From positions 1-42,849 of IMG/VR virus record IMGVR_UViG_3300005526_000015: a stretch of DNA of 42,849 bases. The stretch is one strand, 5' to 3'. The translations under genes were made by a program, and so were the position numbers. A model generated the notes under the pieces. That model was not told the DNA's origin. It did no database searches and saw only the letters and a list, made by a program, of their open reading frames with translations. The stretch comes from a virus. This document shows, piece by piece, positions 1-42,849 of this stretch (its first letter is position 1; every line of letters starts with the position of its first letter).

Positions 1-86
1 ACTTTTCCATCTGGGATGATCCAGTCAGGAAGTCCTAGGTTTGCTTGATCTTCTTTGTTCTTTTTAATACGTATTCCTCTACTCAT
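1..86 (-). CDS. Partial small protein, N-terminus only
   Basis: A leftward reading frame starts with ATG at 86, one base inside the stop of the gene... that follows it in coordinate order (TAATG overlap with the nuclease gene at 86-1084), and stays open to the window edge. The visible 28 residues are basic at the start (MSRGIRIKKNKEDQ) and end in a W-I-I-P-D-G-K stretch. I do not recognise the family. If the two window ends were joined, the frame would close after about three more codons (V, D, N, stop), which would give a 31-residue peptide. This is compatible with a circular map but does not prove one. Confidence 0.5.
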   Translation of the reverse strand, partial: MSRGIRIKKNKEDQANLGLPDWIIPDGK

Positions 87-1084
87 TAATCCTCCACTAC
101 TTCAAAGCCATCCCAAATATCTTTTTGTTTAGGCATACCATTTATTAACGTTTGTTCTACTGATTTTGATCCACTCATACATATAGCTTTGTACGCACAA
201 TTGGTGTTATATGCGTTGCAAGCTGAGGGAGCGTTTCGTGTAACTTTTTCTGCTTTCCAATCTTCTAATAATCGATCAGCATCTTTAATAGTTTGAGTTT
301 TCCAATCTTCAATCTGAGAATCAGTAACAACTGTTTGGGCGCGTAGGAACAGGGTTTCCGGGGCATTGTAGATGGTCCATCGATCTTGATTGCTATAAGC
401 TGAACCTTTTGATTTGCCGAATCCTTTAGTAGAAATTCCATCAAAGATTACTTTTGAAATTTTATTATTTCCAGTAATTTCTCTTGCGGCCCACACATAA
501 CCCACTGCTTGATAATTGGGAGTAAGTAGTCCAAGAAATGCGGTGAGATCATATGAGGTCTTACGTTCGAGGACGCCATCAACTAAAAGCCCATCAATAG
601 TGCCCCGATAAAAAACTTCGTGACCCGCAGCAGTTTTTCCTAAAAAGATTTCAAATTTGTGCTCAAAACCGCGATATGGCAATGCATCTGGATGATAATG
701 AAAAGTATACTCAGCTATAAGTGTGAGTGCATGTTTAAGAGAACGTTTTTCATCGGAATCTAGGTTTGAGAGTGCATATTGAGATGCTTCTTCAGCAACT
801 TGGTTAAGAACCTTAAGTAACGGATTTGTTACCAATCGCACATCTGGAACTTGTTTTGCTACTGCGAGAGCTTCAATTTCTTGGTAGGCAGCTTCTTTAG
901 TAGGTAACTCAAAAGATGGGTTTTGTGAAGCAACACCAAATAGTTCGGTTCCTAAGTGGATAAGTGTGCCGAAGTTGAGAGCATCGGTTGCACCACCTTG
1001 GATATTAAGTTTGGAATTAAATATAAATTTTTGAGGACAGAGGCGCCAGAGTGTAAGAGTACTATAATCGATATAAAGTTTCAT
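86..1084 (-). CDS. Cas4/RecB-like PD-(D/E)XK exonuclease with Fe-S cysteines
   Basis: 332 residues. Seen: His43 in an N-F-G-T-L-I-H segment; Asp164 in G-T-I-D-G; Glu173 and Lys175 in L-E-R-K-T; Gln192 in N-Y-Q-A-V-G-Y. This is the H...D...ExK...Q order of RecB/Cas4 family nucleases. Cys16 near the N-terminus and Cys289, Cys296 and Cys302 near the C-terminus match the four cysteines that hold the 4Fe-4S cluster in Cas4 and AddB. Known: such phage proteins are DNA exonucleases used in replication and recombination. Inferred: it may supply 3' tails for the ERF annealing protein at 38490-38924. It starts inside the stop of the preceding small membrane gene (ATGA overlap at 1081-1084). No cas1 or cas2 is seen, so a CRISPR role is not supported. 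Confidence 0.85.
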   Translation of the reverse strand: MKLYIDYSTLTLWRLCPQKFIFNSKLNIQGGATDALNFGTLIHLGTELFGVASQNPSFELPTKEAAYQEIEALAVAKQVPDVRLVTNPLLKVLNQVAEEASQYALSNLDSDEKRSLKHALTLIAEYTFHYHPDALPYRGFEHKFEIFLGKTAAGHEVFYRGTIDGLLVDGVLERKTSYDLTAFLGLLTPNYQAVGYVWAAREITGNNKISKVIFDGISTKGFGKSKGSAYSNQDRWTIYNAPETLFLRAQTVVTDSQIEDWKTQTIKDADRLLEDWKAEKVTRNAPSACNAYNTNCAYKAICMSGSKSVEQTLINGMPKQKDIWDGFEVVED

Positions 1085-1227
1085 TTAAGTATTTCCTGGC
1101 CGAAATATCCAATAAGGATGAGTGAAATTGAATTAAGTAGTATTAGCACTGTATCTTGAATCACTACCCCCACACCCAAGGCCAAAAGAGAAAAGAGGCC
1201 AAGACCTAATAGAATTTTAGGGTTCAT
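1081..1227 (-). CDS. 48-residue hydrophobic membrane protein
   Basis: The frame starts with ATG at 1227 inside the stop of the upstream gene (ATGA) and ends with TGA overlapping the next ATG, so it is translationally coupled on both sides. The product is almost wholly hydrophobic: residues about 5-23 and 26-40 form one or two membrane segments, followed by a short polar end. One copy of the dispersed 9-mer lies in frame and encodes G-V-G in the first membrane segment (1167-1175). No family is recognised. Being small, membrane-bound and in an early operon, it could affect the host envelope, but that is a guess. Confidence 0.7.
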   Translation of the reverse strand: MNPKILLGLGLFSLLALGVGVVIQDTVLILLNSISLILIGYFGQEILK

Positions 1228-1454
1228 AAAGTTACTTTCGGAGTTTCGATTTTGGGCTCATTCTGCTTTCGTAAGACTTCAGTACGCAATTTGTCAAGAT
1301 CTTCTTTGGTACAAACCTTAGCTAGAAGAAGGACTGCTTCGAGTAAGCATAAGTAATTATCAAGAGCTTTAATAGTCATAGAATGAATTGACAGCTCAGT
1401 TTCTATGGCTTTAAGGCGTTGATGTACTGAAACATTGCGAACAATGTTACTCAT
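1224..1454 (-). CDS. Small coiled-coil protein, unknown
   Basis: 76 residues, mostly helical, with heptad-like leucines and isoleucines from about residue 14 to 60 and a basic, proline-rich tail. It overlaps its upstream neighbour (1447-1656) by 8 bp and its downstream neighbour by 4 bp, as expected in a coupled phage operon. No motif is recognised. Confidence 0.65.
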   Translation of the reverse strand: MSNIVRNVSVHQRLKAIETELSIHSMTIKALDNYLCLLEAVLLLAKVCTKEDLDKLRTEVLRKQNEPKIETPKVTL

Positions 1455-1656
1455 TTGTTTCTACCTTAGCATCTTTCTTTGGCAATTGCAATACTTTTTC
1501 GATAACTTTTGTTACTGGAATGTTCCATGCTCTTGCTATAGAATCGACTGTGAGTGCTTTAATTTGGTCTTTAGTTCTATAAGCACGCCGCTCTCTGCGC
1601 TCTCTTACAAATGCCTCTTTCTCTTCGTTTAAAAGGCTATTCCAGGGCTTTCTCAT
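1447..1656 (-). CDS. Small basic protein, possible DNA-binding helix-turn-helix
   Basis: 69 residues. The first 30 are very rich in Arg and Glu (an R-E-R-R-E-R-R run). Residues about 36-55 (V-D-S-I-A-R-A-W-N-I-P-V-T-K-V-I-E-K) look like a helix-turn-helix: helix, turn at W-N-I-P, helix. This is only pattern likeness; no family is identified. Overlaps both neighbours by a few bases. Confidence 0.6.
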   Translation of the reverse strand: MRKPWNSLLNEEKEAFVRERRERRAYRTKDQIKALTVDSIARAWNIPVTKVIEKVLQLPKKDAKVETNE

Positions 1657-1892
1657 CGATTAAGCTTACCTCGGTTGCCTTTTGCTAACTCGTCTACTAT
1701 AGCCGATAATACGCGAAGTTTCTCTAATTCTAAACCGTACTTTTTTTCTTCATTTTGAACAATACGATTAAGTAAAGTTGTTTCTAACTCTTTAATATAA
1801 TTACGAATTTTGAAAAGTAAATATATTAATGAAACTGATACAATTATACCGAGTCCGAAGGTATCGATTGTGTGGTCCCAGTGCATTTGCAT
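1653..1892 (-). CDS. Membrane protein with a cytoplasmic coiled coil
   Basis: 79 residues. One transmembrane segment is visible at about residues 12-28 (F-G-L-G-I-I-V-S-V-S-L-I-Y-L-L-F), followed by a charged helix to the end. The basic residues right after the segment suggest the long C-terminal helix is inside the cell. It starts one base after the HExxH peptidase gene stops. Function unknown. Confidence 0.65.
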   Translation of the reverse strand: MQMHWDHTIDTFGLGIIVSVSLIYLLFKIRNYIKELETTLLNRIVQNEEKKYGLELEKLRVLSAIVDELAKGNRGKLNR

Positions 1893-2402
1893 TTAATCGT
1901 TTCCAGTCCATGGATGGTCACCATGATAGCACCAGTGTTCGGTTATGTATATTGCGTCTTTGATTATGTCTGCACGACTCATATTGTCATTTTTATGGTT
2001 TGGCATTCCAATGATATGCATAAGTTCATGACCAATGATTCCTTCTCTATAGGCTGCGTCTTTTACCGCAAAGAAATTGTCGCTTAGATAGATTGTGTTT
2101 TCTTCAGTAATTGTGACAGCGTAGTTGTCTTTCATGATGGGGTCTGTTGAGTATGCAAAAAAGACTTCGTTATGTTTAATAAGTACTTTTCTATATCTGG
2201 GATAAGTCTTTCGAAAGTAATTACAATTGATTAGTGTTGTATAGCCTCTGGCATAATCGGTATAAATTTGTTCTGCGTTTGCATAAAGTGGAAGTGGTTT
2301 GGGAGTGATCTCATAGGTTGGCTTTAGTTTGAAATAGATTCCAATACCAAAAACAAGGTTTCCAATAAGGATTAAACTTATAAATTTAAGTTCTTTTTTC
2401 AT
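1893..2402 (-). CDS. Membrane-anchored or exported HExxH zinc metallopeptidase
   Basis: 169 residues. Residues 1-24 form a signal peptide or anchor (M-K-K-E-L-K then a hydrophobic run). The zinc site is at 125-136: His125, Glu126, His129, Gly132 and His136. This resembles the metzincin HExxHxxGxxH signature but the third His is one residue further on. Known: HExxH is the catalytic motif of many zinc peptidases. Inferred: the active domain faces the periplasm. It lies two genes from a DNA-binding protein and about 2 kb from the PagL-like enzyme, so it may be part of an early envelope-remodelling set. The start overlaps the upstream stop (TAATG at 2402). Confidence 0.7.
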   Translation of the reverse strand: MKKELKFISLILIGNLVFGIGIYFKLKPTYEITPKPLPLYANAEQIYTDYARGYTTLINCNYFRKTYPRYRKVLIKHNEVFFAYSTDPIMKDNYAVTITEENTIYLSDNFFAVKDAAYREGIIGHELMHIIGMPNHKNDNMSRADIIKDAIYITEHWCYHGDHPWTGND

Positions 2403-2854
2403 TAATTAATTCCGAATTTATCTCGATACTTCTTAATAGCATCTTTTTCTTGAGGAGTAATTTCTTCGTGATATTTAGAGTCTGGGCCAGAGCAATCAGA
2501 GGGACATGTTGCATCATCTCGTCCAGGCGAATGTATTCCCCAACGCTTTTGATCAAGCAAAATGTTATAATGATGCCAATTTCTATATGGATAATCCATT
2601 ATGGCTAGGATATCTTTAGGCCAAGGCATATCCATTTGTTTTAATTGTATTGCGCCTGTAGATTCGACATAGTTTCTTTGTTTTCTTGTATTTTCTAACG
2701 CCTCTGATTCATCTTTTCCAAGAGCCCGAAGTAGTAACTTAGCCACTGCAACTGATAGAGAAATACCTTCCTTTGCTGCTACTCTTTCAACGGCAAATTT
2801 AAGTGGCTCGGACACACATACGGTCATTGTAGTTTTAGGAATTTTCTTTTCCAT
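2402..2854 (-). CDS. Ribbon-helix-helix-like protein with a cysteine/aspartate-rich C-terminal part
   Basis: A longer frame opens at 2971, but I choose ATG 2854: it lies 9 bp after a promoter (TTGACA, 17 bp, CAGAAT at 2864-2892), and the sequence before it looks non-coding. The 150-residue product begins with a short beta-like strand (T-M-T-V-C-V-S-E), then two helices (residues about 15-28 and 33-45), the usual ribbon-helix-helix plan. The rest carries W, H, C and D-rich patches (D-D-A-T-C-P-S-D-C) that I do not recognise. Inferred: it may be a regulator, and the 24-bp inverted repeat just upstream (2914-3107) is a possible site for it. Confidence 0.6.
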   Translation of the reverse strand: MEKKIPKTTMTVCVSEPLKFAVERVAAKEGISLSVAVAKLLLRALGKDESEALENTRKQRNYVESTGAIQLKQMDMPWPKDILAIMDYPYRNWHHYNILLDQKRWGIHSPGRDDATCPSDCSGPDSKYHEEITPQEKDAIKKYRDKFGIN

Positions 2855-2863
2855 ATACTTTCG

Positions 2864-2892
2864 ATTCTGAAGCAGTAAGTCTCCTTTGTCAA
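2864..2892 (-). promoter_or_regulatory. Leftward sigma70-like promoter, nearly leaderless
   Basis: Minus-strand -35 TTGACA (2887-2892, perfect), 17-bp spacer, -10 CAGAAT (2864-2869, 4 of 6). Only 9 bp separate the -10 box from the ATG at 2854, so the mRNA leader would be about 2-3 bases. Confidence 0.55.
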
Positions 2893-2913
2893 GCCTTATT
2901 TTTAAAATATTCC

Positions 2914-3107
2914 TTATTATAATAGTAACAAGGGTACAGCATAGTTTTGGGGTATTTTCTAGTGGGATCAAAGTGTTGGAAAGTAATTTTGTGAAAACGA
3001 AAAGGGGGGTATAACCAAAAAATATATAATAAAATCAATAACTTACATCTCTCTCTTTCTCATCCCACTTTTTTCACTGTTTGGTACCCTTGTTACTGTT
3101 ATAATAA
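2914..3107. repeat. 24-bp near-perfect inverted repeat around a 146-bp spacer
   Basis: Left arm 2914-2937 and right arm 3084-3107 are reverse complements with one mismatch. Each arm has the form GTACCCTTGTTACT, then R, then TTATAATAA when read outward. Each arm holds a TATAAT-like box pointing away from the spacer. The stretch between (2938-3083) is AT-rich with G-runs and pyrimidine tracts and holds no gene. A third, shorter copy (GTTATAATAACGAAT) lies at 3315-3329 inside the next gene. Could be paired operators, divergent promoters or a long-range RNA stem. Confidence 0.7.
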
Positions 3108-3149
3108 CGAATCTAACAAATAAGTCCAATGACCATATGTGACCATATA
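3101..3149 (-). promoter_or_regulatory. Leftward promoter with tandem CCATAT operator
   Basis: Minus-strand -35 TTGGAC (3124-3129), 17-bp spacer, -10 TATTAT (3101-3106), the latter inside the right arm of the inverted repeat. Just upstream, at 3130-3149, TGACCATATG and TGACCATATA lie side by side with a 10-bp period, one helical turn. The same half-sites occur near other promoters in the window. Confidence 0.45.
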
Positions 3150-3179
3150 TACTCAGATCGTTTATATGCGTTTTTATTT

Positions 3180-3419
3180 TTATCGAAATAAGCTTTTTTT
3201 GAGCAATTCTAGATCAATTTCTGAGGCAGAAAGACGCTGGTTAGCGGATACTTTTTTACTTCTGTTATTGTCATCAGCCCCCACACGAAGAACAACTTTG
3301 GATGAGTGCTTTTTGTTATAATAACGAATAAGAATGCGGTAAACTGTAGCTTCGCCGAGTTCTTTTATGAGGTCTTTAATTGAGAGTTTCTTCGATGACT
3401 TTGGTGTGGAAGTCTTCAT
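3180..3419 (-). CDS. Small basic protein, unknown
   Basis: 79 residues, Lys/Ser-rich start, then a helical segment (about 15-33) and a basic end. The dispersed 9-mer at 3278-3286 is in frame and encodes R-V-G. It also contains the GTTATAATAAC element. Start ATG 3419 lies within the end of the upstream 56-residue gene. No family recognised. Confidence 0.6.
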   Translation of the reverse strand: MKTSTPKSSKKLSIKDLIKELGEATVYRILIRYYNKKHSSKVVLRVGADDNNRSKKVSANQRLSASEIDLELLKKSLFR

Positions 3420-3546
3420 AAAGATGTTCTATGGTCGATACCCAATCATGGGGCTCAACACAAATACGGATGTAATCGCGAGCTACTTCAGGGAGTGTGA
3501 ATAACTTACGTAATATAATTTCTTCATTTTTTATTTCTCGTTTCAT
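3376..3546 (-). CDS. 56-residue acidic helical protein, unknown
   Basis: Starts with ATG 3546 overlapping the stop of the upstream gene (TAATG) and stops at 3376, overlapping its downstream neighbour by 44 bp in another frame. The product is rich in Glu, Ile and Val with single His/Trp/Cys residues. The coupled start supports it; the long overlap lowers certainty. Confidence 0.55.
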   Translation of the reverse strand: MKREIKNEEIILRKLFTLPEVARDYIRICVEPHDWVSTIEHLYEDFHTKVIEETLN

Positions 3547-3776
3547 TAGTTTATCTCTCTTTCATTAGGTGGTTCATAATCCCAATCTAATGTTCCTGGT
3601 ATTGGAATCAAATGACTAACACCTAAATTTAATGGAAACATGAGCCATAGTCCTTTTTGTCGTGGGTCTGGACAGCTAACTATGTTAATCTCACATGTTA
3701 GTTTTTTACCGGGTTTTAGTTGTTTAAGTAATTCTTTATTAAAAGTAGGAACAATAGTTACTTTTTTTGTTTTCAT
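3546..3776 (-). CDS. Small protein, unknown
   Basis: 76 residues. Begins M-K-T-K-K-V-T-I-V, then K-P-G-K-K, a C-P-D-P turn and a proline/tryptophan-rich C-terminal half (P-I-P-G-T-L-D-W-D-Y). It looks like a small beta-rich domain. It overlaps the zinc-ribbon gene upstream by 4 bp (ATGA). Confidence 0.6.
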   Translation of the reverse strand: MKTKKVTIVPTFNKELLKQLKPGKKLTCEINIVSCPDPRQKGLWLMFPLNLGVSHLIPIPGTLDWDYEPPNEREIN

Positions 3777-4192
3777 GAATTAAACTCCTCTAAATCATCG
3801 CCGCAATCACGACAAATGACATATATTTTGTTTTCTTTCTTTGGATTTCTAATTGGGGTCATTCCAGGAACATGTTGATGAACTCCATAGGCAGTCTTTT
3901 TTGATTGTTTGCTATATGCATGATTGATTAAGTTATAATCCCAACAGTATTGACAATAGAAATCACTAGAATAGATTTCATATGATTTCCATTCGATTCT
4001 ACCGCAACTAGTGCATTTATCTGATGGTATTTGAGTAATTGGATTTTGGTTTTGTTGGTATGAATGATAGCTATCATCACCACTAGCAGAGCATTTAGGA
4101 TTGCCACAGAAGTAATCATCCCGAAGTTTGGTATAGAACCAATAATGAGATGAGCAATAATTACAATTATCTGTTGGCAATGGTTTAGCCAT
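3773..4192 (-). CDS. Protein with several zinc-ribbon cysteine pairs
   Basis: 139 residues. Cysteine pairs: C-N-Y-C near residue 10 with C-G-N-P-K-C near 29; C-T-S-C-G near 60 with C-Q-Y-C near 79; and a last C-R-D-C-G near 128. This gives two complete four-cysteine zinc sites and one half site. Between them lie Tyr/Ser/Gln-rich linkers. Known: such ribbons bind nucleic acid or protein. The role here is unknown. It is one of about a dozen zinc-ribbon proteins in this genome. Confidence 0.7.
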   Translation of the reverse strand: MAKPLPTDNCNYCSSHYWFYTKLRDDYFCGNPKCSASGDDSYHSYQQNQNPITQIPSDKCTSCGRIEWKSYEIYSSDFYCQYCWDYNLINHAYSKQSKKTAYGVHQHVPGMTPIRNPKKENKIYVICRDCGDDLEEFNS

Positions 4193-4367
4193 TAGACCAG
4201 CCTTTATGATGAATTACTAATGAAACTCCGACTTCAGTATTAACCATATATGTACTTCCCCAATGGTTGTCATTATCGAAGATGTTAAAGAGTACTTGTG
4301 TTGCATCTTTCTTGGTAGGTGTTTTAAAGATAGCTACTTTTGGATATATTTTTGATTTTTCTTTCAT
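4185..4367 (-). CDS. 60-residue protein, unknown
   Basis: A compact, beta-looking product with basic start (K-E-K-S-K) and aromatic/His-rich end. It begins right after the stop of the upstream PagL-like gene and overlaps the zinc-ribbon gene by 8 bp. No motif recognised. Confidence 0.6.
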   Translation of the reverse strand: MKEKSKIYPKVAIFKTPTKKDATQVLFNIFDNDNHWGSTYMVNTEVGVSLVIHHKGWSNG

Positions 4368-4859
4368 TTAGAACTCCAATCCTGATTCAATACCAATGAA
4401 TTCCATACCAATATTACCATTTGAATTGTGAGCTGAACTTATATGGTGAAAAAAGACACCTAATGATATAGAGTTTCTATAAAGACCCGCAGATACATGT
4501 GTAGAGAATTGTAAGTTATTGTCTAGGTATTTATTTTTTGCTGATATGATTGTGAGTCCTTGAGATGCAGATGCATAAAGCCCGAGCTCTGTTTTTATAA
4601 GCAGTGTGGGGGCTAGTGTACCAAAATAGCTGACACCTTCAGTAAGCTCGCTTATAGTTAAGACACCAACTTCGTAATTGAGTTTAAGACAGTTCCATTT
4701 GCTTATTGGAGTAGTTTGTAGGCCAAATGATAAGAATTTGTTACCGCTGTTATCTCCGCGACCATAACCACCTTTAAAGAGGATTGCATTTTGTGCATAT
4801 GCTAAAGATGATGTCATTAATGATACTACTATAATTGTGCTATTTAAGAGTTTTTTCAT
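4368..4859 (-). CDS. pagL-like: PagL-like lipid A 3-O-deacylase (outer-membrane acyl hydrolase)
   Basis: 163 residues. Residues 1-22 are a typical signal peptide ending A-Y-A before Gln23. The rest alternates polar and hydrophobic residues as in an outer-membrane beta-barrel and ends in Phe. The end matches Pseudomonas PagL as I remember it: His139, Ser141 and Glu153 fall at 0, +2 and +14, the same spacing as PagL catalytic His126, Ser128 and Glu140; Asn149 and Gly151 also line up, as does the S-L-G-V lead-in. Known: PagL removes the 3-O-linked acyl chain from lipid A. Inferred: the phage alters host LPS during infection, perhaps to block other phages or dampen envelope sensing. The dispersed 9-mer at 4604-4612 is in frame (A-P-T). 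Confidence 0.75.
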   Translation of the reverse strand: MKKLLNSTIIVVSLMTSSLAYAQNAILFKGGYGRGDNSGNKFLSFGLQTTPISKWNCLKLNYEVGVLTISELTEGVSYFGTLAPTLLIKTELGLYASASQGLTIISAKNKYLDNNLQFSTHVSAGLYRNSISLGVFFHHISSAHNSNGNIGMEFIGIESGLEF

Positions 4860-4986
4860 GGACAGTCTCCAATGCTTTCTCTAGTTGTTTTAGGTCTTCA
4901 AATGCGCTTTGTGCTTCGCCTATAATTCTTTGAAGTTTGAACTTTGATTCTCTGATGTATGCCTGAAGTGTTTCTATTCTTACCAT
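4840..4986 (-). CDS. 48-residue coiled-coil protein, unknown
   Basis: ATG 4986 overlaps the upstream stop (ATGGTAA) and TAG at 4840 lies 20 bp inside the PagL-like gene. The product is one amphipathic, charged helix (E-T-L-Q-A-Y-I-R-E-S-K-F...). The overlaps on both sides fit this operon. Confidence 0.55.
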   Translation of the reverse strand: MVRIETLQAYIRESKFKLQRIIGEAQSAFEDLKQLEKALETVHEKTLK

Positions 4987-5162
4987 GTATGCCCCCATAC
5001 TTCTAGTTGTTGTTCGTAATATTCTCTTTCTACTAAGATCATTCTAACACATTTCTGGTTTACTTTGTCAACTGATTTGTAACTTCTACAATAGTCTCTA
5101 CTTGCTTTATTTAATTGTCTATACATTTGAATTGTATCTGATGGATATGCGAGATGGTTCAT
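4980..5162 (-). CDS. 60-residue protein, unknown
   Basis: Tyr/Arg/Gln-rich helical product, ending G-H-T-W. The end of the gene carries CCCCCATAC (4992-5000), one mismatch from the dispersed 9-mer. No family recognised. Confidence 0.55.
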   Translation of the reverse strand: MNHLAYPSDTIQMYRQLNKASRDYCRSYKSVDKVNQKCVRMILVEREYYEQQLEVWGHTW

Positions 5163-5164
5163 GG

Positions 5165-5281
5165 TTATAGTCCTCCTGGAAAGCCTTGAAAGATGCCTGT
5201 GAGAATGTTTACTAATGCATAAGCTGCGAGTGCAACGAGCGATAGAGCACAGATGATAAGAATTATATAGTATTTAGCCAT
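5165..5281 (-). CDS. 38-residue single-span membrane peptide
   Basis: Starts M-A-K-Y-Y, then hydrophobic from residue 6 to 28, ending in F-P-G-G-L. ATG 5281 overlaps the stop of the upstream zinc-ribbon gene by 8 bp. One transmembrane helix is clear; function unknown. Confidence 0.6.
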   Translation of the reverse strand: MAKYYIILIICALSLVALAAYALVNILTGIFQGFPGGL

Positions 5282-5447
5282 TTGAAACCTTTCGTTTTGT
5301 TGCACATACTTCACAATGAACTCCTCCAACACAGATGTCAATTAGATAATCTGCTAAGACATCGTGATTTGTTGGGAGACATTTTTTGCAACTAAAATAG
5401 ACTTCTTTTCTTTTACTTGCGACTAGTTTTTTAGTGACAACGTACAT
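5274..5447 (-). CDS. 57-residue zinc-ribbon protein
   Basis: Cys20-x2-Cys23 and Cys45-x2-Cys48, with an extra Cys39, fit a zinc ribbon. The start ATG 5447 has a strong ribosome site (AAGGAG, 6 bp before) inside the end of the upstream gene. Basic at both ends. Role unknown. Confidence 0.65.
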   Translation of the reverse strand: MYVVTKKLVASKRKEVYFSCKKCLPTNHDVLADYLIDICVGGVHCEVCATKRKVSNG

Positions 5448-5614
5448 AATGACTCCTTAATTGTAAATAAGCTGCTACTAATTGCGCCCTCTAATACTAG
5501 CTTACGTTTGATTGCATCAGATCTATTAAGTAAGATGCAATGTATTTTGCGTCTACCAGTGAACATATTGAGTTCCCATACTTCATAGCGGACTCCGTTA
5601 TTAATTGATTGCAT
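5423..5614 (-). CDS. 63-residue protein, unknown
   Basis: An in-frame ATG exists at 5647, but ATG 5614 follows a better ribosome site (AAAGGTGG) and gives a 14-bp overlap with the upstream stop, the local habit. The product starts M-Q-S-I-N-N-G, has a T-G-R-R-K-I basic patch and a hydrophobic middle. Not recognised. Confidence 0.55.
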   Translation of the reverse strand: MQSINNGVRYEVWELNMFTGRRKIHCILLNRSDAIKRKLVLEGAISSSLFTIKESLCTLSLKN

Positions 5615-5777
5615 TTTCAGCCACCTTTTTGCAATAAGCACATTCATTTAAGAACGAGCCTTGAATTATCTTATATTTTGTTTTGATTCGATTGCCTAAA
5701 TGAGTAGAACATAAAGGAACTAGCTCACTTGAGGTTTCGTCTGCACTTTTAATGATTACTAGGTTATTTGTTTTCAT
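5601..5777 (-). CDS. 58-residue protein with Cys/His pairs
   Basis: Cys23-x2-His26 and Cys46-x2-Cys49 suggest one zinc site. Ribosome site TAAGGATT lies just before ATG 5777. It overlaps the tiny gene upstream by none and the downstream gene by 14 bp. Confidence 0.6.
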   Translation of the reverse strand: MKTNNLVIIKSADETSSELVPLCSTHLGNRIKTKYKIIQGSFLNECAYCKKVAENAIN

Positions 5778-5778
5778 A

Positions 5779-5841
5779 TTAATCCTTAAATAAGATGGTC
5801 ATAATTACTGCGAATATAATTGCTGGTAATGAGATATACAT
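5779..5841 (-). CDS. 20-residue membrane peptide
   Basis: M-Y-I-S-L then an unbroken hydrophobic stretch, ending F-K-D. Ribosome site GGGAG lies 9 bp before ATG 5841. Very short, but it sits tightly between coupled genes. Confidence 0.4.
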   Translation of the reverse strand: MYISLPAIIFAVIMTILFKD

Positions 5842-5842
5842 G

Positions 5843-5917
5843 TTATTTGCTCCCTTCATTAATTGCAAGATCTATTGTTGCCCACAGTTCTATTAGTATT
5901 TGTGTTATTGATGTCAT
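5843..5917 (-). CDS. 24-residue leader-like peptide, first in the leftward operon
   Basis: ATG 5917 is 6 bp after the -10 box of a promoter at 5924-5952, so the mRNA would start at or next to the start codon. No ribosome site is present, as expected of a leaderless start. The peptide is amphipathic and ends next to the following ATG. Confidence 0.4.
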   Translation of the reverse strand: MTSITQILIELWATIDLAINEGSK

Positions 5918-5923
5918 GATTAG

Positions 5924-5952
5924 AGAATAACATTGCCGATAAGTCAGTGCAA
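5924..5952 (-). promoter_or_regulatory. Leftward operon promoter, leaderless layout
   Basis: Minus-strand -35 TTGCAC (5947-5952), 17-bp spacer, -10 TATTCT (5924-5929). It points into the 5917-to-1 operon. Predicted start is at about 5917-5918. Confidence 0.5.
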
Positions 5953-5961
5953 GATAAAAAA

Positions 5962-5981
5962 TGTATGGCTTTGTATGGTCA
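5962..5981. promoter_or_regulatory. Tandem TGTATGG half-sites, 10-bp period
   Basis: TGTATGG occurs at 5962-5968 and 5972-5978. Its complement (TGACCATACA then AAGCCATACA) resembles the doubled TGACCATAT at 3130-3149. It lies just upstream of the leftward -35 box, where an activator or repressor could bind. Confidence 0.4.
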
Positions 5982-6566
5982 TTCTTGAGTCATATTTTTA
6001 TGTATCCCTATTCGTTCGTTGATAGTTGAATTGATGCATTTTTCATGCCATTGTCGTAGCAGACTGAGCATACAAGCGCATCTGCTGCATATCATTCGTA
6101 TCACAATTGGCACAGAATTTGCATTTGGAACTTGTAGCTTTTATCTTTCTGACATTAATGTCTCGGATTAATTACGTATGTAGTGCGACATATGTGACTC
6201 ACCCCCGCCATGGGTGGACCCTATGATGTGTAAGGGTAGTAATAAATGACTAATCTCTCTACGCGCTAACGAAATCACCATTCTAACTATCGAATATAAT
6301 TGATCTTTTTGAGTTATGTAAACTAAGCCGCCCACAAAAATAAAAAACAAAATCCCCACCCAAATTCAAAAAGCCAATAATATCAACCACTTGATGCCGC
6401 ACAATTTCTTGCACAATTTGATGGACTTATTGTCTAAAAAACGCCAGTTTTTTACTATCGATGGTGCATGATGCACAATGGCTTAAGAAAGTAACTAAAT
6501 AGTAGTTATAAATCTAATGACTTAAAAAGTGAGCAGAATTTAATCATGCACTACTGCATTTTTTAT
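5982..6566. other. Divergent intergenic region, no convincing gene
   Basis: About 585 bp between the leftward and rightward operons. It holds repeats rather than genes: GCACAATTT at 6399-6407 and 6411-6419 (12-bp period), and a perfect 6+1+6 palindrome GTGCAT-G-ATGCAC at 6464-6476 followed by another GCACAAT. A 63-codon minus-strand frame (6168-6359) starts at GTG without a ribosome site and is not called. The layout fits a control region or replication origin. Confidence 0.5.
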
Positions 6567-6596
6567 TTGAATAGATTCGAGCACTTATGTTATAAT
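6567..6596 (+). promoter_or_regulatory. Strong rightward sigma70-like promoter
   Basis: -35 TTGAAT (6567-6572), 18-bp spacer, perfect -10 TATAAT (6591-6596). Transcription should start near 6603, 8-9 bases before the ATG at 6612. Confidence 0.65.
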
Positions 6597-6611
6597 ACAT
6601 TTTCACCTTTT

Positions 6612-6839
6612 ATGACTAAAGAAGAAGATCTAGAATTCCAAAAATGGCTCGATGAATCTTTCGATGATATGTTTAACGAAGATCCTGGATTTCAACTAAT
6701 CCCATCCCCCACACAAAGTAAAAACAATTGCAAGCATCACCAGAAGAATAAGACCCCAATTGCCCTCCCAGAGAAGTCCTTTGAGAAGTGGTTTGTCTGT
6801 AGAAACTGTGGCAAGCCCATGTCCCAAAAGCCAGATTAA
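6612..6839 (+). CDS. 75-residue zinc-finger protein
   Basis: The frame opens earlier (6546), but that start lies upstream of the promoter at 6567-6596, so ATG 6612 is chosen. The product is acidic at the start (K-E-E-D-L-E-F-Q-K-W) and has C-K-H-H and C-R-N-C-G as a possible zinc site. The dispersed 9-mer at 6706-6714 is in frame and encodes S-P-T. First gene of the rightward operon; role unknown. Confidence 0.65.
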   Translation: MTKEEDLEFQKWLDESFDDMFNEDPGFQLIPSPTQSKNNCKHHQKNKTPIALPEKSFEKWFVCRNCGKPMSQKPD

Positions 6840-6844
6840 AAAGC

Positions 6845-6873
6845 TTGACAAGTGAATAGCAGAAAGTTACTAT
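6845..6873 (+). promoter_or_regulatory. Promoter for the exonuclease gene, leaderless layout
   Basis: Perfect -35 TTGACA (6845-6850), 17-bp spacer, -10 TACTAT (6868-6873). The ATG at 6881 follows after 7 bp and has no ribosome site. Confidence 0.6.
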
Positions 6874-6880
6874 AAATTAG

Positions 6881-7609
6881 ATGAATCCTCGTGTCCTTAT
6901 CTTTGACATTGAAACGAGATACATAATCTTCCGTGGTTGGAGAACCGGGAAGCAATTCGTAGACCAATCGCAAATCGTACTAGGTGAAGATAGTGATATC
7001 ATCTGCATCAGTTATAAATGGCTTGGAGAGAAACAAATCCATACATTACATTGGGGCCTTCAAGAACAAAGCAGTGCAAATATGATAGAAGCATTCAGCA
7101 AGGTGGTTGAGTCAGCAGATCTCTGTGTAGGTCATAACTGTGATGGCTTCGATATCAAACACATCAATACCCAAAGACTCTTGCACAACCAACCTCCCAT
7201 TGCTTGGCCTTCGTCTGAAGACACCCTAAAACAAATCCGCAAGCAATTCTACTTACCCAGCTATCGCCTCGACTACTTATCTAAACTACTCACCGGCACT
7301 GGCAAAGCCAAGATGGACTTTAGCGACTGGATAGATGTTGTAGAAAAGAAATCTACAAAAGCCCTAAAAAAGATGATCCACTACAATCGCCGCGACGTAA
7401 AGAAGCTAGAAGAAGCCTACAAAATAATCGCACCCCATCTAAAACCAAAACTACATGTAGGCATAGTAACCGGGGCAGGCAAAGATGTCTGTACTCGCTG
7501 TGGTTCAAAAGAATCTCGATCCAAAGGAATCGTATATTTAACTTCTGGTAAGTATAGACGCCGCCAGTGTAAAGCATGTGTAACAATTTATAGAGGAGCA
7601 AAAATATGA
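6881..7609 (+). CDS. DEDD-type 3'-5' exonuclease with C-terminal zinc ribbon
   Basis: 242 residues. Seen: Asp9 and Glu11 in F-D-I-E-T; Asp91 in C-D-G-F-D; and Tyr168 with Asp172 in Y-N-R-R-D. This is the DEDDy order of DnaQ/RNase H-fold exonucleases of the YprB-like group. Residues 204-233 add a zinc ribbon (Cys204, Cys207, Cys230, Cys233), which likely binds nucleic acid. Known: such enzymes trim 3' ends of DNA or RNA. The exact job here is not shown. It has its own leaderless promoter and overlaps the next gene by 4 bp. Confidence 0.75.
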   Translation: MNPRVLIFDIETRYIIFRGWRTGKQFVDQSQIVLGEDSDIICISYKWLGEKQIHTLHWGLQEQSSANMIEAFSKVVESADLCVGHNCDGFDIKHINTQRLLHNQPPIAWPSSEDTLKQIRKQFYLPSYRLDYLSKLLTGTGKAKMDFSDWIDVVEKKSTKALKKMIHYNRRDVKKLEEAYKIIAPHLKPKLHVGIVTGAGKDVCTRCGSKESRSKGIVYLTSGKYRRRQCKACVTIYRGAKI

Positions 7610-7836
7610 TGTTGTATGATCCAGATGGTCGACTAGAATCACCGTGGGAATGCTCAATCCGCAAAACAAGAAATGGCTACATTGTAACCTGGTATATAGA
7701 GATTCAAGACTCAAAAGAACCTCTCTACCGATTAGAAGAGTATCCCTGCAAATCAATCAAAGAAGCTATTGGCATTGCTACCGAATACTTAGGCGAACAT
7801 AACGTACTCGTAGACATCGTTAACGAAGACGAATAA
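7606..7836 (+). CDS. 76-residue acidic protein, unknown
   Basis: Starts at ATG 7606 overlapping the exonuclease stop (ATGA). Begins M-M-L-Y-D-P-D-G-R and ends N-E-D-E; strands and one helix (K-S-I-K-E-A-I-G-I-A) suggest a small alpha/beta domain. A copy of the dispersed 9-mer follows 10 bp after the stop. Confidence 0.65.
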   Translation: MMLYDPDGRLESPWECSIRKTRNGYIVTWYIEIQDSKEPLYRLEEYPCKSIKEAIGIATEYLGEHNVLVDIVNEDE

Positions 7837-7859
7837 GCTTCCGGGGTGTGGGGGCTCTG

Positions 7860-7888
7860 TTGAACTATGTATGGCAATGTGATATAAT
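7860..7888 (+). promoter_or_regulatory. Promoter for the packaging operon, leaderless layout
   Basis: -35 TTGAAC (7860-7865), 17-bp spacer, perfect -10 TATAAT (7883-7888). The GTG start codon lies only 5 bp on. The dispersed 9-mer at 7846-7854 sits 5 bp before the -35 box, and TATGG occurs in the spacer. Confidence 0.65.
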
Positions 7889-7893
7889 GTAGT

Positions 7894-8550
7894 GTGGACG
7901 ACTCGACCAAAAATCCCCCTTCAGATGATCTCAAACAAGTATGGCGACAAGAAACCAAACGTAAGCGCCGTGCTGATAAGGTTGCTAAAGAAAAAGAAGT
8001 AGCCTCTGTCTATCAGGCTGATGCTAAAGAGATAGCAGAATCACAGAGTGATTGGGATAAACTTAAGACCTTGGCCCAACTCAAATTTCCCCCACATCTC
8101 GCAGAGAAATTCAAACTAAGACCAGAACAAAGACTCGCTGCTATAGCTTTCTGTATTGGTTGGTCTATAGAAAAGATCTCCCTCGCCTCGGGAATCCACC
8201 GCAACACCATCTCTCGCTGGTTCAATAGTGAAGAGACTGTTCAAGAGTTTATGAAGGCGGTACAATACCATACAGGTAATAAAGACTCTAAAGAGATCAT
8301 CGATAATGAGCAATACACTTCTCTTCAGGTTCTTAAAGATCTTAGGGATGATCCTATGACTTCCGCCTCCACTCGTAAAGAAATAGCTATCTGGTTCTTT
8401 GAACAAAAGCATGGCAAGGCCAAAGAATCCAAAGAGATTAAAGGAATCAATCTTAAAGATCTTACCGAGCAAATGAAGCAAGCAAAGGTAGATGATGTGC
8501 TTGCCTTGCTTGATGATGAGCCATTAGAATCAGATTCCAAAAATGACTAA
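7894..8550 (+). CDS. terS: Putative terminase small subunit
   Basis: 218 residues, GTG start at 7894 set by the promoter. Basic N-terminal helix, then a helix-turn-helix at about residues 75-105 (W-S-I-E-K-I-S-L-A-S-G-I-H-R-N-T-I-S-R-W-F, shown as single letters), then helices and an acidic tail. Known: small terminases bind packaging sites through such a domain and hand DNA to the large subunit. The call rests on the domain plan and on the direct overlap with the large-terminase gene (stop and start share ATGACTAA). It carries CCCCCACAT (8089-8097), one base off the dispersed 9-mer. Confidence 0.7.
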   Translation: MDDSTKNPPSDDLKQVWRQETKRKRRADKVAKEKEVASVYQADAKEIAESQSDWDKLKTLAQLKFPPHLAEKFKLRPEQRLAAIAFCIGWSIEKISLASGIHRNTISRWFNSEETVQEFMKAVQYHTGNKDSKEIIDNEQYTSLQVLKDLRDDPMTSASTRKEIAIWFFEQKHGKAKESKEIKGINLKDLTEQMKQAKVDDVLALLDDEPLESDSKND

Positions 8551-9235
8551 GTATACCAACTTCCAAAAGAAGCTTATTGCAATGCCCCTGGCTCAGCGGC
8601 TCATTGCTCTACAAGATCCCTACACATTCATTAAAGCCTGCATCTATACCAGAGATGAAGTTGATAAAGATAACCCAGTCAAACTTGCCCCCATGACGCC
8701 AGGACTACCGGGATATAAACCATATGTAGAAACCGCCATACGTGTACTTGAGGCTTGCCCCAGAACTATCTTTGATAAGTCTCGCCGCATGTGGATCTCA
8801 TATACAATCTTAGCATTCTATCTTCATAGATCTTTTACAAACACAGACCAGAGATACGGTATCGTTACAGAAAAGTTTGATAAGAGTGTCGAGCACTTAC
8901 GCAACATGAAGTTAATGTATGAGAACATTCCAGAAGAGATCTACCCTAAAGCTTGTAGGCCCACACTCAAATCACGAGAAGGACTCATTGAATTTGAAGA
9001 GATCGGTTCTCTAATCCATGCTATAGCATCAGGTCCAGACCAAGCAAGGCAGTTCGGGTTCTCAGGCCTGTTTTTTGATGAGTATGACTTCTGGGCAGAC
9101 CAAGAGAGCACCTATGCTGCTGCACTTCCTACACTAGGTAATACAGGTCTTCTCACGATAGCCACTACGCATCAAATGATTGCTACTGGCGAAGACTCTC
9201 ACTATAAGAAGCTTCTCGAGGATCGCCTTGACTAA
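8543..9235 (+). CDS. terL (N-part): Terminase large subunit, ATPase part
   Basis: 230 residues. The nucleotide-binding loop is of the atypical phage kind (K79-S-R-R-M-W-I-S, no G-K-T). Walker B is L-F-F-D-E (176-180), followed by the coupling motif A-T-T-H near 207-210. The frame stops at 9235, just where the nuclease domain would follow. The nuclease is in the next frame (+1). Either the gene is truly split, a +1 frameshift joins the parts, or there is a one-base error. Role: motor that pumps DNA into the prohead. Confidence 0.85.
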   Translation: MTKYTNFQKKLIAMPLAQRLIALQDPYTFIKACIYTRDEVDKDNPVKLAPMTPGLPGYKPYVETAIRVLEACPRTIFDKSRRMWISYTILAFYLHRSFTNTDQRYGIVTEKFDKSVEHLRNMKLMYENIPEEIYPKACRPTLKSREGLIEFEEIGSLIHAIASGPDQARQFGFSGLFFDEYDFWADQESTYAAALPTLGNTGLLTIATTHQMIATGEDSHYKKLLEDRLD

Positions 9236-10118
9236 GAAAGTCCCAGGTGTGTCTGAGTTATCTCGGTTCCTTCCAGATGATCCTATGGGAGTATCAATTC
9301 ACAAGAATCCTAAGAATGGCTTCGTCGTAGTTGGTTTAGATTACTTTGCTGATCCAGAACGTAGAGATCCTAAGTGGATTCAAGAACAGCGCCAGACACT
9401 TGGTATCAAACGTTGTGCTGTAGAAGTAGAGCGCTCTTGGGAGACCTTTGCAGGTAAAGGAATCTATGACAAAGCATTCTATAAGCACCTGCACATTACC
9501 CCCACACCAATCTCATATAACCCACTATTTCCCATCTTCCGTGGCTGGGATTTCGGTGGCAATCAGTCAGTCGCAATATGTCAAATCATAGATGGTAGAC
9601 TCAACGTCTTAGATGAAATGCCAAACAAAGGACTTAACACCAGAGCCTTTGCCCCAGAAGTAATCTCATATTGCAATTCACGATATGGTAGTGACGTACA
9701 TTATTTAGACATCGTTGACCCCTCCGCTGCTTGGGAAGGTAAGACTGCTGAAGGCAAGGCCTGCACAGATGTGATGCGAGAGTACGACATGCTCCCCATA
9801 GCAGCACCCACAAATGATCCCCAGAAACGAATTGATGCAGTAATAGAACTCCTTATGCGCCTATGTCCAGATGGCAAACCCGCACTTCAGATAAGTCCTA
9901 ATTGCCAAATGCTTATTAGAGGATTTGAAGGAGGCTACCATTATCCAGAGAAAATCACTCAGGCTAAACGAATGGATCGCCCTGTAAAGAATCTATTCTC
10001 CCATATTCATGATGCTTTACAATATGTTGCCCTTCGCATGAAATCTCACAACACAGATCGATCAGAAGAAATAGATTATGAATCAGCCATCACCAGATAC
10101 AAGTTCTCAAATAATTAA
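9228..10118 (+). CDS. terL (C-part): Terminase large subunit, nuclease part
   Basis: 296 residues from TTG 9228. A ribosome site (GAGG at 9218-9221) lies 6 bp before this TTG, and the first part ends TTGACTAA, the same overlap type used by other gene pairs here. Seen: Asp108 in G-W-D-F-G-G, Asp164 in V-D-P-S-A, and Asp262 in H-D-A-L-Q-Y. These are the three acidic residues of the RNase H-like headful nuclease. The dispersed 9-mer at 9499-9507 is in frame (T-P-T). The frame is open further upstream (to 9180), so the exact start is uncertain. Confidence 0.85.
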   Translation: MTKKVPGVSELSRFLPDDPMGVSIHKNPKNGFVVVGLDYFADPERRDPKWIQEQRQTLGIKRCAVEVERSWETFAGKGIYDKAFYKHLHITPTPISYNPLFPIFRGWDFGGNQSVAICQIIDGRLNVLDEMPNKGLNTRAFAPEVISYCNSRYGSDVHYLDIVDPSAAWEGKTAEGKACTDVMREYDMLPIAAPTNDPQKRIDAVIELLMRLCPDGKPALQISPNCQMLIRGFEGGYHYPEKITQAKRMDRPVKNLFSHIHDALQYVALRMKSHNTDRSEEIDYESAITRYKFSNN

Positions 10119-10257
10119 GTTCCACAAAGTCTGTAAAAACTGTAGGATACAGCAACTTTCTCCACTAGAGAAGATCCAAGGTCTTTGTCGCAGCTGTAGA
10201 AAAGTTCTTACTGCTAAGCCAGCCCCCACACGCCCAAAGTATAGCTTCTGCAAGTAG
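10078..10257 (+). CDS. 59-residue zinc-ribbon protein
   Basis: Starts at ATG 10078 inside the terminase gene (41-bp overlap). Cys19-x2-Cys22 and Cys37-x2-Cys40 form a classic ribbon, followed by a basic tail. The dispersed 9-mer at 10223-10231 is in frame (A-P-T). The start is only weakly supported by its AGAAGAA leader. Confidence 0.6.
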   Translation: MNQPSPDTSSQIIKFHKVCKNCRIQQLSPLEKIQGLCRSCRKVLTAKPAPTRPKYSFCK

Positions 10258-10286
10258 TTGCCATATAATGCAATATATGGTATAAT
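10258..10286 (+). promoter_or_regulatory. Promoter with palindromic CCATATA...TATATGG spacer
   Basis: -35 TTGCCA (10258-10263), 17-bp spacer, perfect -10 TATAAT (10281-10286). The spacer carries CCATATA, 6 bp, TATATGG as an inverted repeat, which is closely matched by the promoter at 15289. The ATG at 10295 follows after 8 bp. Confidence 0.7.
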
Positions 10287-10294
10287 CTTATATC

Positions 10295-10555
10295 ATGCCA
10301 ACAGACGTTAAAAAACGGTTGGCCGACGGTACAATCTCGTTAATACCGTTACTTCAAGTATCTAAAAGAGATGGAGGAACATATAGCAACGATTGTTTGT
10401 ACTGCCATCATTGCGGCCATTTCGTACCGCCTCGCACTTGCTTCACACAAAACGAAAAGTATTCGTGTCGCAAATGTGAGAACACTTCTGTTTTTATTAT
10501 TTGGGGCCCTTCGAAATCCGGCAGCTGGAACGCTGAGCTTGCTCCTATACACTAA
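10295..10555 (+). CDS. 86-residue zinc-ribbon protein
   Basis: Start set by the promoter 8 bp upstream; near-leaderless. C-L-Y-C-H-H-C-G near residues 34-41 and C-R-K-C near 58-61 form a probable zinc site. A different frame (10371-10574) encodes a hydrophobic 67-residue peptide over the same DNA; it is not called. Confidence 0.6.
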   Translation: MPTDVKKRLADGTISLIPLLQVSKRDGGTYSNDCLYCHHCGHFVPPRTCFTQNEKYSCRKCENTSVFIIWGPSKSGSWNAELAPIH

Positions 10556-10563
10556 AGGTGACA

Positions 10564-12477
10564 ATGACATCTGAATATGAATCTAAACTCGCTGATCAGC
10601 GACGCAAAGTAGCCGACTTCATTTTAAGCTGTGCAATCGAATCAAGACTAAATGAAAAAGTTCCCCGCCGACTACAAAACAAATTAAATTGGGACTACTT
10701 CCACGGAACAATTGACTGGTCACACAAGCGCGAATCAGATCCCAGAATCCACTTACATAAAATAGGCGTCTCCGCAGAGAGAACTAAAGCTAAATTCAAA
10801 GGTGCCCTAATGAAATGGGACCAATGGATCACAGTAGAACGCCACTATCTTCCCCCCAATCCGATCCTCCCCGACTTCGCTGCAAGAAATTTACTTATTA
10901 AACAACTTAAAAATGCCAAAGCTGAGACTGTAATCTCCGATGCTATCCTTCGTGGGCTTATGGAATCTAGAATCGCTATCAAAATTGGCAGCAAATATGT
11001 TACCAAACCCCGGTATACCAAGGATGGTGTGGGGGCTCTGGTAAGAGATGAAGAGAAAGTCTGGCAACTCAACCTTGATGCTATCCCTTTTGAAGGATTT
11101 CTTATCGATACTGAGAATACTAAAGACCCAATCTATCAAATTGAAGAGTGTAGAGTCGATTATAACCAAGTTTTAGAGCTTTCTTCTGAAGAACAGTCCG
11201 CAGATAAGCCATTTCGCCTAGAAGCGGTTAAATCTTTAGTGGCTTTCCCACAAAGAGAGCAAGAACAGGCTGAAAGAGCTGCTCGCGGCAACTATATTGA
11301 CATTCCAAGGCTTCGTCACCGTAAACAAATCCTAATTCAGAACTTTTACGGCACAATTCTCAATGAAGACGGTACTATTTTCGAATGGGAGACCGAATCA
11401 GGTGAAAAAATCCCTCTAAAGAACGTGTTTTGTGTCATGGCTAACGAATCAGAGCTTCTTATTGACCCAATGCAGAACAAAAGATGGTCAGCGAAGTCCC
11501 CATACATATCAGCAGACCCGCTACGCTCCCCAAGCAATGGTAGAAAAGCTCTTATGGACGCTGGTGTCTTAGTCAATCAAGCTCAAGATGAATTATTCTC
11601 ACTCGCATTAGCTGGTGCTCTTAAAGCAGCACACAATGTCACCTGGTATCGCAAAGATTGGATCGCGGATAAACGAGTCCTCTCTGGTGGTATCCGAGAT
11701 GGTGATCAAGTTGCTATCGATGCATCTTGCCCACCTAATGCCACACCCCTAGGCACAATTAAAACAGGTGAAGTCCCACAAGAAGTATTCACTATGCAGC
11801 AAGTCCTTGATCGAGTATTTGCAGAAAACGTCCTATCAAACCAGATCGACTTAAGTGGTAACTTACCCGGCAAGCAAGTCCGAGCTACTGAAGTCGTATC
11901 AGCATCTACCGCTATTGCAGATGTATTTGATTCAATGAGTGGTGACATTGAACATGATCTTATTGAGCCTCTTGCTGAAGAATGTCTTTATGAGATCGTT
12001 CAACACATTGATGAGATGGATGAAGAAGAAGTTAAATCTTGCTTTGAAGATCGTCAAGACCTAGCAGATCAATTCATGAAACTTTCTCCTAAGAAACGTT
12101 TTGAACAGGTCGCAGGTACTTTCAAATTTGGTGGCAAAGGTCTCCATGGTCTTATTGCAAATCAAGCCAAAGGCCAAATGATGGTAAATTTACTGTCAAC
12201 GATTATGAGCAATCCTCTTACCCAACAAGCAGTCGAATCATCAATCTCACCAGTCAAAATCATTAATGAGATCGCTAAAGGCATGGGTATGGATATCGAA
12301 GAGCTTAAACCATCTCCACAAGAGTCTCAGATGATTCAACAGAAACAACTTATTAGAGAACAGGCATTAGCCCAACAAGCAGGTGGTCAACAACCACAAC
12401 CAGGAAATGCTTCACAAGGATCGCAGCCATCCCCAGAACAACCCGCTGGTAATGGCGCACCCGGACAAGGAATGTAA
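10564..12477 (+). CDS. Portal protein
   Basis: 637 residues from ATG 10564, which follows AAAGGTG by 5 bp; an in-frame GTG at 10558 is the alternative. The length, position right after the large terminase, helical N-terminus, mixed beta core (residues about 130-300), long helical region and Gln/Pro/Gly-rich tail fit podovirus-type portals. No single catalytic motif exists for this family. Known: twelve copies form the ring through which DNA enters and leaves the head. The dispersed 9-mer at 11027-11035 is in frame (G-V-G). Confidence 0.75.
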   Translation: MTSEYESKLADQRRKVADFILSCAIESRLNEKVPRRLQNKLNWDYFHGTIDWSHKRESDPRIHLHKIGVSAERTKAKFKGALMKWDQWITVERHYLPPNPILPDFAARNLLIKQLKNAKAETVISDAILRGLMESRIAIKIGSKYVTKPRYTKDGVGALVRDEEKVWQLNLDAIPFEGFLIDTENTKDPIYQIEECRVDYNQVLELSSEEQSADKPFRLEAVKSLVAFPQREQEQAERAARGNYIDIPRLRHRKQILIQNFYGTILNEDGTIFEWETESGEKIPLKNVFCVMANESELLIDPMQNKRWSAKSPYISADPLRSPSNGRKALMDAGVLVNQAQDELFSLALAGALKAAHNVTWYRKDWIADKRVLSGGIRDGDQVAIDASCPPNATPLGTIKTGEVPQEVFTMQQVLDRVFAENVLSNQIDLSGNLPGKQVRATEVVSASTAIADVFDSMSGDIEHDLIEPLAEECLYEIVQHIDEMDEEEVKSCFEDRQDLADQFMKLSPKKRFEQVAGTFKFGGKGLHGLIANQAKGQMMVNLLSTIMSNPLTQQAVESSISPVKIINEIAKGMGMDIEELKPSPQESQMIQQKQLIREQALAQQAGGQQPQPGNASQGSQPSPEQPAGNGAPGQGM

Positions 12478-12723
12478 ATGGCTGTGTTACGGGGGACAAC
12501 CAGAAGTCGTTTACCCTCATTTGTAAAAAGTATTATTACACCCATAATTGAGTTATTTCAAACATGGGGATTACTTTCTTTTACATATTCTTCTAAACCA
12601 GAACGCCAAGCAACAATTATAACCACAGGAACAATGCCCCTTTCTATTGCAATAAAAAGTGAACCAGAACAACCTAGACAAGATGTTTTTGTTTCTTTTA
12701 ATTGCACTTATTTTATTCGGTAA
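12478..12723 (+). CDS. 81-residue protein, unknown
   Basis: Abuts the portal stop. Basic start (R-G-T-T-R-S-R), a hydrophobic stretch I-T-P-I-I-E-L-F, and mixed rest. Probably a small head or neck component by position only. Confidence 0.5.
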   Translation: MAVLRGTTRSRLPSFVKSIITPIIELFQTWGLLSFTYSSKPERQATIITTGTMPLSIAIKSEPEQPRQDVFVSFNCTYFIR

Positions 12724-12726
12724 TTT

Positions 12727-14028
12727 ATGTCATCAAGTTTTGTACGAATTCCAGATGATTCAGGATACAGCGGTCCCAGAATACGCACTTTTACAACCAC
12801 GGATGGTGGAAATACAGTTCATCAACATGCAATGGTTTTGGTGGATCAGAATGGTAACCCTATAACACCAACGAATCCTTCTGATACACAACCAATCACA
12901 GGAACTGTCTCAGTAGATAACTTTCCAGCAACTCAACCAGTAAGTGGTCCAATAACAGATACTCAACTAAGAGCCTCCCCTGTTCCCACTACTCTTTCAG
13001 GTCTTACAACTAAAGCATTAAACAATCAAATAGTAGCCACAGATGTAGGTCTTGTTTCACAAACAGTTATTCATGGTCTTACAACAGGTGGTGGCGGAGG
13101 TTATGTAGAGGTAAAAGTAACTCCTTCTGGTGCAGTTGTGGCAGATACCTCAGGATCAACACAACCCATAAGCGGATCAGTAAGTGTAAGCAATTTTCCA
13201 GCAACTCAGCCTATCAGTGGTAGTGTATCAATTTCTAACTTTCCAGGTACCCAACCAGTAAGTGCATCTTCTTTGCCATTGCCTAGTGGTGCAAGCACTG
13301 AAGCAACTCTCGCTTTAATCAAAGCAAAAACAGATAATTTAGATGTGGCATTAAGTACTCGAACTAAACCAGCAGATACTCAAAATATAACTGGGTCAGT
13401 ATCAGTAAGTAATTTTCCTGCTACACAAGTGGTTACAGGTATATTCTTTCAAGCGACACAACCAGTAAGTATTGCATCTCCGATTGTTTCTAAAACTACA
13501 GATGAACAAACACTTACTGGTGTGTATTACTATCATGCTGGTGCTCTGACAGTTCAGGCAGCAGCAGATGCAGCAACAGCAGGTCGTTTTTGGGTAATTA
13601 ATCCTATCGGATCTGGTGGAACTATTCGTATCAAATCTATTGAATTTGCCAGTCAATTAGGCTCTGCTTTAGCTGCTCCAACAAGTCCTAGAATAACAAT
13701 AGAACGAGTTAGTTTCACTGGAACATCTTCGGGTGCAACCTTGACTGCAGCTAAAAGGAAAACATCTGATGCTACACCTAAAAGCATTTTAACAACTGCC
13801 TCAACTGGATTGACGTTAACCGCAGGAAGTGTTATAATGTCTTTACTACCTATCGCCTCTGCCACAGCCGTTGGATATACTGCAAGTGCTGTTGAAAAAT
13901 GGAAACCAGATATAAATGATCGAATTGAACTAGTCCCAGGAGAAGGCATTGTTTGTAGACAAGCAGATACAGGAACTACTTCTGATACTAGAAGATTTAC
14001 TATTGATATAACTTTAGAGGAATTTTAA
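12727..14028 (+). CDS. Virion protein with repeated N-F-P-A-T-Q-P motifs
   Basis: 433 residues. Short beta-like repeats of the form S-V-S-V-S-N-F-P-A-T-Q-P occur at about 62-71, 150-162, 164-177 and 222-234. A Gly-rich stretch (120-125) follows the first repeat. The C-terminal 190 residues form a different, beta-rich domain without repeats. Known: this repeat is common in phage structural proteins; its exact role is not known to me. The position between portal and scaffold suggests a head decoration or fibre. Confidence 0.65.
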   Translation: MSSSFVRIPDDSGYSGPRIRTFTTTDGGNTVHQHAMVLVDQNGNPITPTNPSDTQPITGTVSVDNFPATQPVSGPITDTQLRASPVPTTLSGLTTKALNNQIVATDVGLVSQTVIHGLTTGGGGGYVEVKVTPSGAVVADTSGSTQPISGSVSVSNFPATQPISGSVSISNFPGTQPVSASSLPLPSGASTEATLALIKAKTDNLDVALSTRTKPADTQNITGSVSVSNFPATQVVTGIFFQATQPVSIASPIVSKTTDEQTLTGVYYYHAGALTVQAAADAATAGRFWVINPIGSGGTIRIKSIEFASQLGSALAAPTSPRITIERVSFTGTSSGATLTAAKRKTSDATPKSILTTASTGLTLTAGSVIMSLLPIASATAVGYTASAVEKWKPDINDRIELVPGEGIVCRQADTGTTSDTRRFTIDITLEEF

Positions 14029-14213
14029 TGTTTAAAAGTATAACAGCAAAACAACCAAAATCAAAGTCTATTAAAAGAAATCCCGTTAGGCATGTTGGTA
14101 AAAAGAAAAGTCCTAAAAAATCAGATGATCTTGGTTTTATGGATTCATTAGGTGGTATCGGTGGCGGAATGCGCGGAACTGGTGAGCCTGGTGATTCAGA
14201 AAGTTCAGATTAA
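14028..14213 (+). CDS. 61-residue basic/acidic head-region protein, copy 1
   Basis: Lys/Arg-rich first half with R-N-P-V-R-H-V-G-K-K-K-S, then a Gly/Asp-rich end with M-D-S-L-G-G. The next gene is its sister: it has R-N-K-V-R-H-I-G-R-K-K-S and L-D-S-L. Both sit between the portal block and scaffold. Confidence 0.65.
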   Translation: MFKSITAKQPKSKSIKRNPVRHVGKKKSPKKSDDLGFMDSLGGIGGGMRGTGEPGDSESSD

Positions 14214-14214
14214 T

Positions 14215-14400
14215 ATGAAAAAACCCCTATTTAAAAAGCCAGAATTTAAAGCACCCCAAAGAAACAAAGTAAGACATATTGGTCGTAAGAAATCTCTTGT
14301 GGCCAAAGATGTAGGTGATTTGAGTTGGCTTGATTCACTAAGTAAAGGTGCTGGCGGCAATATGTCTCCTGGCCCATCAGATAATGAAGGAGGCAACTAA
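14215..14400 (+). CDS. 61-residue basic/acidic head-region protein, copy 2
   Basis: Start ATG 14215 is two bases after the stop of copy 1. It aligns with copy 1 along its length (R-H-x-G-x-K-K-S, then x-x-D-S-L), so the pair looks like a tandem duplication. Function unknown; a basic N-half may contact DNA or RNA. Confidence 0.65.
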   Translation: MKKPLFKKPEFKAPQRNKVRHIGRKKSLVAKDVGDLSWLDSLSKGAGGNMSPGPSDNEGGN

Positions 14401-14582
14401 TGCCACTAAAATCAGGACAAGGTAAAAAAGTACGTCAAGAAAACATTGCAGAAATTCTTGATAGTTACAAAAATAAAGGTAGCATTGGTACATCCAAACC
14501 TGCTTCTAAAAAAGCTGCAATCAGACAAGCAGTCGCAATTTCATATGCTAAACAGAGAGAAGGCAAACGTGGCCGGAAATAA
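14400..14582 (+). CDS. DUF6496-like 60-residue protein
   Basis: Starts M-P-L-K-S-G-Q-G-K-K-V and has K-A-A-I-R-Q-A-V-A-I-S-Y-A, the layout of small phage proteins with a lysine-rich start and a Q-A-V-A-I-A helix. The family is recognised from memory only. Coupled to the previous gene (TAATG). Confidence 0.55.
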   Translation: MPLKSGQGKKVRQENIAEILDSYKNKGSIGTSKPASKKAAIRQAVAISYAKQREGKRGRK

Positions 14583-14796
14583 CTTATTTCAATCAGATGA
14601 TCTACATGGTGGCTCGCAAGCTCCTGTAGAGCAAAAACAACAGTCTAGTGGTGGAGGAGTTGGTGGCGCATTAAAAGGTTTTGCTACAGCAATGGATAAA
14701 GTAGCTCATAATGATGCTCTACAGCAATCTGAAGAAGCTAAAGCAAATAATTCTCAACCACAATTTACTAATCCTAATAGTGCAGGGAGCATGTAA
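14569..14796 (+). CDS. 75-residue Gln/Ser/Gly-rich protein
   Basis: GTG 14569 follows AGAAGG by 6 bp and overlaps the previous gene by 14 bp. Low-complexity (Q-K-Q-Q-S-S-G-G-G-V-G-G) with one amphipathic helix. Unknown; likely a minor virion or assembly protein by position. Confidence 0.55.
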   Translation: MAGNNLFQSDDLHGGSQAPVEQKQQSSGGGVGGALKGFATAMDKVAHNDALQQSEEAKANNSQPQFTNPNSAGSM

Positions 14797-15014
14797 TGGG
14801 AAAAAAACCAGCAGATGAAGTAATGTTTCAAAATGATAGTGATGAAAAGGAATTCGAAGTTCGTTCTGGTCAGGCTAGAAAAGTTCTTCCTGATTTCAAT
14901 ACCCCAGAGAATAAAGACGCCTATAATCAAAAAGTAAAAGCAGATACAGATGCCGCAGCAGCAAGAGGCGGCAAACTCTATCCTGATGCATTTGATAAAA
15001 CAAAGAAATATTAA
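14796..15014 (+). CDS. 72-residue charged protein, unknown
   Basis: Starts inside the previous stop (TAATG) and ends inside the next start. Lys/Asp-rich with an alanine run (D-T-D-A-A-A-A-R-G-G). No family recognised. Confidence 0.6.
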   Translation: MGKKPADEVMFQNDSDEKEFEVRSGQARKVLPDFNTPENKDAYNQKVKADTDAAAARGGKLYPDAFDKTKKY

Positions 15015-15241
15015 TGGAATTTCTTAAACGTGAGTTTGAGGGGCTTCCAGACGCAGTGGTTCAATCCGTCTTGAAGCAACTCGAACGTGCTATTCGTGCT
15101 GCGGCTATCTCCATCCATGACGAGAGCCCCCACACGGATGCGCAGGCCCGACGAATTTGTGCCAGAATCGCTGCCACAATCGAATTTGCCCAAACGTTTA
15201 AGTCCGCTATTGAACCCGAAGATTCCCTCCCGAAAGAATAG
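15014..15241 (+). CDS. 75-residue helical protein, unknown
   Basis: Almost all helix: E-F-L-K-R-E-F-E-G-L..., then A-R-R-I-C-A-R-I-A-A-T-I-E-F. The dispersed 9-mer at 15127-15135 is in frame and encodes S-P-H-T. Last gene of this small-protein run. Confidence 0.6.
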   Translation: MEFLKREFEGLPDAVVQSVLKQLERAIRAAAISIHDESPHTDAQARRICARIAATIEFAQTFKSAIEPEDSLPKE

Positions 15242-15288
15242 ATCCGCTGGATTTGTCTTCCGTGTGGGGGCAGGTGTTATTACTATAC

Positions 15289-15317
15289 TTGCCATATATG
15301 GTATTGTATGGTATAAT
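15289..15317 (+). promoter_or_regulatory. Promoter for scaffold/capsid genes with TATGG repeats
   Basis: -35 TTGCCA (15289-15294), 17-bp spacer, perfect -10 TATAAT (15312-15317). The spacer holds CCATATATGG and two TATGG sites spaced 10 bp. It is the sister of the promoter at 10258. The ATG at 15324 follows after 6 bp. The dispersed 9-mer (15262-15270) is 18 bp before the -35 box. Confidence 0.7.
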
Positions 15318-15323
15318 ACAAGT

Positions 15324-15425
15324 ATGAATGATTTGTCGTGTGTAGATCATTCATTTTTAGGTATGCTGTCGAGCATATTTAATACACGTAAGCCAACAAA
15401 CCCTACGACGGTAGATAGAATTTAG
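15324..15425 (+). CDS. 33-residue leaderless peptide
   Basis: Begins 6 bp after the -10 box and has no ribosome site. The peptide starts M-N-D-L-S-C and ends V-D-R-I, 7 bp before the scaffold gene. It may act mainly as a translational leader for the scaffold and capsid genes. The same frame is open further upstream (from 15087), but that part lies before the promoter. Confidence 0.45.
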   Translation: MNDLSCVDHSFLGMLSSIFNTRKPTNPTTVDRI

Positions 15426-15432
15426 AGGCACT

Positions 15433-16134
15433 ATGAGCGAATCACAAACGGATGTTGCGGTCGTACCGCAGGATGCAAAAGAGTCAACACCCCAACCAGC
15501 TCCGGCTGCCAAGGTAGAGCCTATTTTGCTTAAGGTACATGGCAAAGAGTTTGATGTTTCAACGGAGCAAGGCAGGCTTCAACACCAGGCATGGGCTGAA
15601 GCAATGTCAAGCGTAGTCGGAAGACTCGGAGCTGAGGTGGGTACACTTCGGCAGTTCAAAGAAGAGCGAACTCCTTCGGGAGATGAAGCTCAGGTTATAG
15701 CGAAAGCCAAAGAAAAGGCTGCTCAAGGTGAGATTGATCTTGCTTTAGAACAGGTTTTTTCTTACTCGAAAGAGCAAACACTTAAACTAAAATCTGATTT
15801 TGAACGTGAACGTCATAACAATGCGCTGTGGGAAGAGTATTTCGCAGACAGGGCAGAACTGGTAAAACAGTTAGGCAAAGAAAAGATCAAACGTATCGCT
15901 GAGGCAACTCTCGATATCAAAAGTAAAGATAAAGATGCTTTTGCGGTAATGGATGACTTTTTTAAGCCTTTCTTAGTTGTTACTCAGACCCCGAAGAAAT
16001 CTGACGAAAAGCCCCCTTTAAGTCTCTCAGGGAAGGCACCTAATACTTCTTCTGCACCAGAAAAGAAAGCAGATAAAGAACAAGTTTCTATTGATGCTCT
16101 CTTAGATGGTCGATCTATTAACCGGATCAAATAA
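15433..16134 (+). CDS. Putative capsid scaffolding protein
   Basis: 233 residues, highly charged and mainly helical, with an Ala/Pro-rich start, central helices (about 60-170) and a basic end. It sits directly before the capsid gene, the normal place of a scaffold. Scaffolds have little sequence identity, so the call rests on composition and place. Confidence 0.65.
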   Translation: MSESQTDVAVVPQDAKESTPQPAPAAKVEPILLKVHGKEFDVSTEQGRLQHQAWAEAMSSVVGRLGAEVGTLRQFKEERTPSGDEAQVIAKAKEKAAQGEIDLALEQVFSYSKEQTLKLKSDFERERHNNALWEEYFADRAELVKQLGKEKIKRIAEATLDIKSKDKDAFAVMDDFFKPFLVVTQTPKKSDEKPPLSLSGKAPNTSSAPEKKADKEQVSIDALLDGRSINRIK

Positions 16135-16138
16135 CTCT

Positions 16139-16155
16139 TTCGTCATTAAGACGAA
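16139..16155 (+). other. Hairpin between scaffold and capsid genes
   Basis: TTCGTC and GACGAA form a 6-bp stem with a 5-base loop (ATTAA). The capsid ribosome site (AGGAG) lies a few bases after it. No U-run follows, so it is not a terminator. It may protect or process capsid mRNA. Confidence 0.45.
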
Positions 16156-16168
16156 TTAGGAGTACATT

Positions 16169-17104
16169 ATGTCATTATTTCAAGGCTGGCAAGATTCGCC
16201 TTCAACAGGTGCTTATCAGCAACATGAGGTTATGGAAGTATTCCGCCAAGCAGTCGCGAAAACGATTTGGCTTCCTTATGCTAAACGTATCTCGATTCAG
16301 AGCGGACAATCCGTAACTGTTCCAATCAGAGGGTCACTCGCCGAACCTTCCTCAACATCGGCACTTAACGAGTCTATCTCTATTCCATTAGATAAACTCA
16401 CAATCACCGCTAAAACCATCAGTTTGACCGAACGTGGGCGAGGTGTCATGGTCTCCAAAAAAGGCATGAACCGATCCCCAATCGATCTTTTAGCTGAGCA
16501 TAGAATGGCTCTTGCTGAACAGATGGGACTTGATATGGATACGGTTCTTAAAGCCGGATTCGCGTCAGGTCAGCTCAAGTATGTTGCCACTGGGGCAGCT
16601 TCTTATAACCTCGCTACCAACGGTACCGCAGGTGCAGCAGCTCTCTCCAATGCTAACTTCTTCCACATCCGAAAGATGAGAGATCTCGCTTTCAGAACGT
16701 ATTTGATGCCAAAGAACGACAACGGAAGCTATTCTTTCGTATGTTCTACTGCGTCACTTCGTGGTATCTTGGATGATCCTGAGTTTCTGGAAATCAATAA
16801 ATTTGGTAATCCAGAGAGATTCTCCTCAAACCTATCCGGAAAAATTGCTGACGTGGAAATCTACGAAGATAACCACAGTTTAAGCGATTCTAAAGGAACC
16901 AATAGCGATGTCGGCGAAGGCGTCTTCATTGCTAAAGATGCGGTATATTATGCCGTATTACAAGAACCTTCCATTCATTATGATGCGACCCACGATCACG
17001 GTCGATTCGTGTCACTTGCTTGGTATGGCGATTGGGGTTGTGGAACTTCAACTGATTCGGCAAACGCCGGGTTAGTACGACTCATTCACTTCACATCTAG
17101 TTAA
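16169..17104 (+). CDS. Major capsid protein, N4 gp56-like
   Basis: 311 residues. The start has Q-S-V-T-V-P-I-R-G, followed by a region with S-L-T-E-R-G-R-G-V and L-A-E-Q-M-G-L-D-M-D, which resembles N4 gp56-type capsid proteins (HK97 fold). A long helix and then beta segments follow. Strong ribosome site AGGAG 8 bp upstream. It is the largest head protein gene after the portal and follows the scaffold. Confidence 0.75.
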   Translation: MSLFQGWQDSPSTGAYQQHEVMEVFRQAVAKTIWLPYAKRISIQSGQSVTVPIRGSLAEPSSTSALNESISIPLDKLTITAKTISLTERGRGVMVSKKGMNRSPIDLLAEHRMALAEQMGLDMDTVLKAGFASGQLKYVATGAASYNLATNGTAGAAALSNANFFHIRKMRDLAFRTYLMPKNDNGSYSFVCSTASLRGILDDPEFLEINKFGNPERFSSNLSGKIADVEIYEDNHSLSDSKGTNSDVGEGVFIAKDAVYYAVLQEPSIHYDATHDHGRFVSLAWYGDWGCGTSTDSANAGLVRLIHFTSS

Positions 17105-17121
17105 TAGAAAGGGGATAAAAT

Positions 17122-17571
17122 ATGGCATTACCATCAGAAAGTCTAGTAATTTTATCACCTCTTGGTGCATCAGGATCGGCAGCGAACTCTTTAGCAGTCA
17201 TTAACATGCAGACAGCCGCGTCAGACAAATGTCTTTTCGTGGTTCCTGTAAAAATGACTCTTGAGCGTTTTGAATTAGCAGTTCCACCTTCAGAGACCGA
17301 TTCCGGGGGCGTTAGCAATATCGCTCTTGAATCTGTATCTGCTGCGAACGCAAGATCAACGTTGTTAACGATTATTATTCCGGCAAGCAATTGTGCGGGA
17401 TCAACGATCTATAAGCTTCCTTCCAGCCCAATAATTCTTAACGCAGGTACATTCCTGTCTGTTAACGTTATTACTGAAGGTGTTAGCAACTTAAACGTGG
17501 TTCCCCGAGTCATCGGTACATATTGTGCTGAAGTCGAAGGCAACCAATCCCTCTTAATCGCTTCGGCGTAA
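17122..17571 (+). CDS. 149-residue beta-rich virion protein
   Basis: Follows the capsid gene by 17 bp with a ribosome site AGAAAGGGG. Rich in Ser, Val, Ala and Asn with short hydrophobic strands. By position it may be a head decoration (cement) protein; no motif proves this. Confidence 0.5.
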   Translation: MALPSESLVILSPLGASGSAANSLAVINMQTAASDKCLFVVPVKMTLERFELAVPPSETDSGGVSNIALESVSAANARSTLLTIIIPASNCAGSTIYKLPSSPIILNAGTFLSVNVITEGVSNLNVVPRVIGTYCAEVEGNQSLLIASA

Positions 17572-17683
17572 TTTAGAGGCTAGGGAAAAGACCTAGAAAC
17601 AATCATGTGGAAAAGGGGGCGGGATCTTCGCGGACTCGCCTCCAATTCCAACTCTGAAATAAAATCCGCGATGAAAGAATACA

Positions 17684-18274
17684 ATGACTGATATAGTAGC
17701 TGCAAACGTAAGTTACAGCTTCAACATTAAAGATAAACAATTTAAAGGCCGCAGAGGTTTCTCAGCTCGCGGTACGATCTCGTTTGGAAACGGTTCTTTA
17801 ACCTATCCTTCGGGAGGAATTCCATTAACCAAAGCTAAAATCGGGCTTCCACGAGTTCTGAGATCTGTGGAAATTTTAGGTTCAAACGCATCCCTTTACC
17901 AATTTGAATTTGACTACACGAACTCTAAAATCCGACTGTTTCAATCCCCTGCCGGTTCAGTATCGCTCTCTTCAAACAGTGCTGGTACTGCCTCAGGTAA
18001 CGTAGCTGCTCCCACGATTTCCTTTACTTCAAACTCAGGAAACGTAGCAGCGGATAAAGTAATCGGTGTTAACGCCCTTTCAAACGGTGCTGCACTTGTT
18101 GCGAATACTGCACTCGTAAACGTAATCGGCGTTCAAGCCCCTGCGTTCACGGGAGATGCTCTTTCTGCTCACACTCACACTGCCACAGGTACTGCTGGTA
18201 GATTCGTCGAATTATCTGGCGGATCAACAGCTGTTCAAGCATGTGTGTTAGAAGTGGATTGCGAAGGGTACTAA
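17684..18274 (+). CDS. 196-residue beta-rich virion protein
   Basis: After 112 bp of intergenic DNA that holds a small CTAGG/CCTAG hairpin. The end has H-T-H-T, as in many receptor-binding or fibre tips, but also in unrelated proteins. Middle is Asn/Ser/Ala-rich low complexity. Likely a minor virion protein. Confidence 0.5.
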   Translation: MTDIVAANVSYSFNIKDKQFKGRRGFSARGTISFGNGSLTYPSGGIPLTKAKIGLPRVLRSVEILGSNASLYQFEFDYTNSKIRLFQSPAGSVSLSSNSAGTASGNVAAPTISFTSNSGNVAADKVIGVNALSNGAALVANTALVNVIGVQAPAFTGDALSAHTHTATGTAGRFVELSGGSTAVQACVLEVDCEGY

Positions 18275-18300
18275 ACCATAACATATAACTTAGGAGACAC

Positions 18301-18714
18301 ATGAATAATTTCAAAGCCCCCCACACACTAAAAATGAACGAAGAAAAAGGATATCAAGAGGTAGATCATTCTACTTCAGAAGAATTTCGACTGTTGGAAG
18401 CGTTGGGGACGCCGAAAGTATTTTATGCTCTAAAAGCAAACAAATACTACAAAGATGCTGAATGCACCAAATTATTCACTGATGAAGAGATTAATGCTCT
18501 TGAACTTCCGATTCCTGCTAAGATTGAGAATGAAAGACGAAAACTCATTAAAGCAGCAAATGATGCGGGAACCGCAGTAGACTTTAAAGCAGTTTATGCA
18601 GCGACCTCACCTACGGAAGTTCTCCCTCCTAAGGCTATTCGTGACCGTTTAGTTAATGTTGATCCAATTGATCGTATGATTAATAGAATCAACAGATCTA
18701 CTATCGGCAAATAA
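18301..18714 (+). CDS. 137-residue helical protein, unknown
   Basis: Begins M-N-N-F-K-A-P-H-T, where A-P-H-T is encoded by the dispersed 9-mer (18318-18326; here with six C). The middle is charged helix, with a basic end. Good ribosome site (AGGAGAC). Possibly a head-completion or assembly factor by place. Confidence 0.55.
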   Translation: MNNFKAPHTLKMNEEKGYQEVDHSTSEEFRLLEALGTPKVFYALKANKYYKDAECTKLFTDEEINALELPIPAKIENERRKLIKAANDAGTAVDFKAVYAATSPTEVLPPKAIRDRLVNVDPIDRMINRINRSTIGK

Positions 18715-18726
18715 GAAAGGAATCCT

Positions 18727-19512
18727 ATGGGATTCGGAAAAAAATTATATGCACGTACTGGACCGATCGCTTTTGCTTCGATTGCTAATAACGTAGTTTT
18801 AAGTCCTCAATCAGGATCAGGAATCAAAGATACTCTTTATCTTGGTCAATTTGAAGTAGGCAACTCATCTGGTGCCAACGCATCGTGTGGATGGGGAATT
18901 CAACTCCCAAATGCTGAATGGAAAGCGGGTCAATGGCTTGCTAACATCTCAGCTTCATATAGTGATAAAACAGCCAACATTCAAGCAGCAGTTGCAAATA
19001 GTTTACCTATAGCAACAACTACAAACAATGATGGTTACGTGATTCAAGCCAGACAAAAATTCAATATAGTGAACCTTATTATCGGTACTGCTCAAAATGA
19101 TGCAGGTACCCCAGAATATACTTATTGGAATGGTTCTGCTTGGTCAGTTCTTGCTACAGAAGCAGTGCCTACGGTAACTTCTACTGGAACTGTAACACTT
19201 GTATTCTTAAGTCCTTCAGATTGGACTCAGACTGCAAGCACAGATTCAGTTGTTACAACTGTTGGTCTTGATTCAGGGATGTATGCCATCAGGGTGAGAT
19301 ACACCACGCATCCATCTGTTACCGCAGGTGTTTTATCAGGACTTAACATAGTAAAACTTTATGACTTCTATGAACTAGTTCCAGATGGAAACAGTATCAT
19401 ATTCCAGGCACAAGGGGAAATAAGAATTCCTGGTAGAGCATCAATTGTTCCGTACTGTAGCACAGCAGATACGAAAAATTGGTGTGATATAGAATATAGA
19501 AACGGGGGGTAA
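18727..19512 (+). CDS. 261-residue virion protein, unknown
   Basis: Starts M-G-F-G-K-K-L-Y-A-R-T-G. Beta-rich with W/G/N/T content typical of fibre or decoration proteins. Ends near S-T-A-D-T-K-N-W-C-D-I-E-Y. Ribosome site AAGGA. A short gap of 5 bp separates it from the next gene. Confidence 0.5.
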   Translation: MGFGKKLYARTGPIAFASIANNVVLSPQSGSGIKDTLYLGQFEVGNSSGANASCGWGIQLPNAEWKAGQWLANISASYSDKTANIQAAVANSLPIATTTNNDGYVIQARQKFNIVNLIIGTAQNDAGTPEYTYWNGSAWSVLATEAVPTVTSTGTVTLVFLSPSDWTQTASTDSVVTTVGLDSGMYAIRVRYTTHPSVTAGVLSGLNIVKLYDFYELVPDGNSIIFQAQGEIRIPGRASIVPYCSTADTKNWCDIEYRNGG

Positions 19513-19517
19513 TACCC

Positions 19518-20273
19518 TTGGCATTTTTACGAAGATTCCAGCGCGCGTATGCCAGGCTTCGTGGAAGAGTAAGTTCAATCGGAGGATATTTTAATGGATA
19601 TCCCACAGATGGCAATGTTGAACCAAATGTTGTTGCTCAATGGTTATTTAATGAATCATCCGGCAATGCTGTAGATGTTGTCTCAGGTATCTCCCTTCCT
19701 AAATCCGGTGTGGGGGCGCTGACATATTCACAGGTAGCTTCAGGAGCTCTTTTTCAAAGGATTTCTCCTGGGATTCTAACAGCCTCAGATGCGGTTTTTT
19801 ATAACTCGTCACATCAGGCTAGTTGCGATCCAGGAACAGGCGATTTTAGTATTGAGTTGTGGCTTGCAAGTGCTACTTTTAACACTAATAAGTATTTTTT
19901 TGCTACCGCTGATGGAAGTGACAAAGGTTTTGAACTTTCAAATAATAGCACAACAAACATCAGAGTCTATACAAAAGCAGAAGATGGCACAGTGTTAGAT
20001 CAAAATTTTGACCATACAACTGATTTTAATGATGGAAGTCCTCATAAAATTAGAATTATATGGAATAGAGGATCTGGACGGTTAGAATTGCTTATAGATG
20101 GTGTTAGCAAAGGAACACGAGATTTGACTTCTCTTGCAGGTAAAACTATTCAAACGAATACAGTATGTGTTGGCGGTGTTACAGGTGCAATTGCGGCAGC
20201 AGCATCAACATTTTATGAGATCAGATTGTCTTTAAATGCAACAAATAATGCAGGCGGACCTAATGGCGGATAG
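19518..20273 (+). CDS. LamG-like (concanavalin-fold) virion protein
   Basis: 251 residues, TTG start 9 bp after a G-rich site. From about residue 95 the pattern D-F-S-I-E-L-W-L-A, then K-G-F-E-L-S, H-K-I-R-I-I-W-N-R-G, L-E-L-L-I-D-G-V-S-K-G and a late F-Y-E-I-R-L matches the LamG jelly-roll. Known: LamG modules often bind sugars. Likely a fibre or surface protein. The dispersed 9-mer (19708-19716) is in frame (G-V-G). Confidence 0.7.
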   Translation: MAFLRRFQRAYARLRGRVSSIGGYFNGYPTDGNVEPNVVAQWLFNESSGNAVDVVSGISLPKSGVGALTYSQVASGALFQRISPGILTASDAVFYNSSHQASCDPGTGDFSIELWLASATFNTNKYFFATADGSDKGFELSNNSTTNIRVYTKAEDGTVLDQNFDHTTDFNDGSPHKIRIIWNRGSGRLELLIDGVSKGTRDLTSLAGKTIQTNTVCVGGVTGAIAAAASTFYEIRLSLNATNNAGGPNGG

Positions 20274-20562
20274 TGACCCAGTTAAACAGTATACCTACAC
20301 ATTAACTCAAACTAATGTTGCTTATCCTGGAAAAGATGCATTTATTGCAGGAGTTAATGGTAAGTTTTTTGCTGTTATTTATTTGCCTGAAACAAAAACT
20401 ATTGTAATTGAATCTGATCATGCAGCAAATGATCCTGTTGTTACAAACTATTTAACTACTCAGATGGCTATTGCCACTAATCCTGTAGTTACCGGAGATC
20501 CTGGGATAATTCAAAGTACATTTAATACCGTTGTTAACTTTTTTGGTAATTTATTTAATTAA
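20263..20562 (+). CDS. 99-residue protein, unknown
   Basis: ATG 20263 follows AGGCGG and overlaps the LamG gene by 11 bp. Acidic start, V/T/N-rich strands, a hydrophobic C-terminal end (V-V-N-F-F-G-N-L-F-N). Unknown. Confidence 0.55.
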   Translation: MADSDPVKQYTYTLTQTNVAYPGKDAFIAGVNGKFFAVIYLPETKTIVIESDHAANDPVVTNYLTTQMAIATNPVVTGDPGIIQSTFNTVVNFFGNLFN

Positions 20563-20573
20563 GGAGATTTTAG

Positions 20574-21158
20574 ATGGCAGTAATTAGATTTGGTGGTGGA
20601 GGCGGGGGAGCAAGTGTAAATGTTGCTGCTAATAGTGTTCTAGTCTCTAACGCCGCAGGTACAGGAATTAACGCAGCGAGCACATCCAATACAGAGATTG
20701 GTTATTTAGTAGGTGCTACTTCAAACATTCAAGCACAAATTAATACAAAAATTGCTGCACCAACGATCGTTTCAACGACTTGGAGTGCAGATCAAACTGT
20801 TAGTGTTGGAACCGCATGGGCCAATGCTGCACAAATTGGTTCAATTTCTCTCTCAGTTACCGCAACAGGTAACCCAATATTACTCTCTTTCTTTGGTTCA
20901 ACGTCATCGGGATCTTCTGGATCTCTTATGGTTGGATATCAATTAGATTCAGCTACACCTCAAAACGTTACAGTTATTACCTCAAGTGCTCAAATCACTC
21001 AAGGTTGCTTTCTTGTTTGGCTTACTGGTGTTTCTGCTGGTGCGCACACTATAAAACTCTTTGGTAATAAAACGAACAATAACGTTACAGTTTATGGAAA
21101 TGCCGGTGCTTGGGGCACAAATGGAAATACACCTAAATTTGAAGCGTGCGTATTCTAA
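20574..21158 (+). CDS. 194-residue fibre-like protein
   Basis: Starts M-A-V-I-R-F then G-G-G-G-G-G, and continues with short Ala/Ser/Thr/Val strands ending C-V-F. Ribosome site AAGGAG. Looks like a beta-sandwich fibre or decoration protein. Confidence 0.5.
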   Translation: MAVIRFGGGGGGASVNVAANSVLVSNAAGTGINAASTSNTEIGYLVGATSNIQAQINTKIAAPTIVSTTWSADQTVSVGTAWANAAQIGSISLSVTATGNPILLSFFGSTSSGSSGSLMVGYQLDSATPQNVTVITSSAQITQGCFLVWLTGVSAGAHTIKLFGNKTNNNVTVYGNAGAWGTNGNTPKFEACVF

Positions 21159-21406
21159 TGAATATCGAGGTAGTTCACAATATTGATAATCTTCCATATA
21201 AGAAAGTCTTTTTTGTAACTAACCCCACTCTCACCTATCAATATATACAAAAAGTGATGGATACCAAAAGAAGTAATGGCATGAAAGTTCGATACACATA
21301 TGATGTAAAGAAAAAGCAGGTTACTTTAGAAGGAAGATCATCCTTACCAGTAAATACATTAGTTAGTATCTTAAAAGATGCTTTCTATATGAAACAGATT
21401 GGATAA
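21158..21406 (+). CDS. 82-residue protein, unknown
   Basis: Starts at ATG 21158, sharing a base with the previous stop. Mixed alpha/beta, with N-Y-K-K-V-F-F-V-T-N-P-T. No family recognised. Confidence 0.55.
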   Translation: MNIEVVHNIDNLPYKKVFFVTNPTLTYQYIQKVMDTKRSNGMKVRYTYDVKKKQVTLEGRSSLPVNTLVSILKDAFYMKQIG

Positions 21407-21408
21407 TA

Positions 21409-22401
21409 ATGGTTTTTGAAACTACATCTGAACTCGCAGTACTAGCAGAAAAAGAACTTGGACACCAACTCTCTGGGGCATCTTCACAAAGAGCAGATAT
21501 TGTATCTCACCTAGATCGTGCAAATAAGATCATCTATGATGGTGGGGGACTCCTTAACTACTCAGATGACGGACGAAGACTTCGAAATGAAGTAGTATTT
21601 TCATTTGCTAGATCACAGAATCCTCTTGTAATAACCTTACTTCCAGCGATCACATCCGTAAACGTTACAGCTACGATGCAATCAAATGCACTTACTTTTG
21701 ATGCGGCCCCAGATGGATCAAACTCAGTTGCAGACTATTTTATTCGTATCAATGGAGAAGGAGAAGTCTATAGAATTGATTCACACACAGGAGGATCTAC
21801 TTCAGCAGTTATCGATGGAGATTATGTAGGATCTGCCAACGTATCAGTCGCTTCCTGTTCTATTTTTAAGCTTTGCTACACTATCGGATCAAACACAATT
21901 TCCCAACTAATTTCACCTATCAATATTTTTAGCAAGGTTCGTGGGGTTGAGAACATCTCTATTGTTGATAAAGATGAACTTTATAAGCAATATCCTTTAG
22001 CAGATGTTCAAGTAGCATTTCCTAACATTTGTGCTCTTTTAAAAGAAACTGATGGCAGTATAGTACTACAGTTTAATTCTTATCCAGATAAACTAGAAAG
22101 AATTGAACTAGACTTTATCCCTATTCAAAGCACATTAGATACTCTTACTGTAGATACGGGAATTCCTAAAAAATACCGTGCAGTACTCTCATATTTAGCC
22201 GCCTATTTTATGTCTGCCAGAAACAATGATTCACGAGCACCTAATTTCTTACAAATTGCAAGAGATATGTTCTCAGAATTAGTCCAATGGAATGAACGTA
22301 TGCAATCCACCGCGGATGAAAACTTCGGTAGAGTCTCTATTAGAGGTTTTAACAACCCTCCTATGATCACAGTTCAAAAAGGATACACTTTAGCAGGATA
22401 A
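21409..22401 (+). CDS. Putative head-to-tail adaptor or tail protein
   Basis: 330 residues. An N-terminal helix bundle, a beta middle (T-A-T-M-Q-S-N-A-L-T-F-D) and a C-terminal helix pair (K-K-Y-R-A-V-L-S-Y-L-A-A-Y-F). Its place just before the beta-propeller hub gene is that of P22 gp4 or T7 gp11-like adaptors. The call is mainly from position. Confidence 0.5.
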   Translation: MVFETTSELAVLAEKELGHQLSGASSQRADIVSHLDRANKIIYDGGGLLNYSDDGRRLRNEVVFSFARSQNPLVITLLPAITSVNVTATMQSNALTFDAAPDGSNSVADYFIRINGEGEVYRIDSHTGGSTSAVIDGDYVGSANVSVASCSIFKLCYTIGSNTISQLISPINIFSKVRGVENISIVDKDELYKQYPLADVQVAFPNICALLKETDGSIVLQFNSYPDKLERIELDFIPIQSTLDTLTVDTGIPKKYRAVLSYLAAYFMSARNNDSRAPNFLQIARDMFSELVQWNERMQSTADENFGRVSIRGFNNPPMITVQKGYTLAG

Positions 22402-22402
22402 T

Positions 22403-22771
22403 ATGGCTGGCGATATCGGATTAAAACCAGGAATAAAGCTATTATCACAGAAGATGGCACCAAATACTAATGCTTTTTCCTTAGTAAATCGTCCAAGAAA
22501 TAGTAATCTTCTTGTAGCATTCATATTCGTCTGCAATACTGATGCAAATGCAGCAACATTTAGCATATTTCATGACAATAATGGAAGTACATATAATAAT
22601 ACTACAGCACTTTACTATAGGAATGTAATTAACGCCAATTCAACAACACTTTTAGACTTTTCACATTGTGGTATTTCACTTAATAAAGATACTGCTGTGG
22701 GTAATCTGGGTGCTCAGACAAATACAGCAAATATCATCAATTTTACTGTTTATGGAATGGAGACAAGGTAA
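22403..22771 (+). CDS. 122-residue beta-sandwich protein
   Basis: Sits one base after the adaptor stop. Asn/Ala/Thr-rich strands with F-S-I-F-H-D-N-N-G-S-T-Y. It resembles small tail-needle or knob domains in composition only. Confidence 0.5.
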   Translation: MAGDIGLKPGIKLLSQKMAPNTNAFSLVNRPRNSNLLVAFIFVCNTDANAATFSIFHDNNGSTYNNTTALYYRNVINANSTTLLDFSHCGISLNKDTAVGNLGAQTNTANIINFTVYGMETR

Positions 22772-24432
22772 TGTCCTATCAAAGCCATGTGGCAACTATT
22801 CCATTAGGTCAAGGTGGATTTACAGGAGAAGATAACCAAGATAATATCAATATTACAGACCTAATTTTAGCCAAAAATGTACGTTTTGATGGAAATGTGA
22901 TCCGAAAAGTTGGGGGACTCACTGCTTATGATGCAAATGCAGTCACAAATACACCAAATTGTCTTGCAGGAATTGATTATTGGCCAACAGTTACAGATCA
23001 AAAACAAGTAACTGTTTGGTCAGATGGGTCAGTTTATAAAGAAGTTTCAGGCGATCTTGACTCTGATCTATTAGTTAATTCACTTACCTTCACAGATCCA
23101 GTAACTCTTCTTTCTTGTGGTCAAGAGTATGTGGGAAACAATAGAAAACTACTTCTTTTTTCATTAGGTGTTACTCCCCAAATCCTAAATTCAAATGGAA
23201 CAACCATGGCTAATATGACAAATCTTAGTGTCGACTGGTCTGGTAGTAATATGCCTGCCGCAGCACTTTTTCATGACAACCGTGTTGTAGCCTGGGGAAA
23301 TAACAATAGCCCCCACACACTTTACTTTTCAGCCCTCGATGATCATACCAACTTTGCCTACACCGATCCAAATGATGCAACCTCGTATCCCTTACCTATA
23401 TTTGATATTACTCCAGGTGAAGCTCAATACATCAATGCTTGTCACTCATTAGGTACTACACGACTTTACGTTTTTAAATATCCCACAGGTATCTACTTTA
23501 TTGATACTGATCAGTTAACCTCGCTAATAGCACCCGTTACCACTGTTCGGCGAGATATCGGCGTTGCTGGCCCAAAAGCAATTTGCAAAGCGGGTGATCT
23601 TGGAACTGTTTTTATTGGTCATGATGGACACATCTACAGTCTAGACATGGTCAATGATCCAAATTCAGATTTAAGAAATGCGTGCTTCACTAAAACTAAA
23701 CGTCTTACTCGGTGGCTTAAAGAAAATATCAATTTTGCTCGTCTTAAATGGAGTCAATTGACTTATGATACAAATCGTGGCGAAGTTATTGCTACTTATT
23801 CTAAAAGTGGATCGACTTTAAATGATATAGCCCTTGTGTTTGATGTCAATGATCCAAGCAATATTAAAATTGCCTATGAAGATAGAGGTCAGTATCTTAA
23901 TGCTCTTTGGTTTGTTAAAGATACAACTACTACGTATTTTAATCTTTTTCAGTCCGGTGTGGGGGGCGTGGTCTACAAAGCTAATCAGTCAAATAGGGTG
24001 ATTGGAACTTCGACTGGCTATTCTGCTGAGTTTAAAATACCTTCGACTGATTTTCGGTGGCTTGCTAATCAACAGGCACAAATACAATCAACAGTTAATT
24101 TTGCTCAAGTAGATAAAAGAATCGATTTTATTGAGATGAGGATTCAGGCGTTAGGAAACTATGATTTAAGTCTTGATCTATATATTGATGATATCTATTA
24201 CAATACTTTCAATTTTAACCAGGGATCTGCTGGATCTGTTTTAGATGGTGCAGATACTTTGGATTCTACATTTGTTTTAGGATTTGATGGATTCTTAAGA
24301 CGAAGACTTAAAGTAGGGGGATTTGGAAGACGAATCAGTGCTACTTGTTACAATAGTGGAGCAAACCAAGATTTTGGAGCAGCTACCATGATAATTTATT
24401 TTGATACTTTAGGATCAGGAGGAGAGATTTAA
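22771..24432 (+). CDS. Beta-propeller tail hub protein (P22 gp10 / T7 gp12-like)
   Basis: 553 residues. Repeated propeller-like blades (for example V-T-V-W-S-D-G-S-V-Y-K-E, L-L-L-F-S-L-G-V-T-P, V-V-A-W-G-N-N-N, L-Y-V-F-K-Y-P-T-G-I-Y-F-I-D) with regularly spaced Trp/Gly. Size and place after an adaptor gene fit the tail tube hub of podoviruses. Two copies of the dispersed 9-mer are in frame: 23310-23318 (S-P-H-T) and 23957-23965 (G-V-G). Confidence 0.65.
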   Translation: MSYQSHVATIPLGQGGFTGEDNQDNINITDLILAKNVRFDGNVIRKVGGLTAYDANAVTNTPNCLAGIDYWPTVTDQKQVTVWSDGSVYKEVSGDLDSDLLVNSLTFTDPVTLLSCGQEYVGNNRKLLLFSLGVTPQILNSNGTTMANMTNLSVDWSGSNMPAAALFHDNRVVAWGNNNSPHTLYFSALDDHTNFAYTDPNDATSYPLPIFDITPGEAQYINACHSLGTTRLYVFKYPTGIYFIDTDQLTSLIAPVTTVRRDIGVAGPKAICKAGDLGTVFIGHDGHIYSLDMVNDPNSDLRNACFTKTKRLTRWLKENINFARLKWSQLTYDTNRGEVIATYSKSGSTLNDIALVFDVNDPSNIKIAYEDRGQYLNALWFVKDTTTTYFNLFQSGVGGVVYKANQSNRVIGTSTGYSAEFKIPSTDFRWLANQQAQIQSTVNFAQVDKRIDFIEMRIQALGNYDLSLDLYIDDIYYNTFNFNQGSAGSVLDGADTLDSTFVLGFDGFLRRRLKVGGFGRRISATCYNSGANQDFGAATMIIYFDTLGSGGEI

Positions 24433-25490
24433 TGGCATTTCCTACACGAGCACATACATTTGTTTCGGGAGCTACACTTACTGCCTCCCAATTAAATACA
24501 GAATTTGATATAGCTATAAATGCTCTAGCAACGGGTACAAAAGATGCAAATGTGGTGGCACTTACTGCTACGTCACTTGCGGTTTCAACTACTACTGACT
24601 TTGTTGGTAACGTCAATGCTAATGCAAACGTTAATATAGGTGATGCTTCTTCAGATACCCTTAAAGTAAATGCTTCTTCTACTTTTAACAATGCAGTCAC
24701 GATCAATGCGGCAACAACTATAAATGCGGCTACCACAATCAATGCCGCAACTACTTTCAATGCTGCAATCACATTAAATGCTGCTGCAAATATTACTGGA
24801 AATGCAAACATCAGTGGTAATGTGAATGCTGCTGGAAATGTAATTGTTGGAGGTACATTAGGTGTTACTGGAATTGTCACACTTACTGCAAATATTGCTG
24901 GTTCACCTAATATTACTGGAACTCTAACTGCTGGTAATATTGCAACTGCTGGCACTTCTCAATCAACAGGAACGGGAACATTTGGAAACGTATCTACGGC
25001 AGGTTCTCTTACTATTGGTTCTATTGCAGCAACTTCAGCTAATATTGTTGCAGCAGCTAGAACCAGAGCAACAGGAACATCTGTAGGAACTGGTGGAGTA
25101 GCAATTAGTGCTACCTCTAGTGGAAGTATATCATCTGGTTCTTATACAGATGTTACAAATCTTACTGTTACTATTATAACGTCTGGCCGGCCAGTAAGAT
25201 TAGAATTAATTGGTAACTCCTCAGTTTCAACTATTGCGCAATCAGATACGGACTCTACTAGCGGTTCTAGAGTACAATTTTTAAGAGATGGAAGTTTAGT
25301 AGGTGCCGAACTTGAAATAGCCATGGCTGCAACAGGTGCTACGGCCACATCAATTAATATACCACCTGGTTGCATATCTTATATAGATACTCCTGCAGCA
25401 GGAACATATGTTTATAAAGTTCAAGCAAAAGTTGTAACTGCTTCTTCTATTTCATTTAATCAATGCAAACTTGTTGCTTATGAACTATAA
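24432..25490 (+). CDS. Tail fibre or tailspike-like protein with hexapeptide repeats
   Basis: 352 residues. The start (A-F-P-T-R-A-H-T-F-V-S-G) resembles phage particle-anchoring domains. Residues about 90-119 are five T-I-N-A-A-T type hexads, then N-I-T-G-N-A-N-I-S-G-N repeats to about 135, which fit a triple beta-helix shaft. The C-terminal half ends in a compact beta domain. Known: such shafts carry receptor-binding tips. Confidence 0.65.
   Translation: MAFPTRAHTFVSGATLTASQLNTEFDIAINALATGTKDANVVALTATSLAVSTTTDFVGNVNANANVNIGDASSDTLKVNASSTFNNAVTINAATTINAATTINAATTFNAAITLNAAANITGNANISGNVNAAGNVIVGGTLGVTGIVTLTANIAGSPNITGTLTAGNIATAGTSQSTGTGTFGNVSTAGSLTIGSIAATSANIVAAARTRATGTSVGTGGVAISATSSGSISSGSYTDVTNLTVTIITSGRPVRLELIGNSSVSTIAQSDTDSTSGSRVQFLRDGSLVGAELEIAMAATGATATSINIPPGCISYIDTPAAGTYVYKVQAKVVTASSISFNQCKLVAYEL
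24699..24788 (+). repeat. In-frame 18-bp repeat in the tail fibre gene
   Basis: Five degenerate 18-bp units encode T-I-N-A-A-T, T-I-N-A-A-T, T-I-N-A-A-T, T-F-N-A-A-I and T-L-N-A-A-A. Bases vary at third codon positions, so the peptide is what is kept. Confidence 0.7.
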
Positions 25491-25905
25491 TATTCGTAAA
25501 TACCAGTCATCTGATTATGAGATGATCTGCTCTTGGTGGAAAGCAAATAAAATGCCTTATCCAGCAAAGGATTTCCTACCGTCAACTACATATATCTTGT
25601 GTAATGATCTTGGACTTCCTTTAGTAAGTGTGGCACTCATAGTAACAAATACTTCTTATGTTGCTTGGTTAGAACTTCTTATTGCTAATCCAGAAGTCAC
25701 AAAAGAAGAAAGAAAAGATGCTTGTAAAACATTATTAACACATATGATTAACATTACAAAAGATTTGGGATATAAGAATCTTCTATGTCTTGCTCCAAAT
25801 AAAAAATTAGAGCATTTTTATAATGATTTAGGATTTAAAACAGAATTAAAAGACTCATCTATGTTAGTTATGCAACTTAACAAAGGAGATGTATGCCACC
25901 AGTAG
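25480..25905 (+). CDS. GNAT-like N-acetyltransferase
   Basis: 141 residues from ATG 25480; in-frame ATG at 25471 is the alternative. Seen: N-terminal strand R-K-Y-Q-S-S-D-Y, a strand with V-A-W-L-E-L-L-I-A-N, a helix K-E-E-R-K-D-A-C-K-T-L-L, a strand K-N-L-L-C-L-A-P, and H-F-Y-N-D-L-G-F near the end, as in GNAT folds. The usual Q/R-x-x-G-x-A acyl-CoA loop is weak. It lies between the fibre and ejection genes, so it may modify a virion protein, but this is a guess. Confidence 0.6.
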   Translation: MNYNIRKYQSSDYEMICSWWKANKMPYPAKDFLPSTTYILCNDLGLPLVSVALIVTNTSYVAWLELLIANPEVTKEERKDACKTLLTHMINITKDLGYKNLLCLAPNKKLEHFYNDLGFKTELKDSSMLVMQLNKGDVCHQ

Positions 25906-27092
25906 CAGCAGTAGTCGGAGGAGCAGCGTCAGCAGCAGGAGCGATTGCCGGTGCCGTTGGCGGAGGTGGATCATCCTCATCTAGTGGTTATACCCTGCCT
26001 CCAGAACTTGCAATGCAGATGCTCAGCCAGTTTCAGAAATCTTTGCAAGGCACTCAACAGCAGATGCAACAGAATCAACAGATGATTGACATCTATAATC
26101 AAAGATCAAATATTATCAATCAGACTTTGCAGGGATCACTTCCCAATGATGTTGCTATGAAATCTCTTCAACAATCAACAACTCAACTTGCTCAGATGTT
26201 CGGTGGAAATACAATGCAAGCGATTCAGCAAGGGTTTATCGACAAAAATTCAGCAGAGGCCGCAGGACTTATTAAAGAACAAGCTGGCCAGATGCAAAAC
26301 TATGATCAAGGATTCTTAGATAACTTAAAAACTATGGAGTCCCAAGATTACGTAGATCCAGCATTAAAACATCAGCAAGAAGATCAAAGACGTCAACTAC
26401 AACAAGATCTTCAACGTCAAGGTGTTTCACCAGCAGGACAAATGGCAGCACTAAATCAATTTGATCGTAATGCAAGTGATCAACTATTTACGCGATCTCA
26501 AGATCTTAAAAATCAGACTTTCCAACAAGCTCAAATGGCAATAGGTGCAGCAGGATCAGCTTTTGGTCAATATGCTTCAGGAGTAAGTGGTGCTGCGCAA
26601 CTTAATCTACAAGGTCAACAGCAACAGTTTAATCAGGCTCAACAAGGTTATCAAAATATTACTGGTGCTCTTAGCAATGCTCAACAGGGATATGCAGGAC
26701 TTTCGACTCTTCAAGGTAATCAGTTTAATATGGGTCAAACATCACTTCAAGCATCTCGTCAGCTTAATGCAGACACTCAAAATGCTTTCAACCAAATTGG
26801 CCAGTATAAATTTAATAATGATGTCAATCGTTCTCTTGAGATGGGTTTGCTCGGCAATCAAACGGTATATCAACAAACTGGATACAACTCTGGTGGTGGT
26901 ATTGGCGGATTAGGAACAGCAGAAGCAGCCTATCAATCTAATCAATCACAAAAAGGCGCACAAACCTTTATAAATCAATTTGGACAGAATAATCCTTATA
27001 GTTCTTATGTTCAAGGTGGTATCGATCGATATAATAACACATCCAGCACCCCAGCAAGTAGTTCTAATGCACCTTATAGGAGGTTTGTCTAA
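25893..27092 (+). CDS. Gln-rich internal virion (ejection) protein 1
   Basis: 399 residues. Starts with Ala/Gly-rich low complexity (A-A-V-V-G-G-A-A-S-A-A-G), a possible membrane-inserting segment, then long Gln/Asn-rich helices. The block of three long, helical genes before the lysis genes fits DNA-ejection proteins of podoviruses. No enzymatic motif seen. Confidence 0.6.
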   Translation: MPPVAAVVGGAASAAGAIAGAVGGGGSSSSSGYTLPPELAMQMLSQFQKSLQGTQQQMQQNQQMIDIYNQRSNIINQTLQGSLPNDVAMKSLQQSTTQLAQMFGGNTMQAIQQGFIDKNSAEAAGLIKEQAGQMQNYDQGFLDNLKTMESQDYVDPALKHQQEDQRRQLQQDLQRQGVSPAGQMAALNQFDRNASDQLFTRSQDLKNQTFQQAQMAIGAAGSAFGQYASGVSGAAQLNLQGQQQQFNQAQQGYQNITGALSNAQQGYAGLSTLQGNQFNMGQTSLQASRQLNADTQNAFNQIGQYKFNNDVNRSLEMGLLGNQTVYQQTGYNSGGGIGGLGTAEAAYQSNQSQKGAQTFINQFGQNNPYSSYVQGGIDRYNNTSSTPASSSNAPYRRFV

Positions 27093-28348
27093 TGGCTTAC
27101 GAAACAGAAACAACGCAATCTTTAGGCAATCGTATTGGAAGTGCTCTTAAAGGTGTTGGTGAGGCAGTTAAAGGTAGTATAGACCTAAATGAAACTCTAA
27201 AACACAATGAACTTGCTCGTCAAATGGCTCAGCAACAACTAGACCAATCTCACATAGATTTTCAAAATCAAAAAGCTCAAATGAATGATGCTGCACAAAA
27301 TCAGCAGGCAAATACTCAATTTAATGTATTTAAAGCAGCCTTAGGAAAAGATGAAAAAGGAAATTGGATATTAGATAATAATAAAATCAAAGCTGCTTCT
27401 GGTGCTTTATTTCCTCAATATGACACATGGAGTCAGGTTACTGGAAAGAAATCTAATCCAGATCAATTTATTAATGATAATGTTAACTTTGCTAATGCAG
27501 TAGGACCAGATAATTTAGGTGTTTTATCTACTGCTCATGATGATTTATCTGATTTCTCTAAAGATCCTTCTGCACATAAAGTAATTCAAAGTCGTGCTCA
27601 ATCAGCTCTTAATTCAGTAAGACTTATTGATCCTACAAAAGCAGATCTATTAGAAAAAAGTTTTCAAGATGCTAATGCCACATATCAAAAAGCACAACTT
27701 GCAATGCATTTGGTTCAGCAACGCACTGAAGGAAAAGTGGGACAATCCGACGAGAAACGCTTTAATGACGTCGTCGATACTCTCCAGGGGCGTAAGCGTG
27801 TGGGGGCTGGGGCACCTTTTCAGATGGCTCAACAAAGACTCGCACTTGCTGGCGCAGGAGAAAATTGGCTCAATGCTATGAGATCCGGCAAAGTTGTTGC
27901 CAATAAAGCAGCAATACTGCAATTAAAGTCAAACATTGATCAGATGGTCTCTGGTGGTTCTGGTCGATCTGCTGAGATGGTAAAAATGCTCCTTGAGAAA
28001 ACAGGAAAAAGTAACTTAGCTGATGCTCTTCAGTTTGCTTCAAGTAAGCCACAATCTGCTACTACAAAAGAATTTCTTGATCAATATCAAAATGAACTTG
28101 ACGTAGAGAAATCTGCTTGGACTCAAAAAAGAGATGATTACTTAAATGCAGCCACTTCAGATCTTCAAGATGTTCTCGCTAAAGATCCATCAAAACAACG
28201 TCGTTTAGAAGGTATCTTAAAAGGTATTGCTCCCGGATTTAAAATCCAAGGAAGTGCCTCTTCTGGTCCTCAGCCAGGTGATGTTGAGGATGGTTTCAAA
28301 TTTATCGGAGGCGATCCTTCTGACCCTAAAGCTTGGATTCCACAATAA
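27092..28348 (+). CDS. Helical internal virion (ejection) protein 2
   Basis: 418 residues, almost all helix, with long heptad-rich stretches near 30-75 and 300-350. It overlaps both neighbours at TAATG junctions. The dispersed 9-mer (27798-27806) is in frame (R-V-G). Role inferred from place. Confidence 0.6.
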   Translation: MAYETETTQSLGNRIGSALKGVGEAVKGSIDLNETLKHNELARQMAQQQLDQSHIDFQNQKAQMNDAAQNQQANTQFNVFKAALGKDEKGNWILDNNKIKAASGALFPQYDTWSQVTGKKSNPDQFINDNVNFANAVGPDNLGVLSTAHDDLSDFSKDPSAHKVIQSRAQSALNSVRLIDPTKADLLEKSFQDANATYQKAQLAMHLVQQRTEGKVGQSDEKRFNDVVDTLQGRKRVGAGAPFQMAQQRLALAGAGENWLNAMRSGKVVANKAAILQLKSNIDQMVSGGSGRSAEMVKMLLEKTGKSNLADALQFASSKPQSATTKEFLDQYQNELDVEKSAWTQKRDDYLNAATSDLQDVLAKDPSKQRRLEGILKGIAPGFKIQGSASSGPQPGDVEDGFKFIGGDPSDPKAWIPQ

Positions 28349-29802
28349 TGCCTGGCCCATGGGAAAAGTATGCAGCCCAACCGAATCAACCTTCTGTAGC
28401 TGCTTCTAAAGGTCCCTGGTCTAAGTATTCCTCATCTGCGGAATCACAAGCCCCCACATCCCAGAGCCAAGGACTGGCGGAACGAGCTGCGGTTGATACG
28501 TCTGGGGCATCCAAATTCTATCCCGACACAAATATAAGTAAGCCAGAGATGGCTGCCACTCAAGTCGTTTCTGGTATTACTGGAATGAATGCTAGTGAAG
28601 CAGCCTCGCAAGGTCTTAAAGATGCTCTAAAAGAACACGCCATATCTTATGCTGAATTTACCAAGATGAAGCAAGATATGTTAAAAGAAAATCAAAGTGG
28701 CAATTCTTATTCTCAGCAACTAGAAACAGTAAAAGCAGAAAATCCCACACTTTCAGCAGCCAGTGATTTAACTGGTCAAGCAATTAATGTCGCCGGCACC
28801 CAACCTGCATTTGATGAACTTGTTCCGATGGCACTTAAGGCAGGAGGAGAAGCTCTTAAAAATACTTCCCAATGGCTTGGTACAAAAGCAATCGGTTTGT
28901 CTGAAAAAGCAATGACCAAAATTGGGGGTGTTCAAGGTGCTCAAAAACTTGGTCAAGTAATGGATGAGTATGGGCTAACTGAACTTCCACGTACTATGCG
29001 TAAATTGGGTGAAAAGCTATCAGAAGCAGTCAATGTAGCAGGAAGTAAGTTAGGATTGGGATATAAAGAAATCGATAAATCACTTAATACTGCCCAGACA
29101 GGTGATAATGTTATTAATAGCACTTTTGATGATTGGATGAAAACATATAAAGAAACAACTGGAATTGAGCCTGGAAAGAATCTTCAAACTAGTATGCGAA
29201 ATACTTTAGAAGATCGATTTGATCCAAAAAAATTATACACTCATCAAGATATTGCTAACATTGCTACAGATATTCAAAAGAAAGCGTGGGATAAAGCTTC
29301 TTTAGATGCAACAAAAACAGACGTTCAAGCTGGTTTTGCTCTTCGTCGTAATAATATATCTCTTGCTGAGCAATCTGGTGCTTCTCCTGAGCTTTTAGAT
29401 CAAGTAAAAGAAGCATCCAGTGCATACAATAAACTTAAAACTGCCAAAGATGCTATTGATGCTAAGTTATCAAAGAATCCATCTAAATTAAGTGCAGTTT
29501 TAAGTGGTGCACAACATATCGGAGCAGCTGCTTTAGGAAAACCCGTGCTTGCGGCAGATATTGCATATACTGCGGCTAACTCTGCTGTGGGTAAAACATC
29601 TGCTGCGGCAGTAACAAAATTAGGATCTAAGCTTTTAGGTGCTGCGGCTGATATGGGTAAGTTTGGTAGAGTAATGCTCAATGTGGCAGCACAACGAGGA
29701 TATCAGGGACTAGTTGAGTGGCATTTACAGCAATTGGATAATAATCCAGATTATGCAAAAGCATATGAAGATGCTAATGATCAGACCAGTTCTCAAAAAT
29801 AA
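28348..29802 (+). CDS. Helical internal virion (ejection) protein 3 with G-P-W-x-K-Y repeat
   Basis: 484 residues. ATG 28348 shares a base with the previous stop; an in-frame ATG at 28333 is less likely. The start has two G-P-W-[ES]-K-Y motifs (residues 3-8 and 22-27), known from other phage internal proteins. The rest is helical with Ala-rich hydrophobic stretches (about 390-440) that could insert in a membrane. CCCCCACAT at 28451-28459 is one base off the dispersed 9-mer. Confidence 0.6.
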   Translation: MPGPWEKYAAQPNQPSVAASKGPWSKYSSSAESQAPTSQSQGLAERAAVDTSGASKFYPDTNISKPEMAATQVVSGITGMNASEAASQGLKDALKEHAISYAEFTKMKQDMLKENQSGNSYSQQLETVKAENPTLSAASDLTGQAINVAGTQPAFDELVPMALKAGGEALKNTSQWLGTKAIGLSEKAMTKIGGVQGAQKLGQVMDEYGLTELPRTMRKLGEKLSEAVNVAGSKLGLGYKEIDKSLNTAQTGDNVINSTFDDWMKTYKETTGIEPGKNLQTSMRNTLEDRFDPKKLYTHQDIANIATDIQKKAWDKASLDATKTDVQAGFALRRNNISLAEQSGASPELLDQVKEASSAYNKLKTAKDAIDAKLSKNPSKLSAVLSGAQHIGAAALGKPVLAADIAYTAANSAVGKTSAAAVTKLGSKLLGAAADMGKFGRVMLNVAAQRGYQGLVEWHLQQLDNNPDYAKAYEDANDQTSSQK

Positions 29803-29893
29803 CCATGAAGACTGCGTACAAGATTGCTACTGTAGTTATGGTAAATGTCATACCTAAACAATATCACAAGGACTTACTGGTGTAAAGGACTTT

Positions 29894-30181
29894 ATGAATG
29901 ATGATCACGACAGAGATTACTTTCTAATCCAATCTATCAATGAAATCAAGCAGATGCAGCGAGATATGAATAGAAATATGGAAAAATTAGTTAACACATT
30001 TAGCGCACATACTCTTGAAGATGCTCAAAACCTAGGCAACATCAAGGTAGCCATATCTAAGCTAGAAGAAAAGAATAAAGTTATCACAACTAGCGCCAGT
30101 CTTGTATGGAGTGGTATTGTGAGTGCCGCAGTAGCCTTAGGTTCTGCCGCGGTTAGTTACTTTCTTAAAAAGCCAAGTTAA
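29894..30181 (+). CDS. XhlA-like putative holin
   Basis: 95 residues: a coiled coil (residues 10-60: I-K-Q-M-Q-R-D-M-N-R-N) followed by one hydrophobic segment (about 66-90: T-S-A-S-L-V-W-S-G-I-V-S-A-A-V-A) and a K-K tail. This is the plan of XhlA-type lysis proteins. It is the first gene of the lysis region. Confidence 0.6.
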   Translation: MNDDHDRDYFLIQSINEIKQMQRDMNRNMEKLVNTFSAHTLEDAQNLGNIKVAISKLEEKNKVITTSASLVWSGIVSAAVALGSAAVSYFLKKPS

Positions 30182-30210
30182 TTGGTGTTTTAAGAAAAAT
30201 GTGTTAAAAT
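30182..30210 (+). promoter_or_regulatory. Promoter for the late lysis genes
   Basis: -35 TTGGTG (30182-30187), 17-bp spacer, -10 TAAAAT (30205-30210). Unlike others here, it leaves a leader of about 20 bases with a ribosome site GAGG before ATG 30236. Confidence 0.5.
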
Positions 30211-30235
30211 AAAGGTTTATAGTGAGGTACTTAGA

Positions 30236-30937
30236 ATGAATTTAAGATGTGTGTTGTGTTCGATTCTCGCTTCCATTGTAGTTGCAATGCTTATTTTTGG
30301 GGACGCATATTCTATGCCATTAAGACCGCTTCCACTAAAGATTATTCCTGAAATAGATCTAACAGTTAATGCTGATAGAATTGTCAATGTCAGAGGGCCA
30401 ATAACTCCGATGGCATCTCAGGATTTTGCTCAAGATATGGCAGAAAAAGACAACGGTAAAGATACTATTTATGTAGTTGTTAACTCTCCTGGCGGAGGTA
30501 TTTTACCAGGTCTAGAGATGATTAAACGCCTTGAGGTTACAAAATCACCAGTCGTTTGTGTTGTAGATGGCCTTGCTGCTTCTATGGCTGCCTTATTCAT
30601 TGCATCATGCCCTGTGCTAGTCGCACACAAGTACTCTATTATCATGTTCCATGAGTACTCTACTATGATTCAGGGATCTAGAAAAGATCTTAGATCTCAG
30701 ATGCAACTTGCTGAAGCTGTCTGGAATGCAATATGCCGTGATACATCTAAGAAGATGGGTATGACTGAAGCTGAATTTAGACGACGCAGTGCTGAAGATT
30801 GGTGGATGAATGGCTATGATGCCACCCAAATAGGATTCAGTAGAGCAGTTTTGAACAGATTTATTGTTAAAAATGAGTCAGAAAACCTATTTAAACAACT
30901 TACTAAGTTTTTTACACCTGAGAAAGAAGTAGAATAG
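30236..30937 (+). CDS. ClpP-like serine protease with N-terminal signal peptide
   Basis: 233 residues. Residues 1-26 form a signal peptide or anchor (R-C-V-L-C-S-I-L-A-S then hydrophobic). The rest is a ClpP/SppA-type fold: N-S-P-G-G-G (83-88), catalytic Ser116 in D-G-L-A-A-S-M-A-A, His139 in M-F-H-E-Y, and Asp188 in A-E-D-W-W. These match the Ser/His/Asp order of ClpP. Known: ClpP is normally cytoplasmic; an exported form between holin and endolysin genes is unusual. Inferred: it may cut an envelope or lysis protein. A start-side promoter is seen at 30182-30210. Confidence 0.75.
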   Translation: MNLRCVLCSILASIVVAMLIFGDAYSMPLRPLPLKIIPEIDLTVNADRIVNVRGPITPMASQDFAQDMAEKDNGKDTIYVVVNSPGGGILPGLEMIKRLEVTKSPVVCVVDGLAASMAALFIASCPVLVAHKYSIIMFHEYSTMIQGSRKDLRSQMQLAEAVWNAICRDTSKKMGMTEAEFRRRSAEDWWMNGYDATQIGFSRAVLNRFIVKNESENLFKQLTKFFTPEKEVE

Positions 30938-31341
30938 TGTCTTATAAAGCCTTAGCCATTTCGTTATTTATCGCACTTATTGTTGGCTTTGGCATCGGCT
31001 ATACTTTCGTTCCTACAAAAATACTTACAAAAACAGTGGTTGTAGAAAATACTGTAGAGCACAAAAATACAACCACAACTACTACAAAAAAACCAGACGG
31101 TACAGAAACAACGGTAGTAGTTGATAAAGGTACTGTAGAGACAGATAAAAGCACCTCCAAATTAAAAGAAACAGATCGTGGGAATCTTAACTGGATGGTA
31201 TCAGGCTTTTACACCCGAAACTTAGATAGTCAAAGTGAGATCCTAATCTCAATTAACCGACGAGTTTTTGGTGAGGTTTACGTGGGTATTATTGGATCAA
31301 ATAAGGGGTTTGGCGGAGTTGGGTTAAGCTTACGCTTCTAA
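30937..31341 (+). CDS. Membrane-anchored protein with Thr-rich stalk and barrel-like end
   Basis: 134 residues, GTG start sharing a base with the previous stop. One transmembrane segment (4-24), then a Thr/Lys-rich stalk (about 43-60: T-T-T-T-T-T-K-K), and a short beta-rich end with terminal Phe, as in small outer-membrane proteins. Place and build suggest a spanin-like or lysis accessory role. Confidence 0.5.
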   Translation: MSYKALAISLFIALIVGFGIGYTFVPTKILTKTVVVENTVEHKNTTTTTTKKPDGTETTVVVDKGTVETDKSTSKLKETDRGNLNWMVSGFYTRNLDSQSEILISINRRVFGEVYVGIIGSNKGFGGVGLSLRF

Positions 31342-31342
31342 C

Positions 31343-31843
31343 GTGTTTCATATTTGGCCTTGTCCTGATTGTAAAGTCCTCATAAATAACATCACATCGA
31401 AATGTAGTTGCGGGTATATAAAAGTGGTTGAACTAATAACTCTAGACAAATATTTAGGTCTCGTGCCCCCACACGATCCCACACTATTGAGCAATGCTAA
31501 AGATCTCCTCTTAAAAGTAAACTCCCTATTACAAGAGATAGGAATAACTGACGTAGTAATGACCTCTGGTTATCGCTCCCCCGAATATAATACAGCCATT
31601 GGCGGGGCAGCAAATAGTAAGCACACCACATGCCAGGCAGTAGATTTAAGCGATAATGACCGAATTATAGGCATGCGGCTTTATACCTTTCAAGATGGGC
31701 TCATCTCTAGAGGTCTTTATTGCGAGGATTTGGATTATTGTATTAAAAAGAATGGATCTAAGTGGGTGCATATTCAGTCTGTAGCACCTAAATCGGGGAA
31801 TCGCTTTTTCATTCCCTACGCAGGTCCGCCAATACGGAAATAA
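31343..31843 (+). CDS. Endolysin: zinc ribbon plus M15-type D-Ala-D-Ala peptidase
   Basis: 166 residues, GTG start. The N-terminus has a four-Cys ribbon (Cys7, Cys10, Cys21, Cys23). From residue 70: S-G-Y-R-S-P, then His94 (S-K-H), Asp101 (A-V-D-L-S) and His143 (W-V-H-I), the zinc ligands of peptidase M15. Known: such enzymes cut peptidoglycan stem peptides. The ribbon fusion is unusual. The dispersed 9-mer (31466-31474) is in frame (P-P-H), and a shortened TCCCACAC follows 8 bp later. Confidence 0.8.
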   Translation: MFHIWPCPDCKVLINNITSKCSCGYIKVVELITLDKYLGLVPPHDPTLLSNAKDLLLKVNSLLQEIGITDVVMTSGYRSPEYNTAIGGAANSKHTTCQAVDLSDNDRIIGMRLYTFQDGLISRGLYCEDLDYCIKKNGSKWVHIQSVAPKSGNRFFIPYAGPPIRK

Positions 31844-31875
31844 AAAACCCCCCGAAACTTACCTGCGTGTGGGGG
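31818..31875. terminator. Nested inverted repeat after the endolysin, possible leftward terminator
   Basis: ACGCAGGT (31817-31824) and ACCTGCGT (31861-31868) form an 8-bp stem. Inside and next to it, CCCCCC (from 31847) can pair with the GGGGG of the dispersed 9-mer (31867-31875). Read leftward, CCCCC-loop-GGGGG is followed by TTTTTT, a rho-independent terminator layout for minus-strand transcripts. Confidence 0.45.
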
Positions 31876-31956
31876 CTGTGACTACCAGGGGTCTCGAGGG
31901 GCTGACTGTGTAATCCTAATATAGCACCACTAACTTTAGTTGTCAAGTAAGGACTT

Positions 31957-32175
31957 ATGGACATAATAACTATACTTTATATGGGACTTCCTTTAGCACT
32001 TTTAATAATCTATGTATTATTAAATCAGTTCAGTTCTAAGACTAAAACCAAAGCTGATGATGTTGCTAAAGAGATCGTGGGAGAGCTTTTAGAAGGTTTA
32101 GGCAAAGAAGTTCCTCAGCCACTTGATCCTCTACAGGTTGAACGCGATAAAGCTAAAGAAGATCAGAAAAAATAA
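31957..32175 (+). CDS. 72-residue membrane protein, last rightward gene
   Basis: One transmembrane segment (residues 4-23), then an acidic, Lys-rich helical tail. Ribosome site AAGGA. Its stop at 32173-32175 directly abuts the stop of the first leftward gene. Could be a lysis accessory; unknown. Confidence 0.6.
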   Translation: MDIITILYMGLPLALLIIYVLLNQFSSKTKTKADDVAKEIVGELLEGLGKEVPQPLDPLQVERDKAKEDQKK

Positions 32176-32346
32176 TTACTCTAGGTTTTCTACATCACCA
32201 ATTGGATCATCTGGATTCCAATGGTCTAAGACATAAGCATAACATTTAGGACAAAACTTAGGTGATAGCATTTCTAAATCATCAATCCAATCAATCAGCT
32301 CTTCAGCACGACATCTTTTCTTACATCTAGAACAAACTTTCTTCAT
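32176..32346 (-). CDS. 56-residue zinc-ribbon protein
   Basis: Cys5-x2-Cys8 and Cys32-x2-Cys35, with an extra Cys12, form a ribbon; the rest is acidic (D-D-L-E, D-D-P-I-G-D). ATG 32346 lies inside the end of the upstream SprT-like gene. Function unknown. Confidence 0.6.
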   Translation of the reverse strand: MKKVCSRCKKRCRAEELIDWIDDLEMLSPKFCPKCYAYVLDHWNPDDPIGDVENLE

Positions 32347-32656
32347 ACTCTTTTCTTACTCTACGATAGATCCGTCTGTGTGTCAACTTAAACTTGCGGC
32401 CATGATATGGAGATCTCAAAACTCCATGTGCCAATTCATGAGAATAGAGACTAAGTAAAAAACGAGTTGTATATCTTTTTTTGTTAGTATTTTTAAATCT
32501 CATATAAATAAAAATATCTTTTTTTGTCTGACAGCAATATCCGAAAAAGAGTCCTAAAAAATCATCTGTATTTGTTAGTTCTCGAACAAGAACATTCTTA
32601 ATACCAAGTTTTTGACATATCCGATTAGATATAGCCTGTAGTTTACGCCGGGTCAT
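32327..32656 (-). CDS. SprT-like zinc metallopeptidase
   Basis: 109 residues. H-E-L-A-H is followed by Y-H-G-R-K-F, which fits SprT/YgjP-like peptidases (HExxH then a third His before G-x-x-F). The end is very basic (H-R-R-I-Y-R-R-V-R-K). Known: SprT-type enzymes cut DNA-bound proteins in eukaryotes (Spartan); bacterial roles are less clear. It overlaps the ATPase gene upstream, so a replication-linked role is possible. Confidence 0.6.
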   Translation of the reverse strand: MTRRKLQAISNRICQKLGIKNVLVRELTNTDDFLGLFFGYCCQTKKDIFIYMRFKNTNKKRYTTRFLLSLYSHELAHGVLRSPYHGRKFKLTHRRIYRRVRKEYEESLF

Positions 32657-33851
32657 GGGAAAGCCTAGAAAAATGTCTTTCAGAACCTATAATAGTTTCT
32701 CTTATTGAACTCGATCTCTTAAGACCTTCAACAACACCAGTAACGGTCTCACTAACAGAGATAAATTTACCATGCTGTAAGAGTAATCTTCGTAAACCGC
32801 TTTCACTGATAGTATCAGGTGCCAAAGGAATAAGTTCTGCAAGTTGACTATGGAGATCATCATCTTTTTCGATGTTTCTAGTACCAAATGCGCTGATCAT
32901 ATAAGGTTCAACCTCTTCGATCCATTGGAGTGCCTGCTCTATATCACTAATTGATATAATCTTTGAACCTCTCATTGCAGCAAGCGTTATAGCGACTTTG
33001 GTTATATGATCTGGCTTACGACCATAGTAATTCTGGTAAAACTCACCTATAGCATCAAAGCAATCATTATCAGCTTTCTCTGCAAGTTCAATATATCGCA
33101 TTTCAGCTTCTCGGTCAAAAACAATAGGCCCTAATAACGCATAAACGCTTCGTAGGGCTTCGATCAGCTCTTGGTAGCTACCTAGGTCTTGGTTAACTAG
33201 AGATCGTTGTTTTAAGACCCTATTAGGCTCTACTACAAACAAGATACGGCTAGAGAGTCCTGAGGTAATGAGCTTATCTTGGGCCGCAGACTGTAAAAAT
33301 GACTCTGTGGTGCCTCCAAGAAGGGTAAGAGAAGGATTGGCCAGGATTAGGGTCTTATTATCAGTTACAATACGTTTTTGAATCTCTACATAAAGACCTT
33401 TAGAGTCATAAAAATCAATTAATTCATTTGTGAGAGTTCCACCACCAAAATCGACCATATTGATAGCAAGTTCGGAGGCATATACGAATAGAGGAGAAGA
33501 CCTGAGATCCCCCACACCGGGGACAGGATATAACTTCTCTGAGTCTTTGAGTTCTTTATATAGGGCTGCTTGGGTAATCTTCGTTGGTCCAAGACGTGGC
33601 TTTGGCTTACCAGGAATCTCGATCTTATTAAACAAATCTACTGTAAGCTGTGCTGCGGTTGATTTCCCTGCTGCAGGTGGTCCAACAAGAATAGTATACA
33701 TATTAGGAAAGATCACCCCTAGACGACCCCGATCTAACCATACCCGACGCTCAAGTAAAGCAGCAACAATAGTGATAAATGACCACCGATGATACATCAC
33801 AGAACCTTTAATCGGCTCTACGTAATTTAAGTATTTATCTATGAGTTGCAT
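32643..33851 (-). CDS. DUF3987-like P-loop ATPase (replicative helicase-like)
   Basis: 402 residues. Walker A G-P-P-A-A-G-K-S-T is near residue 57-66, after W-S-F-I-T-I-V-A-A-L-L-E-R-R. This opening and length fit DUF3987 proteins, which are RecA/DnaB-like ATPases common in phages. It overlaps the DNA polymerase gene by 13 bp. The dispersed 9-mer (33509-33517) is in frame (G-V-G-D). A helicase or loader role is inferred from fold and place. Confidence 0.7.
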   Translation of the reverse strand: MQLIDKYLNYVEPIKGSVMYHRWSFITIVAALLERRVWLDRGRLGVIFPNMYTILVGPPAAGKSTAAQLTVDLFNKIEIPGKPKPRLGPTKITQAALYKELKDSEKLYPVPGVGDLRSSPLFVYASELAINMVDFGGGTLTNELIDFYDSKGLYVEIQKRIVTDNKTLILANPSLTLLGGTTESFLQSAAQDKLITSGLSSRILFVVEPNRVLKQRSLVNQDLGSYQELIEALRSVYALLGPIVFDREAEMRYIELAEKADNDCFDAIGEFYQNYYGRKPDHITKVAITLAAMRGSKIISISDIEQALQWIEEVEPYMISAFGTRNIEKDDDLHSQLAELIPLAPDTISESGLRRLLLQHGKFISVSETVTGVVEGLKRSSSIRETIIGSERHFSRLSHDPA

Positions 33852-36091
33852 TTAGCTAAACTACCCCAAGCCCCGCCTGATTTAAGATCAAAAGGAATTC
33901 GTCTAGAGACTCCATTTATTACTATGTCGAGTTTGGCATGGGCATCTTTGATGAGTCCCAAAACCAAATTAACTTTGTCCTTATTTATTTGAAGTAAGAG
34001 TGCGTCATGAATTTGGGCCAAAACATTAAAGGATCTATTGTATTCACTTGTCTTTGATAGAAGTATCCACAACTTATTTATTGTATCGACCACAGTTGCT
34101 TGTGGAATAAAACTTAAGCCCTTTCTAACCATTTCTGAATCTAATGGACCGTAGAAGAGTCCCGATCGATGTAGTGGGGTTTCGAGTTTTCTCGTTCGTC
34201 CAAGTTGCGCTTCGATAGTCCCTTGCCAAATAGGAATAGCAGGAAAAGTGGCGGCGCGAGCCTCCAAAAGCTTTCGAGAATCAGCCACACTAATTGACAG
34301 GTCAGCTTCAGTAAGGCAAGAATCCGAGAATTTTTCGGCTCCCATGCCGTAATTACTAGCGTGATTGATCCGTTTTCCCAGCTGTCGTGGGCAAACAAGT
34401 CTACTTTTTTCTGTAACTCTATCTGCTGTGTATTGGTGGACATCTTCATTATTCTCCATTAGCTCTATTAGTTTTTGTTCATTTGAAAGCCAAGCAACTA
34501 CTCGAAGCTCAGCTTGTGAAAGATCAATCTCAACTAAGATTTTTCCTTCATCAGGTATAAATAAATTCTTAATATTTAATGTGGACTGCTCACTCGGTCT
34601 TGGTATCGTGAGGATGTTGAGCCCTGTATCCCAGGGTGTTTTTTGAGCAGAGAATCTTCCACTAATTGTGCCAGCAATATTATAGAAGAAGCGTAATCTT
34701 TTATCTTCATCAAGTAAGAGACTTGCATAGGTGGATTTGAGTTTAGATAGCCGATTGTATATAAGTAAGTTTTCAATAAAGGGATGTGGATTCTTTCTAT
34801 GTAATTTAAGAAGACTTTCACGGTCTGTGGAGGGGCGACCTTTCTTAGTTGGGATTCGATAGCCAAGGGCAATGAGGACACTTTTGATCTGCTTATCTGA
34901 ATTGGGGTTGAACTTTTGCGGGCTTTCTTCAAACACTTCTTTAAAGGCCTTTTTTTCATCTGTATCGTTCTCCTTATCTCTTATTGTTTTACGAATCTTT
35001 CTTGGCTCAACTAAAGGATCTCCAATAGAAGATAAAACATTCATTACCGGAGTAAGTTCTTTATTAAGAGCATCTTTTAATTGCTTAAGAAACTCCTCAT
35101 CTATTTTTACACCCCGGACACATGTATCATACACCAAAGGAATAAGAGGCGCAATATATTCATTATAATGACCCATCTTCTCAGTTCTAGAAAGTTCAGC
35201 AAGTTGTCGCAAATAAACAGTAAATGTTCTAGATGCGTCATAAGCATTGTATCTCCAAAAAGCCTCTACATCCCCAGTAAGTTTAAAATCTTTATTATCT
35301 TTCCATGGAGCACAATAAAGATAAATACGCCCCAAATCACGTAAGCTTTTAGGAAGTAGTGGATTGAGTGAAGAGGCCATAATCATTGTATCTGCCACAT
35401 TCATCTGTGTCTCAATACCATGATATCGTAAGATCATCGTATCAAATATGAAGTTTTGAAATATTTTTAGCTTATCGCTAAGTAAAACCATTTGAATATA
35501 ATCCCACACAACTAACTCTTCTTCAGGAGACCAATAATTAGTTAAATGTTTATTGGCCAGGGGTATACAAATAACCTCTGTCGTAGATGCTGCAAAAGCA
35601 ATAGAAGTGATCTCACAGGTTTCTGGAACACATTCAATATCGATTGACACAGCTTCATTGGTGTTCACAAGTTTGTGTACAAAGGATTCTACATCTTTAA
35701 GTTCAGGTTTTAGGATCGTGTGGGGGCTGGGATCAATAGTAGATGCGCCTAACAGAAGTTGCTTTGCTTTCTTTAGTGACCAGTCTAGCCAATGAGTAGT
35801 TAAATGATCTTTGAAGACTTCTTTATAATCTAGACATGGAATGACTGTGTTTGTTTCTGTTTCTACTATATAACTGTGACAATCAGAAACAGATAAAGTT
35901 GGATCTCCAATAATGGATCGTGTTGCTACGTCTCCAACAGTAACTAAAATGGAACCTTTTGTTGGGATTTCTTCTGGTTTTAAGATCTTTACTTTTTGAG
36001 GGATCTTTAAGCGAGCGAGGGATTGTTCAAACTGTTTTCTGAAGTAGTCTTGTTTATTATCGATTCCGAGAATTTCAATCCTATCATTCAC
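33839..36091 (-). CDS. Family A DNA polymerase with 3'-5' exonuclease
   Basis: 750 residues. The first 110 residues (I-L-V-T-V-G-D-V-A-T-R-S) resemble a decayed uracil-DNA glycosylase-like domain; inferred only. Exonuclease: D-I-E near 149-151, Q-N-F-I-F-D near 210-220, Y-N-A-Y-D-A near 284. Polymerase: motif A D-L-S-Q-A-E-L-R near 515, motif B R-Q-L-G-K-R-I-N-H-A-S-N-Y-G near 575, and motif C I-H-D-A at 694-697. In most family A enzymes motif C reads H-D-E; here the Glu is Ala697. The dispersed 9-mer (35718-35726) is in frame (S-P-H-T). Coupled to the aminopeptidase gene (ATGA). Confidence 0.9.
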   Translation of the reverse strand: MNDRIEILGIDNKQDYFRKQFEQSLARLKIPQKVKILKPEEIPTKGSILVTVGDVATRSIIGDPTLSVSDCHSYIVETETNTVIPCLDYKEVFKDHLTTHWLDWSLKKAKQLLLGASTIDPSPHTILKPELKDVESFVHKLVNTNEAVSIDIECVPETCEITSIAFAASTTEVICIPLANKHLTNYWSPEEELVVWDYIQMVLLSDKLKIFQNFIFDTMILRYHGIETQMNVADTMIMASSLNPLLPKSLRDLGRIYLYCAPWKDNKDFKLTGDVEAFWRYNAYDASRTFTVYLRQLAELSRTEKMGHYNEYIAPLIPLVYDTCVRGVKIDEEFLKQLKDALNKELTPVMNVLSSIGDPLVEPRKIRKTIRDKENDTDEKKAFKEVFEESPQKFNPNSDKQIKSVLIALGYRIPTKKGRPSTDRESLLKLHRKNPHPFIENLLIYNRLSKLKSTYASLLLDEDKRLRFFYNIAGTISGRFSAQKTPWDTGLNILTIPRPSEQSTLNIKNLFIPDEGKILVEIDLSQAELRVVAWLSNEQKLIELMENNEDVHQYTADRVTEKSRLVCPRQLGKRINHASNYGMGAEKFSDSCLTEADLSISVADSRKLLEARAATFPAIPIWQGTIEAQLGRTRKLETPLHRSGLFYGPLDSEMVRKGLSFIPQATVVDTINKLWILLSKTSEYNRSFNVLAQIHDALLLQINKDKVNLVLGLIKDAHAKLDIVINGVSRRIPFDLKSGGAWGSLAKCNS

Positions 36092-36837
36092 TTTACCGCC
36101 GTCAAGACTACAGGCCCCTCGGAAGTAATTGCAACAGTATGTTCAAAATGAGCAGCTAAAGAATCATCTCTAGTTACTACTGTCCAACAATCATTAAGTA
36201 CTAAAGTTTCTGGATTTCCAGCGACTACTACAGGCTCAATTGCTATTACCATACCTTCTTGCAATTCTATACCTGTATTAGGTATACCTTGATTAGGTAT
36301 CTTCGGATCTTCATGCAAAGTACGTCCGATTCCATGACCTGTATATCCTTCTACAACAGAATAGCCGGCAAGTTTTACATATTGCTCTATTGTAAAAGAC
36401 ACATCCCCCACACGAAAACCAGGGGAACAAAGTTTAATTGCCTCGGTAAGAGCCTCTTTTGTGGTTTGGATTAGATCTGAAGCATCTGTAGTGGTGGTGC
36501 CGATGGGTATTGTAATTGCCATATCTGTATTAAAACCATCTAAAATCGCTCCCACGTCCAAAGATAAAATGTCTCCGCCGACTAGTTTGCGATCATTTGG
36601 GATGCCATGGATGACTTCGCTATTGACTGAAGCACAGATATTGTATTCGTAACCTCGGTATCCTTTGAAAGCACTTTTAAGACCTTCTTTTTGAAGCATG
36701 CGAGCAAAGATACCGTCTAATTGTTTTGTAGTGCGTCCCGGAGAGGCAAGTTCTGCAAGTTCAGATAGTACTTTTGCTAAGCGTTTGCCACACTCTTTCA
36801 TTACTTCTATTTCTGATTTTGATTTTAGAATTATCAT
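36088..36837 (-). CDS. map: Methionine aminopeptidase, type I
   Basis: 249 residues, full length for the family. Metal ligands Asp94, Asp105, His168, Glu201 and Glu232 are present, each three less than the E. coli numbers (97, 108, 171, 204, 235); His77 and His175 are also kept. Known: it removes the first Met from new proteins. A phage copy is uncommon. It lies between DNA polymerase and a methyltransferase gene, with ATGA overlaps at both ends. The dispersed 9-mer (36405-36413) is in frame (R-V-G-D). It may hasten maturation of virion proteins; inferred. Confidence 0.9.
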   Translation of the reverse strand: MIILKSKSEIEVMKECGKRLAKVLSELAELASPGRTTKQLDGIFARMLQKEGLKSAFKGYRGYEYNICASVNSEVIHGIPNDRKLVGGDILSLDVGAILDGFNTDMAITIPIGTTTTDASDLIQTTKEALTEAIKLCSPGFRVGDVSFTIEQYVKLAGYSVVEGYTGHGIGRTLHEDPKIPNQGIPNTGIELQEGMVIAIEPVVVAGNPETLVLNDCWTVVTRDDSLAAHFEHTVAITSEGPVVLTAVK

Positions 36838-37499
36838 ATACCGTCTGGTGGAATAGCTGTTTTATGTGCATAGGTAAGGGTGCCGAGATTGGGGTGGATT
36901 ATGTAGCCACTAATTAAAATGTATTCATCTAATATTTTTTCAATATCATAGCGAGCAGCAAAATGGTGATATTCTATTGAAATAATTGAGGGAGGTTTAT
37001 GTAATTTCATATAAGATTCGAGAATGGGAAGTTCTGATCCTTCAACATCAAGTTTTAAAATGTCACAGTTGGGTAAGAAATCTGGATGACAGACTCTTAC
37101 TTTCACTTCAGCTGCATTGGGGGTATTTGTAAGATCTTTATCAAGAGAATGCATTCCTGAATTAACATCTGAGAGGTACAGTGTTATTTCTTTATCTGTA
37201 GTAGGGTAAACTGCGGCATTGATTATGCAATAACTCCAAGTTGCGGCACCAGAAGCTTGCATATTTTTGAGATAGTATTCTGCGCTAGTTTTTAAAGGCT
37301 CAAAAGCGATAACATGTGCATTAGGAATTTTATTTAGTATCCAATAGGAATATGCACCTAAGTTTGCGCCAAGATCTAGAACTGTTGGATTGTGGGGGAA
37401 TTCAACGCTACCAAACTCATATTCACCATCAATCACTTTTTTAAGATGTGATTTTAGAAACTCATCTGCACCGAAATATTTAAATGGCTTTAGTGACAT
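36834..37499 (-). CDS. FkbM-family SAM-dependent methyltransferase
   Basis: 221 residues. SAM loop V-L-D-L-G-A-N-L-G-A-Y-S (40-51), acidic E in A-F-E-P (66-68), and L-K-L-D-V-E-G-S-E (149-156) are the FkbM hallmarks. Known: FkbM enzymes methylate sugars or small molecules. A target in the phage or host glycan is possible, and a glycosyltransferase is encoded at 42037-42849. TTGTGGGGG (37390-37398) here is one base off the dispersed 9-mer. No clear ribosome site; a hairpin precedes it. Confidence 0.8.
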   Translation of the reverse strand: MSLKPFKYFGADEFLKSHLKKVIDGEYEFGSVEFPHNPTVLDLGANLGAYSYWILNKIPNAHVIAFEPLKTSAEYYLKNMQASGAATWSYCIINAAVYPTTDKEITLYLSDVNSGMHSLDKDLTNTPNAAEVKVRVCHPDFLPNCDILKLDVEGSELPILESYMKLHKPPSIISIEYHHFAARYDIEKILDEYILISGYIIHPNLGTLTYAHKTAIPPDGI

Positions 37500-37505
37500 A
37501 TTTAG

Positions 37506-37533
37506 TTGGCCGTTTTTAATTCAGAACGGCCAA
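37506..37533 (-). other. 9-bp perfect hairpin before the FkbM gene
   Basis: TTGGCCGTT (37506-37514) and AACGGCCAA (37525-37533) are perfect complements with a 10-base loop. On the minus strand it ends 6 bp before the start codon and no U-run follows, so it is more likely a regulatory or processing hairpin than a terminator. Confidence 0.6.
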
Positions 37534-37559
37534 ACTGATCATGAAAAAAGACTCTAGAA

Positions 37560-38063
37560 CTAAGCTCTGTAAGCAGCAGTACCTTTGACAGAGGTCTTAC
37601 CATTGAAAGTAGTTTCTTCTACTTTAATGATAGCTTCGCGGCCACTTAAGTCAACTGCATCGCCACGGATCGAAATACGGGCCGAGGCACCTTTCCATTC
37701 AGCGCCTTCCTCAAGCTCACCAGTCTGTTCAACAGACACAACACCTGATGTAACATCTTCAGCGGAAACGCCAAGAGCTACTAAGGTATCTCCAAATTGC
37801 TTTGCTTTAGGACGACCATTTTTATCTGTTCCTTCAAGCATTACAGTTAGGTTTACGCCTTTGAGGCCTGCATTTTCTGGATCGGCATGTTTAAAAAACA
37901 TTTGAAGTTTTCTTTCACCGGCCATTGTTTTCTTTACTTTAAGTTCACCCGCTAAAGCCATTCGATATGTTCCAGCAGGAGTTGTAGCAAATTCCTTTTT
38001 GTTTCCTGTGTAAATATCATCCGCGCTTAAGCTTGGGGTGATTGTATTATCATCATTACTCAT
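37560..38063 (-). CDS. DUF669-like ssDNA-binding protein
   Basis: 167 residues. Early A-T-T-P-A-G-T-Y-R-M-A-L, then L-Q-M-F-F-K-H-A-D-P and L-K-G-V-N-L-T-V, fit DUF669 proteins found beside recombination genes. Known: these are thought to bind single-stranded DNA. It has a good promoter (38096-38124) and ribosome site (AAAGGAA). Placed with ERF, it would support recombination. Confidence 0.65.
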   Translation of the reverse strand: MSNDDNTITPSLSADDIYTGNKKEFATTPAGTYRMALAGELKVKKTMAGERKLQMFFKHADPENAGLKGVNLTVMLEGTDKNGRPKAKQFGDTLVALGVSAEDVTSGVVSVEQTGELEEGAEWKGASARISIRGDAVDLSGREAIIKVEETTFNGKTSVKGTAAYRA

Positions 38064-38095
38064 TTTTTATTTTTCCTTTGTTTGTTGTTTAATTA

Positions 38096-38124
38096 ATATT
38101 ACTTCAATCTACAATTAGCGTCAA
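38096..38124 (-). promoter_or_regulatory. Leftward promoter for the replication genes
   Basis: Minus-strand -35 TTGACG (38119-38124), 17-bp spacer, -10 TAATAT (38096-38101). It leaves a leader of about 25 bases before ATG 38063 with a ribosome site. Confidence 0.5.
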
Positions 38125-38126
38125 GC

Positions 38127-38315
38127 CTAGGTATTTCTCCTTTTCTTTATAATAATTGTAGAATCGTCTCTAAGCTCCCCAGCTTCTTTATCAATATAGT
38201 CAGTTAAATCTGCTTCTCGGGTGAATACATCAAAATGAGTAAGTCCGCCATCTTCTGTTTGGACTTCATAACGAAATTTGGGAGGTGTTAAATTAAAGTT
38301 TTTGCTGTTCGACAT
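38127..38315 (-). CDS. 62-residue protein, unknown
   Basis: ATG 38315 follows AGGGA by 8 bp and overlaps the upstream stop; an earlier in-frame ATG at 38354 is less likely. Begins M-S-N-S-K-N-F, acidic middle, basic end K-K-R-R. Small beta-rich domain suspected. Confidence 0.55.
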   Translation of the reverse strand: MSNSKNFNLTPPKFRYEVQTEDGGLTHFDVFTREADLTDYIDKEAGELRDDSTIIIKKRRNT

Positions 38316-38493
38316 CTGAAAAATCCCTATCACGATTAATTCGATATACAACATAGTTCTCTAATACAAGATTACCAATAAAACCAACTCCAACAGCAAT
38401 AAAATAGTTATCAGTTAAAAAAGCTACTGTTGCAACACTAATAGCAATTGTAGTTAAATAGATATAAGCAAAAGTCTTTAAAAAGTGTTTCAT
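38293..38493 (-). CDS. 66-residue two-span membrane protein
   Basis: Two hydrophobic stretches at about 6-26 and 30-48, then a polar end (R-I-N-R-D-R-D). It overlaps both neighbours. Unknown. Confidence 0.6.
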   Translation of the reverse strand: MKHFLKTFAYIYLTTIAISVATVAFLTDNYFIAVGVGFIGNLVLENYVVYRINRDRDFSDVEQQKL

Positions 38494-38924
38494 TTTACAA
38501 TCTTTACTGGCATACTGGCAAGGTTTGCATCATCGTCAGCAGCATAAGAACCAATCATAGCAGACAAGGCATAGCGTCGGGCATATGAAATGCAGCTACC
38601 AACACCTTGAGGATCATTTTTAGAAGGGCTCATTACAGTAGTTCCGCAGATCCATTCGCCACTAATGTGGGTAAGTAAAGTTGTGACTGTGATTACGGTT
38701 CCATTACCGCCAGTAAGTTGCACGACTGCAAGACCATTTTTAGCCAAAGGTTCTCTTACGGATTCCCAAACGCTTTGAAGATCTGCATATTTACTTTTGA
38801 AGAATGGATTAGTGCTGTCTTTTATTGCGGGAGCAAGAGTTGCTTGTACTTTTACTAATGCTTCAGTAAGTTTTGAGATTGAAGCACTCATTAAATTTTC
38901 ACTTAGTTTGATTGGGGATTCCAT
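38490..38924 (-). CDS. erf: ERF-family single-strand annealing protein
   Basis: 144 residues. N-P-F-F-K-S-K-Y-A-D-L-Q-S-V-W (41-55), and D-P-Q-G-V-G-S-C-I-S-Y-A-R-R-Y-A-L-S-A (105-122) followed by D-D-D, are the ERF signature. Known: Erf anneals complementary strands, and in P22 it circularises the genome. Works with DUF669 and probably the RecB-like nuclease at 86-1084. Short for the family, so the C-terminal part may be lacking. Confidence 0.85.
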   Translation of the reverse strand: MESPIKLSENLMSASISKLTEALVKVQATLAPAIKDSTNPFFKSKYADLQSVWESVREPLAKNGLAVVQLTGGNGTVITVTTLLTHISGEWICGTTVMSPSKNDPQGVGSCISYARRYALSAMIGSYAADDDANLASMPVKIVK

Positions 38925-38931
38925 AGCTTCC

Positions 38932-39147
38932 TTATAAATCGTAGGTTAAATCAAAAATATCTGGTTCTTTTTTACGTTCTAATTCATTACTAAGTTCAAC
39001 GATAGTATCAATCTTTTTCTTTAAATCTGATCCAATTGAACAAACTTGAATAGCAGTAATAAGATCACGCAAACGACGGACTTCGGCAATTAACTCACTT
39101 CGAAGCACAGGCTCTATTGGCTTTCCATCTTTAGAAAAAGAAATCAT
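38932..39147 (-). CDS. 71-residue charged helical protein
   Basis: Basic and acidic residues in helix (E-V-R-R-L-R-D-L-I-T-A-I-Q), ending D-L-T-Y-D-L. Upstream lies a perfect TTGACA without a clear -10. Sits next to ERF; unknown. Confidence 0.6.
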   Translation of the reverse strand: MISFSKDGKPIEPVLRSELIAEVRRLRDLITAIQVCSIGSDLKKKIDTIVELSNELERKKEPDIFDLTYDL

Positions 39148-39185
39148 ATAAGAACACTGACATATTTTTTATTTGTTGTCAAGAG

Positions 39186-39362
39186 CTATTTCCCAAATTT
39201 CGGGGTCCAGCCGGAACCAATAAGGCTAAAAGAGGTATTATAGGTCGTATTGCGAATCACTGAGCCCCCACACGCCGGACAAGAACGCTTTTTATCCCGA
39301 TCTGCAACAGAGGCTTGAGCATCATAAGGTCCGCATTTTTTGCATACAAAAGTGTAGAGCAT
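39186..39362 (-). CDS. FmdB-like zinc-ribbon protein
   Basis: 58 residues. Starts M-L-Y-T-F-V-C-K-K-C-G; the second pair is C-P-A-C-G-G (28-33), the FmdB-type layout. ATG 39362 shares a base with the upstream stop. The dispersed 9-mer (39265-39273) is in frame and encodes A-C-G-G, the only copy that lands on a zinc site. Confidence 0.65.
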   Translation of the reverse strand: MLYTFVCKKCGPYDAQASVADRDKKRSCPACGGSVIRNTTYNTSFSLIGSGWTPKFGK

Positions 39363-39547
39363 TAGGCAGGAAGTCTAGAGGTATCTACTTCGGCTTTCAT
39401 TGCGGTTAAAGCATCGATGACTTCTTCTAAGTCTTGTCGTTGGAGTGATCTTAGATGATCAATTGCAGCATCTAAACCAAGGTTGTAGTCTGCATTTCGC
39501 ATATTGGCCCAAGTTGATACTGCGTAACATTGAAGTTTTTCTCCCAT
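39362..39547 (-). CDS. 61-residue helical protein, unknown
   Basis: Begins M-G-E-K-L-Q-C-Y and is mainly helix (A-A-I-D-H-L-R-S-L-Q-R-Q-D-L). Ribosome site AAGGAG before the ATG. No family recognised. Confidence 0.6.
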   Translation of the reverse strand: MGEKLQCYAVSTWANMRNADYNLGLDAAIDHLRSLQRQDLEEVIDALTAMKAEVDTSRLPA

Positions 39548-39556
39548 AAGTCTCCT

Positions 39557-40024
39557 TTATTTAGATTGCTCTTTTACTGCGCCTGCCATAACTTTCATAT
39601 ATTCTTCAATTATATCTGAATTTTGGATAGAATTACCTACAGATTCTTTTTTGTATCGATCATCTAGATCACTTCTATTTTCTGTTTCGAATGTGCTAAT
39701 AAATACAAGACAGCATAAAGCGTGTGCGATGTGGGACAATCCAGATTCTTCATCCTTATCTTTTCCAGAATTGAAATCCAATAGGTGTCGCTGGGCAGCT
39801 GAGATGAGCCTACTATATAAAATTCCTTTTCGCCAGTTATGAGCAGCATATTTCCGTGCCCCGAAGCCGAGAACTTTCGCAATTTCCACAATAGCTTCAC
39901 TAGGGACCAAAGAGATAGGTGGTTTTTCTGAATCATATTTAAGACCTCCTAAAGAAATTTCTTTTTCATGTGTGTGTTTTGTTATTTGATCACAACTAGC
40001 GCAATCAGGAGCTTCTGGTTTCAT
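39557..40024 (-). CDS. dATP/dGTP diphosphohydrolase-like (DUF5664) protein
   Basis: 155 residues from ATG 40024, coupled to the upstream stop (ATGA); a TTG at 40045 is possible but less likely. G-L-K-Y-D-S-E-K-P-P-I, F-G-A-R-K-Y-A-A-H-N-W-R-K-G, A-A-Q-R-H-L-L-D-F and E-S-G-L-S-H-I-A-H-A are the core of DUF5664. Known: this family is linked to dATP/dGTP hydrolysis in phages, for example with 2-aminoadenine genomes. No purZ is visible here. Extra Cys pair (C-A-S-C) near the N-terminus. Confidence 0.75.
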   Translation of the reverse strand: MKPEAPDCASCDQITKHTHEKEISLGGLKYDSEKPPISLVPSEAIVEIAKVLGFGARKYAAHNWRKGILYSRLISAAQRHLLDFNSGKDKDEESGLSHIAHALCCLVFISTFETENRSDLDDRYKKESVGNSIQNSDIIEEYMKVMAGAVKEQSK

Positions 40025-40191
40025 ACTGCACCGCTTCCATCGCAATCAGGTTTTTTACAAGCACAAGATTTCATTTCGGCTTCAAGTTCACGAATGTCAT
40101 TACAAGCATCTGAAGCACCATGCCAATCTTCTCTAGAAATGCAAGACATCAAATAGCGAATGAGTGCTTCTTTTTGTTCATCTCTAGTCAT
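40021..40191 (-). CDS. 56-residue Cys-rich protein
   Basis: ATG 40191 overlaps the upstream stop (ATGACTAG). Cysteines at 17, 30, 43, 45 and 50 (K-S-C-A-C-K-K-P-D-C) suggest a metal site. Unknown. Confidence 0.6.
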   Translation of the reverse strand: MTRDEQKEALIRYLMSCISREDWHGASDACNDIRELEAEMKSCACKKPDCDGSGAV

Positions 40192-40342
40192 TCTTCAATC
40201 GTCTCATCTTTGACTTTTTGGAGAGCATGCAAAATCTCACTACATTGTTCATATTCACCATTTTTATCTGCATGTAATGTGCGGAAATACTACATTGCTC
40301 TGTAAGATAATATGCTAATTTTTTAAGGTCTTTGTTAGTCAT
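40184..40342 (-). CDS. 52-residue basic protein, unknown
   Basis: ATG 40342 overlaps the lipoprotein stop by 8 bp; a longer frame to 40441 is the shadow of that gene. M/N/K-rich with one helix and a K-K-S-K-M-R-R end. Unknown. Confidence 0.5.
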   Translation of the reverse strand: MTNKDLKKLAYYLTEQCSISAHYMQIKMVNMNNVVRFCMLSKKSKMRRLKND

Positions 40343-40556
40343 TTTGACTTTTTTCACACTTAGCGTTTTTGATAATAATGTTTTCATTAAGATCGCAAAT
40401 GATAAGCACATCTTTTTTATTTTGAATACATGAACATTCATTAAGTTCTACATTATATACGTATGTATTACCACAACTTGTTAAAAACATTAAAGCAGCT
40501 GCTACTGCAATGATATGGGCTATTATTAATAAAATTTTTATTATATTGTTTTTCAT
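40335..40556 (-). CDS. Small phage lipoprotein
   Basis: 73 residues from ATG 40556 (ATGA overlap with the upstream stop; ribosome site AAGGA). The N-terminus is K-N-N-I-I-K then a hydrophobic run ending L-T-S-C, a lipobox. The mature part has more Cys (C-S-C, C-D-L, A-K-C) and is polar. Known: small phage lipoproteins can be outer spanins or block receptors. It is not near the lysis genes, so superinfection exclusion is the better guess. Confidence 0.7.
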   Translation of the reverse strand: MKNNIIKILLIIAHIIAVAAALMFLTSCGNTYVYNVELNECSCIQNKKDVLIICDLNENIIIKNAKCEKSQND

Positions 40557-40741
40557 ATATCCTTCCAATCAAAATCTTTTAAGTTAATAGATTCTAAGCG
40601 TTTGTAAAATTTGCCCCATCTTTTTTGTGCTTTGCGAAGCAACATCATAAAAACTGCGCCCATAGCTCCTAAGAACACAAATCCTAAGATAATGGCCCAT
40701 ATAGTTGCGAAGGCATCGACAAAATAAACAACCCAGATCAT
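40553..40741 (-). CDS. 62-residue membrane protein
   Basis: Hydrophobic from residue 2 to about 34 (two spans or one long one), then a basic Lys/Arg/Trp-rich tail. Coupled to both neighbours. Unknown. Confidence 0.6.
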   Translation of the reverse strand: MIWVVYFVDAFATIWAIILGFVFLGAMGAVFMMLLRKAQKRWGKFYKRLESINLKDFDWKDI

Positions 40742-40812
40742 AAGAGTTCAAATACCAAATATGCGATTCCGAAGATGCTGATAGCTAGAATGATGATTAT
40801 GTCTAAATTCAT
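40738..40812 (-). CDS. 24-residue membrane peptide
   Basis: M-N-L-D then I/L/A-rich to the end. Stop overlaps the next start (ATGA). Very short but placed in a tight membrane-gene cluster. Confidence 0.45.
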   Translation of the reverse strand: MNLDIIIILAISIFGIAYLVFELL

Positions 40813-40825
40813 AATAACTTAAATA

Positions 40826-41035
40826 TTAAAGATCCTCCAATTTTGAATTAATCAAAGCATCTCTTATAATTACATGCATAAGTTCTAAGTTACTTTCATA
40901 ATAATCATAAGTAATATCAGTAATTCTTTGTTGTTCTTTAATTATTAATCCAGTTAATTTTATTAATAGAATTCCTAATATTCCAAATAAAAAACACAAA
41001 ACAGCACAAATTAAAATTGTGTCATTTGAGATCAT
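40826..41035 (-). CDS. 69-residue membrane protein with helical tail
   Basis: A transmembrane segment at about 6-28, then an acidic/Gln-rich helix. Overlaps the HD gene upstream by 4 bp. Unknown. Confidence 0.6.
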   Translation of the reverse strand: MISNDTILICAVLCFLFGILGILLIKLTGLIIKEQQRITDITYDYYESNLELMHVIIRDALINSKLEDL

Positions 41036-41535
41036 ACTCCGCCGAGTTCCTTAAATCTAAGTAAGAAAAGCTTTTCTACATTCTTTGAAGCCATAGGTAT
41101 TTTTTTCCATCCTTTTTGAAAGAGACGCTCATCAAATAATACTTCTTTATCTGCTTGGTGAACGATCTTAGTAAAAGGATACTTTAAATTGAATCTTTTT
41201 GCAATAGCTTTCTGAAATCGCTTCTCAAGTCGCTGGTAGTCTTTACAAAGGGCCTTCATTGGAGATGGAACGTCTGCGCAATAAGCCTCGGATGCATCAT
41301 GAAGTAGACCGGCTAAGGCTTCTTTAGGACTGCCTCCATTACGCTCGATCCATTCCGAAACCACAATCGAATGGGCAGCTACAGAATACAGGCTGGGAAG
41401 CTGCCCTGAAAAACGACAAGTAAGTGAAAGACCACGAGCAATGTCAGAAATTCTAATATCTGCTGCGACAGGAGCTTTAGCTTTGATTTTGACTCCGGTC
41501 CAGGTACGAAAGTAATCTTTAGATGTGGAGCGCAT
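41032..41535 (-). CDS. HD-domain nucleotide hydrolase, YfbR-like
   Basis: 167 residues from ATG 41535, which follows GGAGA and shares a base with the upstream stop. His55, His79-Asp80 and Asp129 form the HD metal site (A-A-H-S, L-L-H-D-A, Q-A-D-K). Y-S-V-A-A-H-S at 50-56 and E-A-Y-C-A-D-V-P-S-P at 83-92 match YfbR-type 5'-nucleotidases. Known: such enzymes release dNMP phosphate or hydrolyse dNTPs. Together with DUF5664 it may shape the dNTP pool. Confidence 0.75.
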   Translation of the reverse strand: MRSTSKDYFRTWTGVKIKAKAPVAADIRISDIARGLSLTCRFSGQLPSLYSVAAHSIVVSEWIERNGGSPKEALAGLLHDASEAYCADVPSPMKALCKDYQRLEKRFQKAIAKRFNLKYPFTKIVHQADKEVLFDERLFQKGWKKIPMASKNVEKLFLLRFKELGGV

Positions 41536-41642
41536 TAAAAAAATCTCCTGCATAGTATACCTAGAATAAATCCACCTAAAAATGCCACCGCCCCCACACC
41601 CAGGACCACTTTCATGAATGTGCGCATGATTTGATCAAACAT
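41535..41642 (-). CDS. 35-residue membrane peptide
   Basis: ATG 41642 overlaps the upstream stop (ATGTTTGA). Single span V-V-L-G-V-G-A-V-A-F-L-G-G-F-I-L-G-I-L then C-R-R-F-F. The dispersed 9-mer (41591-41599) encodes G-V-G in the span. A longer frame to 41861 is judged a shadow. Confidence 0.55.
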   Translation of the reverse strand: MFDQIMRTFMKVVLGVGAVAFLGGFILGILCRRFF

Positions 41643-41898
41643 AATAGTCCGGATCTTTGTGCTTCCGTGTGGGGGTGTGACCTCGTTCACGGCGGCGACG
41701 TCGCATTTCATTATATCTATCGATGTTTTCATTGTGCCAGGCAAGAGCAATTCGGGCACAGAATTTGCGCCTACAGTTAGGGGAGCATGATTTTTTGCTT
41801 CTATTCTTGGTGTTATCAACAAATTCAGTGTTGCAAATGTTGCAAACTTTTTTGCAGACAAAATCTGGATACTTTTCTAAGTTACCGTCTATAGTCAC
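41635..41898 (-). CDS. Zinc-finger protein, possible DNA/RNA binder
   Basis: 87 residues. C-K-K-V-C-N-I-C near 15-22 and C-S-P-N-C-R-R-K-F-C near 38-47 form a Cys4-type zinc site with basic linkers; the second half is Arg-rich (R-R-R-R-R-E-R). It resembles the zinc knuckles of HNH or ParB-type proteins, without a catalytic H-N-H. The dispersed 9-mer (41667-41675) is in frame (T-P-T). Confidence 0.6.
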   Translation of the reverse strand: MTIDGNLEKYPDFVCKKVCNICNTEFVDNTKNRSKKSCSPNCRRKFCARIALAWHNENIDRYNEMRRRRRERGHTPTRKHKDPDYYV

Positions 41899-42037
41899 TC
41901 CCCGCGCTCCTTTTCTTTACTTGTTTGAGTAGCTCAACTTGCTTTTTTGTAGAGTCAAGCTCACGTTGAATAGCCTTGATTGCTGCAGCGATTCCGTATG
42001 ATCTATAGATTGATTCGATGTCAGTGTTTGTAAGCAT
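41882..42037 (-). CDS. 51-residue coiled-coil protein
   Basis: ATG 42037 shares a base with the glycosyltransferase stop (TAATG). One long charged helix (E-L-D-S-T-K-K-Q-V-E-L-L-K-Q-V), ending basic. Unknown. Confidence 0.6.
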   Translation of the reverse strand: MLTNTDIESIYRSYGIAAAIKAIQRELDSTKKQVELLKQVKKRSAGSDYRR

Positions 42038-42849
42038 TAGGGTTTCCTAGGTTCCTTAACTGGGTGAATATAACCACCTTGACTACATACATAGCAGCCA
42101 TCATAAGCAATTGTACCAAAGTGAATGAGATTAATCCAGGGTAAAAGCTTTGGTATCATGCCTGCATCAATAGCTCTAGCACAAAAGAGATAGTCTTCAC
42201 TGAGATAGATCTTTTTGTGTACAGTTGGTTCTTCACGGATTTCACAATCAAAATAAGCTATGACTTCTTCACCAAAGGGAGTCATTGGAATGTGGTTGTT
42301 AGCATAAGTTCCACATAAAGGTTTAATTGCTTGGAATGCAGCACGACTGATAAGCAGGAAGCCGGTTCCTAGATATTTTACTTCAAGGGGATCATAATAT
42401 TTAACTTCTTGTTTTCCGTGTGTGGCTGGAATGATTACGTGTGATCCAGCACAGTGGGCTAGCCAACTATCATGAACACCATTATTAATGTGGGTTCTTA
42501 TGTTTGGCCAATTGATTTCTTTTTTAGAATACGTGGCTCCTAAAATAGGTTCTTTTTTTATTTCTGCGCAAAGGATCATTTCAATTGCTTGAAGAGCATT
42601 AAATCCAATATCAGAGTCAATAAAAATAAGATAATCGGGATCATTTTTAAGCGCGAGGTGTGTTATTGCATTGCGACCTCGTTGGATTAAGGATTCATTA
42701 AAGAGTGTTTGAACACTTAAGTGCATGCCTACTCTATCAGAAAACATTTGAAGATTACCTAATGCCATTGCAAAAGCACCGTGACAAAGACCTCCATACA
42801 TAGGGGCGCCAACAGCTATTTTAAGTCCTTTAAGAATATCTAATTGTCT
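42037..42849 (-). CDS. Glycosyltransferase family 2-like protein, 5' end cut
   Basis: 270 residues are visible; the frame is still open at the window edge, where K-I-A-V-G-A-P-M-Y-G-G precedes the first in-frame ATG (42801). Seen: Q-R-G-R-N-A-I-T (early), I-F-I-D-S-D-I-G-F (the DxD metal site), and S-E-D-Y-L-F-C-A-R-A (late acidic motif), as in GT-A fold glycosyltransferases of phages. It may add sugar to phage DNA or host surface glycans. The FkbM methyltransferase could act in the same pathway. Confidence 0.75.
   Translation of the reverse strand, partial: RQLDILKGLKIAVGAPMYGGLCHGAFAMALGNLQMFSDRVGMHLSVQTLFNESLIQRGRNAITHLALKNDPDYLIFIDSDIGFNALQAIEMILCAEIKKEPILGATYSKKEINWPNIRTHINNGVHDSWLAHCAGSHVIIPATHGKQEVKYYDPLEVKYLGTGFLLISRAAFQAIKPLCGTYANNHIPMTPFGEEVIAYFDCEIREEPTVHKKIYLSEDYLFCARAIDAGMIPKLLPWINLIHFGTIAYDGCYVCSQGGYIHPVKEPRKP

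Follow-up and report, generated by a model that had tools for sequence, protein, structure and literature searches.

A G-run word dispersed on both strands of a phage genome, read as a virus-specific DNA-processing site

The question raised by this phage genome is what reads a short G-rich word, GTGTGGGGG, that recurs on both of its strands. The window, by which we mean the whole stretch of DNA analysed, is the 42,849-nucleotide IMG/VR record IMGVR_UViG_3300005526_000015. A sequence-only reading had counted 23 copies, spread over the two strands with no gap above 4.1 kb and far more numerous than chance would give, and had argued that selection acts on the DNA. Is the word one that the phage shares with its host, or does it belong to the virus? 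If the latter, which of the virus's own proteins may read it? We read the word as a virus-specific, strand-asymmetric site of DNA processing, and below we weigh the proteins and processes that could use it.

Copies, spacing and reading frames

Our recount agrees with the earlier one: 23 exact copies of GTGTGGGGG lie between positions 1167 and 41675, 10 on the + strand and 13 on the - strand, and the largest gap between neighbours is 4,100 nucleotides. The number expected on both strands is 0.086, 0.078 and 0.081 under Markov models of order 0, 1 and 2, so that the observed number is about 290 times the expected. Once the 23 sites are masked, the expectation is 0.05–0.34 at each order from 0 to 6; unmasked models of orders 3 to 6 give 0.27, 0.55, 2.8 and 14, values inflated by the sites' own share in training the model. 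In the 9-mer count that the sequence-only reading had proposed, the word ranks first by excess over the order-2 model. The copies are also nearly exact, since the 27 one-mismatch variants occur only six times, and two of these overlap exact sites, leaving four independent occurrences. The flanks are non-random: C or G precedes the word in 19 of 23 copies and C follows it in 15 of 23, and then T, S, K and G. With a single G-run each, the sites are unlikely to form a G-quadruplex on their own. The sites are as follows.

Site 1, 1167..1175, - strand, intergenic
Site 2, 3278..3286, - strand, ORF 3180-3419 (RVG)
Site 3, 4604..4612, + strand, PagL-like gene 4368-4859 (APT)
Site 4, 6706..6714, - strand, ORF 6546-6839 (SPT)
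Site 5, 7846..7854, + strand, intergenic
Site 6, 9499..9507, - strand, ORF 9180-10118 (TPT)
Site 7, 10223..10231, - strand, intergenic
Site 8, 11027..11035, + strand, ORF 10558-12477 (GVG)
Site 9, 15127..15135, - strand, ORF 15014-15241 (SPHT); also overlapping ORF 15087-15425 (APT)
Site 10, 15262..15270, + strand, overlapping ORF 15087-15425 (RVG), an ORF of uncertain reality
Site 11, 18318..18326, - strand, ORF 18301-18714 (APHT)
Site 12, 19708..19716, + strand, ORF 19518-20273 (GVG)
Site 13, 23310..23318, - strand, tail gene 22771-24432 (SPHT)
Site 14, 23957..23965, + strand, tail gene 22771-24432 (GVG)
Site 15, 27798..27806, + strand, ORF 27092-28348 (RVG)
Site 16, 31466..31474, - strand, M15 peptidase-like gene 31343-31843 (PPH)
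Site 17, 31867..31875, + strand, intergenic
Site 18, 33509..33517, - strand, DUF3987 gene (GVG)
Site 19, 35718..35726, + strand, DNA polymerase gene (SPHT)
Site 20, 36405..36413, - strand, M24 peptidase gene (RVG)
Site 21, 39265..39273, - strand, intergenic
Site 22, 41591..41599, - strand, ORF 41535-41861 (GVG)
Site 23, 41667..41675, + strand, ORF 41535-41861 (PPH)

With the ORF choice made here, on which this placement depends, 18 of the 23 sites are in genes and five are intergenic (1167, 7846, 10223, 31867 and 39265). The genic copies are read as G-V-G/R-V-G nine times, S/A-P-H-T four times, P-P-H twice and A/S/T-P-T three times, or four with the alternative, overlapping ORF at 15127; the earlier tally of such peptides (9, 5, 4, 1, 1) was close, except that its A-C-G-G reading is absent under our ORF choice. 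Nine genic copies lie on the coding strand and nine on the opposite one, so orientation has no tie to gene direction. All nine same-strand copies fall in one common frame, and therefore protein tolerance restricts the positions that a copy can take.

Regular spacing holds for the + strand at least, where intervals run from 3.2 to 5.9 kb (CV 0.186) and only 26 of 2,000,000 uniform random draws were as even, in a set of spacing tests that were chosen after the positions had been seen. On the - strand the CV is 0.54 (P 0.024). The strands alternate along the genome (18 runs against 12.3 expected, P 0.011), and the mean gap is 0.9 kb from a - site to the next + site and 2.6 kb from + to - (one-sided P 0.026, two-sided 0.052). 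The exactness of the copies, the intergenic ones, the use of both strands and the even spacing suggest that it is the DNA word itself that is under selection, as had been argued.

Host and the word in other genomes

The contig sits in a 1.93-Mb bin of an ammonia-oxidising archaeon. An archaeal host was initially favoured, since archaeal AmoA is present in the bin and vir526, a virus with a comparable word described below, is labelled Methanomicrobiales. It was dropped mainly on a gene for PagL, a lipid A deacylase, at 4368-4859, which scores 30.1 bits where the cut-off is 23, and on GC content, which is 39% in the phage and 34-37% in nine readable bin stretches. The PagL gene suggests that the phage was mis-binned and infects a Gram-negative host. 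Tetranucleotide correlation with the bin differs weakly (0.33 for the phage against 0.37-0.55 for bin contigs). Words resembling Shine-Dalgarno sequences precede 16 of 36 window ORFs and 11 of 57 bin ORFs; the corresponding counts are 24 of 48 in vir526 and 24 of 61 in phage tf, and therefore this measure cannot separate archaeal from bacterial viruses.

GTGTGGGGG has no copy on any other contig of the bin, which is probably not the phage's host, and 40 genomes of the bin's order hold 114 copies against 102 of the reversed control. No Chi-like density was found in 299 Pseudomonadota (at most three per genome of a 12-mer form present in 7 of the 23 phage copies), in 198 Bacteroidota (for a 10-mer form present in 15 of the 23, no genome exceeded 34 copies, reached in 3.6 Mb where the control had 15), in four further genomes or in 41 genomes of the bin's order, the bin included. 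A few Bacteroidota are slightly above control, with counts such as 10 and 9 where the control has none, which is far short of one copy per 2 kb. GTGTGGGGG is no general word, either in the bin or among the bacteria sampled, and a host-wide Chi found no support in these sets. Our survey recovered GCGATCGC, which we take to be HIP1 of cyanobacteria, at the cyanobacterial loci L258 and L301. HIP1 is likewise a dispersed, over-represented word, but it is palindromic and host-wide, and over-representation of that kind, or of the uptake type, is not seen for GTGTGGGGG elsewhere in the bin, itself probably not the host.

Scans of IMG/VR found no relatives with the window polymerase and, with the capsid-like and 639-aa proteins, a sole match to an identical contig (3300027821_000032). 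A 4.3-kb structural stretch had no blastn match in INPHARED. By tblastn, three structural proteins had no match, two others one distant record each, and the polymerase, DUF3987 and glycosyltransferase-like proteins distant matches. Scans for two existing site pairs at their spacing returned 7 and 11 stretches, the window's own contig among the first; that contig aside, the highest copy number was five, in a contig of 71% GC. Four of the 11 stretches carry a common conserved element, which is unrelated. A 14-mer scan gave 117 new loci among the matches listed, none with more than two copies. No diverged relative was found by these searches, which do not prove that relatives are absent. A full-text search of one literature collection found no phage paper with the exact word, and no comparable both-strand virus word was reported among the literature matches listed.

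A second virus with a G-run word

Among 14 comparison virus genomes, one with such a word is Caudoviricetes sp. vir526 (BK063670; host field Methanomicrobiales), which has 19 exact copies of CTGACGGGGGGG, 7 on + and 12 on -, together with one near-copy at one mismatch and one at two. Because the window phage lacks a diverged relative among our matches, conservation was assessed for the vir526 word alone. In an IMG/VR relative 89% identical to vir526, all nine aligned sites are kept (2.7 expected, P 1.9e-5), or eight of nine if a lengthened G-run is counted as a loss (P 4.3e-4). Closer relatives keep 12 of 14, 11 of 13 and 7 of 7; taken alone, these give weak P values of 0.012-0.057 (strictly, 0.049-0.057). 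The expectation that the site is kept while its flanks diverge was thus borne out for CTGACGGGGGGG, a result that does not extend to GTGTGGGGG itself. CTGACGGGGGGG is not enriched in 80 genomes of the order of a Methanolinea MAG (24 copies against 27 of the reversed control).

Both viruses have an exact, dispersed, virus-specific G-run word on both strands, and both encode a family A polymerase, a PF12705 nuclease and a DUF3987 protein. The vir526 word differs in its 12-nt core with G7, its other specifier and its uneven spacing: its sites are uneven within strands (P 0.20 and 0.43), strand alternation is not significant (P 0.38), and no + copy lies between 30.4 and 44.2 kb. The recombinase is ERF in the window and an AAA_24 ATPase annotated as Sak4-like in vir526. 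A reader shared by the two viruses was considered and rejected, as the direct ORF-by-ORF comparison at E 0.01 matched the family A DNA polymerase alone, and distantly.

Candidate readers

The phage does encode the ERF protein named by the sequence-only reading and a nuclease, of the PD-(D/E)XK type; that reading's case for DNA-level selection is supported, and a host-wide Chi is not. The relevant genes are the following.

86..1084, - strand, PD-(D/E)XK exonuclease (PF12705, phrog_1218), a candidate reader or partner
32643..33851, - strand, DUF3987 protein (PF13148, phrog_14296)
33839..36091, - strand, family A DNA polymerase (phrog_17)
38490..38924, - strand, ERF single-strand annealing protein (PF04404)

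As the earlier reading had also noted, none of the genes names the reader, and no such protein emerged from the Pfam scans, which covered 29 window and 20 vir526 proteins (some small ORFs left out) and gave no nickase or primase above cut-off. The window nuclease and DUF3987 profile matched no solved structure by sequence.

We infer that the virus's own DNA machinery reads the word. The leading reading, which we favour tentatively, is that the word serves, in the manner of Chi, the exonuclease and annealase system that the virus encodes. The encoded end-resecting PD-(D/E)XK exonuclease, with the ERF annealing protein, would pause or stop at the site on the strand that it reads; from a break or a processed end, whichever side is entered, a site in the correct orientation would be reached within a few kb; and the bounded single-stranded tail that results could feed recombination-dependent replication and concatemer formation. 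GTGTGGGGG is short, asymmetric, G-rich and on both strands, as a Chi would be, which speaks of presence and not of activity. The pairing of a PF12705 nuclease with a recombinase in both viruses also favours it. Against this, established Chi readers are host complexes of the RecBCD/AddAB type, and three comparison phages with a PD-(D/E)XK nuclease by annotation (L130, L131 and L133) have no such word. The uneven spacing in vir526 and the modest enrichment of Chi in lambdoid phages, given below, count against it as well.

Second in rank, argued from analogy and rather unlikely, is a recognition site for a phage nickase. Virion DNA would then be interrupted on one strand wherever the word stands, as it is in tf, phiKMV, Rembedalsseter and T5. 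The nick motifs of LUZ24/tf-like phages (TACT/RTGMC, WACTRTGAC) and of phiKMV-like and T5 phages are the closest documented precedent, being short, exact, lineage-specific words, as is GTGTGGGGG with its many copies; those of tf and Rembedalsseter are 9 nt long, with 13-14 copies, over ten per about 45 kb, genic and intergenic, in the descriptions given by PMC3517423 and PMC11780129. Phage tf, a podovirus, further resembles the window phage in genome size (46,267 bp) and in having two gene sets that converge, and our word-finding method recovers its word (11 exact TACTGTGAC against 0.26 expected). However, the nick words so far described lie on one strand, 14 to 0 in tf by our count and 13 of 13 in Rembedalsseter (PMC11780129), and are concentrated towards one side of the genome, whereas GTGTGGGGG, a G-run word, is on both strands (10 and 13) and even. 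No nickase gene was recognised among the proteins scanned. The purpose of nick sites is itself described as still open (PMC11780129).

Could the word instead be a priming site, where a primase under the virus's direction would initiate lagging or displaced strands? Each strand would then need a site every few kb, and both strands are in fact used, with regular 3-6 kb spacing on + and a form of specifier plus G-run in both viruses. The window and vir526 each pair the family A polymerase with a DUF3987 protein that is labelled 'DNA primase' in PHROGs, through family phrog_14296 in the window. We consider this improbable, as known primases read 3-5 nt, the Pfam scans gave no primase domain, the window DUF3987 protein aligns without an N-terminal extension, and no comparable word occurs in the ten other phages (L130, L133-L141) in which a DUF3987 relative is found.

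A Chi or other word of an unsampled bacterial host, copied for protection or recombination, has been weakened to a small chance. Known Chi words are G-rich and asymmetric, as is GTGTGGGGG, and that of E. coli, GCTGGTGG, likewise occurs inside and outside genes. In lambdoid phages that lack RecBCD inhibitors Chi is over-represented, and this holds also where the phage has a recombinase of its own (PMC3784561). Chi is a host word, however, whereas GTGTGGGGG is unenriched in every genome set sampled above, as is the vir526 word in its own. The reported enrichment of Chi in lambdoid phages is also modest (median observed/expected 2.4 overall, PMC3784561), roughly 100-fold below that of GTGTGGGGG.

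Equally slim, and again argued from analogy, is the chance that the sites are bound by a phage protein for silencing, partitioning or condensing the genome. The orientation of stoperators follows transcription, and the 9 to 9 split of genic GTGTGGGGG copies does not. Stoperators of Cluster A mycobacteriophages do resemble GTGTGGGGG as numerous asymmetric words spread over the genome, where they are bound by a repressor that ends transcription (PMC9283540). Protein binding does not require even spacing on each strand, and no integrase or repressor was recognised among the proteins scanned. The readings as a DNA-modification or uptake site gained no evidence.

Decades of work have gone into Chi and into nicked phage genomes, and we know of no established case of a virus-coded Chi. 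The two virus families described here have different G-run words, each exact and present on both strands, and for one of them selection on the word is measurable; viruses of this kind seem to label their genomes with a signal of their own. It is conceivable, if on the doubtful side, that a private form of Chi exists in some tailed viruses: a G-run word specific to the virus, repeated at intervals along each strand and recognised by a nuclease or replication protein that the virus encodes. Such a word would bound resection or start synthesis, would tell own from host DNA and would have been re-invented across lineages as GTGTGGGGG and CTGACGGGGGGG. These two cases offer concrete sequence together with candidate genes. 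If the word marks self DNA for the virus nuclease, it would constitute a recognition system open to in vitro assay.

Count, context and spacing of the word

The sequence-only reading had claimed 23 copies of the G-rich word GTGTGGGGG on both strands, within and between genes and far above chance. An exact-match count of the 42,849-nt window bears this out, with 10 copies on the plus and 13 on the minus strand, 18 in genes and five intergenic, against 0.05-0.34 expected from Markov models of order 0 to 6 with the sites masked. GTGTGGGGG is an exact word and not a drifting family, since only four independent one-mismatch variants are present. The flanks are biased (consensus roughly SGTGTGGGGGCTSKG); outside genes too, at four of five sites, C or G precedes the word and C follows it. 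In genes, coding and opposite strands carry nine copies each, so orientation does not track transcription. All nine coding-strand copies share a single frame, the one avoiding Trp and Cys, and the nine non-coding-strand copies are spread over all three frames; placement is therefore limited by protein tolerance.

Successive plus-strand copies are 3.2, 3.2, 4.2, 4.4, 4.2, 3.8, 4.1, 3.9 and 5.9 kb apart. By tests picked post hoc, with positions already seen, this evenness was matched by 26 of 2,000,000 uniform draws, minus-strand copies were likewise more even than random (P 0.024), strands alternated above expectation (18 runs vs 12.3, P 0.011), and gaps from minus to plus (mean 0.9 kb) were shorter than those from plus to minus (2.6 kb; P 0.026 one-sided, 0.052 two-sided). 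The spacing suggests a process running along each strand and requiring a site every few kilobases.

A second word and its conservation

Fourteen comparison virus genomes were chosen by polymerase similarity (five), DUF3987 similarity (seven) or neighbouring accession (two). A comparable word, CTGACGGGGGGG, was found in one, vir526 (BK063670; L132), which is circular and assigned to Methanomicrobiales by the record's host field. It has 19 exact copies between 1024 and 42778 (7 plus, 12 minus), one copy with one mismatch and one with two. Its sites show no even spacing within strands and strand alternation is not significant; from 30.4 to 44.2 kb there are no plus copies and seven minus copies, the latter near genes for head proteins and terminase. 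CTGACGGGGGGG was not enriched in 80 genomes from the order to which a Methanolinea MAG belongs (24 copies, in 22 genomes, vs 27 of the reversed control).

IMG/VR scans gave four further CTGACGGGGGGG-rich contigs and one near-identical vir526 copy. Conservation was measured on this word because the sole IMG/VR match to the window phage was a 100%-identical contig. Whether sites are kept while flanks diverge, a test proposed from sequence alone for GTGTGGGGG, has a positive answer for CTGACGGGGGGG. With the four contigs aligned to vir526, expectations taken from neighbouring 12-mers, and one site with a G-run three longer taken as retained, retention was 9/9 at 89.2% identity (expected 2.7, P 1.9e-5), 12/14 at 94.1% (7.5, P 0.012), 11/13 at 95.0% (7.8, P 0.054) and 7/7 at 95.5% (4.7, P 0.057). 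Strictly counted, it was 8/9 at 89.2% (P 4.3e-4) and 11/14 at 94.1% (P 0.049). The relatives are non-independent: one pair of sites is lost in two of them alike, and the contigs at 94.1% and 95.5%, both from one metagenome, may represent fragments of a single virus.

Other repeated words

A survey of 214 loci, each at least 8 kb, overlapping and non-randomly selected, recovered both virus families and, in two loci from cyanobacteria, HIP1. Its other cases, L018, L137 and L281 among them, were weaker or GC-rich. Applied to phage tf, the same method recovered its nick word (11 exact copies and 3 variants, one strand only). Viral contig L018 (66% GC) has nine copies of CACGGTGGCC in 10.8 kb on both strands; L112 and L127 (73% GC viral contigs, about 14 kb) have six and seven copies of CTGACCCCT, mostly on one strand; L137 (OP947158) has dispersed, operator-like TATGTCCCAA / TTGGGACATA words; and L141 (JF412296, EBPR podovirus 3) has overlapping words, e.g. 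GATGCGGCC and TACAAGCGGC, in six to seven copies. A conserved 85-86 nt element was also noted in four viral contigs of about 40% GC:

L333, 10344-10428
L334, 8911-8996
L336, 4675-4759
L338, 173-257

Inverted CCCCCACAC and GTGTGGGGG stand at its ends and its inner sequence is conserved. The element may be a structured RNA; Rfam gave no match above cut-off in the L333, L334 and L338 sources.

Host, reader and possible roles

The window contig was binned with an ammonia-oxidising archaeon (AmoA present; bin 85% complete). It is probably a mis-binned phage of a Gram-negative bacterium: among its genes is one for a PagL-type lipid A deacylase (4368-4859), its capsid-like protein was found in none of 60 related genomes, and its GC, higher than that of sampled bin stretches, is weak evidence in the same direction. 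Other genes encode an M24 peptidase, an FkbM methyltransferase, a dGTP/dATP diphosphohydrolase and a ClpP-family protease (30236-30937) with a signal-like N-terminus, within the structural gene block.

The ERF and RecB-like nuclease named earlier are indeed present, as ERF and a PF12705 PD-(D/E)XK exonuclease, beside a family A DNA polymerase and a DUF3987 protein. Our leading reading, held tentatively, is that GTGTGGGGG may be a Chi-like signal at which the virus-encoded nuclease would be controlled. This accounts better than nicking for regularly spaced sites on both strands, and a PF12705 nuclease alongside a recombinase occurs in the window phage and in vir526 alike. However, annotated PD-(D/E)XK nucleases also occur in three comparison phages that have no comparable word, so the link between nuclease and word is non-specific. 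Site-specific priming would likewise explain regular sites on both strands better than nicking does. A role as a nicking site ranks second, somewhat less likely than the Chi-like reading: the nick motifs of phages tf, Rembedalsseter and T5 are the nearest described kind (PMC3517423; PMC11780129), but those of tf and Rembedalsseter occupy one strand and cluster towards one side of the genome, whereas GTGTGGGGG occurs on both strands at regular intervals.

A word of the host is disfavoured by low counts. The 12-mer form, which would reveal only hosts with the phage's own flank preference, turned up in 51 of the 299 Pseudomonadota genomes sampled, never more than 3 times in any one, and the 10-mer form in 131 of 198 Bacteroidota, where the highest count, 34, came from a genome in which the control word itself occurred 15 times. 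Counting the word in possible hosts, as had been proposed, showed no enrichment in these samples (for Pseudomonadota, within the reach of the 12-mer form), nor in the bin (0 copies elsewhere) or its order (114 vs 102 of the reversed control; 40 genomes, 0 to 15 each).

The GTGTGGGGG pattern is real, strong and not ordinary: the word, its spacing, the failure to find it enriched in the genomes sampled, and the conservation of a comparable word in a second virus are established. What reads the word, and for what purpose, we infer; given the low host counts, a reader encoded on the virus side is more likely than a host word.
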